Positions 1 to 35,376 of a stretch of DNA of 35,376 bases are shown in pieces. This DNA is from Oscillospiraceae bacterium (GTDB taxonomy: Bacteria; Bacillota; Clostridia; Oscillospirales; Oscillospiraceae), in NCBI GenBank assembly GCA_017458065.1, contig JAFTGD010000058.1:1-35376 (forward strand), given 5' to 3'. Below the pieces are notes generated by a model. That model was given only the letters and a program-made list of their open reading frames with translations, was not told the origin of the DNA and searched no databases. Within the stretch, counting starts at the first letter, position 1. Each line of letters begins with the position of its first letter. Position numbers and translations under genes: made by a program.

Positions 1-374
1 CCGGCTGAGAGACGGTCGCCGGGCTTCGCAACCGGTACGAAGTCCCACTGCTTCTCGCGGTTCAGCGCCGCCACGTCCGTGCCGCGGGTGATGCTGTCGC
101 CGGTCAGGGCGCGCATCTCCGGCAGCGGGCGCTGGATGCCGTCGTAAATGTTGTCCAGCATGCCGGGGCCCAGCTCCACCGACATCGGCATCCCGGTCGT
201 CACCACGTCCGCACCGGGGCCGAGGCCCGAGGTCTCCTCATACACCTGGATGGAAGCCTGGTCCCCTGTCATGTTCAGGATCTCACCGATCAGGCGGCTG
301 GCCCCGACGCGCACAACGTCAGAGACGTTCGCGTCCGCCAGGCCCTCCGCCACGACAAGCGGTCCGGATACTGA
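1..374 (-). CDS. atpA: V-type ATP synthase subunit A, N-terminal part (runs off left edge, 5' end broken)
   Basis: The minus-strand frame from 374 to the edge reads as the N-terminal beta-barrel region of the catalytic A subunit of the V/A-type ATPase. Family signatures include VSGPLVVAEGLADANVSDVV, RLIGEILNMTGDQASIQVYE, ETSGLGPG and MSVELGPGMLDNIYDGIQRP. The enzyme couples ATP hydrolysis or synthesis to ion transport at the membrane. The frame opens exactly at the VSGPLVV segment: an in-frame TGA lies at 375-377, and no ATG, GTG or TTG occurs in frame between that stop and VSGPLVV. The family normally has roughly five to ten residues before this point. The start therefore appears to have been removed, probably by insertion of the GC-rich spacer next to it; a sequencing frameshift is the alternative. 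Identity is secure; whether the gene is functional is not. It marks host chromosome, not phage. Confidence 0.85.
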
Positions 375-599
375 TCACCTCCCCCGGCAGGGGGAGGAAG
401 CGAGCCGGGCGCAAAGCAGCAGACTGATACAGAGGGAGGAACGGGGCGGCAAAGTATAAAACGCAGACAGCTTAGAGCGAGGGCGCACGGCGAGCCGGAG
501 AGGGAGAAATCGAGCGAAGCGGAAAACGCGGAGCGAAGCGGAGCACGGCGGCGGACGCCACAACTGCATCAGCCCGCCGATGATGGCGGGCTGGTTTTT
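375..599. other. GC-rich non-coding spacer with hairpins at both ends
   Basis: No convincing gene lies here. A perfect 8-bp hairpin (CCTCCCCC, loop GGCA, GGGGGAGG) occupies 378-397, directly abutting the broken ATPase frame. The middle holds direct repeats of GAGCGAAGCGGA around 513-545. The right end carries a rho-independent terminator. Hairpins at both ends with a repetitive interior suggest a small interspersed element or a phage/chromosome junction. No att core could be recognised because the other end of the insertion is outside the window. Confidence 0.5.
571..599 (+). terminator. rho-independent terminator, plus orientation
   Basis: AGCCCGCC (571-578), loop GATGAT, GGCGGGCT (585-592), then GG and five T residues (595-599). 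The T-run is on the plus strand, so it would stop rightward transcription entering the phage genes from the spacer. The stem may also slow leftward transcripts leaving the gene that ends at 600. Confidence 0.6.
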
Positions 600-1070
600 C
601 TATCCTGCGCCATAGCGGAGGCGGCAGAGAGTATCTAGAGCAGCAGCGCGGTGCTTGTAGAGCCAAGACTTTTCACAGTGCAGAGTCTCCATCAGGTCAA
701 AAGCACTGTTGCGGTAAGGATGGATGAGCATCTTATCCAGAATCAGCTGATCCTCCTCCGGGAGCAGCAGGAGAAGACGCTCGATACGAGACACCTGATT
801 GACCGTCACTCTGAGACAGAGCAGCAGGTCACTTCGCTCCTCTATCAGACTCTCCCGTTTTAGTACGAGAGAGTCGTTCTTTATGTCAGGACTATTGATG
901 TTTATGTCAGCGCTATGTTGGTCTATGTCAGAGTTATGTCGGTTTATGTCAGCAGTCAGAAGGTTTATGTCATCGGTCATGTGGGCGATGTCATCATGCA
1001 TCAAGCGGATGGCACAGCGGTAGTCCTCCAAATACCGGAGCTCTGAAAGAATCTGCTTACGTCTGTCCAT
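600..1070 (-). CDS. phage ArpU/RinA-like late regulator (sigma-region-4-like) with heptad repeats
   Basis: This is a 156-aa protein. The C-terminal half (about residues 85-155) has the acidic-helix plus HTH look of phage sigma-like or ArpU-type regulators, with segments VNQVSRIERLLLLLPEED, ILDKMLIHP and CEKSWLYKHRAAALDTLCRL. Such proteins usually activate phage late genes from just upstream of the terminase. The N-terminal half is an Asp/Asn-rich heptad array (ADINRHN, SDIDQHS, ADININS, PDIKNDS) likely to form a coiled coil. The ATG at 1070 follows an AAGGAA site and overlaps the end of the upstream gene (1057), so it is the last gene of the leftward replication operon. The terminase that would normally follow is absent; the V-ATPase gene comes instead. 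The family assignment is by pattern and is moderate. Confidence 0.6.
   Translation of the reverse strand: MDRRKQILSELRYLEDYRCAIRLMHDDIAHMTDDINLLTADINRHNSDIDQHSADININSPDIKNDSLVLKRESLIEERSDLLLCLRVTVNQVSRIERLLLLLPEEDQLILDKMLIHPYRNSAFDLMETLHCEKSWLYKHRAAALDTLCRLRYGAG
881..993 (-). repeat. six-unit 21-bp tandem repeat inside the coding region
   Basis: The plus-strand 8-mers at 881, 902, 923, 944, 965 and 986 all read (T/C)(T/G/A)ATGTCA or close variants and are spaced exactly 21 bp apart. The period equals seven codons and encodes the D-I-N/D heptads of the regulator ending at 600. The array can change length in whole heptads without a frameshift. Confidence 0.85.
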
Positions 1071-1401
1071 GGCTCTGTTCCTTCTTCGCGTGACTTCGCT
1101 TCCGGTAGAAATTCAGGTGCGCACCGCTGCCAACGCCGGGCTCGGCGAGGGTGTTGATCAGATAGACGCGGCCGTTCAGCGTCTGCACCCTGATGTGCGG
1201 AACATTCATGCGGCGGATGGCGTTGGCAAAGGTGGAACGACAGCTGTAGGCGTTCTTGTATTCATGGCAGGTATAGGAAATTCTGGCCTGTCGCATACCG
1301 GAACGCTGAAAACTGTCCACAATCTGCTGAGGGTTGATATTTTTATGCTTATAGTCGCGGGTGCTATTATCGAGATTGATATCACTTTCAATCAGCTGCA
1401 A
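1057..1401 (-). CDS. uncharacterised phage protein
   Basis: This is a basic protein of 114 aa with no motif I can name. Visible features are a Cys/His-containing middle (SYTCHEYKNAYSCRSTFANA) and a beta-rich stretch (PHIRVQTLNGRVYLINTL), which would suit a small nucleic-acid-binding protein; that is only an inference. The start is a TTG at 1401 placed seven bases after AAAGGAG; no better ATG is available. It begins immediately after the stop of the SNF2 gene (1405-1407) and overlaps the next gene by 14 bases, so it is translated as part of the same operon. Confidence 0.6.
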   Translation of the reverse strand: MQLIESDINLDNSTRDYKHKNINPQQIVDSFQRSGMRQARISYTCHEYKNAYSCRSTFANAIRRMNVPHIRVQTLNGRVYLINTLAEPGVGSGAHLNFYRKRSHAKKEQSHGQT

Positions 1402-1404
1402 AAT

Positions 1405-2868
1405 TTAACTCCTTTCGATGTTTGCCTTTACGGCGGCGATCAGGTCTTCCTGAGTGCGGGACTTGCATTCGAGTGCCCGGAGGATCTGCTCGTCAATTGT
1501 TTTCTCAGTGACGATGTGGGTCACAACGACAGTACGGGACTGCTGGCCCTGACGCCAGAGACGGGCGATACACTGCTCGTAGAGCTCCAGCGACCAGGTG
1601 AGTCCGAACCAGATCATGGTATGGCCGCCCTGCTGGAGGTTGAGGCCGTGGCCCGCAGAGGCCGGATGGATGAGGCCCACGGGGATCTCCCCGGCGTTCC
1701 AGCGGCGGATGGAATCGGGCTCGCGGATCTCGGCATAAGAAATGCCGAGGCGGGAAAGCCGCTCCTGAATCCGGGACAGATCGTGCCTGTACCAGTAGCA
1801 TACAAGAACGGGACTTGTGGCTGCCTCCAGCAGGTCTTCCAGAGCGTCGAGCTTTCGGTCGTGGAAGACGGCGGGCGCGCCGCTGTCGTCATAGACGCAG
1901 CCGTTGGCCAGCTGCGACAGCTTGCTGGACAAGGATGCGGCTGACGTCGCTGTAAGCTGCACATCCATTCGCTTCCCCGAAGCGTCGGGAAAGCTCAGTC
2001 GTTCCGCTACAGCTCCTCTTCGACTCAAACCCGCTTCGCTGGGCTTTGAGTCGATTATGAAATCCTCGGACGTAAGAACAAGATCTCTTTTCAGCTTGTC
2101 ATAGGCGGCGCGTTCGTCGTCGGACATTTTGACAACGGTGCGGGTGCTGATGAGCTCCGGCATGGAAAGGTGGTCCATAGCCTTCATGGAGATCGTGATA
2201 TCCGCGATCCGTTTATAGATCTGTTCCTCCGCTCCCGGACGGAGACGGTAGGAGTAGACGATGCTGCCGTTTGTCTTCTCCGGGGTGAACCAGGCCGCCC
2301 GGTAACGGCCAATGAAACGTCCCAGGCGCTCGCCCATGTCGAGGCAGCGGTACTCGGCAAAGAGATCCATCAGGCCATTGGAGCTGGGAGTGCCGGTGAG
2401 GCCGACCACACGCCGAACATGCGGTCGCAATCTCATAAAGGCTTTAAAACGCTGTGACTGCCAGGACTTGAAACTCGAAAGCTCATCAATGACGACCATA
2501 TCGAAGTTCAAAGGAAGGCCGCTCTTTTCCACCAGCCACGGCAGATTCTCTCGGTTGATGATGGTAATATCTGCGTTCTGTACCACCGCTGCCCGTCTTT
2601 CAGACTCCGTGCCCACCGCCACGGCAAAGGTCAGGTGACTCAGATGGTCCCACTGTCGGAGCTCGTCCGGCCAGGTCATTTTCGCCACGCGGAGTGGGGC
2701 GATGACAAGGACACGGGAGACCTCAAAGGAATCAAACATCAGATCTTCGATGGCGGTCAGAGTAATGGAGGTCTTGCCGAGGCCCATATCCAGGATGACT
2801 GCTGCAACCGGATGGGTCTCGATAAAGTTGATGGCGAAGTGCTGGTACTCATGAGGGTGATATTGCAC
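1405..2868 (-). CDS. SNF2-family DEAD/DEAH helicase (phage type), carrying an in-frame repeat insertion
   Basis: A superfamily 2 helicase of 487 aa. The N-terminal domain shows motif I (LDMGLGKTSITLTA), motif II (VVIDELSSFKS) and motif III (GLTGTPSSNGLMDLFAEYR). The C-terminal domain ends in motif VI (QCIARLWRQGQ). Phage members of this family sit beside VRR-NUC nucleases and primases and are thought to act in replication or recombination. The start is the GTG at 2868, six bases after AAGGAGG; the longer open frame upstream is the overlapping VRR-NUC gene in another frame. About 34 residues (roughly 272-305) between RDLVL and LTATSAASLSSKLSQL are encoded by the antisense strand of a structured repeat (1954-2054) and have no counterpart in the family. 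The frame is kept. The insertion lies between the two helicase lobes, where it might be tolerated. Confidence 0.88.
   Translation of the reverse strand: MQYHPHEYQHFAINFIETHPVAAVILDMGLGKTSITLTAIEDLMFDSFEVSRVLVIAPLRVAKMTWPDELRQWDHLSHLTFAVAVGTESERRAAVVQNADITIINRENLPWLVEKSGLPLNFDMVVIDELSSFKSWQSQRFKAFMRLRPHVRRVVGLTGTPSSNGLMDLFAEYRCLDMGERLGRFIGRYRAAWFTPEKTNGSIVYSYRLRPGAEEQIYKRIADITISMKAMDHLSMPELISTRTVVKMSDDERAAYDKLKRDLVLTSEDFIIDSKPSEAGLSRRGAVAERLSFPDASGKRMDVQLTATSAASLSSKLSQLANGCVYDDSGAPAVFHDRKLDALEDLLEAATSPVLVCYWYRHDLSRIQERLSRLGISYAEIREPDSIRRWNAGEIPVGLIHPASAGHGLNLQQGGHTMIWFGLTWSLELYEQCIARLWRQGQQSRTVVVTHIVTEKTIDEQILRALECKSRTQEDLIAAVKANIERS
1954..2054 (+). repeat. structured repeat element, copy 1 (inside the SNF2 gene, antisense)
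   Basis: Full copy of about 100 bp. It has a 5' arm GCTGTA (1949-1954 region) matched by TACAGC in the linker, then a hairpin GCTTCCCCGA-AGCG-TCGGGAAAGC, then a terminal hairpin with outer stem TCGACTCAAA/TTTGAGTCGA around CCCG-CTTCGC-TGGGC. It is read in frame by the minus-strand helicase gene. Because the first hairpin is palindromic, both strands encode a similar peptide (F-P-D/E-A-S-G-K). The 3' flank (helicase codons for KRDLVL) is AT-rich. Confidence 0.8.
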
Positions 2869-3130
2869 GGAGAACCTCCTTGATCTGTTCCGGTCGGTCG
2901 ATGACAAAGACATCAAAGCCGAGAGCTCGGAGCCGGGTATGGCGGTGGAGCTGAAGCGGGCGGGGTTTCTTCCCCGGGGCCTTGAGCTCCACAAAGGCAA
3001 GGCGGCCTCCGGGCATCAGGACGAGGCGGTCGGGCATGCCGTCCATACCTGGTGAAACAAACTTGGGACATAACCCGCCTGCACTTTTCACTGCATCAAC
3101 GAGCTTCTGTTCAACCTGTTTTTCAAGCAT
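2849..3130 (-). CDS. VRR-NUC domain nuclease
   Basis: A single-domain PD-(D/E)XK nuclease of 93 aa of the VRR-NUC type, common in phage replication modules. The catalytic frame is visible: N-terminal helix EKQVEQKLVDAVKSAGG, GMDGMPDRLVLMPGGR with the metal-binding Asp, then FVELKAPGKKP with the E-x-K pair, and a C-terminal DVFVIDRPEQIKEVL. The family acts on branched or flapped DNA. I chose the ATG at 3130 because GGAG lies eight bases upstream; an ATG six codons earlier has no ribosome site. It overlaps the helicase start by 20 bases, indicating translational coupling. The first roughly 20 codons are clearly AT-richer than the rest and directly follow a structured repeat (copy 2), as at other copies. 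Confidence 0.88.
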   Translation of the reverse strand: MLEKQVEQKLVDAVKSAGGLCPKFVSPGMDGMPDRLVLMPGGRLAFVELKAPGKKPRPLQLHRHTRLRALGFDVFVIDRPEQIKEVLRAISPS

Positions 3131-3154
3131 TATGTAAACTCCATTCATTTGTTC

Positions 3155-3256
3155 ATCACATCAGAGCCCAATGTAATGGGTCTGATGTGAAAAGGACGAA
3201 CAGCGGAGGGAGCAAGCTTTCCTGACGCTTCAGGGAAGCGAGTCGATCCGGAGCTT
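3155..3256 (-). repeat. structured repeat element, copy 2 (between primase and VRR-NUC)
   Basis: Full copy in the same orientation as the genes. In minus-strand order: AAGCTCCGGATC, hairpin GCTTCCCTGA-AGCG-TCAGGAAAGC, linker ending CTGTTCG, and terminal hairpin TCACATCAGA-CCCA-TTACAT-TGGGC-TCTGATGTGA. The VRR-NUC ribosome site and start lie just downstream. It is preceded by about 100 bp with no assignable gene (3257-3361). Confidence 0.8.
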
Positions 3257-3361
3257 GTGAGGACGAGGTGACGGTCGTGACAGTCTCTCCTATGACTTTT
3301 CCTATAGAAGAAAAAAAGGAGCCAGAAGAGAGTTATGGATAAGAGTGTCACGAGTGTCACC

Positions 3362-5581
3362 TCAGTCTATGAAATCACACAGGGTAAGACCGGTGACGAA
3401 GCGCCCCGTTTTACGGCGGACGCGCTGGAAACCGCGCTGATCCAGGGCAGTATAGAACTCAGTCGTCCCCCTGGCGTACTCCCCGCTCCGGGCGCAGAAA
3501 GCACGGTATGCCGTATACAGCTCGCCGGACTTCTCTTCCCGGTCATCCTCGACTACGCAACAGGAATCCAGAAAATGAGCGAGCCAGTCGTTATCCGCCC
3601 GGTACTGTGCGATGGCAGCGGCTACACAGAGGGGCTGTCTGAGATGGTAATCGGCTGCGATTACCCGCTGCGCCCCCTCGATGATCCAGCGCATGACAGC
3701 GGGGCCCGCGTGCTCGAGAAGGTACTTGGAATAGTTCTTGATATCAGAACGGCCGGTGATCCGGGCGTCAAAGGGAATGACGATCAGACGCCGCCAGATA
3801 CCGGTATCCATAGCGCCGACCTTCGGGAGATGGTTGGTATAGAGCACGAGAGTATGTGTCGGGCGAAACTTAAAGGGATCACGGTACTTCTTCTCAGCGG
3901 AGATCTCGTCAGTGGAACAAAGCTGTTTGACAATGGAGGTAGATAGACGGGTACCTTCTTCCAGTTCGGCGGCAATGAGAAGACGCTTGCCCTTGACCTC
4001 AGCCAGTTCCGGGCGAACATTCCTCCTGCAGCCGACGGTGAGGGCATCAGCGGAGATGGTGCCGGAGTAGCTGCCGAGAGAACCGGCGATGGTGTTCCAG
4101 AAGGTAGACTTGCCGTTGGAGCCCTCACCATAGGCAATGATCATCGCCTCCTGGTAGACCGCGCCGATTGCGCAGAGACCGACGGTCTGCTGTACATAGT
4201 CGATGAGCTCTTCATCCTGTCCGAAAAAGGTATGGAGCGCCTGATCCCAGAGCTCGCTTCCCTGATCCCCCGGCTCAAAGCGGGTGGACTTTGTAATCAG
4301 GTCGGACGGGTCGTGATCCCTTATCCCAGCAAGTCCCCTGCTGACGTCATAGGTGTGTTCCGGACAATTGAGAAGATTCTCGGCACGGTCAAAATCAGCC
4401 GGGGCCAGCTCGACCATGGAGCGGGCCGCCTCCAGTGTAGAGCAGACATATTTCATGTTGCGGCGGTTGATGACAAACTTGTAGTAAGAGAGAGCTTTCT
4501 GGTAGTTGAGATAGAGATTCATCTGATTTGAGCCAATCTGCCGCTCCAGGGCCTTGCCTCCACTGAGAATGGCAAGCTCGCTGACGCCCTCTGAGAGCAG
4601 GGCGGCTTTGCGGCCCTCGAGATTGGACGCAGCGTCATCGCGCTGGCGGTCGAGGAACTTCATCATGACGCTCTGGGCCTTGATGCGGGACTCCTCCCAG
4701 TAGACGCCGTTGTAGCACAGAAAGTCTGTGCCGGTGGTATAAGTGATCTCGGACGCGGCGTCCATGCAGAAGACCTTGGCCTCGTCAATATCCGTGAAGT
4801 CCACGGGCATCAGTCCCCCGCCGAACTGCTCAGGCGGGATGTAGCCGGGCTGAGCCTGGACCTTTTTTGCAAAGCGGCATGCGCTTTTCCAAATGGTGCT
4901 GAGCTCCTGATCCTCGAGGGGCGGGCTGCAGCGTTCCGCCTGGGCGAGAAACATCCGATAGGACTCATCCCCCGCCCCATAGCGCTTAACCAGACGTCCG
5001 GCTATACGGGAGAGCGTGGCGTTGCGGCGTCCCTCTTCGATGTCGTCATTGGCTGTCAGGCGCTCCAGAATCCGGTCGATGGTCGTCTGGCCCTCATGCC
5101 AGATGATATTCCCTGGGTCGCAGCCAAAAATGAAACGGCCGGCATCCAGGGCGTTGCCGTCAAAAAAAGGATAATTCCGGTAGATTTCACGCTTGAGGGC
5201 GGTATAACCCTCGGCATCGGCGAAGGGCGTGATAGCGAAATAGACATGGAAACGGGGACGCGGGGACTTCCCCTCCTTGGACTTCAAGTGATTGCGGCTG
5301 AAAGCGATGGCATAATCCAGATCGCCGAATTCATCAGCGAGATTCTCCGGCGTGATCCACTGCTGAGGATCATCGCTGTGATCGTTGTCCACATCCATGA
5401 CAGCGACATTGGACTCCTTATAATTGGAAACGGAACGGTAATCCCCCTCATACTCCGCACAGACGTGGTCAAAAGACACGGCTGCGCGGAGTTTTTCTTT
5501 GTCTGTGATCTCCTGACGGTTGGGGTAGAGACAGTTTTTACGGTTGCCGACGCAGTCGGCGGAAAAGATCGTAAAACGCAT
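3362..5581 (-). CDS. phage primase-helicase (AEP-like N-terminus, D5/SF3 helicase C-terminus)
   Basis: A 739-aa protein that would prime and unwind phage DNA at replication forks. The N-terminal third has primase-polymerase-like signatures: VAVMDVDND (acidic pair), then AFSRNHLKSKEGKSPRPRFH with the Ser/His and Arg-Phe-His segment, and NALDAGRFIFGCDPGN. The C-terminal half is a D5-type SF3 helicase: Walker A in GEGSNGKSTFWNTIAGSLGS, the AELEEGTRLSTSIVKQLCS segment, and sensor-1-like THTLVLYTNHLPKV followed by GIWRRLIVIPF. The start is the ATG at 5581 after GAGG; the longer upstream frame is out of frame with the previous gene and unlikely to be used. It follows the small gene at 5592-5924 by 10 bases in the leftward operon. 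Confidence 0.88.
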   Translation of the reverse strand: MRFTIFSADCVGNRKNCLYPNRQEITDKEKLRAAVSFDHVCAEYEGDYRSVSNYKESNVAVMDVDNDHSDDPQQWITPENLADEFGDLDYAIAFSRNHLKSKEGKSPRPRFHVYFAITPFADAEGYTALKREIYRNYPFFDGNALDAGRFIFGCDPGNIIWHEGQTTIDRILERLTANDDIEEGRRNATLSRIAGRLVKRYGAGDESYRMFLAQAERCSPPLEDQELSTIWKSACRFAKKVQAQPGYIPPEQFGGGLMPVDFTDIDEAKVFCMDAASEITYTTGTDFLCYNGVYWEESRIKAQSVMMKFLDRQRDDAASNLEGRKAALLSEGVSELAILSGGKALERQIGSNQMNLYLNYQKALSYYKFVINRRNMKYVCSTLEAARSMVELAPADFDRAENLLNCPEHTYDVSRGLAGIRDHDPSDLITKSTRFEPGDQGSELWDQALHTFFGQDEELIDYVQQTVGLCAIGAVYQEAMIIAYGEGSNGKSTFWNTIAGSLGSYSGTISADALTVGCRRNVRPELAEVKGKRLLIAAELEEGTRLSTSIVKQLCSTDEISAEKKYRDPFKFRPTHTLVLYTNHLPKVGAMDTGIWRRLIVIPFDARITGRSDIKNYSKYLLEHAGPAVMRWIIEGAQRVIAADYHLRQPLCVAAAIAQYRADNDWLAHFLDSCCVVEDDREEKSGELYTAYRAFCARSGEYARGTTEFYTALDQRGFQRVRRKTGRFVTGLTLCDFID

Positions 5582-5591
5582 GATTCCCTCC

Positions 5592-5924
5592 TCAGTCACA
5601 AACGTCTCTTGCCTGATCGGAGATCGCAGAACGGGCAAAATCCAGAGCCCGGAGAAAAACATCGATGCCCTCGTCGCCGCAGAAGCAGATCTCAACAGCG
5701 TCAGGCTGACCTCTGGAATTATTATGGACGCGTGCGTAGAAATCCGTGTTGTTGAGGGCGGTCAAACGGAAATAGGTGCGGCTGCCCTTCTGACGGTTTC
5801 CCCCTTTGTATCCGTTGGTTCCTGCCTCAACTTCGAGAAGGGCGCTTCGGCCGGCGATCCCACGGATAAAGGTATTGACATGCCCGCCGTTGATGTCTTT
5901 GAAGCCTGAGTCAATGCAATACAA
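5592..5924 (-). CDS. uncharacterised phage protein, first gene of the leftward operon
   Basis: A 110-aa protein with no catalytic motif that I recognise. The mid part has G-rich and basic segments (GTNGYKGGNRQKGSRTYFRL) and the C-terminal part runs EICFCGDEGIDVFLRALDFA. The best start is a TTG at 5924 eight bases after AAGGAGG; a longer version from an ATG at 5972 lacks a ribosome site. It leads the leftward replication operon and sits 10 bases upstream of the primase-helicase, so a role in replication is possible but not shown. Confidence 0.55.
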   Translation of the reverse strand: MYCIDSGFKDINGGHVNTFIRGIAGRSALLEVEAGTNGYKGGNRQKGSRTYFRLTALNNTDFYARVHNNSRGQPDAVEICFCGDEGIDVFLRALDFARSAISDQARDVCD

Positions 5925-5974
5925 AATTGATTCCTCCTTTGATGAATTGATGAGGGCACGGCGGCCCTTCATCG

Positions 5975-6059
5975 TTACATGTATTGGAAAGGCGGAAAAT
6001 TCCGACTCAGAAAATAATTTTCAAAAAACCGGAAAAAGACATTCCGCGGATACATGTAA
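5975..6059. promoter_or_regulatory. paired palindromic operators in the divergent early control region
   Basis: TTACATGTAT (5975-5984) and ATACATGTAA (6050-6059) form a perfect 10-bp inverted repeat, and each contains the self-complementary core TACATGTA. They flank 65 bp between the leftward primase operon and the rightward DUF2800/polymerase operon. Paired dyads of this kind usually bind a dimeric regulator; which protein binds here is unknown. I could not place a convincing -10/-35 pair. Confidence 0.5.
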
Positions 6060-6088
6060 AGGTGAGCAACACGACGTCGCCACATGCT

Positions 6089-6113
6089 CAGAAAACGCTC
6101 CGCCGGTTTTCTG
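6089..6113. promoter_or_regulatory. hairpin in the leader of the rightward operon
   Basis: CAGAAAAC (6089-6096) and GTTTTCTG (6106-6113) are a perfect 8-bp inverted repeat with a 9-nt loop, 36 bases before the ATG at 6150. It could be an operator or a leader RNA hairpin. There is no T-run, so it is not an ordinary terminator. Confidence 0.4.
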
Positions 6114-6149
6114 ACGGGAACCGGGGCAACAAAAAGAAGGAGGTAAACA

Positions 6150-6569
6150 ATGGAAAAAGAAAAGATCCTGGACAACATTCAAAAATTAGTGCTCTGTGGA
6201 CGGGCCATGTTAGACGCGATGGAAGAACTGACCACGCTGTATATGACCGCCGAAGAACCCAACGCGGCTGGAGTCGAATCAAGCTCCATATCCACTCGCT
6301 TCCCCGAGGCGTCGGGAAAGCTCGGTCACTCCGCTGATTCTCCTCTTTCGTCACAGACCCGCTCCGCTGGGCTCTGTGACGAGGGAGAACGGGTAAAAAG
6401 CGCGACGCTGGAAGAGGTACGGGCACTGCTGGCGGAGAAATCCCGCAGCGGTTTCCGGGCAGAGGTAAAAGCCCTGCTCACAGCACACGGAGTGCACAAG
6501 CTGTCGGATATCAGTGACCCGAAGGAGCTGGGGGCACTGATGGCGGAAGCACAGGAAATCGGGGCATGA
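6150..6569 (+). CDS. small phage protein upstream of DUF2800, with an in-frame repeat insertion
   Basis: A 139-aa protein at the head of the rightward replication operon, with a strong GAAGGAGG site eight bases before the ATG. Related phage proteins in this position are often labelled rrp5-like by automatic annotation; that name carries no functional meaning here. The natural parts are the N-terminal helix (KILDNIQKLVLCGRAMLDAM) and the C-terminal segment VRALLAEKSRSGFRAEVKALL, with LSDISDPKELGALMAEA. Between them, residues about 44-78 are encoded by structured repeat copy 3, giving a Ser/Pro-rich peptide containing TRFPEASGKL. The open frame is maintained through the insertion. It overlaps the next gene by four bases (ATGA). 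Confidence 0.7.
   Translation: MEKEKILDNIQKLVLCGRAMLDAMEELTTLYMTAEEPNAAGVESSSISTRFPEASGKLGHSADSPLSSQTRSAGLCDEGERVKSATLEEVRALLAEKSRSGFRAEVKALLTAHGVHKLSDISDPKELGALMAEAQEIGA
6281..6382 (+). repeat. structured repeat element, copy 3 (inside the gene at 6150-6569, sense)
   Basis: Full copy. The 5' arm GAATCA matches TGATTC in the linker. The first hairpin is GCTTCCCCGA-GGCG-TCGGGAAAGC, and the terminal hairpin is TCGTCACAGA-CCCG-CTCCGC-TGGGC-TCTGTGACGA. It is read in frame in its sense direction. Here the 3' flank is only weakly AT-rich, so this may be an older copy. Confidence 0.8.
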
Positions 6570-7702
6570 AACACGCATACCTATCAGCCAGTGCAAGCCA
6601 CCGCTGGCTGGCCTGTCCACCGTCGGCAAAGCTGTGCGCCCAGGAAGAAGACAGAAGCAGCGAATACGCTATGCAGGGCACCAGCGCCCATGAACTGGGT
6701 CAATACCTGGTGGAAAAAGCGCTGGGGAAAGCCACGGAAGATCCGACGGAAAGCCTCAGCTTTTACGACAACGAAATGCAGGAGGCTGCAGAAGGCTATG
6801 CTGCCTTCGTCATGGAACAGGTGGAAGCGGCGAAGCAGCTCTGCCCCGATCCCCTGGTCTGTGTGGAACAGACGCTGGACTTCTCCAAATGGGTGGAACA
6901 CGGCTTCGGCACCGGAGACTGCGTCATTGTGGCGGACGACCTGCTGCAGATCATCGATCTGAAATACGGAATCGGCGTCCTCGTGAGCGCATCCGGTGAA
7001 GACGGGACCGGCAACAGCCAGCTCAAATGCTATGCGCTGGGTGCGCTGGACACCTTCGGAAACCTCTATGACATCAGGAGGATCCGGCTGACGATCTATC
7101 AGCCGAGGAGAGAAAACATCGAGAGCTTTGATCTGACGGTAGACGAGTTGCTGAACTGGGCGAACACGGTCCTGGCGCCCACGGCAAAGCTCGCCTATGA
7201 GGGCAACGGAGAATTCCATGCAGGAGATCACTGCCAGTTCTGTAAAATCAGGGCGACCTGCCGGAAACGGGCAGAGTACAACATGGAACTGGCGGCGAAG
7301 GACTTCCCTCCCGCGCCGACGCTGTCCCCGGAGGAAATCGCAGAAATTCTGCCGCGGGTGGACCACCTGACGAGCTGGGCAGAGGACATCAAGGCCTATG
7401 CGCTGAAACAGGCCATGAAGGGCGAACAGTTCCCGCACTTTAAGCTTGTGGAGGGCAGGAGCGTCCGGAAGTTCCGCGATGAGGCGCAGGTTGCCTCCAT
7501 TGTGACGGCAGCGGGTTATGACCCCTATGAGAAAAAGCTGCTCGGCATCACGGCGATGACGAAGCAGCTCGGGAAAAAGCAGTTTGAGGAACTGCTGGGA
7601 AGCTATGTTATAAAACCTCAGGGCAGGCCGGTCCTCGTGCCTGAAATCGATTCAAGGCCCGAATACACATCGGCAAAAAATGATTTTGAAAAGGAGCAAT
7701 AA
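6566..7702 (+). CDS. DUF2800 protein, Cas4/RecB-like PD-(D/E)XK nuclease
   Basis: A phage DUF2800 protein of 378 aa with the RecB/Cas4 nuclease layout. The N-terminus SASASHRWLACPPSAKLCAQ holds conserved Cys residues, followed by GTSAHELGQYLVEKAL. The nuclease core is DCVIVADDLLQIIDLKYGIG with the metal-binding Asp and the D-x-K pair, then QLKCYALGALDTFG. The C-rich cluster CQFCKIRATCRKRAEYN would complete an Fe-S site with an N-terminal Cys, as in Cas4. It is probably an exonuclease in phage recombination or replication, inferred from the neighbouring DUF2815 protein and polymerase. Start and stop overlap the flanking genes, consistent with an operon. Confidence 0.85.
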   Translation: MKHAYLSASASHRWLACPPSAKLCAQEEDRSSEYAMQGTSAHELGQYLVEKALGKATEDPTESLSFYDNEMQEAAEGYAAFVMEQVEAAKQLCPDPLVCVEQTLDFSKWVEHGFGTGDCVIVADDLLQIIDLKYGIGVLVSASGEDGTGNSQLKCYALGALDTFGNLYDIRRIRLTIYQPRRENIESFDLTVDELLNWANTVLAPTAKLAYEGNGEFHAGDHCQFCKIRATCRKRAEYNMELAAKDFPPAPTLSPEEIAEILPRVDHLTSWAEDIKAYALKQAMKGEQFPHFKLVEGRSVRKFRDEAQVASIVTAAGYDPYEKKLLGITAMTKQLGKKQFEELLGSYVIKPQGRPVLVPEIDSRPEYTSAKNDFEKEQ

Positions 7703-7706
7703 TATT

Positions 7707-8279
7707 ATGTCAACTTCAAAAGCCGCAACGAAAGTCATTACCGGAAAGAACACCATCTTCTCTTATCTGTGCGTCAACGAGCCGAAAGCGCCTCTGGGCG
7801 GCGGCACACCGAAATACAGCGTGAGTCTGATCATCCCGAAGAGCGACACCGTCACCGTCGCAAAGATCCGGGCAGCCATTGAGGCGGCCTATGAGGAAGG
7901 CCAGGCCAAACTGAAGGGCAGCGGGCGGGCAGTCCCCTCCCTGGGTGCGCTGAAGACGCCGCTGCGGGACGGTGACCTGGAACGGGCAGGAGACGACGTC
8001 TATAAAGGATGCTGGTTTCTCAACGCGAACAGCGTCACCAAGCCCGGCGTTGTAGACGCGGCGCTGAACCCGATCATCGATCCGGGAGAGCTGTACTCCG
8101 GCATCATCGGGAGGGCGAGCATCAACTTCTACGCGTTCAACTCCAACGGCAACAAGGGCATCGCCTGCGGCCTGAACAACCTGCAGAAGCTCAGCGACGG
8201 GACGCCGCTCGGCGGACACAGCAGGGCGGAGCTCGACTTTGCCGGACTGGACGATGATGACGACGACTTCCTCACATGA
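7707..8279 (+). CDS. DUF2815 ssDNA-binding-like protein
   Basis: A 190-aa phage DUF2815 protein, a family regarded as single-stranded DNA-binding or replication accessory. Visible family signatures are GKNTIFSYLCVNEPKAPLGG, KYSVSLIIPKSD, ALKTPLRDGDLER, GCWFLNANS and GRASINFYAFNSNGNKGIAC. It ends in an acidic tail (DDDDDDFLT), as in many SSB proteins where the tail binds partners. The ATG at 7707 is chosen because AAGGAG lies ten bases before it. Its stop codon overlaps an ATG (ATGA at 8276) that was once the start of the DNA polymerase gene. Confidence 0.85.
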   Translation: MSTSKAATKVITGKNTIFSYLCVNEPKAPLGGGTPKYSVSLIIPKSDTVTVAKIRAAIEAAYEEGQAKLKGSGRAVPSLGALKTPLRDGDLERAGDDVYKGCWFLNANSVTKPGVVDAALNPIIDPGELYSGIIGRASINFYAFNSNGNKGIACGLNNLQKLSDGTPLGGHSRAELDFAGLDDDDDDFLT

Positions 8280-8368
8280 TCAAGACTCTGAGCATCGACA
8301 TTGAAACACGAAGCGGAACAGACGACGTCCTCACAAGCTCCGGATCGTCTCGCTTCCGTCAGGCTTGA
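8276..8368 (+). pseudogene. relic 5' end of the DNA polymerase gene
   Basis: The ATG at 8276 overlaps the DUF2815 stop in the standard ATGA arrangement and encodes MIKTLSIDIETRSGTDD, the same start as the intact polymerase 183 bases downstream (MIHTLSIDIETRS). The reading then runs into structured repeat copy 4 and stops at a TGA in its first hairpin (8366-8368). It is the former start of the polymerase, left behind when the element inserted. The 13 comparable codons differ at eight positions, seven of them synonymous. Confidence 0.8.
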
Positions 8369-8436
8369 CGAAAGCTCGCTCCCTCCGCTGCTCGTCCTCT
8401 TTCGGAGAAGACCCACTGCGTTGGGCTCTTCTCCGA
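8335..8436 (+). repeat. structured repeat element, copy 4 (5' end of DNA polymerase)
   Basis: Full copy. AAGCTCCGGATC, first hairpin GCTTCCGTCA-GGCT-TGACGAAAGC, linker, terminal hairpin TCGGAGAAGA-CCCA-CTGCGT-TGGGC-TCTTCTCCGA. It is preceded by ACGTCCTCAC, shared with copy 5. A new ribosome site (GAAAGGAA) and start codon lie 15-23 bases downstream. Confidence 0.85.
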
Positions 8437-8458
8437 TTTATTATAGAAAGGAAATGTG

Positions 8459-10414
8459 ATGATACACACATTAAGCATAGATATAGAAACAAGAAGCAAA
8501 ATCGACATTACTAAGAGTTGGGTCTACCGCTATGCGGAGGATCCGGACTTTGACATTCTGCTTTTCGGGGTCAGTGTCAACGGCGGACCGGTGACGGTCT
8601 ACGACCTGGCCTGCGGAGAAAAACTGCCGGAGGAGATCCTGGAAGCAATTGTCAGCGACGATGTCACAAAATATGCCTATAACGCGAGCTTCGAACGGAT
8701 ATGTATCAGCAAATGGCTGGGGAAACAGGGTTTCCTCAACCCTAAGAGCTGGCGCTGCGACATGGTCTGGGCGGCATACAACGGGCTGCCGCTGGCACTG
8801 GCGCAGGTTGGCACGGTACTGGGACTGGAGAGACAGAAGATGACCGAGGGGCGGGCTCTGATCCGGTACTTTTGTATACCTGCGCCCTCAGATGCCACAG
8901 ACGGGATGTTTTCCGATGAGGAAACATCACATTTCCACTCCCCTGCGGACGCACCGGAGAAATGGGCGCTGTTCAAGGCCTACAACAAGAGAGATGTCGA
9001 GGTCGAAATGGCGATACAGGAACGGCTGCGGAGCTATCCGGCGCCGGAAAGCGTCTGGGACGAGTATCACCAGGATCAGGAGATCAACGACCGGGGGATC
9101 CGGATCGACCGGGAACTGGTGACACAGGCCATTGAGCTGGACCGGATCAGCCAGGCACGGCTGATGGAGAAGCTGAAAAAACTGACTGGGCTGGAAAACC
9201 CCAACTCGGTCAGTCAGCTGAAAGGATATCTGGAAGAGAGCGGCATGCAGGTGGAGAGCCTCGGAAAAAAACAGGTTCAGGCAATGCTGGCAGATGCCCC
9301 CGGCACACTGCAGGAGATTCTGGAACTCCGTCTTCAATCCTCCAAAAGCAGTTTGAAGAAATATGAGGCAATGAAAAATGCCGTCTGTGAGGACGGCAGG
9401 TGCAGGGGCATGTTCCAGTTCTATGGTGCGAACCGCTCCGGGCGCTGGGCCGGGCGCCTCATCCAGCTGCAGAACCTGCCCCAGAACCACATGGCAGATC
9501 TGAACGAGGCGCGGGAGCTGGTGAAAGCCGGAGACGCCGAGATGCTGGAGCTTCTCTACCCCTCCATCCCAGAAGTGTTGTCAGAACTGATCCGGACAGC
9601 CTTTGTCCCGGAAGCTGGTAAAAAGTTTATCGTGGCGGACTTCAGCGCCATTGAGGCGCGGGTCCTGGCTCACCTCGCCGGTGAAAACTGGCGGGCGGAA
9701 GTCTTCCGGAACGGCGGAGACATCTATTGCGCCTCGGCCAGTCAGATGTTCCGGGTGCCGGTTGAAAAACACGGTATGAATGGACATCTGCGGCAGAAAG
9801 GCAAGATCGCGGAGCTGGCGCTGGGCTACGGCGGCGGGGTCGGCGCGCTCAAGGCGATGGGTGCCATCGAAATGGGACTAACAGAAGAGGAGCTGCAGCC
9901 GCTGGTCAGCATGTGGCGGGAGGCCAACCCCAACATCGTAAACTACTGGTGGAAGATCGACGCAGCGGCGAAAAGCGTCATCCGGGACCATGTGCCAGTC
10001 GAGGGCGGGCTGGTCCGGTTCGAATATCAGCACGGGATGATGTTCATCACGCTCCCCAGCGGCAGATGCCTCGCCTATGTGAAACCGAAGATCTGTGAAA
10101 ACCGCTACGGCGGTGAGGGAATCAGCTACTGCGGGCTCACAGCACAGAAGAAGTTCGAGCGGATCGAGAGTTACGGGCCTAAACTGGTGGAAAACATCAC
10201 GCAGGCCATCAGCCGTGACATTCTCGCTCACGCCATGAAGACGCTGCGGAAGGAACGGATCGTCGGGCACATCCATGACGAGATCATCCTGGAGACAGAA
10301 AAAGACGCCAGCGTCCGGTACATCTGCGAACAGATGGGCAGGACGCCGGCGTGGATCCCGGGGCTTATGCTCCAGGCCGACGGGTATGAATGTGAATACT
10401 ACCGAAAAGAGTGA
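8459..10414 (+). CDS. family A DNA polymerase with 3'-5' exonuclease domain
   Basis: A phage replicative polymerase of 651 aa. Exonuclease motifs are intact: LSIDIETRS (Exo I), YNASFERICISKWLG (Exo II) and YNKRDVEVEMAI (Exo III). The polymerase domain carries motif A (VADFSAIEARVLAHLAGE), motif B (RQKGKIAELALGYGGGVGAL) and motif C (GHIHDEIILE). The start is the ATG at 8459 after GAAAGGAA; a GTG directly before it is less likely. The first roughly 20 codons are very AT-rich (about 30 percent GC by hand count) and duplicate, with different codons, the relic start at 8276. The original translational coupling to DUF2815 has been lost, so expression now depends on the new ribosome site. It ends three bases from the convergent sigma-like gene. 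Confidence 0.92.
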   Translation: MIHTLSIDIETRSKIDITKSWVYRYAEDPDFDILLFGVSVNGGPVTVYDLACGEKLPEEILEAIVSDDVTKYAYNASFERICISKWLGKQGFLNPKSWRCDMVWAAYNGLPLALAQVGTVLGLERQKMTEGRALIRYFCIPAPSDATDGMFSDEETSHFHSPADAPEKWALFKAYNKRDVEVEMAIQERLRSYPAPESVWDEYHQDQEINDRGIRIDRELVTQAIELDRISQARLMEKLKKLTGLENPNSVSQLKGYLEESGMQVESLGKKQVQAMLADAPGTLQEILELRLQSSKSSLKKYEAMKNAVCEDGRCRGMFQFYGANRSGRWAGRLIQLQNLPQNHMADLNEARELVKAGDAEMLELLYPSIPEVLSELIRTAFVPEAGKKFIVADFSAIEARVLAHLAGENWRAEVFRNGGDIYCASASQMFRVPVEKHGMNGHLRQKGKIAELALGYGGGVGALKAMGAIEMGLTEEELQPLVSMWREANPNIVNYWWKIDAAAKSVIRDHVPVEGGLVRFEYQHGMMFITLPSGRCLAYVKPKICENRYGGEGISYCGLTAQKKFERIESYGPKLVENITQAISRDILAHAMKTLRKERIVGHIHDEIILETEKDASVRYICEQMGRTPAWIPGLMLQADGYECEYYRKE

Positions 10415-10417
10415 GTA

Positions 10418-11008
10418 TCACCCTTCATAAAGCTCACGGGCAAGGCGTCTGACCTTGTCGATCAGGGCATAACCCTGGGACCTGCCTTTCGTCCAGCCGA
10501 TCCTCTCCAGAATTTCCTTTTTGGAAAACTCCAGACGGAGCAGGGAGAAGATTCTGCTATAGAGCGGGTCGACACGGGAGAGCTTTTCTTCCACTTCATC
10601 CAGAGCAAGGGAGGACAGTAGTTCCCTGGTCTCTCTCTCTGTGCCGGTCGGGTCAGTGCGGCTCTCTTCCCCTTCCTGCAGCTCTTCCAGAATCTGGTCC
10701 AGAGAATAGAGGTCATCGCCGAACAGGGTATCAGCGTTGAGATAACGGTGCACGCTGTTATTGAAATACCAGGCGGTAACTTCACGGGCTTCCTCCCGGA
10801 TCCGGATGAAAGCGACCGGCACCTTTCTACCGGAGCCCGGCATGGCAAAGCGCACGACATTACGGGAATCCAGTCCCTCCATACGAAGCTGCTCACTCAT
10901 ATCCCGATCCATCACGACTGGATAAAGGATCTCGTTTTCCCGGCATGGAATGTTGTCAAAAGCTCTGAATTTGCTGAAATCACGTTCAAAAAGGTTCTTG
11001 TTTGTCAT
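10418..11008 (-). CDS. phage sigma-like / HTH regulatory protein
   Basis: A 196-aa protein. The C-terminal 60 residues look like sigma region 4 or a related HTH: LDEVEEKLSRVDPLYSRIFS, FSKKEILERIGWTKGRSQGY, IDKVRRLARELYEG. The N-terminal half (FSKFRAFDNIPCRENEILYP, VAFIRIREEAREVTAWYFNN) is not recognised. It probably regulates transcription of phage genes. The ATG at 11008 lies seven bases after GGAGG; an in-frame ATG at 11113 exists but has no good ribosome site. The ribosome site and start codon are buried in a 19-bp hairpin (11003-11051), so translation is probably controlled. It converges on the polymerase gene. Confidence 0.6.
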   Translation of the reverse strand: MTNKNLFERDFSKFRAFDNIPCRENEILYPVVMDRDMSEQLRMEGLDSRNVVRFAMPGSGRKVPVAFIRIREEAREVTAWYFNNSVHRYLNADTLFGDDLYSLDQILEELQEGEESRTDPTGTERETRELLSSLALDEVEEKLSRVDPLYSRIFSLLRLEFSKKEILERIGWTKGRSQGYALIDKVRRLARELYEG

Positions 11009-11051
11009 TGGTTTTTCCTCCGTTTTTGTCGTGGAGAAAAAACCAATGACA
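11003..11051 (-). promoter_or_regulatory. RNA hairpin sequestering the ribosome site and start codon of the sigma-like gene
   Basis: The minus-strand transcript contains TGTCATTGGTTTTTTCTCC (11051-11033), an 11-nt loop, and GGAGGAAAAACCAATGACA (11021-11003). All 19 positions can pair, 18 as Watson-Crick and one as G-U. The downstream arm contains both the GGAGG ribosome site and the ATG. Such a stem should block initiation unless melted or pre-empted. Confidence 0.75.
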
Positions 11052-11062
11052 GGAAAAATGGG

Positions 11063-11108
11063 CGCGCTGACCTGACAAGGCTTTTTCTCCTTGTTTTGGG
11101 TCAGCGCG
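11063..11108 (-). promoter_or_regulatory. second leader hairpin upstream of the sigma-like gene
   Basis: CGCGCTGACC (11063-11072) and GGTCAGCGCG (11099-11108) are a perfect 10-bp inverted repeat, with an inner CAAGG/CCTTG pair. In the leftward transcript it lies just upstream of the start-codon hairpin, making a two-hairpin leader. It may be part of the same control or compete in folding. Confidence 0.5.
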
Positions 11109-11198
11109 TCCATGGCGCTGATGATCCTGATTCAGTTTTATGCCGTCGGCAGCACGATGGACGGATCTGTCGTCACAGACCCCATGATGCAGACAGTG

Positions 11199-11251
11199 AG
11201 CTCATTGGCTCAGAGAAACCCACGATTATGGGCTTCTCTCAACAAATGAGC
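11199..11251 (+). repeat. probable partial structured repeat (terminal hairpin only)
   Basis: AGAGAA-A-CCCA-CGATTA-TGGGC-TTCTCT (around 11212-11239) has the CCCR-N6-YGGGC core of the terminal hairpin with copy-specific arms. Outer arms GCTCATTGG/CAAATGAGC extend the pairing. The first hairpin of the family is not recognisable upstream, so this is a degenerate or truncated relative. It lies in a gene-free stretch (11114-11417). Confidence 0.45.
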
Positions 11252-11256
11252 AAAAC

Positions 11257-11324
11257 AAAAAAGGCCGGACACAAAGCCCCGGAAACTCTGTACATACAGA
11301 GTCTCAGGAACTAAGTGTCCGGCC
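11257..11324 (-). terminator. large structured terminator downstream of the Com-like gene
   Basis: GGCCGGACAC (11263-11272) pairs with GTGTCCGGCC (11315-11324). Inside is a second hairpin, ACTCTGTA-CA-TACAGAGT (11285-11302), separated by internal loops. On the minus strand the outer stem is followed by six T residues (11262-11257), so it terminates the leftward ImmA/zinc-ribbon transcript. The two-level fold is more elaborate than a simple terminator. Confidence 0.6.
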
Positions 11325-11417
11325 ATTCGGTGACTTACGGCAAAAGCCGCAGACCCATTGCTCGGTACCCCTGTCAGTCTGAAATCAGGACTGCAGGTCG
11401 TTCAGTTTTTACAAAAA

Positions 11418-11615
11418 TCAGCGGTAATATGGCGCCCGATAAGACGCCAACCGATACACATATGTGTTTTGCCGTCGGCAAGCCAGGTTGATCCGGGTAA
11501 TATGCTTGCAGTTCGGGCATTTGATCTCTACAAAGCCGGTGGCAAGACTGACCTTGTCAAACAGCCTCTGTCCACAGACAGGACATTTCTTTGCCACGCG
11601 AAGTTCCGATTCCAT
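11418..11615 (-). CDS. Com-like zinc-ribbon protein
   Basis: A 65-aa protein with two Cys pairs, KKCPVCGQRL and EIKCPNCKHI, joined by the segment FDKVSLATGFVEIKC. This matches the short zinc ribbons related to phage Mu Com, a translational activator that binds RNA. The C-terminal half is basic and Tyr-rich (RRQNTYVYRLASYRAPYYR). Its ATG overlaps the stop of the ImmA gene (TAATG), so the two are translated together. Whether it acts on RNA here is inference; a nearby start-codon hairpin in the sigma-like leader would be one conceivable target. Confidence 0.7.
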   Translation of the reverse strand: MESELRVAKKCPVCGQRLFDKVSLATGFVEIKCPNCKHITRINLACRRQNTYVYRLASYRAPYYR

Positions 11616-12346
11616 TAAATTACTTCCTCCTCGTCCATCCAGATATCGATCATGGCACTGGGGCTGTACAGCTGGTTCTTCTTCAGAAGCCCGAGGAGCT
11701 CCAGCCGGTAGGCCATCGCCTGGGCGGAGACGCCCATCATCCGACAGAGCCCCATGAATCTGCCATAGTCCTCCCTGCGCCAGACAGGGTTGAGAATGTC
11801 AAAGCCGTTCGGACTGCCGACCAACGCCAGATTGCGGCGGAGCAGATCTTCCGGCATCAGAAACTCAGAGGCCAGAACATCCATCTGCCACTCCTCCCAG
11901 TCGTACGCGCTGCCTCGGGCCCTGAGCCGATGATCCCTGCAGGGCAGGGATCGGCGGGCCGCGACGCCGCTTCCATAGGCGGCAGGATAAAGCATCTTCA
12001 GCACATGATGCGCGCACTCGTGGCCAAGGGTGAAATTACGGCGGCCGAGACCGGCGGGCAGATAGAGAAGATCCTGCTCCAGTAAAATCGTTCTGCCGTC
12101 CAGCGAACAGATGCCGCGAAGATCGGAGTCCGGAAGGTCGAGATCCACTTCTCCATAACTCGTGAGGCCCATGATCCGGCCGTCTGTGGAGAGATGCCGG
12201 TACAGGACGCGGAGGCCGAGAAGCTTCTTCGTCAGAAGGACCATATCCACACAGTACGGATTCTCCTGTGCTTCCGGCAGCTGCCAGTAGGCGCGGAGAA
12301 CGCGCCGGGCAATCTTCTCAAGGTCATAGCGGGACAAATAGCGCAA
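11615..12346 (-). CDS. ImmA/IrrE family metallopeptidase (DUF955)
   Basis: A zinc peptidase of 243 aa of the ImmA type, which relieves phage or ICE repression by cleaving or inactivating the repressor. The active site is the HExxH motif in FTLGHECAHHVLKMLYP (about residue 110), followed by DVLASEFLMPEDLLRRN, which supplies the third ligand region. The C-terminal part is a helical domain (MGLCRMMGVSAQAMAYRLEL). The chosen start is a TTG at 12346, eight bases after GGGAGG; the longer frame to 12394 would overlap the predicted -10 box of its own promoter. It is divergent from the repressor at 12504, the usual repressor/antirepressor layout. Confidence 0.82.
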   Translation of the reverse strand: MRYLSRYDLEKIARRVLRAYWQLPEAQENPYCVDMVLLTKKLLGLRVLYRHLSTDGRIMGLTSYGEVDLDLPDSDLRGICSLDGRTILLEQDLLYLPAGLGRRNFTLGHECAHHVLKMLYPAAYGSGVAARRSLPCRDHRLRARGSAYDWEEWQMDVLASEFLMPEDLLRRNLALVGSPNGFDILNPVWRREDYGRFMGLCRMMGVSAQAMAYRLELLGLLKKNQLYSPSAMIDIWMDEEEVI

Positions 12347-12382
12347 TGTCGTTCCCTCCCCTCTGTCAAATCGTGTAATCGG

Positions 12383-12464
12383 ATTGTAACACACTATTTT
12401 GCGTTTTGCAAGAGCATTTTACAAAATTTCAGGGCTTGCAAATTGTATTTTATTGTGTTATAGT
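12383..12464. promoter_or_regulatory. back-to-back divergent promoters of the lysogeny switch
   Basis: Leftward promoter: -35 TTGCAA (minus strand, 12411-12406), 17-bp spacer, -10 TACAAT (12388-12383). Rightward promoter: -35 TTGCAA (12436-12441), 17-bp spacer, -10 TATAGT (12459-12464). The two -35 boxes lie in a perfect inverted repeat, TTTGCAAG/CTTGCAAA, so the region has near twofold symmetry. This is the likely operator for the repressor encoded at 12504, serving both directions. Confidence 0.75.
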
Positions 12465-12503
12465 GTGGGCATGAGATAAAACGCTACTGAGGGAGGGCAT
12501 ATT

Positions 12504-13370
12504 ATGGGCAGACCGAAGAAGGAAGAGAAAAGGACGAACGTCATCAATATCAGCACCGGTAAAACGGCGGGGACCTCTCCCCTGCCGGTAATCTGTGAGC
12601 AGGTGCGCTATTACCGTACACTCAGGAACCTGGAGCAGAAGCAGCTGGCAAAGGAACTCGGCATCACGGCTAATGCTGTCAGCAACTGGGAGCAAGGCCG
12701 CAGCCGCCCGGATGTGGCTCTGATCCCGGATCTCTGCCGGGTGCTTGGCATCAGCTTCTATGAGCTGTACGGGCTGGCAGACCCGAACCGGCACAACGAG
12801 AATGAGATGCGGCATCTGAAGGACTACCGCCAGCTGAACCGGACCAACCGGACACTGGTGGACGGCCTGATGGGAAACATGCTGCGGCTGCAGAACGCGG
12901 AAAACACCCCGAAGCTGATCCGTCTGCGCTGCTTCGACAAACCCCTGGCCGCCGGTATCGGCGATCCTACGGAGTTTGAGGGGCTGAGCGAGGAGATCTA
13001 CCTCTATGACAGCGACGAGTTCCGCAGAGCGGACTATGTGTTCCGGGTAAACGGCGACAGCATGGAGCCGGAGTACCGGAACGGCGATCTGGTGCTTGTG
13101 GAGCGGATCCCCAACGGACTGACCCTGCAGGAGGGCGAAATCGGCGCGTTTATCGTCGGAAACGAGATGTACATCAAAGAGTACCGCAGGGACGGGTTAC
13201 ACTCGCTGAACAAAAAGTATGACGTGCTGAAATTCGACGAGGAGCAGGCAGTCTATCTGATCGGAAAGGTGCTGACCGTGCTGGACAACGACAATATCGC
13301 GAGCCAGAGCGACGTGGAGAAGTTCCAGCTGGTCACGTCCTCACAAGCTCCGTATCGTTCGCTTCCCTGA
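12504..13370 (+). CDS. LexA/CI-like phage repressor (XRE HTH plus S24 peptidase)
   Basis: This 288-aa protein has an XRE HTH (about residues 32-92: YYRTLRNLEQKQLAKELGIT, ANAVSNWEQGRSRPDVALIP) and a C-terminal S24 domain. The autocleavage frame is visible: a PLAAGIG cleavage-site-like segment near residue 148, Ser186 in NGDSMEPEYRNGDLVLVER and Lys225 in EMYIKEYRRDG. It should hold the prophage silent and self-cleave during the SOS response. GGGAGG lies eight bases before the ATG. The natural C-terminus is altered: the last 11 residues (TSSQAPYRSLP) are read from structured repeat copy 5 and its flank, and the stop is in that element's first hairpin. Confidence 0.9.
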   Translation: MGRPKKEEKRTNVINISTGKTAGTSPLPVICEQVRYYRTLRNLEQKQLAKELGITANAVSNWEQGRSRPDVALIPDLCRVLGISFYELYGLADPNRHNENEMRHLKDYRQLNRTNRTLVDGLMGNMLRLQNAENTPKLIRLRCFDKPLAAGIGDPTEFEGLSEEIYLYDSDEFRRADYVFRVNGDSMEPEYRNGDLVLVERIPNGLTLQEGEIGAFIVGNEMYIKEYRRDGLHSLNKKYDVLKFDEEQAVYLIGKVLTVLDNDNIASQSDVEKFQLVTSSQAPYRSLP

Positions 13371-13483
13371 AGTGTCAGGAAAGCTCGCTCCCTCCGAGCA
13401 AAGCTTGGATCGTCGCGCGTTTCTCGCGCGTCGCTATGCTCGTCTTTTTCGATGAAGACCCACTCCGTTGGGCTCTTCATCGA
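13345..13483 (+). repeat. structured repeat element, copy 5 (composite, 139 bp)
   Basis: This longer copy has first hairpin GCTTCCCTGA-AGTG-TCAGGAAAGC. It is followed by what looks like a second unit head: CGAGCA-AAGCTTGGATCGTC, a hairpin CGCGCG-TTTC-TCGCGCG-like segment, then TGCTCG, which pairs with CGAGCA. The terminal hairpin is TCGATGAAGA-CCCA-CTCCGT-TGGGC-TCTTCATCGA. It supplies the end of the repressor gene and lies just upstream of the SRAP start, whose first codons are AT-rich. Confidence 0.75.
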
Positions 13484-13513
13484 GTGATTGTATTTTTAAA
13501 GAGGTAGATTTAT

Positions 13514-14134
13514 TTGTGTTGTCGTTATTATATTGAACCAAGGGATTCGGTGCTGGAGGAAATCGGCGACGCGGCGCGGAGCACGGCACTCTATGAGCGC
13601 TTCCTGAGGGCGCTCCCTCAGCCGCTGATCGTGGACGGAGAAGTCCGGCCAACGGATCTGGCGCCGGTGATCGCGAGCAGCAAAAAGGGCCGGAAAGCTT
13701 ATTACCCGATGCAATGGGGCTTCAACATTGAAAACCGCTCCGTGCTGCCGAATGCGAGAACGGAGACCGCCGCAATGAAGCCGCTGTTCCAGAACGCCTG
13801 GAAAGGACACCGCTGCGTGATCCCCGCCTCCTGGTACTACGAGTGGGAGCACTTCCTGAGACCGAACGGGAGAAAAGAGACCGGGGAGAAATACCTGATC
13901 CAGCCAAAGGGCGAAAAGATCACCTGGCTCTGCGGGCTGTACCGGATGGAGAAGAATCTCCCCCACTTTGTGATCCTGACGAGAGCGCCGAGCAGCGACG
14001 TCAGCTTCATACACGACCGGATGCCGCTGATGATTCACGAGAAGGACATCGACGAATGGATCAGCCCGGAGGGCAATCCGGAGGAAATCTCGTACCGGGC
14101 CATGACGGATCTGCTGTATGAAAAGGCGCAGTGA
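13514..14134 (+). CDS. SOS response-associated peptidase (SRAP/HMCES family)
   Basis: A complete SRAP domain of 206 aa. These proteins crosslink to abasic sites in single-stranded DNA through Cys2 and protect them. Visible family landmarks: Cys2 in MCCRYY, the Asn/Arg segment MQWGFNIENRSVLPNARTET, CVIPASWYYEWEH with the catalytic Glu, and FVILTRAPSSD, then IHDRMPLMI with the catalytic His. The start is a TTG at 13514 with a GAGGT site about nine bases upstream; initiation here is required to place Cys at position 2. The first 11 codons after the start are AT-rich (about 36 percent GC) and the following 11 GC-rich (about 73 percent), an abrupt change just downstream of repeat copy 5. Confidence 0.9.
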   Translation: MCCRYYIEPRDSVLEEIGDAARSTALYERFLRALPQPLIVDGEVRPTDLAPVIASSKKGRKAYYPMQWGFNIENRSVLPNARTETAAMKPLFQNAWKGHRCVIPASWYYEWEHFLRPNGRKETGEKYLIQPKGEKITWLCGLYRMEKNLPHFVILTRAPSSDVSFIHDRMPLMIHEKDIDEWISPEGNPEEISYRAMTDLLYEKAQ

Positions 14135-14138
14135 TCCT

Positions 14139-14171
14139 GGGACATTTTCGGGACAGGTTTTGGGTTAGAAT
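14139..14171 (+). promoter_or_regulatory. possible promoter with GGGACA direct repeats
   Basis: GGGACA occurs at 14139-14144 and 14150-14155, 11 bp apart (one helical turn), followed by a possible -10 box TAGAAT (14166-14171). No good -35 is seen, so the repeats may bind an activator. It would drive the small-gene cluster starting at 14202. Confidence 0.4.
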
Positions 14172-14201
14172 GAGAGCATGAAAAAACAGGAGGTACCGAA
14201 A

Positions 14202-14312
14202 ATGAAGGGATTTTACACGACAAACGGGTTTTGCGGTCTGGTCGGAACCACCTATGTTCTGTTCTCAGATGAAACAGACTACTATGAATTCATGGAGGAA
14301 GAAGCTGCATGA
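14202..14312 (+). CDS. 36-aa phage small protein
   Basis: An ORF of 36 codons with a textbook AGGAGG site eight bases before the ATG. The product begins MKGFYTTNGFCGLVGTTYVL and ends FMEEEAA, with aromatic residues throughout. Its stop overlaps the next start (ATGA at 14309), which supports translation. Similar short YT-rich proteins occur in early regions of Clostridia phages, as I recall. The function is unknown. Confidence 0.65.
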   Translation: MKGFYTTNGFCGLVGTTYVLFSDETDYYEFMEEEAA

Positions 14313-14584
14313 TCAACTTCGACAAACACACGGTACGTTTCGGGTCCGGAGATATCGATATCGACGTCATTGAAACAAATGCCGGGACGCCGGTACTCGC
14401 CTTCTCCAACAAGGGCGAAAAGATGGGAAAAGACAGCCTTTTTATCGGCTTCGACAACGGAGAGAGCATTGACGGGCTGATCGCGATCCTGCGGAACATC
14501 CGAAAGACTTATTACGTGCAGCCGAAAAACTCGCTCTCCACCACGCAGGCATTCAAAATCTACACGGATATTGCCGACGGCTGA
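14309..14584 (+). CDS. uncharacterised small phage protein
   Basis: A 91-aa protein translationally coupled to the 36-aa gene through an ATGA overlap. The sequence is beta-rich at the N-terminus (TVRFGSGDIDIDVIETNAGT) and helical at the end (LIAILRNIRKTYYVQPKNS). No motif is recognised. It is part of a run of five small genes typical of phage early or accessory blocks. Confidence 0.6.
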   Translation: MINFDKHTVRFGSGDIDIDVIETNAGTPVLAFSNKGEKMGKDSLFIGFDNGESIDGLIAILRNIRKTYYVQPKNSLSTTQAFKIYTDIADG

Positions 14585-14608
14585 CAACAGAATCGAGAGG
14601 TAAAACAG

Positions 14609-14947
14609 ATGAACAAGGAATATCAGAAAGGTTATCAGGCCGGGTACGAGGCGGCATCCAATGGGGCATTCCCCTCCTACGCCGCGTTCGACTGGGTCAG
14701 CATGAAAGAACAGAAACCGGACAAGATCGGGCTCTACCCGATCATCTGCGAGGCGCCGGGAAAAGCCGGAAAGCGGCGCTACATCATCCAGACCGGGGCA
14801 CTCTGGACCGGCGAGGTCTGGTCCGGGGAGACCGATCAGTGGGAAACCCTCTACTGGGCAAAGCCGATCGAGTTCGGTCTGCCGGAGGAGTTCCAGGGCA
14901 AGGAGTTCACGCTGATGCCGCTGTACTCTCTGGCCGGGGTGTTCTGA
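14609..14947 (+). CDS. small phage protein with DUF551-like core
   Basis: A 112-aa protein. After a short basic and Gly/Ala-rich head (YQKGYQAGYEAASNGAF) it has the W-V-S-M-K-E-Q-K-P-D pattern followed by GLYPIICEAPGKAGKRRYII and paired Trp residues (GALWTGEVW, WETLYWAKP). That resembles the DUF551 family of phage and mobile-element proteins of unknown function. A GAGAGG site precedes the ATG. The assignment is tentative. Confidence 0.55.
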   Translation: MNKEYQKGYQAGYEAASNGAFPSYAAFDWVSMKEQKPDKIGLYPIICEAPGKAGKRRYIIQTGALWTGEVWSGETDQWETLYWAKPIEFGLPEEFQGKEFTLMPLYSLAGVF

Positions 14948-14965
14948 AGAAGAAGGAGAAACAGG

Positions 14966-15253
14966 ATGAAATTCAACAGAGACTATCTGATCCGTCGGGA
15001 CCTCCCCGCGGCGAAGGAACTGGGCATCAAAGCCTACAGCTATAAAGCCTGTTCCATCATGGAATCCAGAGAAGAGCTGGACGGCGTCATGACCCATGTG
15101 ATCTCGCTGAGGAAGAAAGACTGCAGCAGGTACCTGAGCAAAGAAGAGCTCTACGGCATTCTGGACACGCTGGGCATGAGGCGGGACGGAACCTTGACGG
15201 TGAACGAGGCCGCATCCGGCCATGCGATCTACTTCATGCAGCCGGCAGCCTGA
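14966..15253 (+). CDS. uncharacterised small phage protein
   Basis: A 95-aa protein with an AGAAGGAG site before the ATG, 18 bases after the previous gene. It has a basic N-terminus (KFNRDYLIRRDLPAAKELGI), a central SYKACSIMESREELDGVM and a C-terminus AASGHAIYFMQPAA. No known motif is visible. Position and spacing make it a real member of the small-gene operon. Confidence 0.55.
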   Translation: MKFNRDYLIRRDLPAAKELGIKAYSYKACSIMESREELDGVMTHVISLRKKDCSRYLSKEELYGILDTLGMRRDGTLTVNEAASGHAIYFMQPAA

Positions 15254-15260
15254 GGGGAAC

Positions 15261-15443
15261 ATGATGTTTGCAGTGATCAGAGAAAACAGGGATCGGAGCA
15301 TCACAGCGCTTCGGACCTGCCACAGCAGAGAGGCCGCTATCATTGCCTCTCAGATGGAGAAGGACAAGGTATCCCCCGCTGAGCGCGGCCTCATCCGAGC
15401 GGTTGTGCTGGACGACGGCGGATATGAAGAGATTGTGATGTAA
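15261..15443 (+). CDS. uncharacterised 60-aa phage protein
   Basis: A short protein beginning MMFAVIRENRDRSITALRTC. The start is one of two adjacent ATGs (15261 or 15264), with GAGGGG six bases upstream. It is the last gene of the small-gene block and ends 22 bases before the promoter of the type III toxin-antitoxin locus. No function can be inferred. Confidence 0.5.
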   Translation: MMFAVIRENRDRSITALRTCHSREAAIIASQMEKDKVSPAERGLIRAVVLDDGGYEEIVM

Positions 15444-15465
15444 AAGAACAAGCTGTAAATTCCAC

Positions 15466-15494
15466 TTGACGAAATATTGTACTCCCGCTATAAT
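15466..15494 (+). promoter_or_regulatory. strong sigma-70 promoter of the type III antitoxin RNA
   Basis: TTGACG (15466-15471), exactly 17 bp, TATAAT (15489-15494). A near-consensus promoter fits the need to produce excess antitoxin RNA. The expected transcription start is about 15501. Confidence 0.85.
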
Positions 15495-15500
15495 ATAAAT

Positions 15501-15646
15501 GCTAACAGCGGGTGTATCTCAGCCCCAAATGAGACACTTATCAAGAGAGCTTCTCTTGGCTCAGATCAAGACAGTTATGAGCGAGTGTTTCGCTACTCTG
15601 AATGCGAGTATAACAGGGGCAGGCATATAGACCTGTCCCGTTTTTT
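15501..15646 (+). ncRNA. ToxI/CptI-like type III antitoxin RNA with repeats
   Basis: A non-coding stretch between a strong promoter and a terminator, directly upstream of a ToxN/AbiQ-family toxin. It contains two imperfect repeats of about 40-45 nt. Each starts with CTCAG, contains GACA(C/G)TTAT, and carries a short hairpin (AAGAG-AGCTT-CTCTT at 15543-15557; AGCGA-GTGTT-TCGCT at 15580-15594). A partial third unit (GAGTATAAC) follows. In known type III systems each repeat is cut out by the toxin and folds into a pseudoknot that inhibits it. The exact subfamily (CptIN, TenpIN or ToxIN) is not determined. Confidence 0.75.
15616..15646 (+). terminator. terminator between antitoxin RNA and toxin gene
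   Basis: GGGGCAGG (15616-15623), loop CATATAG, CCTGTCCC (15632-15639), then G and TTTTTT (15641-15646). A leaky terminator in exactly this place is characteristic of type III loci, where it sets the RNA antitoxin to toxin ratio. Confidence 0.85.
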
Positions 15647-15658
15647 ATGAGGTTTACA

Positions 15659-16162
15659 ATGGATAACATCAAGTTATACGAAATAGACACAGCCTATATT
15701 AATTACCTTGGAAAATATGAGCCACACCTTTTCCATAACAAAGCTGTCGGACAAGTTAATGAGCGCAAATACATCGGTGTTGTCTTGACGGTAAACGGAA
15801 TGGACTATTTTGCCCCATTGTCGTCTTTCAAGGAGAAGCACCATCGAATGTCGGAAAGTGTTGACTTTCTGAAAATCAAGAATTACGCCGTGATCAACAT
15901 CAACAATATGTTTCCGGCACCACCTACATTGCTGACATATGTCGATATTGCCAAGGAAAAGAACCCGAAGTACAAATCCCTTCTTCTTGCCGAATATCGT
16001 GTGATCAAAGCAATGCAGGACAAGATACGGAAAAATGCAGCTCTCATATACCAGCATAAAATCGCAAACGGCGATTCAACATCTCTGGCAAAACGGTGCA
16101 ATGATTTCATCAAGCTGGAAGAAGCATACAGAAATTATATGACAAAAGGCGAAAACCATTAA
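15659..16162 (+). CDS. type III toxin-antitoxin endoribonuclease, ToxN/AbiQ family
   Basis: A 167-aa toxin. Family landmarks: the N-terminal LYEIDTAYINYLGKYEPHLF, a conserved beta segment with YIGVVLTVNGMDYFAPLSSF, KEKHHRM with the S/K/H residues of the active-site region, and NYAVININNMFPAP. The ATG at 15659 is preferred over the one at 15647 because GAGG lies six bases before it. The toxin is a sequence-preferring RNase inhibited by the upstream repeat RNA; family members abort phage infection when RNA supply is disturbed. It is the first gene of the defence block and faces the BREX operon. Confidence 0.88.
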   Translation: MDNIKLYEIDTAYINYLGKYEPHLFHNKAVGQVNERKYIGVVLTVNGMDYFAPLSSFKEKHHRMSESVDFLKIKNYAVININNMFPAPPTLLTYVDIAKEKNPKYKSLLLAEYRVIKAMQDKIRKNAALIYQHKIANGDSTSLAKRCNDFIKLEEAYRNYMTKGENH

Positions 16163-16198
16163 AGACGCTCAAAGAAATTATGAAATTATGAAAAGAGA

Positions 16199-16627
16199 AT
16201 GAAGGATCCCGGATTTGCACAGGCTTTCATCGTACGTCTGCAAAAGGACGAGTCGGCGAGATCAGAAGACCGTCTGATCGGTCTTTTGGACACACTGTTT
16301 ACATCCAGCATCACGCCGGAGGAAAAGAAGATTGTATTAAGCCAGGAGTTTCACATTCCTGTTACAGCGCACATCGAAAGGGCGGTGGCAAACATGTGCA
16401 ATTACAGTAGTTTTATTAGGAATCAAGGCCTGCAGGAGGGCCTGCAACAGGGCATGCAGGAAGGCATCCAGCAGGGCATGCAGCAGGGCGTGCAGAAGGG
16501 CATGCAGCAGATGGCCGTTGCAAACATCAAAAGCCTGATGGGCACACTCGGCATTTCTGCTCAGCAGGCAATGACAGCACTGAACATCCCCGCGGAAGAC
16601 AGGGCCAAATACGCTGAAATGCTGTAA
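16199..16627 (+). pseudogene. C-terminal fragment of an Rpn-family PD-(D/E)XK nuclease/transposase
   Basis: A 142-aa open frame resembling only the tail of Rpn (recombination-promoting nuclease, transposase-like) proteins: an IVLSQEFHIPVTAHIERAVA NMCNYSSF-like segment, then a Gln/Gly/Met repeat (QEGLQQGMQEGIQQGMQQGV) that is typical of these C-termini. The catalytic N-terminal domain is missing. The repeat DNA (16430-16508) has a period near 12 bases. There is no good ribosome site before the ATG. It is a remnant at the left edge of the BREX block; a short functional protein is possible but unlikely. Confidence 0.65.
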
Positions 16628-16649
16628 GGAATAAAACCAAAATAAAATG

Positions 16650-16691
16650 ACCACAGGCTGCAACACCAGTACCGGTGACGCAGCCTGTGGT
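16650..16691. terminator. bidirectional terminator between the Rpn fragment and brxL
   Basis: ACCACAGGCTGC (16650-16661) and GCAGCCTGTGGT (16680-16691) form a perfect 12-bp stem with an 18-nt loop. T-rich sequence follows on both strands, so it can end the rightward TA/Rpn transcript and the leftward BREX transcript. Confidence 0.65.
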
Positions 16692-16785
16692 TTATAACTA
16701 CTATAAGAAGCGAAGCAATCGAGGGGCGGTTTTGGGACAGCATACCGATTCTTACTCTTTCCCTTGCTTTCTCCGTTTATGCAGG

Positions 16786-18858
16786 TTATTCAACCCCCAA
16801 GGCCTTGAAAACAGCATCCTCCGCACTCTGATAAGGAATGATTTGAAAAGCTGCCATCAGATCTGCAGGTACCGTCACGAAATCGACCATCGATGTTGCA
16901 GGAATCAGCACCTTCTTTGCCCCACTGTCCAGGCACACCTGCAGCGCATTGGCAAGCTCAGGTACTTTATGAATGGAACCGCTGATGCTGATCTCACCGA
17001 GCACAGCAGCAGAACTAAGCACAGGCTTGCCCAATGCAATGGAACAAAGAGCAATCAAAGTCGGAAGTCCCAGTTTACTTGTCATTCCGATTCCCTGAAG
17101 ATCCTGATAATTGATGATGTAGTCTTTCAGGGAAGTACTGATGGATCCACTAATATGCTGGCCATTCGCTTTCAGGAAATTATAAGCCGTATTGCATGCC
17201 TCACGGCATTCCCGATCGGAACCTATCCCTGTATAGGTGAATTTTCCGTTTCCGGACAACATCTGACTTTCCAGGCGGAACACCCCAATCATTCCGCTCT
17301 TTCCCTGAGCAACCGTATAAACCTGTCCGGGATTGCAGATCCCCTCAGGAATCAGTTTACCTCCGCCCTGTTCCGGTACCGACACATAATGCTCCTCAAA
17401 GGTCTCATTGTCTATATAGGAGAAATTCACATCGTAGAATTCCATACCGCCGAGTTTTTTCAACTGTTCCTTGACCCTACGACGCATCTCAAGGGCAAGC
17501 TGAAGGATCTCTTCCAAGTCCTCTTTGCTAAACTCTCCGTCCGGATAGACAAGCTTTAACAGGCCATCGACCGTTCGCCGAACAGCAATGGTATCGCGCT
17601 GATTGAGGTTCTTGCCAAGGTGATAATATTTGTCCAGGGCATCACCATACTGTTCTTTTCTCAGTTCCCGGACGAATTCGGCAAAATAGTCGGTGATGAA
17701 ACCATAATCACCGGTAAAATGCTCCGGTCGGAATTTCGGAATCTCCCATCCTGGCAGATAGCAATGAATGCGGTCCAGAAATGCAGTATCCGTGCCCATT
17801 TCCGGCGGGAAGGGGTCAAACAGACTGGATGTCTTCAAAAGCACATCCACGCTCTGATTGATATTGCCGACGAAGACCATGGAGGCAGAAGCTGCCTTTT
17901 CTTCTTTCCCACGTGCAAAGGAGCCGGACGCCATGTAGTCCTTCATGATCTGCACACCGTCTTTATCCTTGAAACGAATACCGGCGACCTCATCAAAGGC
18001 AACGCAGTCCCAAAGCCCGACAAGCCCAACTGTCTTCCGGCCCATATTGTAAAACAGGTTCGCCACAGTCGTCTGGCCGCCGGAGATCAGGATACTGTTG
18101 GGCGAAATTTCTTTATAGAGATGCGATTTGCCAGTGCTTCTGGGACCGAGTTCACAGAGATTATAATTGTTTTCAATCAAAGGAATGCAGCGAAGAAGAA
18201 GCAGCCACTTTTCCCTGTAAGTCAGCGCCTCCGGTTCCATCCCGATGGAACGAAGGATCACATCGATCCATTCCTCCTTTGAAAATGCTTTACGGCCTTC
18301 CTTCAACTCATTGATATCAATATGAGGCATTTGAATCGGCGTCAGATTGTTAATGGTAATCGGATAAGAAACGCCATGACCGCATTCCTCCGCAAAGCTG
18401 TCATACTCCAGCCGAACAATACACCAGATCCCCCCACAGAGCAGGCGATCAAAACGTTCCGGATACTCCTCACTGATCGGAACGCCGGAAAGACCCAGAT
18501 TGGAAAAATCCGCCAGATAGCAGTCATGTTTCAGATCAAGCCGCACCGTCACCATATCAATGACGGTGTGGCTGCCGTTTCTTCTCAGAACAGAGAGGAT
18601 CTTCTGCGCTTCATCCGGCCGAACAAAATTGTCTGCCAAAATGCGTTTCACCGTCTGCACGCCGGACTCGATCACCTCCGGATCATCGGAGCTGCAATAC
18701 TGGCCAAGAAGGAACTCCAGCACATAGACAGGAACATTGGCGCCTTCTTTGATTTTCTTTGTCAGATCCTTTCGGACAATCCTGCCATCAAAATTCGCAC
18801 GGAGTTTATCCTTCAGCACTTCACGGGAACTGCTTTCCGCGACTGTATCTTCAAACAT
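16786..18858 (-). CDS. brxL: BREX Lon-like ATPase BrxL
   Basis: The 690-aa product matches BrxL in length and layout. An N-terminal region is followed by an AAA+ core with Walker A in GPRSTGKSHLYKEISPNS, Walker B-like GLWDCVAFDEVAGIRFKD, and MVFVGNINQSVDVLLKTSS. The C-terminal domain is a Lon-protease fold (LGLPTLIALCSIALGKPVLS, ILGEISISGS-like segment, KKVLIPATS), but the usual Lon catalytic Ser context is not present, as in other BrxL proteins. BrxL forms hexameric DNA-binding rings and is needed for phage exclusion in type 1 systems. GGGGAGGGG precedes the ATG. It is the last gene of the operon, 17 bases after pglZ. Confidence 0.93.
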   Translation of the reverse strand: MFEDTVAESSSREVLKDKLRANFDGRIVRKDLTKKIKEGANVPVYVLEFLLGQYCSSDDPEVIESGVQTVKRILADNFVRPDEAQKILSVLRRNGSHTVIDMVTVRLDLKHDCYLADFSNLGLSGVPISEEYPERFDRLLCGGIWCIVRLEYDSFAEECGHGVSYPITINNLTPIQMPHIDINELKEGRKAFSKEEWIDVILRSIGMEPEALTYREKWLLLLRCIPLIENNYNLCELGPRSTGKSHLYKEISPNSILISGGQTTVANLFYNMGRKTVGLVGLWDCVAFDEVAGIRFKDKDGVQIMKDYMASGSFARGKEEKAASASMVFVGNINQSVDVLLKTSSLFDPFPPEMGTDTAFLDRIHCYLPGWEIPKFRPEHFTGDYGFITDYFAEFVRELRKEQYGDALDKYYHLGKNLNQRDTIAVRRTVDGLLKLVYPDGEFSKEDLEEILQLALEMRRRVKEQLKKLGGMEFYDVNFSYIDNETFEEHYVSVPEQGGGKLIPEGICNPGQVYTVAQGKSGMIGVFRLESQMLSGNGKFTYTGIGSDRECREACNTAYNFLKANGQHISGSISTSLKDYIINYQDLQGIGMTSKLGLPTLIALCSIALGKPVLSSAAVLGEISISGSIHKVPELANALQVCLDSGAKKVLIPATSMVDFVTVPADLMAAFQIIPYQSAEDAVFKALGVE

Positions 18859-18875
18859 GCAAAGCCCCTCCCCTT

Positions 18876-21389
18876 TTAAACACTAAGCCCGAAATCGCCG
18901 GCAAAGGCAAGATCCATGATCACTTCTCTTCTCAAAACTTCAAGGCCGGTCTTATCATCCACAGCGATTAAATAATACTTCTTCATCTTGCTATAGCTCT
19001 GGTTCTTAAAGGTAAACCTCAGTGTGAATACACGCTTCGTCGCTTCCGGTTCCTTATTATCTGCATGATAAATATTCTCATTGGAGATCCTGTTACCATC
19101 ATCATCCATAAAGAACACCCGATAGGTTGTCTCTTTCACGGTATCACTTACCGCTTCACGCTGCAGGAAATCCAGCTTAATGTTCAGATTCGTAATCTTG
19201 TTCGTCAGACTGACCAGATCAATGGTTGCATTGGCAGTAGAGACGCGACTCTTCTCCGTCCTGACTTCTATCACCGGAATGATCATCTCTTGCGGAGAAC
19301 AACCACCATGCACATAATTCAGGCCGGAGCCGGGAACTTTAAACAGATCAGAACCAACCGGAGACAGAAGGTAGCGGTCTTCTCCCACCGAAGGAAGGTA
19401 CAAATTCATCGGAATGGATACAACGCCCTCCTGGGAAAGCTGCTTATCCGTAATGGCATAACGTTTCCCGGCGTTGGAGATTCCGGAGATCTTGTCGCTC
19501 TCATGCAGCTTGTTCCTCTTATAGAGGAAACCATGATCGGCGGTGATGATGAAATGATAAGTATTCCCCCGGGCATTGATATCCCGGATCAACTTCAGGA
19601 TTTCATCGACCGCTTCTTCACAGGCATTAAAAACCTCATTCTCGGATGCAGCCTTATCACCGCGGGCATCAATCTGATTGTGATACACATACACGACATC
19701 CTGACCGGTCAGGATCTCTCTCATTCTGGCCTGGCTGCTGTTCTTGATCTCATCAAACTGAATGCAGCGACTGTTTGGCTTTGCCCTCTGCAGAATTGCT
19801 TCGCGCTGCTTTAAATCAGCACAGGGCATCCCATCACACAAAACCTTATAATCGTTCCCAATGGTCACTTCCTCATGGGGAAGCAGTGCGGCCATACCGA
19901 AGCTGGTAATGGACGGAAGCACACTCTGCATGGCAGAGATTCTGGCTTCGCAGCGCTCGTCCGCCTGCAGCTTTTCCAGAAGAGTCTGTCCGACCTCGAA
20001 TCGCATCGCGTCGGAAATGATAACGACGACGCGCTCCTTCTTATATTTCATATACTTACTGAAGAAGTCGAGCTGGTTATCGAGGTGCGTATGCCCTTCA
20101 TCCTCCACAAAAGCGCGGCTCCAGTTTGCGGTGATGTTATTCAAATAGTCATTGGTGTAAATATTCTCAACCAGCTCCCGGAGTGTCTCAAAAGCAGAAT
20201 GATCGTCCAGACGGTCAAAATAATAATAGAAATAGCGATATCTGCGGTCCGTCCGGAAGTTCTTACTGATGTAGTTTTTGGCAACGGCGTCCACGCTGCT
20301 CACCGGCGTATAAAGGCCCGGAAGCATGAGATGATAGGCATTTTCCAGAACAAAGTAATCATCATGATACTTGCTCCCGAAATGCTTCTTCCGACGATAA
20401 GCACAGATTTCCGGAATTGTTTTGCCGTTTAATCTGGCATCCACGTCTTCCGCTTCCAGCCTGCCGATGATCCACCGGATCAGGATTTCATCCACCCCGG
20501 CGAACACATTACAGTCGAGCAAATCCTCCGGCAGCATAGAACTGAAAACCTTTTTCACATCCAAGATCCGGTACATCTGCTCGGATAAAGTGTCAAAATT
20601 CTCGCTGTAGATCAGGCTGTTCATCAAGTTGTCCATGAACGCAAGGACATTGCCAGGCTTATAAGAAACAAACTTCTGCCAGCCGACTGGAACATCAGAA
20701 TGAATCGTCTTCTGGACACAGGTCACAAACAAGGACATAAGCAGTTTTTCCAATGACGGATCAGGATCCGAATATCCAAAAACGCTCTCACAATGCTGCC
20801 AGAAAGCCTTATCCAGGCCGTATTTTGCAAATTCAGCCAGAATCCCGTTCTCTTCCAACTCGCCATCCGAAAGAACACAACGGGCGACCTCTTCAAAAGA
20901 GGCCGTTTTGCTTTTGCACAGGACGCTCATCATCGCATCCTCGATGATCCTGTCCGTATAGCAGTCGAGTTCCAGCGCATAAAAGGCCTGCGTGCGATCC
21001 TTTCGGTTAAAGAAGGTAATGTACTCCTGAATCGTTGGCTTGCAGCGCTCGGAAATCCCCAGGTCAAGGCACAACAGAGACGCCCGGTCGGCAAAAAACT
21101 CTTTGGAATAGCGAATCGTATCCGCCAGATGATTCTCACGAATATCCGGCTTTGGGAAGGGAGCATACAGCAGATAATTTGTCGTCTTATCCTCACGCTC
21201 TAGGAAGTACTTGACGTAGAACTGATTGTCCTTCTCCAGATGAAGGACTTTCGCATTCTTCAGCTCTAAAGAATCAATATCTTCCTCGAACTCCCCGTTC
21301 ACATCATACCAGAAAATCAGCTTGCGAACGTCGCCGGTAAACTCCTCATTCAATTTGTCGGTGATCTGCCTGAAATTCAATTCGGCCAT
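18876..21389 (-). CDS. pglZ: BREX alkaline-phosphatase-superfamily protein PglZ (type A)
   Basis: An 837-aa protein of the usual PglZ-A length. The PglZ domain lies in the second half: VVIISDAMRFEVGQTLLEKL with the metal-binding Asp, VYVYHNQIDARGDKAASENE with a second cluster, and YHFIITADHGFLYKR with the Asp-His pair. The N-terminal half is helical. PglZ is the signature protein of BREX and is required for both phage defence and host methylation; its exact reaction is not settled. It follows the HEPN gene by about 51 bases and is followed closely by brxL. Confidence 0.94.
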   Translation of the reverse strand: MAELNFRQITDKLNEEFTGDVRKLIFWYDVNGEFEEDIDSLELKNAKVLHLEKDNQFYVKYFLEREDKTTNYLLYAPFPKPDIRENHLADTIRYSKEFFADRASLLCLDLGISERCKPTIQEYITFFNRKDRTQAFYALELDCYTDRIIEDAMMSVLCKSKTASFEEVARCVLSDGELEENGILAEFAKYGLDKAFWQHCESVFGYSDPDPSLEKLLMSLFVTCVQKTIHSDVPVGWQKFVSYKPGNVLAFMDNLMNSLIYSENFDTLSEQMYRILDVKKVFSSMLPEDLLDCNVFAGVDEILIRWIIGRLEAEDVDARLNGKTIPEICAYRRKKHFGSKYHDDYFVLENAYHLMLPGLYTPVSSVDAVAKNYISKNFRTDRRYRYFYYYFDRLDDHSAFETLRELVENIYTNDYLNNITANWSRAFVEDEGHTHLDNQLDFFSKYMKYKKERVVVIISDAMRFEVGQTLLEKLQADERCEARISAMQSVLPSITSFGMAALLPHEEVTIGNDYKVLCDGMPCADLKQREAILQRAKPNSRCIQFDEIKNSSQARMREILTGQDVVYVYHNQIDARGDKAASENEVFNACEEAVDEILKLIRDINARGNTYHFIITADHGFLYKRNKLHESDKISGISNAGKRYAITDKQLSQEGVVSIPMNLYLPSVGEDRYLLSPVGSDLFKVPGSGLNYVHGGCSPQEMIIPVIEVRTEKSRVSTANATIDLVSLTNKITNLNIKLDFLQREAVSDTVKETTYRVFFMDDDGNRISNENIYHADNKEPEATKRVFTLRFTFKNQSYSKMKKYYLIAVDDKTGLEVLRREVIMDLAFAGDFGLSV

Positions 21390-21440
21390 TCTACTGTCTC
21401 TCCGTCATTCATAAACCTTCTGAACTCCGCTTCCATCTGC

Positions 21441-22205
21441 TCACAGTTCGGAAGCCTCATCCAGTGGCTCATTGTTTAATATTTCTTCAATATCAGCCAA
21501 TGTGTGAAACGCATTTATAAGCTGAACACATTCATAACGCTTAACAGGTCGTGTCATGCGCCCGTGCATCAACCAATTTCTATTCAGATATTCCGGCTCG
21601 GTCCCACTATCAAGATCATGTTCTGTACCGTCTACAAAAGTTCGAATTGCATATTTGTAAAACGAAGGGAGATAATCCCTTACCAAAAGCAGCCTGGAAA
21701 TAGGCTTATCCGATAAAGCATCATACTTGTCCTTGCCAAGTTTCTCTAATTCCTCTTCACACTGTTTCGTGAGTTTTCGTACACTATCAGGTGTTATCTG
21801 GTTGATCCGCCAATTCATTAAAGCAAGGAAAAAGAATGCAGCTTCTGTGAAATGTCCCAGATAATAATTCTCGATTGCACGCTCCAGATAAAGTCTATCA
21901 GGCTTCTCATCATAACGTAAGCGCATTCCATCCAGCATCTCTTCAATATCATACTCTGAAAAGCACTCCGCTATTATTGCCTCTCCCTTGGACTCAATCT
22001 TATGCAGCCATTCCCTCGGGTCTTGAGGAGCCAGGTTGCCATGAAGGGTCCACCCATAACTTCCAAGCTGCTCCATTAATGATATATCATTTTGGAAATC
22101 CTCTTTGAGCCGATCATAGGGCTTTGACGTCAGTCGACGTATCGAAACGCTAATTTTTTGAAGAGTCTTCTGCAGTTCTTCGGAAATTACAACTGCCTGC
22201 TCCAT
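21441..22205 (-). CDS. HEPN-like accessory protein embedded in the BREX operon
   Basis: A 254-aa mostly helical protein, not a core BREX component. Near the C-terminus it has NRNWLMHGRM, an R-x4-H pattern (Arg209, His214) followed by Gly, as in HEPN-domain RNases; residues around it (YECVQLINAFHTLADIEEIL) would form the last HEPN helix. A second feature is the helical AIENYYLGHFTEAAFFFLAL. It lies between pglX and pglZ, spaced 34 and about 51 bases, in the same orientation, so it is co-transcribed. In Salmonella BREX this same slot carries the PARIS genes ariA/ariB. The gene looks more AT-rich than its neighbours, suggesting a separate origin. The HEPN call is by motif only. Confidence 0.6.
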   Translation of the reverse strand: MEQAVVISEELQKTLQKISVSIRRLTSKPYDRLKEDFQNDISLMEQLGSYGWTLHGNLAPQDPREWLHKIESKGEAIIAECFSEYDIEEMLDGMRLRYDEKPDRLYLERAIENYYLGHFTEAAFFFLALMNWRINQITPDSVRKLTKQCEEELEKLGKDKYDALSDKPISRLLLVRDYLPSFYKYAIRTFVDGTEHDLDSGTEPEYLNRNWLMHGRMTRPVKRYECVQLINAFHTLADIEEILNNEPLDEASEL

Positions 22206-22239
22206 CTTAACACCAATCCTTTGTCTTATGATTCGACAA

Positions 22240-25200
22240 TCATGTATTCTTTCTTCCCTGCCAAATTGGAGAATCCTCCTTGATCATAATATCCTTCGAG
22301 TCGGCCAGAATCTCACAGAAGCGACCGTCCGCGGCCGTCTGAACTCTCCGGTAATTGAACTTCACGCCGTCATCCAGATCGATATCAATACGGCTCAGAG
22401 CGATATGCGCAACCTTCGCATCATAGTCCTTGCATTCCTTCAGCTGCTTCACGAGCTTTTCCTTCCGCTTCCTCGCAGCGGCGTTTTCACGATTGTTCAA
22501 GCTGTTATCCATCGCATCCTGGCAGTTCACAATCTCCTTCTCATACACGGTCTGCATCCGGTGCAGGTATTCCACACGGAGGTTGCCGACTGTATCGGCA
22601 TTCCAACGGTGCATATACACCAGAGCCTTGAAGCCATTCTGCTTGCCGGAATCAAAAAGCCAGTAGATCGGGCGCTTCTGATATATCTTCAAATGATCGG
22701 TATAAAAGTCATTCAAGAAGTACGATCTGATCGTATCTCTGGCCGTCTTCCCTTTGTTGCCGAGAGCCGCAGCAATGAAGTCCAGATTCTCCTCCAAAGT
22801 GGCATTGCCGTATACCAGACGAATAAACTCCACAAAACGGCCAACAATATCGTCCTGGAAGTATTCCACATCCGTAATCGGGATACAGTTATCCTCATCC
22901 GGCGTGAACGCGCCATAACGATCCGGGTCCCACTCTCCGCCGGCGTAGATCAACCCAACCGGGCCATTCGCCGAATAGCGACCAAACATACAGCCGACCG
23001 CATAGGAGATCAGAGAACGGATATCCCGTGAAAGATCCGCTTTCCGAACGGTAACGTCCTTGTCTTCGACCTCCGGCGTCAGTTCCTCCTGCAGGCCGTA
23101 GATATCAATGAAGATCCGGTTCAATTCCTCTTCATTGGCCTTCAGCTGGTTGAAGCGATCTTCACACCGGCGTTCCCAGAGATGATAGAAATCCTCCACC
23201 CGATAGGCATAATCCGGATCATCCGCATACACCGGCAGCATCGGATGCAACATGAAGTCCCAAGAGGTCTCAAAGGAATCCCAGTCAGCTTTAGAAAGTA
23301 TTATACAATCATCAACTAGTTTTTCAATTATCCAGGATTTGCTCTCATTTATTCTGACAGGTATTTTCGCTATATCCCCTGGCTGGGTATTCATACCAGG
23401 AGAAAAAACAGATAAATACAGCTTTACGACTTTAGAATTAAGTAATCCTATCAAGTAATCAGTTTTCTCGGAAAAAATATCAACTGCTGCAGAATCAAAA
23501 ATAGAATTTTGAGATTGCATTCTAAATCCTGTTGGTCCAGATGTAACCCTCGAATATGTTATAGCTCTGCGAAAAACATAGTCTTCTGGTATAATCGCGG
23601 CTCCTTCTGCGTGTCGTAAATCGAATCCCGCATTCTTGTAGTTGATTACATATTCGTTGTTACCATACCAACGTCTATATAATCCTCCCTTATTATGTGG
23701 ATACCACTTTTTAGCGCTCTTGATGCTATCATTTATAGTGCAACAGTTCATAAATGTTTTCTCCATATCGCACTCAAACCATAGCCTTAGAAAACGATCA
23801 TTATCACTTGTTTGTAAACCAACCCTTGAGCTTCCTATCTCTGATAGAAGAACACCTTCTTTAAAAGCAGATAAAGCCTGCTTGTTAAGCCAATAAGCTA
23901 TAGGGGTTCCCGGGACTATTTTGAAGATGTTCTTTGAAACATAGTATCTATGCGTACCATCTATTAATCTTTGCATTTTGAGTTCTGGGTTTTCAGATAA
24001 TCCTTCACGCACGTAAAGTCTATCAAAAACACCTGACCACTCGTTCATACTTGATTGTCTCAGCACAAAAGACGTCGATTGAACGATTTTGCTATTTAAA
24101 TCTTCAAACGCCCCAATTCCTAAGCTTATGAGAGTGATAATATCCCTAAGAATAATTCTCTTACGAAGAGATTCATAACTCTTTAGCGCCATCCATGCAT
24201 CTTGTGTTATCATCGCCTGGAAACGATTCTGAGCCGTCATTTGCATGCAACGCTCAATAAACACTGCAAAAAGGTCACTCTTGCTATCTGGATAATGTTT
24301 TTTTACATAACCACTCAGCTTGGTACCCATACCACCTGCACCCATATACGGTGGATTGGTCACGACCACATCGTATTTCTGGCTCATGATCCGTGCCTGA
24401 CGAACCAAAGGCGCAAGAGTACTGACACACTCGTCAGATTCCAACTGAACCAAGAGATTGCCCTCATCAGTATTCTCCCGGATCTGATTCAGACGTTCCT
24501 CCAGTGCATCCAGTTCTTCCTTCGTATAGCTCAGCTGCAGGATGCTGCCATATTCCTCCGCATCCCTAAAATCATCAATCAGACGCCTACCCAGCTGTTC
24601 CATATCTCCAAGCTGCTTCAGGCAGGAATCAGAATGCGGGGCAGGATTCCTGACCGCCATCAGGTTGGGCAATATGCCCTCATTGAAAATCCGGCGGTTA
24701 TACTGACGGGCCTTCATCATGACGGCAAAGTAGGCCAGCTGATAAGCACGGGTATCGATATCAATGCCGTAGAGATTGTTCTGCAGAATACTCCTGGCGG
24801 CGTCACGCTGAGTATAGCCATAGGACGTGTAGATCTGCATCAGCACGTCAAAAGCATAGACCAGGATATGACCGGAGCCCATGCAGGGATCAATCAGCTT
24901 GATGTCTTCCGGGTTGATCTTCGCATACTCCTCCCGGATCTTAGCCAGCTGAACCTGAACCTCCGGCTCCTGCTCAGCCTCTTCCAGATAGTACTTCCAG
25001 GTGGCTTTCAGTTCCTCATTCGGATGACCTTCCACCCAGAGGCGCCCCAGGCTGTTCTCTACCATGTAACGGACGATCCAGTCCGGGGTGAAGAGCTGGG
25101 TAGCAGCAGGAATCCGCTCCTTTGTGATCTTAACATTCTTCTTCAGGAGGGCGAAGACCTCATCCTTCGGCTCGGTATTATAGTACTGGTACAGCCAGCC

Positions 25201-25887
25201 GATGATCTCGACCTGACCTTCTTTTTCCACATTGAAATCATCTTCGCTGATGTCATGGGTCAGATGATAGATAACACCATCCTTATCGGTGAAGGAGATG
25301 GTCAGGAGCAGTTCGGTGTAATCAGACGTTTTTTCAAACAATCCCGGAAGGATGTCATTGAGCCTATTACACTGCCTGATGAAGAGCATGCGGAAAAGCT
25401 CGTCCAAGTTGTTCCGGTCCTTCAGCTGGAGGACAAGGTCTTTCTCGTACGGAGTAAACTCCAGATCCGTCTCAAAAGGCGTCGTAACAAAGTCGGGCTC
25501 CAGCTTGTTCGGGTTGGAAGACGACAGAACACGGATACGGGAGGGCAAATAATCATTGACCTCCATGAAACGGACAGCGACAAGGCGGTTAAACCAGGTA
25601 TAGGCCACCTCTTCTACGACATTGCGAAAGGCAGTCTTATAGTCAGAGGTCTTTTCTTTTGCCCGAATGGCGGCCAGCAGAGCATTCCGCTGCTGAATCT
25701 CAGCACCGGAGACTTCCACATAGTCTTTTGTCCCGATATCAAAGAACTGCAGATCCTTGGTGGACTGCGGCATCGGCAGGGCAATCCCCTTCTCGGTGAT
25801 GCCCAGCATACCTGCTCTATAGGTGATATCGGAGATGAGCTTCCGTCTGGCCCAAATCGCGAAGTTCTTGATCGCTGTCTTATTCAT
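22240..25887 (-). CDS. pglX: BREX adenine-specific DNA methyltransferase PglX
   Basis: The 1215-aa length is typical of PglX. The methyltransferase core shows motif I in LIDPCMGSGHILVYAFDVLM and motif IV in VVTNPPYMGAGGMG (around residue 510), the N6-adenine type. It methylates a non-palindromic host motif to mark self and is also needed for exclusion. The ATG at 25887 follows GAGG and lies 14 bases after brxC. Bases about 23285-24200 (residues roughly 560-870, including the expected target-recognition region) are conspicuously AT-richer than both ends, as if this specificity segment had been exchanged. The frame is intact throughout, with no sign of phase variation such as a homopolymer tract. 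Confidence 0.94.
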   Translation of the reverse strand: MNKTAIKNFAIWARRKLISDITYRAGMLGITEKGIALPMPQSTKDLQFFDIGTKDYVEVSGAEIQQRNALLAAIRAKEKTSDYKTAFRNVVEEVAYTWFNRLVAVRFMEVNDYLPSRIRVLSSSNPNKLEPDFVTTPFETDLEFTPYEKDLVLQLKDRNNLDELFRMLFIRQCNRLNDILPGLFEKTSDYTELLLTISFTDKDGVIYHLTHDISEDDFNVEKEGQVEIIGWLYQYYNTEPKDEVFALLKKNVKITKERIPAATQLFTPDWIVRYMVENSLGRLWVEGHPNEELKATWKYYLEEAEQEPEVQVQLAKIREEYAKINPEDIKLIDPCMGSGHILVYAFDVLMQIYTSYGYTQRDAARSILQNNLYGIDIDTRAYQLAYFAVMMKARQYNRRIFNEGILPNLMAVRNPAPHSDSCLKQLGDMEQLGRRLIDDFRDAEEYGSILQLSYTKEELDALEERLNQIRENTDEGNLLVQLESDECVSTLAPLVRQARIMSQKYDVVVTNPPYMGAGGMGTKLSGYVKKHYPDSKSDLFAVFIERCMQMTAQNRFQAMITQDAWMALKSYESLRKRIILRDIITLISLGIGAFEDLNSKIVQSTSFVLRQSSMNEWSGVFDRLYVREGLSENPELKMQRLIDGTHRYYVSKNIFKIVPGTPIAYWLNKQALSAFKEGVLLSEIGSSRVGLQTSDNDRFLRLWFECDMEKTFMNCCTINDSIKSAKKWYPHNKGGLYRRWYGNNEYVINYKNAGFDLRHAEGAAIIPEDYVFRRAITYSRVTSGPTGFRMQSQNSIFDSAAVDIFSEKTDYLIGLLNSKVVKLYLSVFSPGMNTQPGDIAKIPVRINESKSWIIEKLVDDCIILSKADWDSFETSWDFMLHPMLPVYADDPDYAYRVEDFYHLWERRCEDRFNQLKANEEELNRIFIDIYGLQEELTPEVEDKDVTVRKADLSRDIRSLISYAVGCMFGRYSANGPVGLIYAGGEWDPDRYGAFTPDEDNCIPITDVEYFQDDIVGRFVEFIRLVYGNATLEENLDFIAAALGNKGKTARDTIRSYFLNDFYTDHLKIYQKRPIYWLFDSGKQNGFKALVYMHRWNADTVGNLRVEYLHRMQTVYEKEIVNCQDAMDNSLNNRENAAARKRKEKLVKQLKECKDYDAKVAHIALSRIDIDLDDGVKFNYRRVQTAADGRFCEILADSKDIMIKEDSPIWQGRKNT

Positions 25888-25901
25888 AGGAGCAACCTCA
25901 C

Positions 25902-28900
25902 TCAGAATTCGATATTCACAATAGTGTTTTCTTCCAGAGTTCCAATCAGTTTCTTTCTCAACGCTGCCAGATACTGATCGATATCATGTTCCGACTCGAT
26001 CTGCCAGGTGGTGGAAGAGTTGACCGATTTGATGCTGACTGTTTTTTTCTTTTTCAGCGGCTTGACTGGCTCAATCACTTCCGTATCGCCACCACCATCG
26101 ACAGGAGGATACTCGATGACCGTGCGCGCCTCTTCCTCCGCGATCTCATTCAGCAGACGGACCTTAAGCGCATCGGCCTCCACCTTGATATTCTGCAGGG
26201 TGGCAACGTTATTGCAGGAATCCGCTTTTTCGCGCAATCTCGCAAAGCGCTCGATGTATCTGTCACGGAGAGAAACTTCGCACTGCTTGCCGGACAGCTC
26301 ATTCAGAACACGCGTCCTGGCATCGTCGATAGCATCATAGATCGGTTTCGCCATGTCTTCAAGAAGCGCCATATAGAGCGTTGTAAACCTGCTGTTCAGT
26401 TCCGGGAGCTTATAGATACTGCTATACGGAGCCGACATCTTCAGGATCGTCCGGATATCCTTTACAACTATCTCAATCTCTTTGCTGACGATGAAAGTCT
26501 TACTGTCGTTGTAGATCGCCATCAGATTCAGAGACTTATCAAAGATCGATTTCTGCTCCCCTTCAAAGAAGGATTTCAGCGGTTCGAAGTCCTCAGCAAA
26601 ATCGAGATAATTATCCCGCTCAGCATATACGGTTTTGAAGAATTCATCAGAATACTTCATATTCAGGACGGCAATCATCAACTTCTTACCATCATTTACA
26701 AGCTGTTTCCCGGGATAAGCCGGCTGAGACTGATACCGGATCTCCAGCTTTTCGAGCTCTGTTTTCAGGTTTTGGGCATAACCATGGAAGCTCTTCATGA
26801 GAGTCTCCTCATCCTCGGCACTGGAAGACACATGGAAGAGCTCCTTCATGACCTCACGGACGGCCTTGATCTGGTGCTCGCCGGGCTTTTCCTTCTTCTC
26901 GGTCATCAGCTTTTCCACGAACTCTTTTTTGGTGATGTAACGAATGATATCATCATCGGACTTGCTGAAGGACGTCACCGCCTCGCTGTTTACAAACAGC
27001 GTAATATCACCATCTTTAAAGAGCCTGGCAACCAGCCACTTCACATCATCCTCCACGAAGCCGTACGGCGCCTTCATAAAGCGGTCCATTAGAGTCTTCA
27101 TGGAAGTCTTGGTATGCTTGCCGGTGTTCTGGGCAATATAGTCCCTGACATCATTGAGCGCCAGTTCATTCTTCTTTTCGGCTCCAAGCCCAAGCTTCCC
27201 CTGTCCACCTATACCCTTGATCAGCGTACGGATATCCGATTCGCTCATGGCAATATCAATATAGGACAGCTTGTGGTATACCGTCGCCACAAGTTTCGCA
27301 AGCGCTTCGCGGATTCGGCCGGTAATATCCTTGGCCGAAGTCTGAAGCTTATCGCCGGACACATAAATATCCGCAGCTTTCAGCGCATCCGTGAGGAAGG
27401 TCCTGGCATTCTGGTTATGCTCATGCATCTCCGTCCGTTTCGCATTCTTGATCTCTTCATATCTGGCAACGGCATTGGTGGCATCAAAACGGAGGAACTT
27501 TTCAATTTTGGCACTGGCAATAATCTCATCCAGGAACGTTCTGTCATCCGGGAGAACCACAAGGACGCAACTGCTCTGACTGGAAATGAAGCGCATGGTC
27601 TCTTCATCAGAGATTTCGTCGCTATCTGGGGTAAGGACCTTCAGAGTAAGATCATAACCCGAGCTCCCTTTATAGGGGCGGTCATCCACCACCTGATTGA
27701 AGGGGAACGCATAGCGGTTATTAAAAGCGGGGTAACGGTACTTTTTCTCATCAAAAAGGCCATCAAAAATCAATTCCGCAACTTTATTAGTGACTTCTGA
27801 GGAATCAACGCCCTGGTGCGAAATGGCACGATTGATATCCTGTTCTTCATTGGTCAGGAAGACATATTCGTCGTTATTTTTCTGGATCAGCGTCTGCTTC
27901 TCGAGGACTTTCAGCGCATCCTCGACTTTCTTCACCAGTCCCAGACGGTCATCACTGATATCGGAAACCATGAGGCTGGCGATGTTATTGATGTTTGACT
28001 TAATCTCTTTCACATACTTAATCATGAAGAGCGCCTTCAGGACATTTACACGGAAGCAGTCTTCTTCGTGATCGGGATTAATATATTCGTTTTCAAGGGC
28101 CTTCGAGATGACACCTTTGTGGGAGTGTTCGACGAACTCTTCCAGAGCATCATAGAACATATAGAAAGGAACCAGTGCGCCGGTCTCCCTGTCCATGATC
28201 TGCATCGCAGATTCCTTGAACAGCGCGAGCATGGAACGCTCACCATCCGCCAGGTGCTTGCCAGCTGCACCATGCGTCCTGATTGCCGTAAGAACGGCAC
28301 CCAGCAAATCGAACTGGTACGGGACAAAGGGATAAACAGCAGCGAAATTCTCTCTGCCGGAATACAGCTTCTTTTCGATGCCATCATTGAACAGAATCAG
28401 GTTTTTCAGTATGGTAGCCTTGTCATCATACAGAACAGAAAGCGTCTGAGCGGCGACCGGGTCTTTCTTCAGAATACGCTCGCGAATCACTTCATCCACA
28501 TTTGCAGAGGACAGACTGAGTCTGGTATCAAAACGGCCCATGATCTTAGAGAAATCATTGCCTTTGACTTTGATCACGGAGTCAATATCCTGCTGGCTGG
28601 TCACGATGATCCAGGCTTTGCCCCGGCACTCTGTGCCAAGGTCTTCCGTCACTGTCTGCAAATTCAGCATCAAGCGGGAATTATCGCCGATATACTGGCC
28701 AATCTCATCCACGAGAAAAACAACATGGTGGTTCTTCCCTTTGCGGTCTATGTATTTCTTTACAAGTTTGGCGAATTCTTCAATGCTGATGTTGTAGGGT
28801 GTAAACGCTTTCTCACACCAGTTGCGGGCGGCCTCCTCGCTCATGATGTCCATATCAACCAGGACATCCACGACATCATCCTGGCTATAGTCAAACTCAT

Positions 28901-29498
28901 TCCTCGCTTCTACCCATGAATCGCCATTTCGTTCCTCAAACTTTTCTTTGAACTCAACGTACTTTCCATCGTAAGACAGTCTTCTCTCGAGATCAGCGAT
29001 ATGGGGGTTGGCCCCGTAAAAGCCCTGCATCTCATTGAAGACTTTCAAGAAGACAGAAATGATCGCGTCCTTGTCCTGCTTTCCGGAAGCAGCTCCTTTG
29101 GAGTCAATGTTGAACAGGATCACATTGGTCGACGTCTCCGCAGCGAGCTTCATATCTGCAAGGACCATCCCGTCGGTGATTTTTCCGTCTTCGACGAAAT
29201 AGTCAATTGCGCGCCTATTTCCTACTTCCTTGTTCTCAAGCAAATAGGAAAGGATTTTCAGAAAATGAGATTTACCGCTGCCAAAAAAGCCGGAAATCCA
29301 GACGCCCATTTTGTCGGTATTCCCCAGAATGCCCTTCTTATATGCGCTGAAAAACTCGGCAAAATGCTTCTGGAGTTCACGGGTAACGACATATTCTTCC
29401 AGCTCCTGCTGTACATTGGAATCTTCACCCTGGCCGACTTTAATAACGCCTTTGATGTCACGATCGATCCGTTTTACGAACATCTCTTGAATTATCAT
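25902..29498 (-). CDS. brxC: BREX P-loop ATPase BrxC
   Basis: A 1198-aa protein of normal BrxC size. The N-terminal Walker A is in VWISGFFGSGKSHFLKILSY, with a likely Walker B in HHVVFLVDEIGQYIGDN and a sensor-like AWIIVTSQQDIDSVI. The long remainder is helical with coiled-coil stretches and ends in a small basic segment. BrxC is a large ATPase essential for defence and modification. The ATG at 29498 is preferred to the longer frame because GGAG lies seven bases before it. It follows brxB by about 11 bases. Confidence 0.94.
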   Translation of the reverse strand: MIIQEMFVKRIDRDIKGVIKVGQGEDSNVQQELEEYVVTRELQKHFAEFFSAYKKGILGNTDKMGVWISGFFGSGKSHFLKILSYLLENKEVGNRRAIDYFVEDGKITDGMVLADMKLAAETSTNVILFNIDSKGAASGKQDKDAIISVFLKVFNEMQGFYGANPHIADLERRLSYDGKYVEFKEKFEERNGDSWVEARNEFDYSQDDVVDVLVDMDIMSEEAARNWCEKAFTPYNISIEEFAKLVKKYIDRKGKNHHVVFLVDEIGQYIGDNSRLMLNLQTVTEDLGTECRGKAWIIVTSQQDIDSVIKVKGNDFSKIMGRFDTRLSLSSANVDEVIRERILKKDPVAAQTLSVLYDDKATILKNLILFNDGIEKKLYSGRENFAAVYPFVPYQFDLLGAVLTAIRTHGAAGKHLADGERSMLALFKESAMQIMDRETGALVPFYMFYDALEEFVEHSHKGVISKALENEYINPDHEEDCFRVNVLKALFMIKYVKEIKSNINNIASLMVSDISDDRLGLVKKVEDALKVLEKQTLIQKNNDEYVFLTNEEQDINRAISHQGVDSSEVTNKVAELIFDGLFDEKKYRYPAFNNRYAFPFNQVVDDRPYKGSSGYDLTLKVLTPDSDEISDEETMRFISSQSSCVLVVLPDDRTFLDEIIASAKIEKFLRFDATNAVARYEEIKNAKRTEMHEHNQNARTFLTDALKAADIYVSGDKLQTSAKDITGRIREALAKLVATVYHKLSYIDIAMSESDIRTLIKGIGGQGKLGLGAEKKNELALNDVRDYIAQNTGKHTKTSMKTLMDRFMKAPYGFVEDDVKWLVARLFKDGDITLFVNSEAVTSFSKSDDDIIRYITKKEFVEKLMTEKKEKPGEHQIKAVREVMKELFHVSSSAEDEETLMKSFHGYAQNLKTELEKLEIRYQSQPAYPGKQLVNDGKKLMIAVLNMKYSDEFFKTVYAERDNYLDFAEDFEPLKSFFEGEQKSIFDKSLNLMAIYNDSKTFIVSKEIEIVVKDIRTILKMSAPYSSIYKLPELNSRFTTLYMALLEDMAKPIYDAIDDARTRVLNELSGKQCEVSLRDRYIERFARLREKADSCNNVATLQNIKVEADALKVRLLNEIAEEEARTVIEYPPVDGGGDTEVIEPVKPLKKKKTVSIKSVNSSTTWQIESEHDIDQYLAALRKKLIGTLEENTIVNIEF

Positions 29499-29509
29499 GG
29501 CTGGTCTCC

Positions 29510-30088
29510 TCAATCCACAAGCTTAAAAGCTCTGTAATAGTTGTCGTCCTTGATTTCACCAAAGAGGATGAGTTCCTGACCGTCATATTTACCCGGGTAA
29601 AACATGACTACCGGAACATGGTCCACAACCTGATGAAGGTTATTCAGAACCGTATGGGAACGAAGAAGGGGGAAACATTTTCCTATCCCGATCAGAAATA
29701 CCACTGCATTATCCGTCGTATGATCCTTGATATAGTTCACAATCAGGCTGTCCTCGGAAGCAACCCGCATCGTGTTCCCAATCGCACGGATTACGCGCTC
29801 AAAGCCTTTCTTCCTCTCCATCTCCACCGTCTTTTCGATATATCCCTTGGCCTGTAAGGTATCTATGATAATATCATAGAGATCGAAAACGATCACTCGA
29901 AATCCATCCGGAGAGTTCTCATATTTTTGCCTGATATAATTGACCCTTTCCCGGATCAGCATTTCTTTCTCCGCGGGATAATCGAAGATGTAATACCCGA
30001 CTTCATTCCCCAGACCTTTGTTTTGCCGGAAAGACGGTTTTTTTATGATCTCCTCCACCGTATCCAAGCGCTGTTCCAATGTCATCAT
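29510..30088 (-). CDS. brxB: BREX protein BrxB (DUF1788)
   Basis: A 192-aa DUF1788 protein. Landmarks: TLEQRLDTVEEIIKKPSFRQ, GNEVGYYIFDYPAEKEMLIR, FRVIVFDLYDIIIDTLQAKG and the C-terminal VPVVMFYPGKYDGQELILFG. Its biochemical role is unknown but it is required in characterised type 1 systems. The start is one of two adjacent ATGs at 30088 or 30085, overlapping the brxA stop, so the two are translationally coupled. Confidence 0.92.
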   Translation of the reverse strand: MMTLEQRLDTVEEIIKKPSFRQNKGLGNEVGYYIFDYPAEKEMLIRERVNYIRQKYENSPDGFRVIVFDLYDIIIDTLQAKGYIEKTVEMERKKGFERVIRAIGNTMRVASEDSLIVNYIKDHTTDNAVVFLIGIGKCFPLLRSHTVLNNLHQVVDHVPVVMFYPGKYDGQELILFGEIKDDNYYRAFKLVD

Positions 30089-30696
30089 CACCGTACCCCC
30101 ATAATGGCCTTCAGGAACCGTTCCCTGCCGCTGTATTGCAGATATCTCTCCAAAGCGATATCTACGACAGGCGGAGTGATCAAATACCTGGTTTTCTCTT
30201 TCCTCAGGAGATTTGCATCCGTCATAAACTGAAAGTAGCCGGAGCGGAGCCGCTTAAAAGTGGTATCTTTCCAAGCCTTCATATCTTCGTCCTGCAAAGA
30301 TTTATCCGTAAAGAAGACGTTGATCTCGGAAATCGTCAACTCAGAATACCCGAGCTGCACCTTATCTCTGTAGACTTCATTGACAAATTCAAAGAAGAGC
30401 CGATCGCCCATGATAACCGTAATGAAGTTAATCAGCTTTTGCGTAGAGAGATCCGAAGTGCAAAACAGTTCGACCAGCGAATCATCCATCAAATTGATGC
30501 GGTTCAGCAGATAACCGTATGTGCGCAATGCCCGATACGCTTTCGGCATGCCAAACATATTCTCCTCTACACAACGGCGCCGAATTTCTTCCGGTGCTAC
30601 CTTGTCATAAGTCATGAAAACCATCTTCTTGAACTCATGAAACCAAGGCGACTCGGACATCAGGCCGGCACTATAACAAACAGAACGATCATTCAT
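30088..30696 (-). CDS. brxA: BREX protein BrxA (DUF1819)
   Basis: A 202-aa DUF1819 protein, first gene of the operon. Landmarks: YSAGLMSESPWFHEFKKMVF near the N-terminus, IRRRCVEENMFGMPKAYRAL, and a winged-helix-like C-terminal part (YLITPPVVDIALERYLQYSG). BrxA is a small DNA-binding protein in solved structures. The ATG at 30696 has GGAG seven bases upstream; an earlier in-frame start at 30702 lacks this. The whole operon follows the canonical type 1 order except for the HEPN insertion. Confidence 0.92.
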   Translation of the reverse strand: MNDRSVCYSAGLMSESPWFHEFKKMVFMTYDKVAPEEIRRRCVEENMFGMPKAYRALRTYGYLLNRINLMDDSLVELFCTSDLSTQKLINFITVIMGDRLFFEFVNEVYRDKVQLGYSELTISEINVFFTDKSLQDEDMKAWKDTTFKRLRSGYFQFMTDANLLRKEKTRYLITPPVVDIALERYLQYSGRERFLKAIMGVR

Positions 30697-30754
30697 TAGC
30701 AAACTCCACTATCTACATGCACTCAGATATACAAATATTTTAAACCAGTTTAAT

Positions 30755-30783
30755 ATTTTACCACACGGCGTGCGACATTTCCA
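30755..30783 (-). promoter_or_regulatory. possible BREX operon promoter
   Basis: On the minus strand TGGAAA (30783-30778), 17 bp, TAAAAT (30760-30755), about 60 bases before brxA. The -35 is a poor match and the surrounding 30703-30780 is AT-rich, so other placements are possible. It lies beyond the terminator of the lysis genes, implying that BREX has its own transcription. Confidence 0.35.
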
Positions 30784-30825
30784 CTGAATTACTCAGGTTT
30801 TTTTCGATAGATTAGGGCACAACAA

Positions 30826-30850
30826 AACCCGCCGGCATGACCGACGGGTT
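30826..30850 (-). terminator. terminator after the endolysin gene
   Basis: On the minus strand AACCCGTCGG, loop, CCGGCGGGTT (one G-U pair) followed by TTGTTG. It separates the phage late transcript from the BREX operon. Confidence 0.7.
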
Positions 30851-30859
30851 GATTGTGTT

Positions 30860-30894
30860 TCGCCTGAAGCCCGTTTCATTGGGCTTTCAGTCGA
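30860..30894 (+). repeat. structured repeat element, copy 6 (terminal hairpin only)
   Basis: TCGCCTGAAG-CCCG-TTTCAT-TGGGC-TTTCAGTCGA matches the terminal hairpin of the family, with one mismatch in the outer stem. The first hairpin is absent, so this is a truncated copy. It ends two bases from the endolysin stop codon (30896), on the opposite strand, and the last codons of that gene are AT-rich. Confidence 0.65.
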
Positions 30895-30895
30895 T

Positions 30896-31717
30896 TTATT
30901 TTGTGATCAGTGCTGTCCAAGTGTCTTTTCCTATCTCGCCATCCACTTCCAGCTTCTTGAGATTCTGGAAGCTTCTGACAGCTTTCTCTGTAGCAGGGCC
31001 GAAGTCGCCGTCAGGGGTCTCGTGCCCTGCGACAATTTTGCCGCCGCAGGAATATCCGTGGCGGATCAGGAGTGCCTGAGCATTCCTGACGGCGTTGCTG
31101 ACAGCTCCCCTTTTTAGCAAAGGGAGAAGAACTGTCACGCTTCCAGCGCCCGAGACTTTGGGCGCGGGGGAACTCTCCATCTCCGGTACGGGATCTTCAC
31201 CAGAAAGATCATCATAGCGCGGATGGCCGTAGCCCGCGATTCGGGCACTGCTGCGTTCATAAGTGAGGCGCTGGACGCGGTCAGAGCTGTTCCCTTCCAC
31301 GGTGACAATCGCGGTGGGTGTGACCTCGACCACGATGCCGGTATGACCGATCTGGCCGTTTACATAGAAATAGACCTGATCACCGGGGCGGGGCGTCTTG
31401 TCATAACGCTGCTGCATCATGAAATACTGCGCGGAGTAGACACAGGCGGCACCGAGATCCCCAGTCTGGCACTGGATGCGCGGGCCCTCGGAAGCCCCAA
31501 ATGCCTTATAGAAGCACCAGTCCACAAAGCAGCAGCACCAGGCATAGCCGTTCTTGCTGCCGTTGTAGTAACCGGCGAGGGCGAGATCCCGGGCGTACTT
31601 GTTCCAGTTGCCGCTGCCTGCGTTGGCCTGTGGATCATCGAGAAAGGCGTTGGACGCCTTCTCCCGATAACCCACCTCAGCAAGAGCAATGGAAATCAGC
31701 TTCTCAGAATTAGTCAT
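30896..31717 (-). CDS. phage endolysin: CHAP amidase/peptidase plus peptidoglycan-binding domain
   Basis: A 273-aa lysis enzyme. The N-terminal CHAP domain has the catalytic Cys region in GYAWCCCFVDWCFYKAFG and the His in IGHTGIVVEVTPTAIVTVEG. A Pro-rich linker (EDPVPEMESSPAPKVSG) leads to a C-terminal PG_binding_1 repeat (NAVRNAQALLIRHGYSCGGK, GDFGPATEKAVRSFQ, LEVDGEIGKDTWTALI). It cuts the host wall peptide or amide bonds at the end of infection. The ATG at 31717 overlaps the end of the holin gene and has GAGG six bases upstream. No signal peptide is visible, so release depends on the holin. Confidence 0.9.
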   Translation of the reverse strand: MTNSEKLISIALAEVGYREKASNAFLDDPQANAGSGNWNKYARDLALAGYYNGSKNGYAWCCCFVDWCFYKAFGASEGPRIQCQTGDLGAACVYSAQYFMMQQRYDKTPRPGDQVYFYVNGQIGHTGIVVEVTPTAIVTVEGNSSDRVQRLTYERSSARIAGYGHPRYDDLSGEDPVPEMESSPAPKVSGAGSVTVLLPLLKRGAVSNAVRNAQALLIRHGYSCGGKIVAGHETPDGDFGPATEKAVRSFQNLKKLEVDGEIGKDTWTALITK

Positions 31718-32165
31718 CAGCGTCCTCGCCACTCTTGCTGGCGCGGTCATGCAATTGTTCGAGAACGAGCTTTAGCTGTTCGGGAACGGGAAGACCGAGA
31801 TGGGTGGAATTCTCGATGATGCTGAGGCCATTGTTGGCAAGAGCCCAAAAGATGACCGCGGTGCGGAGCACACCAGCCTGCCCCAGAACATGCAGATCAA
31901 GGACATGGGCGATACCGACAAACATAAAAGTCAGGATCTTGCGGCAGAGACCACGGAAGCCGACAGCAGAACTGAGCTTATGATCGTCAATCGCACACAT
32001 CACGCCGGTGATGTAGTCGATCACAACGAAGATAAGAAGCGCGTATAGCAGACCGTCAGAGCCGCTCCCTAAAGGGACTAGGCCTTCGGCCGTCGCAAGG
32101 AAATAGCCCAGCCAGGCGCCGACCGCGGCGAAAGCCGCCTGAATGATGTGCCAAAATTCTTTCAT
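31710..32165 (-). CDS. phage holin (TcdE/UtxA-like family)
   Basis: The 151-aa protein has about three hydrophobic segments (WHIIQAAFAAVGAWLGYFLA, LLYALLIFVVIDYITGVMCA, RTAVIFWALANNGLSIIENS) and the family signature VVIDYITGVMCAIDDHKLSS. The C-terminus is charged (ASKSGEDADD). Such holins form membrane lesions that let the endolysin reach the wall. The ATG at 32165 has GGAGG eight bases upstream. It overlaps the endolysin gene by eight bases. Confidence 0.88.
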   Translation of the reverse strand: MKEFWHIIQAAFAAVGAWLGYFLATAEGLVPLGSGSDGLLYALLIFVVIDYITGVMCAIDDHKLSSAVGFRGLCRKILTFMFVGIAHVLDLHVLGQAGVLRTAVIFWALANNGLSIIENSTHLGLPVPEQLKLVLEQLHDRASKSGEDADD

Positions 32166-32181
32166 TGAAAATACCTCCATT

Positions 32182-32445
32182 TTATTCGTGCATCAAGCGT
32201 ATTACTATATTCCCGGTTGCCATTCTTTCAATACCCTTGAAGACGGTGAAGCCCTCGAAGGTCCTGCGGTCCTCGTCGAAGACGCGGGTCAGGCTGCGGG
32301 TGTGCTCGGGATCGTTGAAGATGGCGAAGAGAGTGGGCATGTCCTGGACGGCGGTCTCGAAGCGGAGGCTGCCGTCGAAGTCGGAGATGCCGATCCACTC
32401 AATCGGCAGCGAAGTGTTCTGCGCAGTAATAAGTTTTAACATCAT
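32182..32445 (-). CDS. uncharacterised phage protein between tail and holin genes
   Basis: An 87-aa protein of a kind often found between the last tail gene and the holin. Its middle reads GSLRFETAVQDMPTLFAIFN and its end FTVFKGIERMATGNIVIRLM. No function is recognised. CGGAGG lies four bases before two adjacent ATGs (32445 and 32442). The first seven codons are very AT-rich and then composition switches to GC-rich; structured repeat copy 7 lies directly upstream. Confidence 0.6.
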   Translation of the reverse strand: MMLKLITAQNTSLPIEWIGISDFDGSLRFETAVQDMPTLFAIFNDPEHTRSLTRVFDEDRRTFEGFTVFKGIERMATGNIVIRLMHE

Positions 32446-32470
32446 AATCCTCCGGTAGATTTTCGAATAC

Positions 32471-32572
32471 TCGAAGAAGAGCCCAGCGCAGCGGGTCTTC
32501 TTCGAAAAAGGAAGACTGGCGGAGCGACTGAGCTTTCCTCACACCTGAGGGAAGCGAATGGATGTGCAGCAC
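32471..32572 (-). repeat. structured repeat element, copy 7 (between tail gene and the 87-aa gene)
   Basis: Full copy in gene orientation. The 5' arm AGACTG pairs with CAGTCT in the linker. The first hairpin is GCTTCCCTCA-GGTG-TGAGGAAAGC, and the terminal hairpin is TCGAAGAAGA-CCCG-CTGCGC-TGGGC-TCTTCTTCGA. It begins right after the stop of the tail gene (32582) and ends 26 bases before the next start. Confidence 0.85.
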
Positions 32573-32581
32573 AGTCTGACG

Positions 32582-34234
32582 TCAGGTCCAGGTGACTACT
32601 TTACGGTTTACGCCTCCGATGGTGATCTGTTCGAGGGCGAGGTAATGATAGTTTAGAGCAAAAGAGAGCGCCGAGAGGGCGTTAAAGTTGGCGGAGCCGG
32701 TGAAGTAGCCGTTGATGGCGTCGATGTTGGCCTTGTTGGTGCCCACCTGATCCAGCGTAGACTGGAAGCTGGTCTTGGCATAGGAGACCGCGGAGGAACC
32801 AATGACGCGGTTGACGGCGGCGCCGTCGTCGATCTTGGTGGAAGAGAGGGTGTAATCCGCGATCTTGCTGCCCTCGAGGGACTTGGAGGCGATACGGTCG
32901 ACGCTGAGGGTGCCGGCGGTGATCTTGCCGGCGTTGAGGCTCTCGATGTTGGCGTTGGCGATCTTCAGGACGCCGTTTGCGATGGAGCAGCCGCCGATGT
33001 TGCCGGCGGTGGCGTTGACGACGCCCTGGACCGAGAGCCCGTCCCGGTTGACCAGCATGACGACGGCGTTGTCCGCGAGGAGCTGGAACTTGTCCGCGTC
33101 CAGGTACCAGCCGAAGCTGGAGGCGTCGCCCCCGGTGCGCGAGACCTTGGCCGCGATGGCCTGAGCCTGGAGGGTGAGCTCGGACTGGACGTTCTGCAGG
33201 CGGCGGGAGAAGCTGCGCTCCTGCGGGGAGGTATAAGGGTACTCGTGATCCAGCTCCTCGTCCTCCGGGGCCGAGAGGGTAGCGGCGCAGAGCGAATCGA
33301 AGCTGAGGTCGCAGGAGAAGAGGCCGGAGAGCCCGCCGGAGACGGAGACCGTGTCCCCGATCTCGGCCGCCGGATCGACGACCGCGGCCTCGGCGGTGTA
33401 AGGGCGGTAGACGAAGCCCTGCATCAGGGAGAGGAGCCGGTTGGCCGCCGCCTGCGTGGCGAAGGGACAGGAGAGCTCATAGACATAGCCGGTGGCGGAC
33501 CCTGCGAAAACCTCCTGCTCGTTGTCCAGAAGGAAGCGGACGCCGGTACAGGCCGGGAAGGCCGGACTGGTGACGAGGCGGTGGTTGGAGCCGGTGACCG
33601 TGAGATCGGCGGAGGACGAGAGGTCCCAGAGGCAGACGAGGCGGAGCGCCCCCTCATCAGTGATGACAAAGCTGCCACCGTAGAGGGCCGCGATGTACTG
33701 GAGCGTCTCGCGGACGGTGAGGGACGCGGGCAGCGGGACAGAGAAGCCCGCCGTCATCAGGGCGGTGGTGCGGGCGTCCACGGAGACGCCCAGAACGGCT
33801 GCGCACTCGTTGACCACATTAATGTCCGATGCTGGCCAGCTGTGGGAGGTGGACGGATAATTTTGTTCCCCTTTGAGCATGGCGTCGTAGCCCCGGAGGG
33901 TGAGGATGCCTGAGGCGGTGTCCGCCTCGCGGGTGTCAACATAATAGACGCCCTTGGGGATCCACTCGGAATAGCGGGTGCCGTCGGTGCAGCGGACATA
34001 GGGGCGGAGCTGGGCCATGCGGGGGATGTCCGCGGACGAGGCGAAGAGCGAGAGGGAGATCTCCCCTGCCGCCGCGAGGCCCAGGCGCGGGCTGCCGCTG
34101 CCGAAGGCGGCGCGGGAGGTGCGCAGGGCGGTGAGCGTGTCCATGCCGTACTCGGCGCTGGCGATCGCGACCTTGACCTCGAAGCTGTGGCTGCCGCTGA
34201 TGATGGAATTATATAGGGCGGAGGTATTATTCAT
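32582..34234 (-). CDS. phage tail protein / tail spike base (endopeptidase-tail-like)
   Basis: A 550-aa protein. The N-terminal half has the fold pattern of siphophage tail-associated proteins that follow the distal tail protein (SEWIPKGVYYVDTREADTAS, ILTLRGYDAMLKGEQNYPST, LPASLTVRETLQYIAALYGG). The C-terminal half has a trimeric-fibre look, with LQNVQSELTLQAQAIAAKVS and repeated short beta units (NITAGTL-type: NAGKITAGTLSVDRIASKSL). It probably links the tail tip to receptor-binding parts. The start at 34234 overlaps the stop of the previous gene (TAATG). The stop is followed at once by repeat copy 7. Confidence 0.75.
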   Translation of the reverse strand: MNNTSALYNSIISGSHSFEVKVAIASAEYGMDTLTALRTSRAAFGSGSPRLGLAAAGEISLSLFASSADIPRMAQLRPYVRCTDGTRYSEWIPKGVYYVDTREADTASGILTLRGYDAMLKGEQNYPSTSHSWPASDINVVNECAAVLGVSVDARTTALMTAGFSVPLPASLTVRETLQYIAALYGGSFVITDEGALRLVCLWDLSSSADLTVTGSNHRLVTSPAFPACTGVRFLLDNEQEVFAGSATGYVYELSCPFATQAAANRLLSLMQGFVYRPYTAEAAVVDPAAEIGDTVSVSGGLSGLFSCDLSFDSLCAATLSAPEDEELDHEYPYTSPQERSFSRRLQNVQSELTLQAQAIAAKVSRTGGDASSFGWYLDADKFQLLADNAVVMLVNRDGLSVQGVVNATAGNIGGCSIANGVLKIANANIESLNAGKITAGTLSVDRIASKSLEGSKIADYTLSSTKIDDGAAVNRVIGSSAVSYAKTSFQSTLDQVGTNKANIDAINGYFTGSANFNALSALSFALNYHYLALEQITIGGVNRKVVTWT

Positions 34235-34605
34235 TACCGTTCTATAAGTGGAAAGGACAGATCTTTCCAGAGTGCGGTGCCGTCAGGATTGACGGTAGCG
34301 CAGATGGTGGGGATGTTGTTGGAGTACATAGTCCGGGTGACGCTGCCGTCCTGAGGATCGATATAACGGACGGTCACATACTCGGGCAGGATCGCCCGGA
34401 GGACGAGGGCGGCCTCGCTGCTGGTGAGGGGGCGGCAGGTGATATCGAGGCGGACCTTGGTTGCGACACGGCCGCGGTGCATGACGCCGTCGAGGGTGCG
34501 GCCGGTGTCGGGCGCTTCGACATCGAAGCGGGTCCACTTGATGCCGTCCTCGGCGAGATAGTTGAGGAGAGAAACCCCATTCACTGTGAATCTATATGCA
34601 GCCAC
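34234..34605 (-). CDS. phage distal-tail-type protein whose native start was replaced by a repeat element
   Basis: A tail protein of about 123 aa lying between the tape measure gene and the tail spike gene. The recognisable body starts AAYRFTVNGVSLLNYLAEDG and continues WTRFDVEAPDTGRTLDGVMH, then RVRLDITC-like and PEYVTVRYIDPQDG segments. The reading frame is open upstream through structured repeat copy 8 to an ATG at 34695, adding up to 30 residues of element-encoded sequence. I list the GTG at 34605, which lies at the edge of the element and has only a distant GGAG (11 bases). ATGs at 34662 and 34695 are alternatives. The native ATG and ribosome site appear to have been lost. The first codons of the body are AT-rich. 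Confidence 0.6.
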   Translation of the reverse strand: MAAYRFTVNGVSLLNYLAEDGIKWTRFDVEAPDTGRTLDGVMHRGRVATKVRLDITCRPLTSSEAALVLRAILPEYVTVRYIDPQDGSVTRTMYSNNIPTICATVNPDGTALWKDLSFPLIER

Positions 34606-34612
34606 GTCAGAC

Positions 34613-34716
34613 TGTGCTCCATATCGTCTCGTTTCCGTCAGGCATGACGAAAACTCGCTCATTCCGCCAGTCTTCCTTTTTCGAACCAAACCCACTGGCG
34701 TTGGGCTTTGGTTCGA
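34613..34716 (+). repeat. structured repeat element, copy 8 (between tape measure and tail gene, antisense)
   Basis: Full copy opposite to the genes. The 5' arm AGACTG pairs with CAGTCT in the linker. The first hairpin is GTTTCCGTCA-GGCA-TGACGAAAAC, where a G-to-T/A change is matched on the other side. The terminal hairpin is TCGAACCAAA-CCCA-CTGGCGT-TGGGC-TTTGGTTCGA. It ends six bases from the tape measure stop codon. Confidence 0.85.
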
Positions 34717-34721
34717 GTTTT

Positions 34722-35376
34722 TTATAAACCGTTAGCACGAGTATTTCTCCTCTGGTATCGGGTGACGGCGTCGGAGAGCTGTTTGCCGTCGAGGTAGACG
34801 CGGATCTCCGCGTCGCGCTGAGGCCGGTCCCCCAGAGCGGAGATGGCCTGGGCGATGGTGGCGGCAAGGCCGGAGAGATCCGGCGGCTCGGCAGACGGGA
34901 GCTCCAGCGTCGCGGCATAGGGCGTCAGAGACGAGGCCGCTGCCGGGATCATCCGCAGGGCCGCGGGCGCGGCGGGCGTCAGCTTCTCGAGCTCGGCCTT
35001 GAGCTCCACCGCCACCATGTGGATCCACTCGGTGTGGCGCTCCAGCGGGACGATGGCCTCCTTGCCCTGCTCCCCCGCCCCGATGAGCGTGGCGCCGTCC
35101 ACAATGCCGCCCCGGGCGTACCACTCGACGCCCAGGTGCGGGATGGCGGAGATGCCAAGATATTTGGCCAGAATGGAATCGGCGGAGAGCTCCTGCCAGG
35201 AAACGGTGAGGTGCGGGAGGCGGAAGGTGAAGTGACCGAGGGAGAGATTGGACCACCAGTTCTTCAGCTGGGACCAGAGGCCGTGCACCAGCTCGTGGAA
35301 GCTGTCCCAGCGGCGGTGGAAGTTGGTCTGCAGGTCGGAGAAGAACTCGTTGAGCCGGTCCCAGATGTCCGACCAG
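34722..35376 (-). CDS. phage tail tape measure protein, C-terminal part (start beyond right edge)
   Basis: The frame is open from the right edge. It reads SDIWDRLNEFFSDLQTNFHR, then WSQLKNWWSNLSLGHF, a Trp-rich helical pattern common near tape measure C-termini. It continues to GVEWYARGGIVDGATLIGAG and GKEAIVPLERHTEWI, the Gly-rich ARGGIxDG...GE.GKEAIVPL signature seen at the end of many siphophage tape measure proteins. This protein sets tail length and is threaded through the tube. The final ten codons (RRNTRANGL plus stop) are AT-rich against a GC-rich gene, next to repeat copy 8. The listed minimal ORF start at 35288 is internal. Confidence 0.82.
   Translation of the reverse strand, partial: WSDIWDRLNEFFSDLQTNFHRRWDSFHELVHGLWSQLKNWWSNLSLGHFTFRLPHLTVSWQELSADSILAKYLGISAIPHLGVEWYARGGIVDGATLIGAGEQGKEAIVPLERHTEWIHMVAVELKAELEKLTPAAPAALRMIPAAASSLTPYAATLELPSAEPPDLSGLAATIAQAISALGDRPQRDAEIRVYLDGKQLSDAVTRYQRRNTRANGL

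Follow-up and report, generated by a model that had tools for sequence, protein, structure and literature searches.

Why do structured repeats of about 100 bp recur among the phage genes of this Oscillospiraceae contig? In the whole 35,376-nt stretch of DNA that we analysed (the window), the original prediction described one family with seven full copies and two partial ones; all seven full copies are present where it placed them, and they share one plan. We conclude, with a probability of about 0.6, that the repeats represent a mobile DNA element of a REP-like, non-autonomous type; what is scattered here is a small, probably mobile DNA hairpin.

The copies and their neighbourhoods

The ends first given to the repeats fall short: the element extends 9 nt further, through a tag and an arm, to reach a terminal CGTC (GACG on the folded strand), which is found in six of the seven window copies. 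In copy 1 (1945..2054) the folded strand is the minus strand, with a G·A helix at 1945-2019 and a terminal hairpin at 2020-2054. The same strand is folded in copies 3 (6272..6382; helix 6272-6347, terminal hairpin 6348-6382; its tag is AGTC, not CGTC), 4 (8326..8436; helix 8326-8401, terminal hairpin 8402-8436), 5 (13336..13483; terminal hairpin 13449-13483) and 7 (34605..34716; helix 34605-34680, terminal hairpin 34681-34716); it is the plus strand in copies 2 (3156..3265; terminal hairpin 3156-3190, helix 3191-3265) and 6 (32471..32581; terminal hairpin 32471-32505, helix 32506-32581). Element length is 110-112 nt in the window, and 148 nt in copy 5, the linker of which holds about 37 nt extra in the form of a hairpin. 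As for the two partial copies, that at 30860..30894 stands as a lone terminal hairpin from which the helix is absent and to which no strand is assigned (match 30856-30894, model positions 78-116, E 1.3e-5); at 11212..11239 a hairpin with the same inner motif, possibly another lone terminal hairpin, again without an assigned strand, is recognized by eye only, with no model match at E<=1.

Copies 1 and 3 lie within the frames of a SNF2-helicase ORF, 1405-3000(-), and of ORF 6150-6569(+), respectively. The upstream neighbour of copy 4 is an 18-codon remnant that resembles the start of the DNA polymerase gene downstream of this copy. In copy 6, CGTC comes directly after the TGA codon that terminates ORF 32582-34234(-), the gap being 0, and the end of copy 7 runs into what may be a GTG start codon for the DUF6711 gene. 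A covariance model derived from the seven window copies scores those same copies at 110-132 bits, by construction; they are not near-identical, so a recent burst is not visible. We confirmed that 15.4-30.7 kb is free of copies, which, at p ~0.02 by arithmetic for seven random places, is weak evidence.

Strand, fold and covariation

The reverse complement of the strand originally read folds better, its predicted energy being lower in 51/51 chosen copies. Along this folded strand a variable 5' hairpin is followed by a 75-nt irregular helix that ends in GACG-3'; the helix contains 23 standard pairs and four to five tandem G·A motifs or G·A internal loops, and its first positions are variable. The covariation first described for hairpin 1 and for the terminal hairpin is borne out. 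The outer arms, which had been thought to covary in four copies, pair on the strand first read in copies 1, 3, 6 and 7 of our numbering but are unpaired there in copies 2, 4 and 5; on the other strand, the arms of these three make two G·A pairs with standard pairs on either side, as the alignment shows for copies 2 and 4 and as we judge for copy 5, which lies outside it.

Our main alignment comprises 51 type-A copies chosen by a motif, so types B and C fall outside the pair counts. In this alignment 91.7% of cells are paired (74.8% when shuffled), 17 of the 23 pairs are changed on both sides, and covariation is 0.450, compared with 0.148 for shuffled and 0.013-0.091 for slid controls; the strong covariation originally proposed passed both controls, and under shuffle and slide controls the paired positions of order-level copies covary too. 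Eight G·A positions are kept in 45 to 51 of the 51 copies, although the motif by which these were selected dictates one strand side in three of the G·A motifs, the partner side being free, and the same positions are kept in 27 to 34 of 34 copies found by the model alone. Two arm positions hold standard pairs in 18/51 copies and tandem G·A in 32-33/51. In the order- and class-level sets (34 and 26 copies; the sets overlap, and alignment to the model leans both towards the structure), standard pairs fill both positions in 11 order-level and 13 class-level copies and tandem G·A fills them in 14 and 11, respectively, while the remaining 9 and 2 have neither. The terminal hairpin is present in 51/51 copies by construction of the motif choice; it recurs in 34/34 order-level and 24/26 class-level copies, against shuffled expectations of 2.75 and 1.0, and when strict pairs only are counted, at least 7 pairs occur in 8/34 and 7/26 copies.

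This structure could equally serve a transcribed RNA. A functional structured RNA, selected at each place as a 3'-UTR or regulatory RNA or as a portable terminator, is in our estimation unlikely. The strong covariation speaks for it, as do G·U cells at one arm pair in 17/51 copies, but copies after stop codons put the worse-folding strand into the mRNA, and orientation relative to genes is mixed. Furthermore, the 8 nt after the hairpin contain 1.75 T, versus 1.95 further on (n=113), yet 15/113 copies have 5 or 6 T there; as there is no overall enrichment of T-runs after the hairpin, we rejected a transcription terminator.

Distribution, junctions and empty sites

The family had first appeared to be restricted to phage genes, but further contigs of this genome carry it too, as do relatives. 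That genome has 19 places at E<=0.01: the seven full copies, the lone hairpin and 11 outside the window. The covariance search suggested with the original prediction did return further copies rather than none. The model from the window copies has matches in 14/19 other genomes, two of them weak (G015, E 0.0016; G019, E 0.0096), and a second detects the family in 50/245 genomes of the order and 55/391 of the class. The flanks of these dispersed copies, whether on phage contigs or on others, are unrelated. No viral contig matched an exact 32-letter pattern; a looser 28-letter pattern gave 9 viral stretches and 101 genome stretches, and the model was run on 8/9 of the viral loci (L145 was left out, being the contig of L138). 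Among the 80 of 101 genome loci listed, 14 are titled as non-clostridial bacteria; 13 of these yielded no model match and the other, L165, a weak one of 22.8 bits. The family is spread over scattered members of one bacterial class, which we infer to be Clostridia, and over phages. No Rfam family matched at its gathering score in the window (1-13600 being among the scopes searched), in keeping with the earlier expectation; in 20 copy-bearing loci only RNase P, tRNA and pemK RNA matched, and the RNase P match spans an inserted copy.

From 235 model matches we obtained 172 distinct copies; 136 copies have a readable GTC and a distinct flank, 96 remain without near-duplicate flanks and without copies missing CGTC, and 122 have a parsable terminal hairpin. 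The CGTC end often adjoins stop codons or tRNA ends. It lies exactly after a stop codon in 11/84 de-duplicated copies, 10 of them plausible, bearing in mind that long open frames in stop-distance counts can be spurious and that the one behind the zero distance of copy 1 (one of the 11) is. In 7/88 copies a stop codon that closes a long open frame lies 0-8 nt away from the opposite end, and closeness to gene ends is therefore not wholly one-sided. At the top-strand junction, position -1 is C in 3/96 copies and -3 is a pyrimidine in 77/96; of 40 order- and class-level flanks read on the folded strand, 1 has G at +1 and 36 have a purine at +3.

The exact placement of CGTC after stops, a conserved fold with variable sequence, and the position of copy 4, with the remnant of a gene on one side and that gene in full on the other, would suit an attC-like site of a site-specific recombinase, by which genes travel as cassettes via folded single strands at gene ends. 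We consider this very unlikely: copies are dispersed in both orientations, form no cassette arrays and also lie inside genes. We see an equally slim chance that the copies are MITEs, with inverted terminal repeats, of an ordinary insertion sequence. Some copies are indeed palindromic composites bounded by CGTC and GACG, but single copies have no terminal inverted repeats, and no target duplication was seen even at the best empty site, no empty site being clean to the base. Nor did the model match near any transposase gene in 49 loci (mostly ~1.5 kb each side) of the two families that the mobilizer search covered, Y1 and IS110, so we rejected an association with either. No Y1 match was obtained in the copy-rich genomes G110, G300, G221, G275, G003 and G004, several of which are incomplete.

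Presence and absence vary between orthologous sites. For one host gene (30 orthologs fetched, one cut off, 29 readable) the element stands exactly after the stop in 4/29 and overlaps the stop in 2 more; the other 23/29 lack it at the stop, among them L317, which carries an element further downstream, and L295, which has only a lone terminal-type hairpin. That the same host gene carries the element in several species would fit a functional RNA; that most orthologs lack it at the same site would not. In pgk, CGTC is at the stop in 2/30 orthologs and GGTC in one. Unrelated hairpins occur at the same gene end, and their arms take in the stop codon of the gene together with the complement of that codon. 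These fit the copying of one arm onto the other in replication, a templated mutation that, instead of selection, might keep the variable stems perfect; the outer stem of the terminal hairpin likewise differs between most copies yet is perfect (38 distinct 7-mers among the 51 copies chosen for having a stem). We give this explanation little credence, because copying would convert G·A mismatches to standard pairs, yet the mismatches persist. Templated mutation may still shape the terminal hairpin.

The element is also inserted in a stem of RNase P RNA in two genomes, 2/11 of the genes aligned (12 were found and one partial gene omitted); the folded strand is the sense strand in both, again as a functional RNA would have it. 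Bases before the conserved AGGTAAGGG vary in the empty RNase P genes, one of which also has ACG there, so this junction is certain only to a few nt. Copy 1 is an in-frame gain in the phage helicase relative to homologs in 13/41 viral loci aligned and 6 genomic homologs; the net gain of ~32-34 codons (96-102 nt) is shorter than the 110 nt of the element from CGTC, which points either to loss of part of the target or to a different loop. Copies are tolerated at gene ends, inside protein genes and in the RNase P RNA stem.

Resemblance to CGTC-tagged REPs and a possible route of movement

No named family with this plan had been recognized, but the far simpler CGTC-tagged REP superfamily shares its tag, hairpin, location and habit of lying inside ORFs (PMC3733652). 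According to the main text of Di Nocera et al. 2013 (PMC3733652), these REPs have a tag, CGTC (or TGTC/CCTC), that is unpaired at one end, an 8-9 bp stem with AT in first and second position, a 4-5 nt loop, a 3-nt tail that is mostly CCA and a total length of 20-40 bp. They are described near ORF 3' ends, with some inside ORFs and no dedicated transposase apparent, in Proteobacteria, Chlorobi, Bacteroidetes, Spirochaetes and Thermotogae; neither Firmicutes nor Clostrid is mentioned in that main text. Our family has in common with them the CGTC end, a palindromic stem, a short tail, the location near ORF 3' ends and some copies inside ORFs. In contrast, its helix spans 75 nt and carries four to five tandem G·A motifs, a second, variable hairpin is present and the whole measures ~110 nt, all of which places it outside the published limits of stem, loop and length; its tail is TCC on the top strand, mostly with T next, and the stem borders differ. 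Its tag lies opposite GGA on the folded strand and makes one G-C pair (51/51) plus a tandem G·A, so that 'not paired' is only partly true of it. Tag and location agree, as does the lack of a known transposase as far as the Y1 and IS110 families were searched, whereas stem, loop and length differ; we call the family a new, larger representative of this type of repeat, the movement of which we infer.

Rickettsia RPE-4 and RPE-6 also have the CGTC end and insert within protein genes, but they are shorter, with simple stems, and belong to a different host phylum (PMC3733652). GTAG REPs with their RAYT Y1 transposases are similar in tag plus hairpin, proposed single-strand mobility and gene-end locations (PMC3733652; PMC2817692; PMC6006769). 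RAYT-mobilised REPs are recognized by a GTAG tag and a repeat-flanked Y1 gene, whereas our family is tagged CGTC, none of its copies fell within the Y1 loci that we fetched, and no Y1 match came from several genomes rich in copies. Enterobacterial RU, pneumococcal BOX and RUP, and Bacillus bcr1 are structured, dispersed repeats of ~100 bp as well, a likeness by description only.

We hypothesize that the element would move as single-stranded DNA, arising on the lagging strand, in phage replication or in conjugation. This strand would fold into the hairpin and G·A helix, be recognised in trans by a cellular or phage enzyme, and be cut at the GACG end, where the folded strand would preferably have any base but G at +1 and a purine at +3. 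Copies would survive where they are least harmful, hence the positions at stop codons, tRNA ends and loops. A fuller account, doubtful as a whole, would have a class-wide mobile element with a helix of repeated tandem G·A pairs as its signal and a mover from outside the Y1 and IS110 transposase families. The element would be joined precisely to gene ends, its CGTC strand being newly made DNA attached to the 3'-OH of a functional end (the CCA end of a tRNA or a stop codon); one way would be to copy the GACG 3' end of the element. The CGTC-tagged REPs described so far would then be reduced relatives within the same system.

Guide-pairing is known from IS200/IS605 and group II introns. We rejected such a model here, with the 5' arm as target and the internal arm as guide, because stops and tRNA ends are followed at once by CGTC plus arm, which empty orthologs lack; one hint still in its favour is that the arm of copy 1 codes for residues that align with conserved helicase residues.

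The strand, end and insertion sites of this larger, strongly structured and widespread relative of CGTC-tagged repeats are known closely enough to make an enzyme search and a movement test feasible. The copies are also an annotation hazard: spurious ORFs and protein extensions arise from them, RNase P RNA genes can contain them, and phage genomes are enlarged by them.

One helix on the reverse-complement strand

The original prediction had the arms around hairpin 1 of this ~110-nt repeat pairing, in four copies, on the strand that was read. On that strand, the pairing is absent from three of the window copies; arm pairing itself is recovered, with G·A pairs included, when copies 2 (3156-3265) and 4 (8326-8436) are reverse-complemented. 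An arm of CGAAC or CGAGC then lies opposite GTGAG, giving one standard pair, two G·A pairs and two further positions; copy 4 pairs both of the latter, and copy 2 has only one standard pair there (A with U). In an alignment of 51 motif-picked copies (type A), the 75-nt unit next to the terminal hairpin is one helix throughout on this folded strand, where the terminal CGTC of the strand read becomes GACG. The helix base comprises a G-C pair and a tandem G·A (51/51 and 50/51); positions 2 and 3 of a five-pair arm are standard in 18 copies and tandem G·A in 32-33; the outer G·A pairs of a GGA/GGA loop are present in 51/51; a GA/GAU loop is kept in 45/51 and 47/51; and an additional tandem G·A (48/51 and 50/51) precedes hairpin 1, all with the qualification that the motif used to select these copies fixes one side of three G·A motifs. 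Among 34 order-level copies found by the covariance model alone, the matching G·A positions are kept in 34, 33, 34, 30, 27 and 28, and one position of the last G·A motif in 32.

Standard pairs fill 91.7% of cells in the 51 copies (74.8% after shuffling), and both-side changes number 201 cells (63.5 shuffled); neither value was attained in any of 500 shuffles. The corresponding standard-pair fractions for the 34 order-level copies are 89.6% and 68.7%. The terminal hairpin has a stem that varies yet stays perfectly paired, which templated arm copying may explain; such copying leaves the kept G·A motifs unexplained, however.

Predicted RNA folding of the 75-nt unit also separates the strands: the mean energy is -27.9 kcal/mol on the folded strand versus -18.2 on the other, and is lower in 51/51 copies. 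With DNA parameters the values are -11.9 and -9.2 (lower in 49/51). Six whole window copies yield -51.0, -48.3, -53.2, -54.2, -50.2 and -47.2 on the folded strand, versus -41.6, -41.6, -43.5, -41.4, -39.8 and -35.6 on the other; copy 5, folded on one strand only, gives -62.6. These modelled energies are compatible with RNA and single-stranded DNA alike.

Copies in the window

The seven full copies originally described are present, along with one clear lone terminal hairpin. Their starts had been placed 9 nt too late: in the alignment, a GTC common to all (CGTC in 6/7) precedes the variable arm. With this end included, the copies are 110-112 nt long, except for copy 5 (13336-13483), which spans 148 nt with a linker longer by about 37 nt. 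No copy lies inside the BREX gene set (16786-30702, minus strand; BrxA, BrxB, BrxC, PglX, PglZ and BrxL by PADLOC models), which shares its contig with phage genes.

Some copies lie in frame inside protein genes. Copy 1 (1945-2054) corresponds to ~32-34 extra residues within a phage SNF2 helicase. Copy 3 (6272-6382) is in frame in a small phage protein whose C-terminal part matches 14 viral loci; the N-terminal parts of these are poorly alignable and lack a copy-3-like stretch. Locus L146 holds an apparent further in-frame copy, as judged against one homolog. In the region 8279-8470, copy 4 is preceded by a remnant resembling the first 18 codons of a DNA polymerase gene, and followed by the full-length gene, the start of which has diverged; copy 4 lies at a recombination or duplication junction. 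Separately, direct repeats of 21-bp period at 859-993, in an ORF at 600-1070 (minus strand), encode a seven-residue protein repeat.

Ends and insertion sites

The CGTC end lies at distance 0 from the stop codon of frames of at least 150 codons in 11 of 84 de-duplicated copies (10 plausible), every other distance being seen at most twice; for the opposite end, 2/88 are at distance 0 and 7/88 within 0-8. Eleven of 136 copies lie 0-3 nt after tRNA genes and four lie 1-4 nt before them, some of these places being orthologous. Two ortholog sets show both presence and absence at one site. The base preceding CGTC is C in only 3/96, and the third base before it is a pyrimidine in 77/96; read on the other strand, 40 flanks from other genera agree with this, having G at +1 in one and a purine at +3 in 36.

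In the RNase P RNA genes of G381 and G137, two of 11 that were aligned, a stem tip is occupied by the element, with GACG preceding AGGTAAGGG; we take this stem to be P12. Two other species of that genus carry an unrelated insert of similar length in the same stem (L443 in G311; L445 in G041). Empty genes differ in the bases ahead of AGG, which limits the precision of this junction to a few nt. The element may have a transcribed function, as suggested above all by its sense orientation in the two genes that carry it.

Several further observations concern sites. The GACG end falls at a possible start codon at 34605 in the window (copy 7) and at L189, L200, L187 and L209; open frames of at least 80 codons start -2 to +10 of this end in 17/111 copies versus 8 in a control stretch, and GGAG in the helix could be a ribosome site. 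Six loci (L015, L025, L034, L063, L164, L221) share an apparently orthologous tRNA array with different elements in different spacers per genome, and this array is well suited to following how copies are gained and lost. At nine loci (L303, L304, L305, L291, L288, L293, L306, L301, L316), other hairpins follow the stop codon of the same gene, and their stems contain that stop codon and its complement, as if copied from the gene end. Two genomes have a pemK RNA (Rfam RF02913; L353:1333-1396, L429:1326-1389) at a distance of ~100 nt from a copy of the element and in the opposite orientation to it.

Spread, relatives and variants

Covariance searches found further copies outside the window and in other genomes of the genus, order and class. 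Our first model matched 19 places in the host genome at E≤0.01; the window accounts for eight of them, and contigs C18, C20, C22, C26 and C56 for the other eleven. By eye, C22 and C26 bear phage-capsid-like genes and C18 an rpsD-like gene. The same model also matched 14 of 19 other genomes (two weakly), with 29 matches in a single genome of the genus. A second model, with stricter filters and with the host's own genome counted, matched 50/245 genomes (34/127 genera) in the order and 55/391 (41/223 genera) in the class, 46 of the 55 being outside the order. Where a strong match lies in a named record, the title is clostridial, and in many cases it is that of a member of the Oscillospiraceae or Ruminococcaceae from a ruminant host. 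We infer from this that the class is Clostridia. Acetivibrio clariflavus, mentioned below, is a clostridial species.

Beyond its observed fold, strand, end, sites and spread, the element would move as a single strand with the help of some enzyme. Several copy-rich genomes yielded no Y1 transposases, and 49 fetched loci of Y1 or IS110 genes (the latter a part of the IS110 matches) hold no copy. The CGTC-tagged REP superfamily (PMC3733652) likewise has a CGTC tag, a gene-end location and copies inside ORFs; it has no known transposase, in keeping with the Y1 and IS110 results here, but differs in stem, loop and length. The accessible text of the RepRanger paper lacks the terms Clostridia, Firmicutes, Oscillospir and Ruminococc, and its table counts repeats for three Bacillota species, including A. 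clariflavus (PMC12306157). Our literature search, mostly of papers outside subscription, recovered no recognised clostridial description of such a repeat. An earlier, unnamed sighting is possible among the 3161 candidate structured RNAs from human microbiomes that are reported in supplements (PMC8040213).

In other genera, the terminal hairpin keeps its position, with a variable stem and frequent G·U pairs. By eye, three kinds of variant stand out: copies whose internal loops flanking hairpin 1 have their two strands exchanged (type B), copies with a different internal module between a CGTC arm and TCC (L148:4076, L310), and copies joined as palindromic composites with a single terminal hairpin in common.
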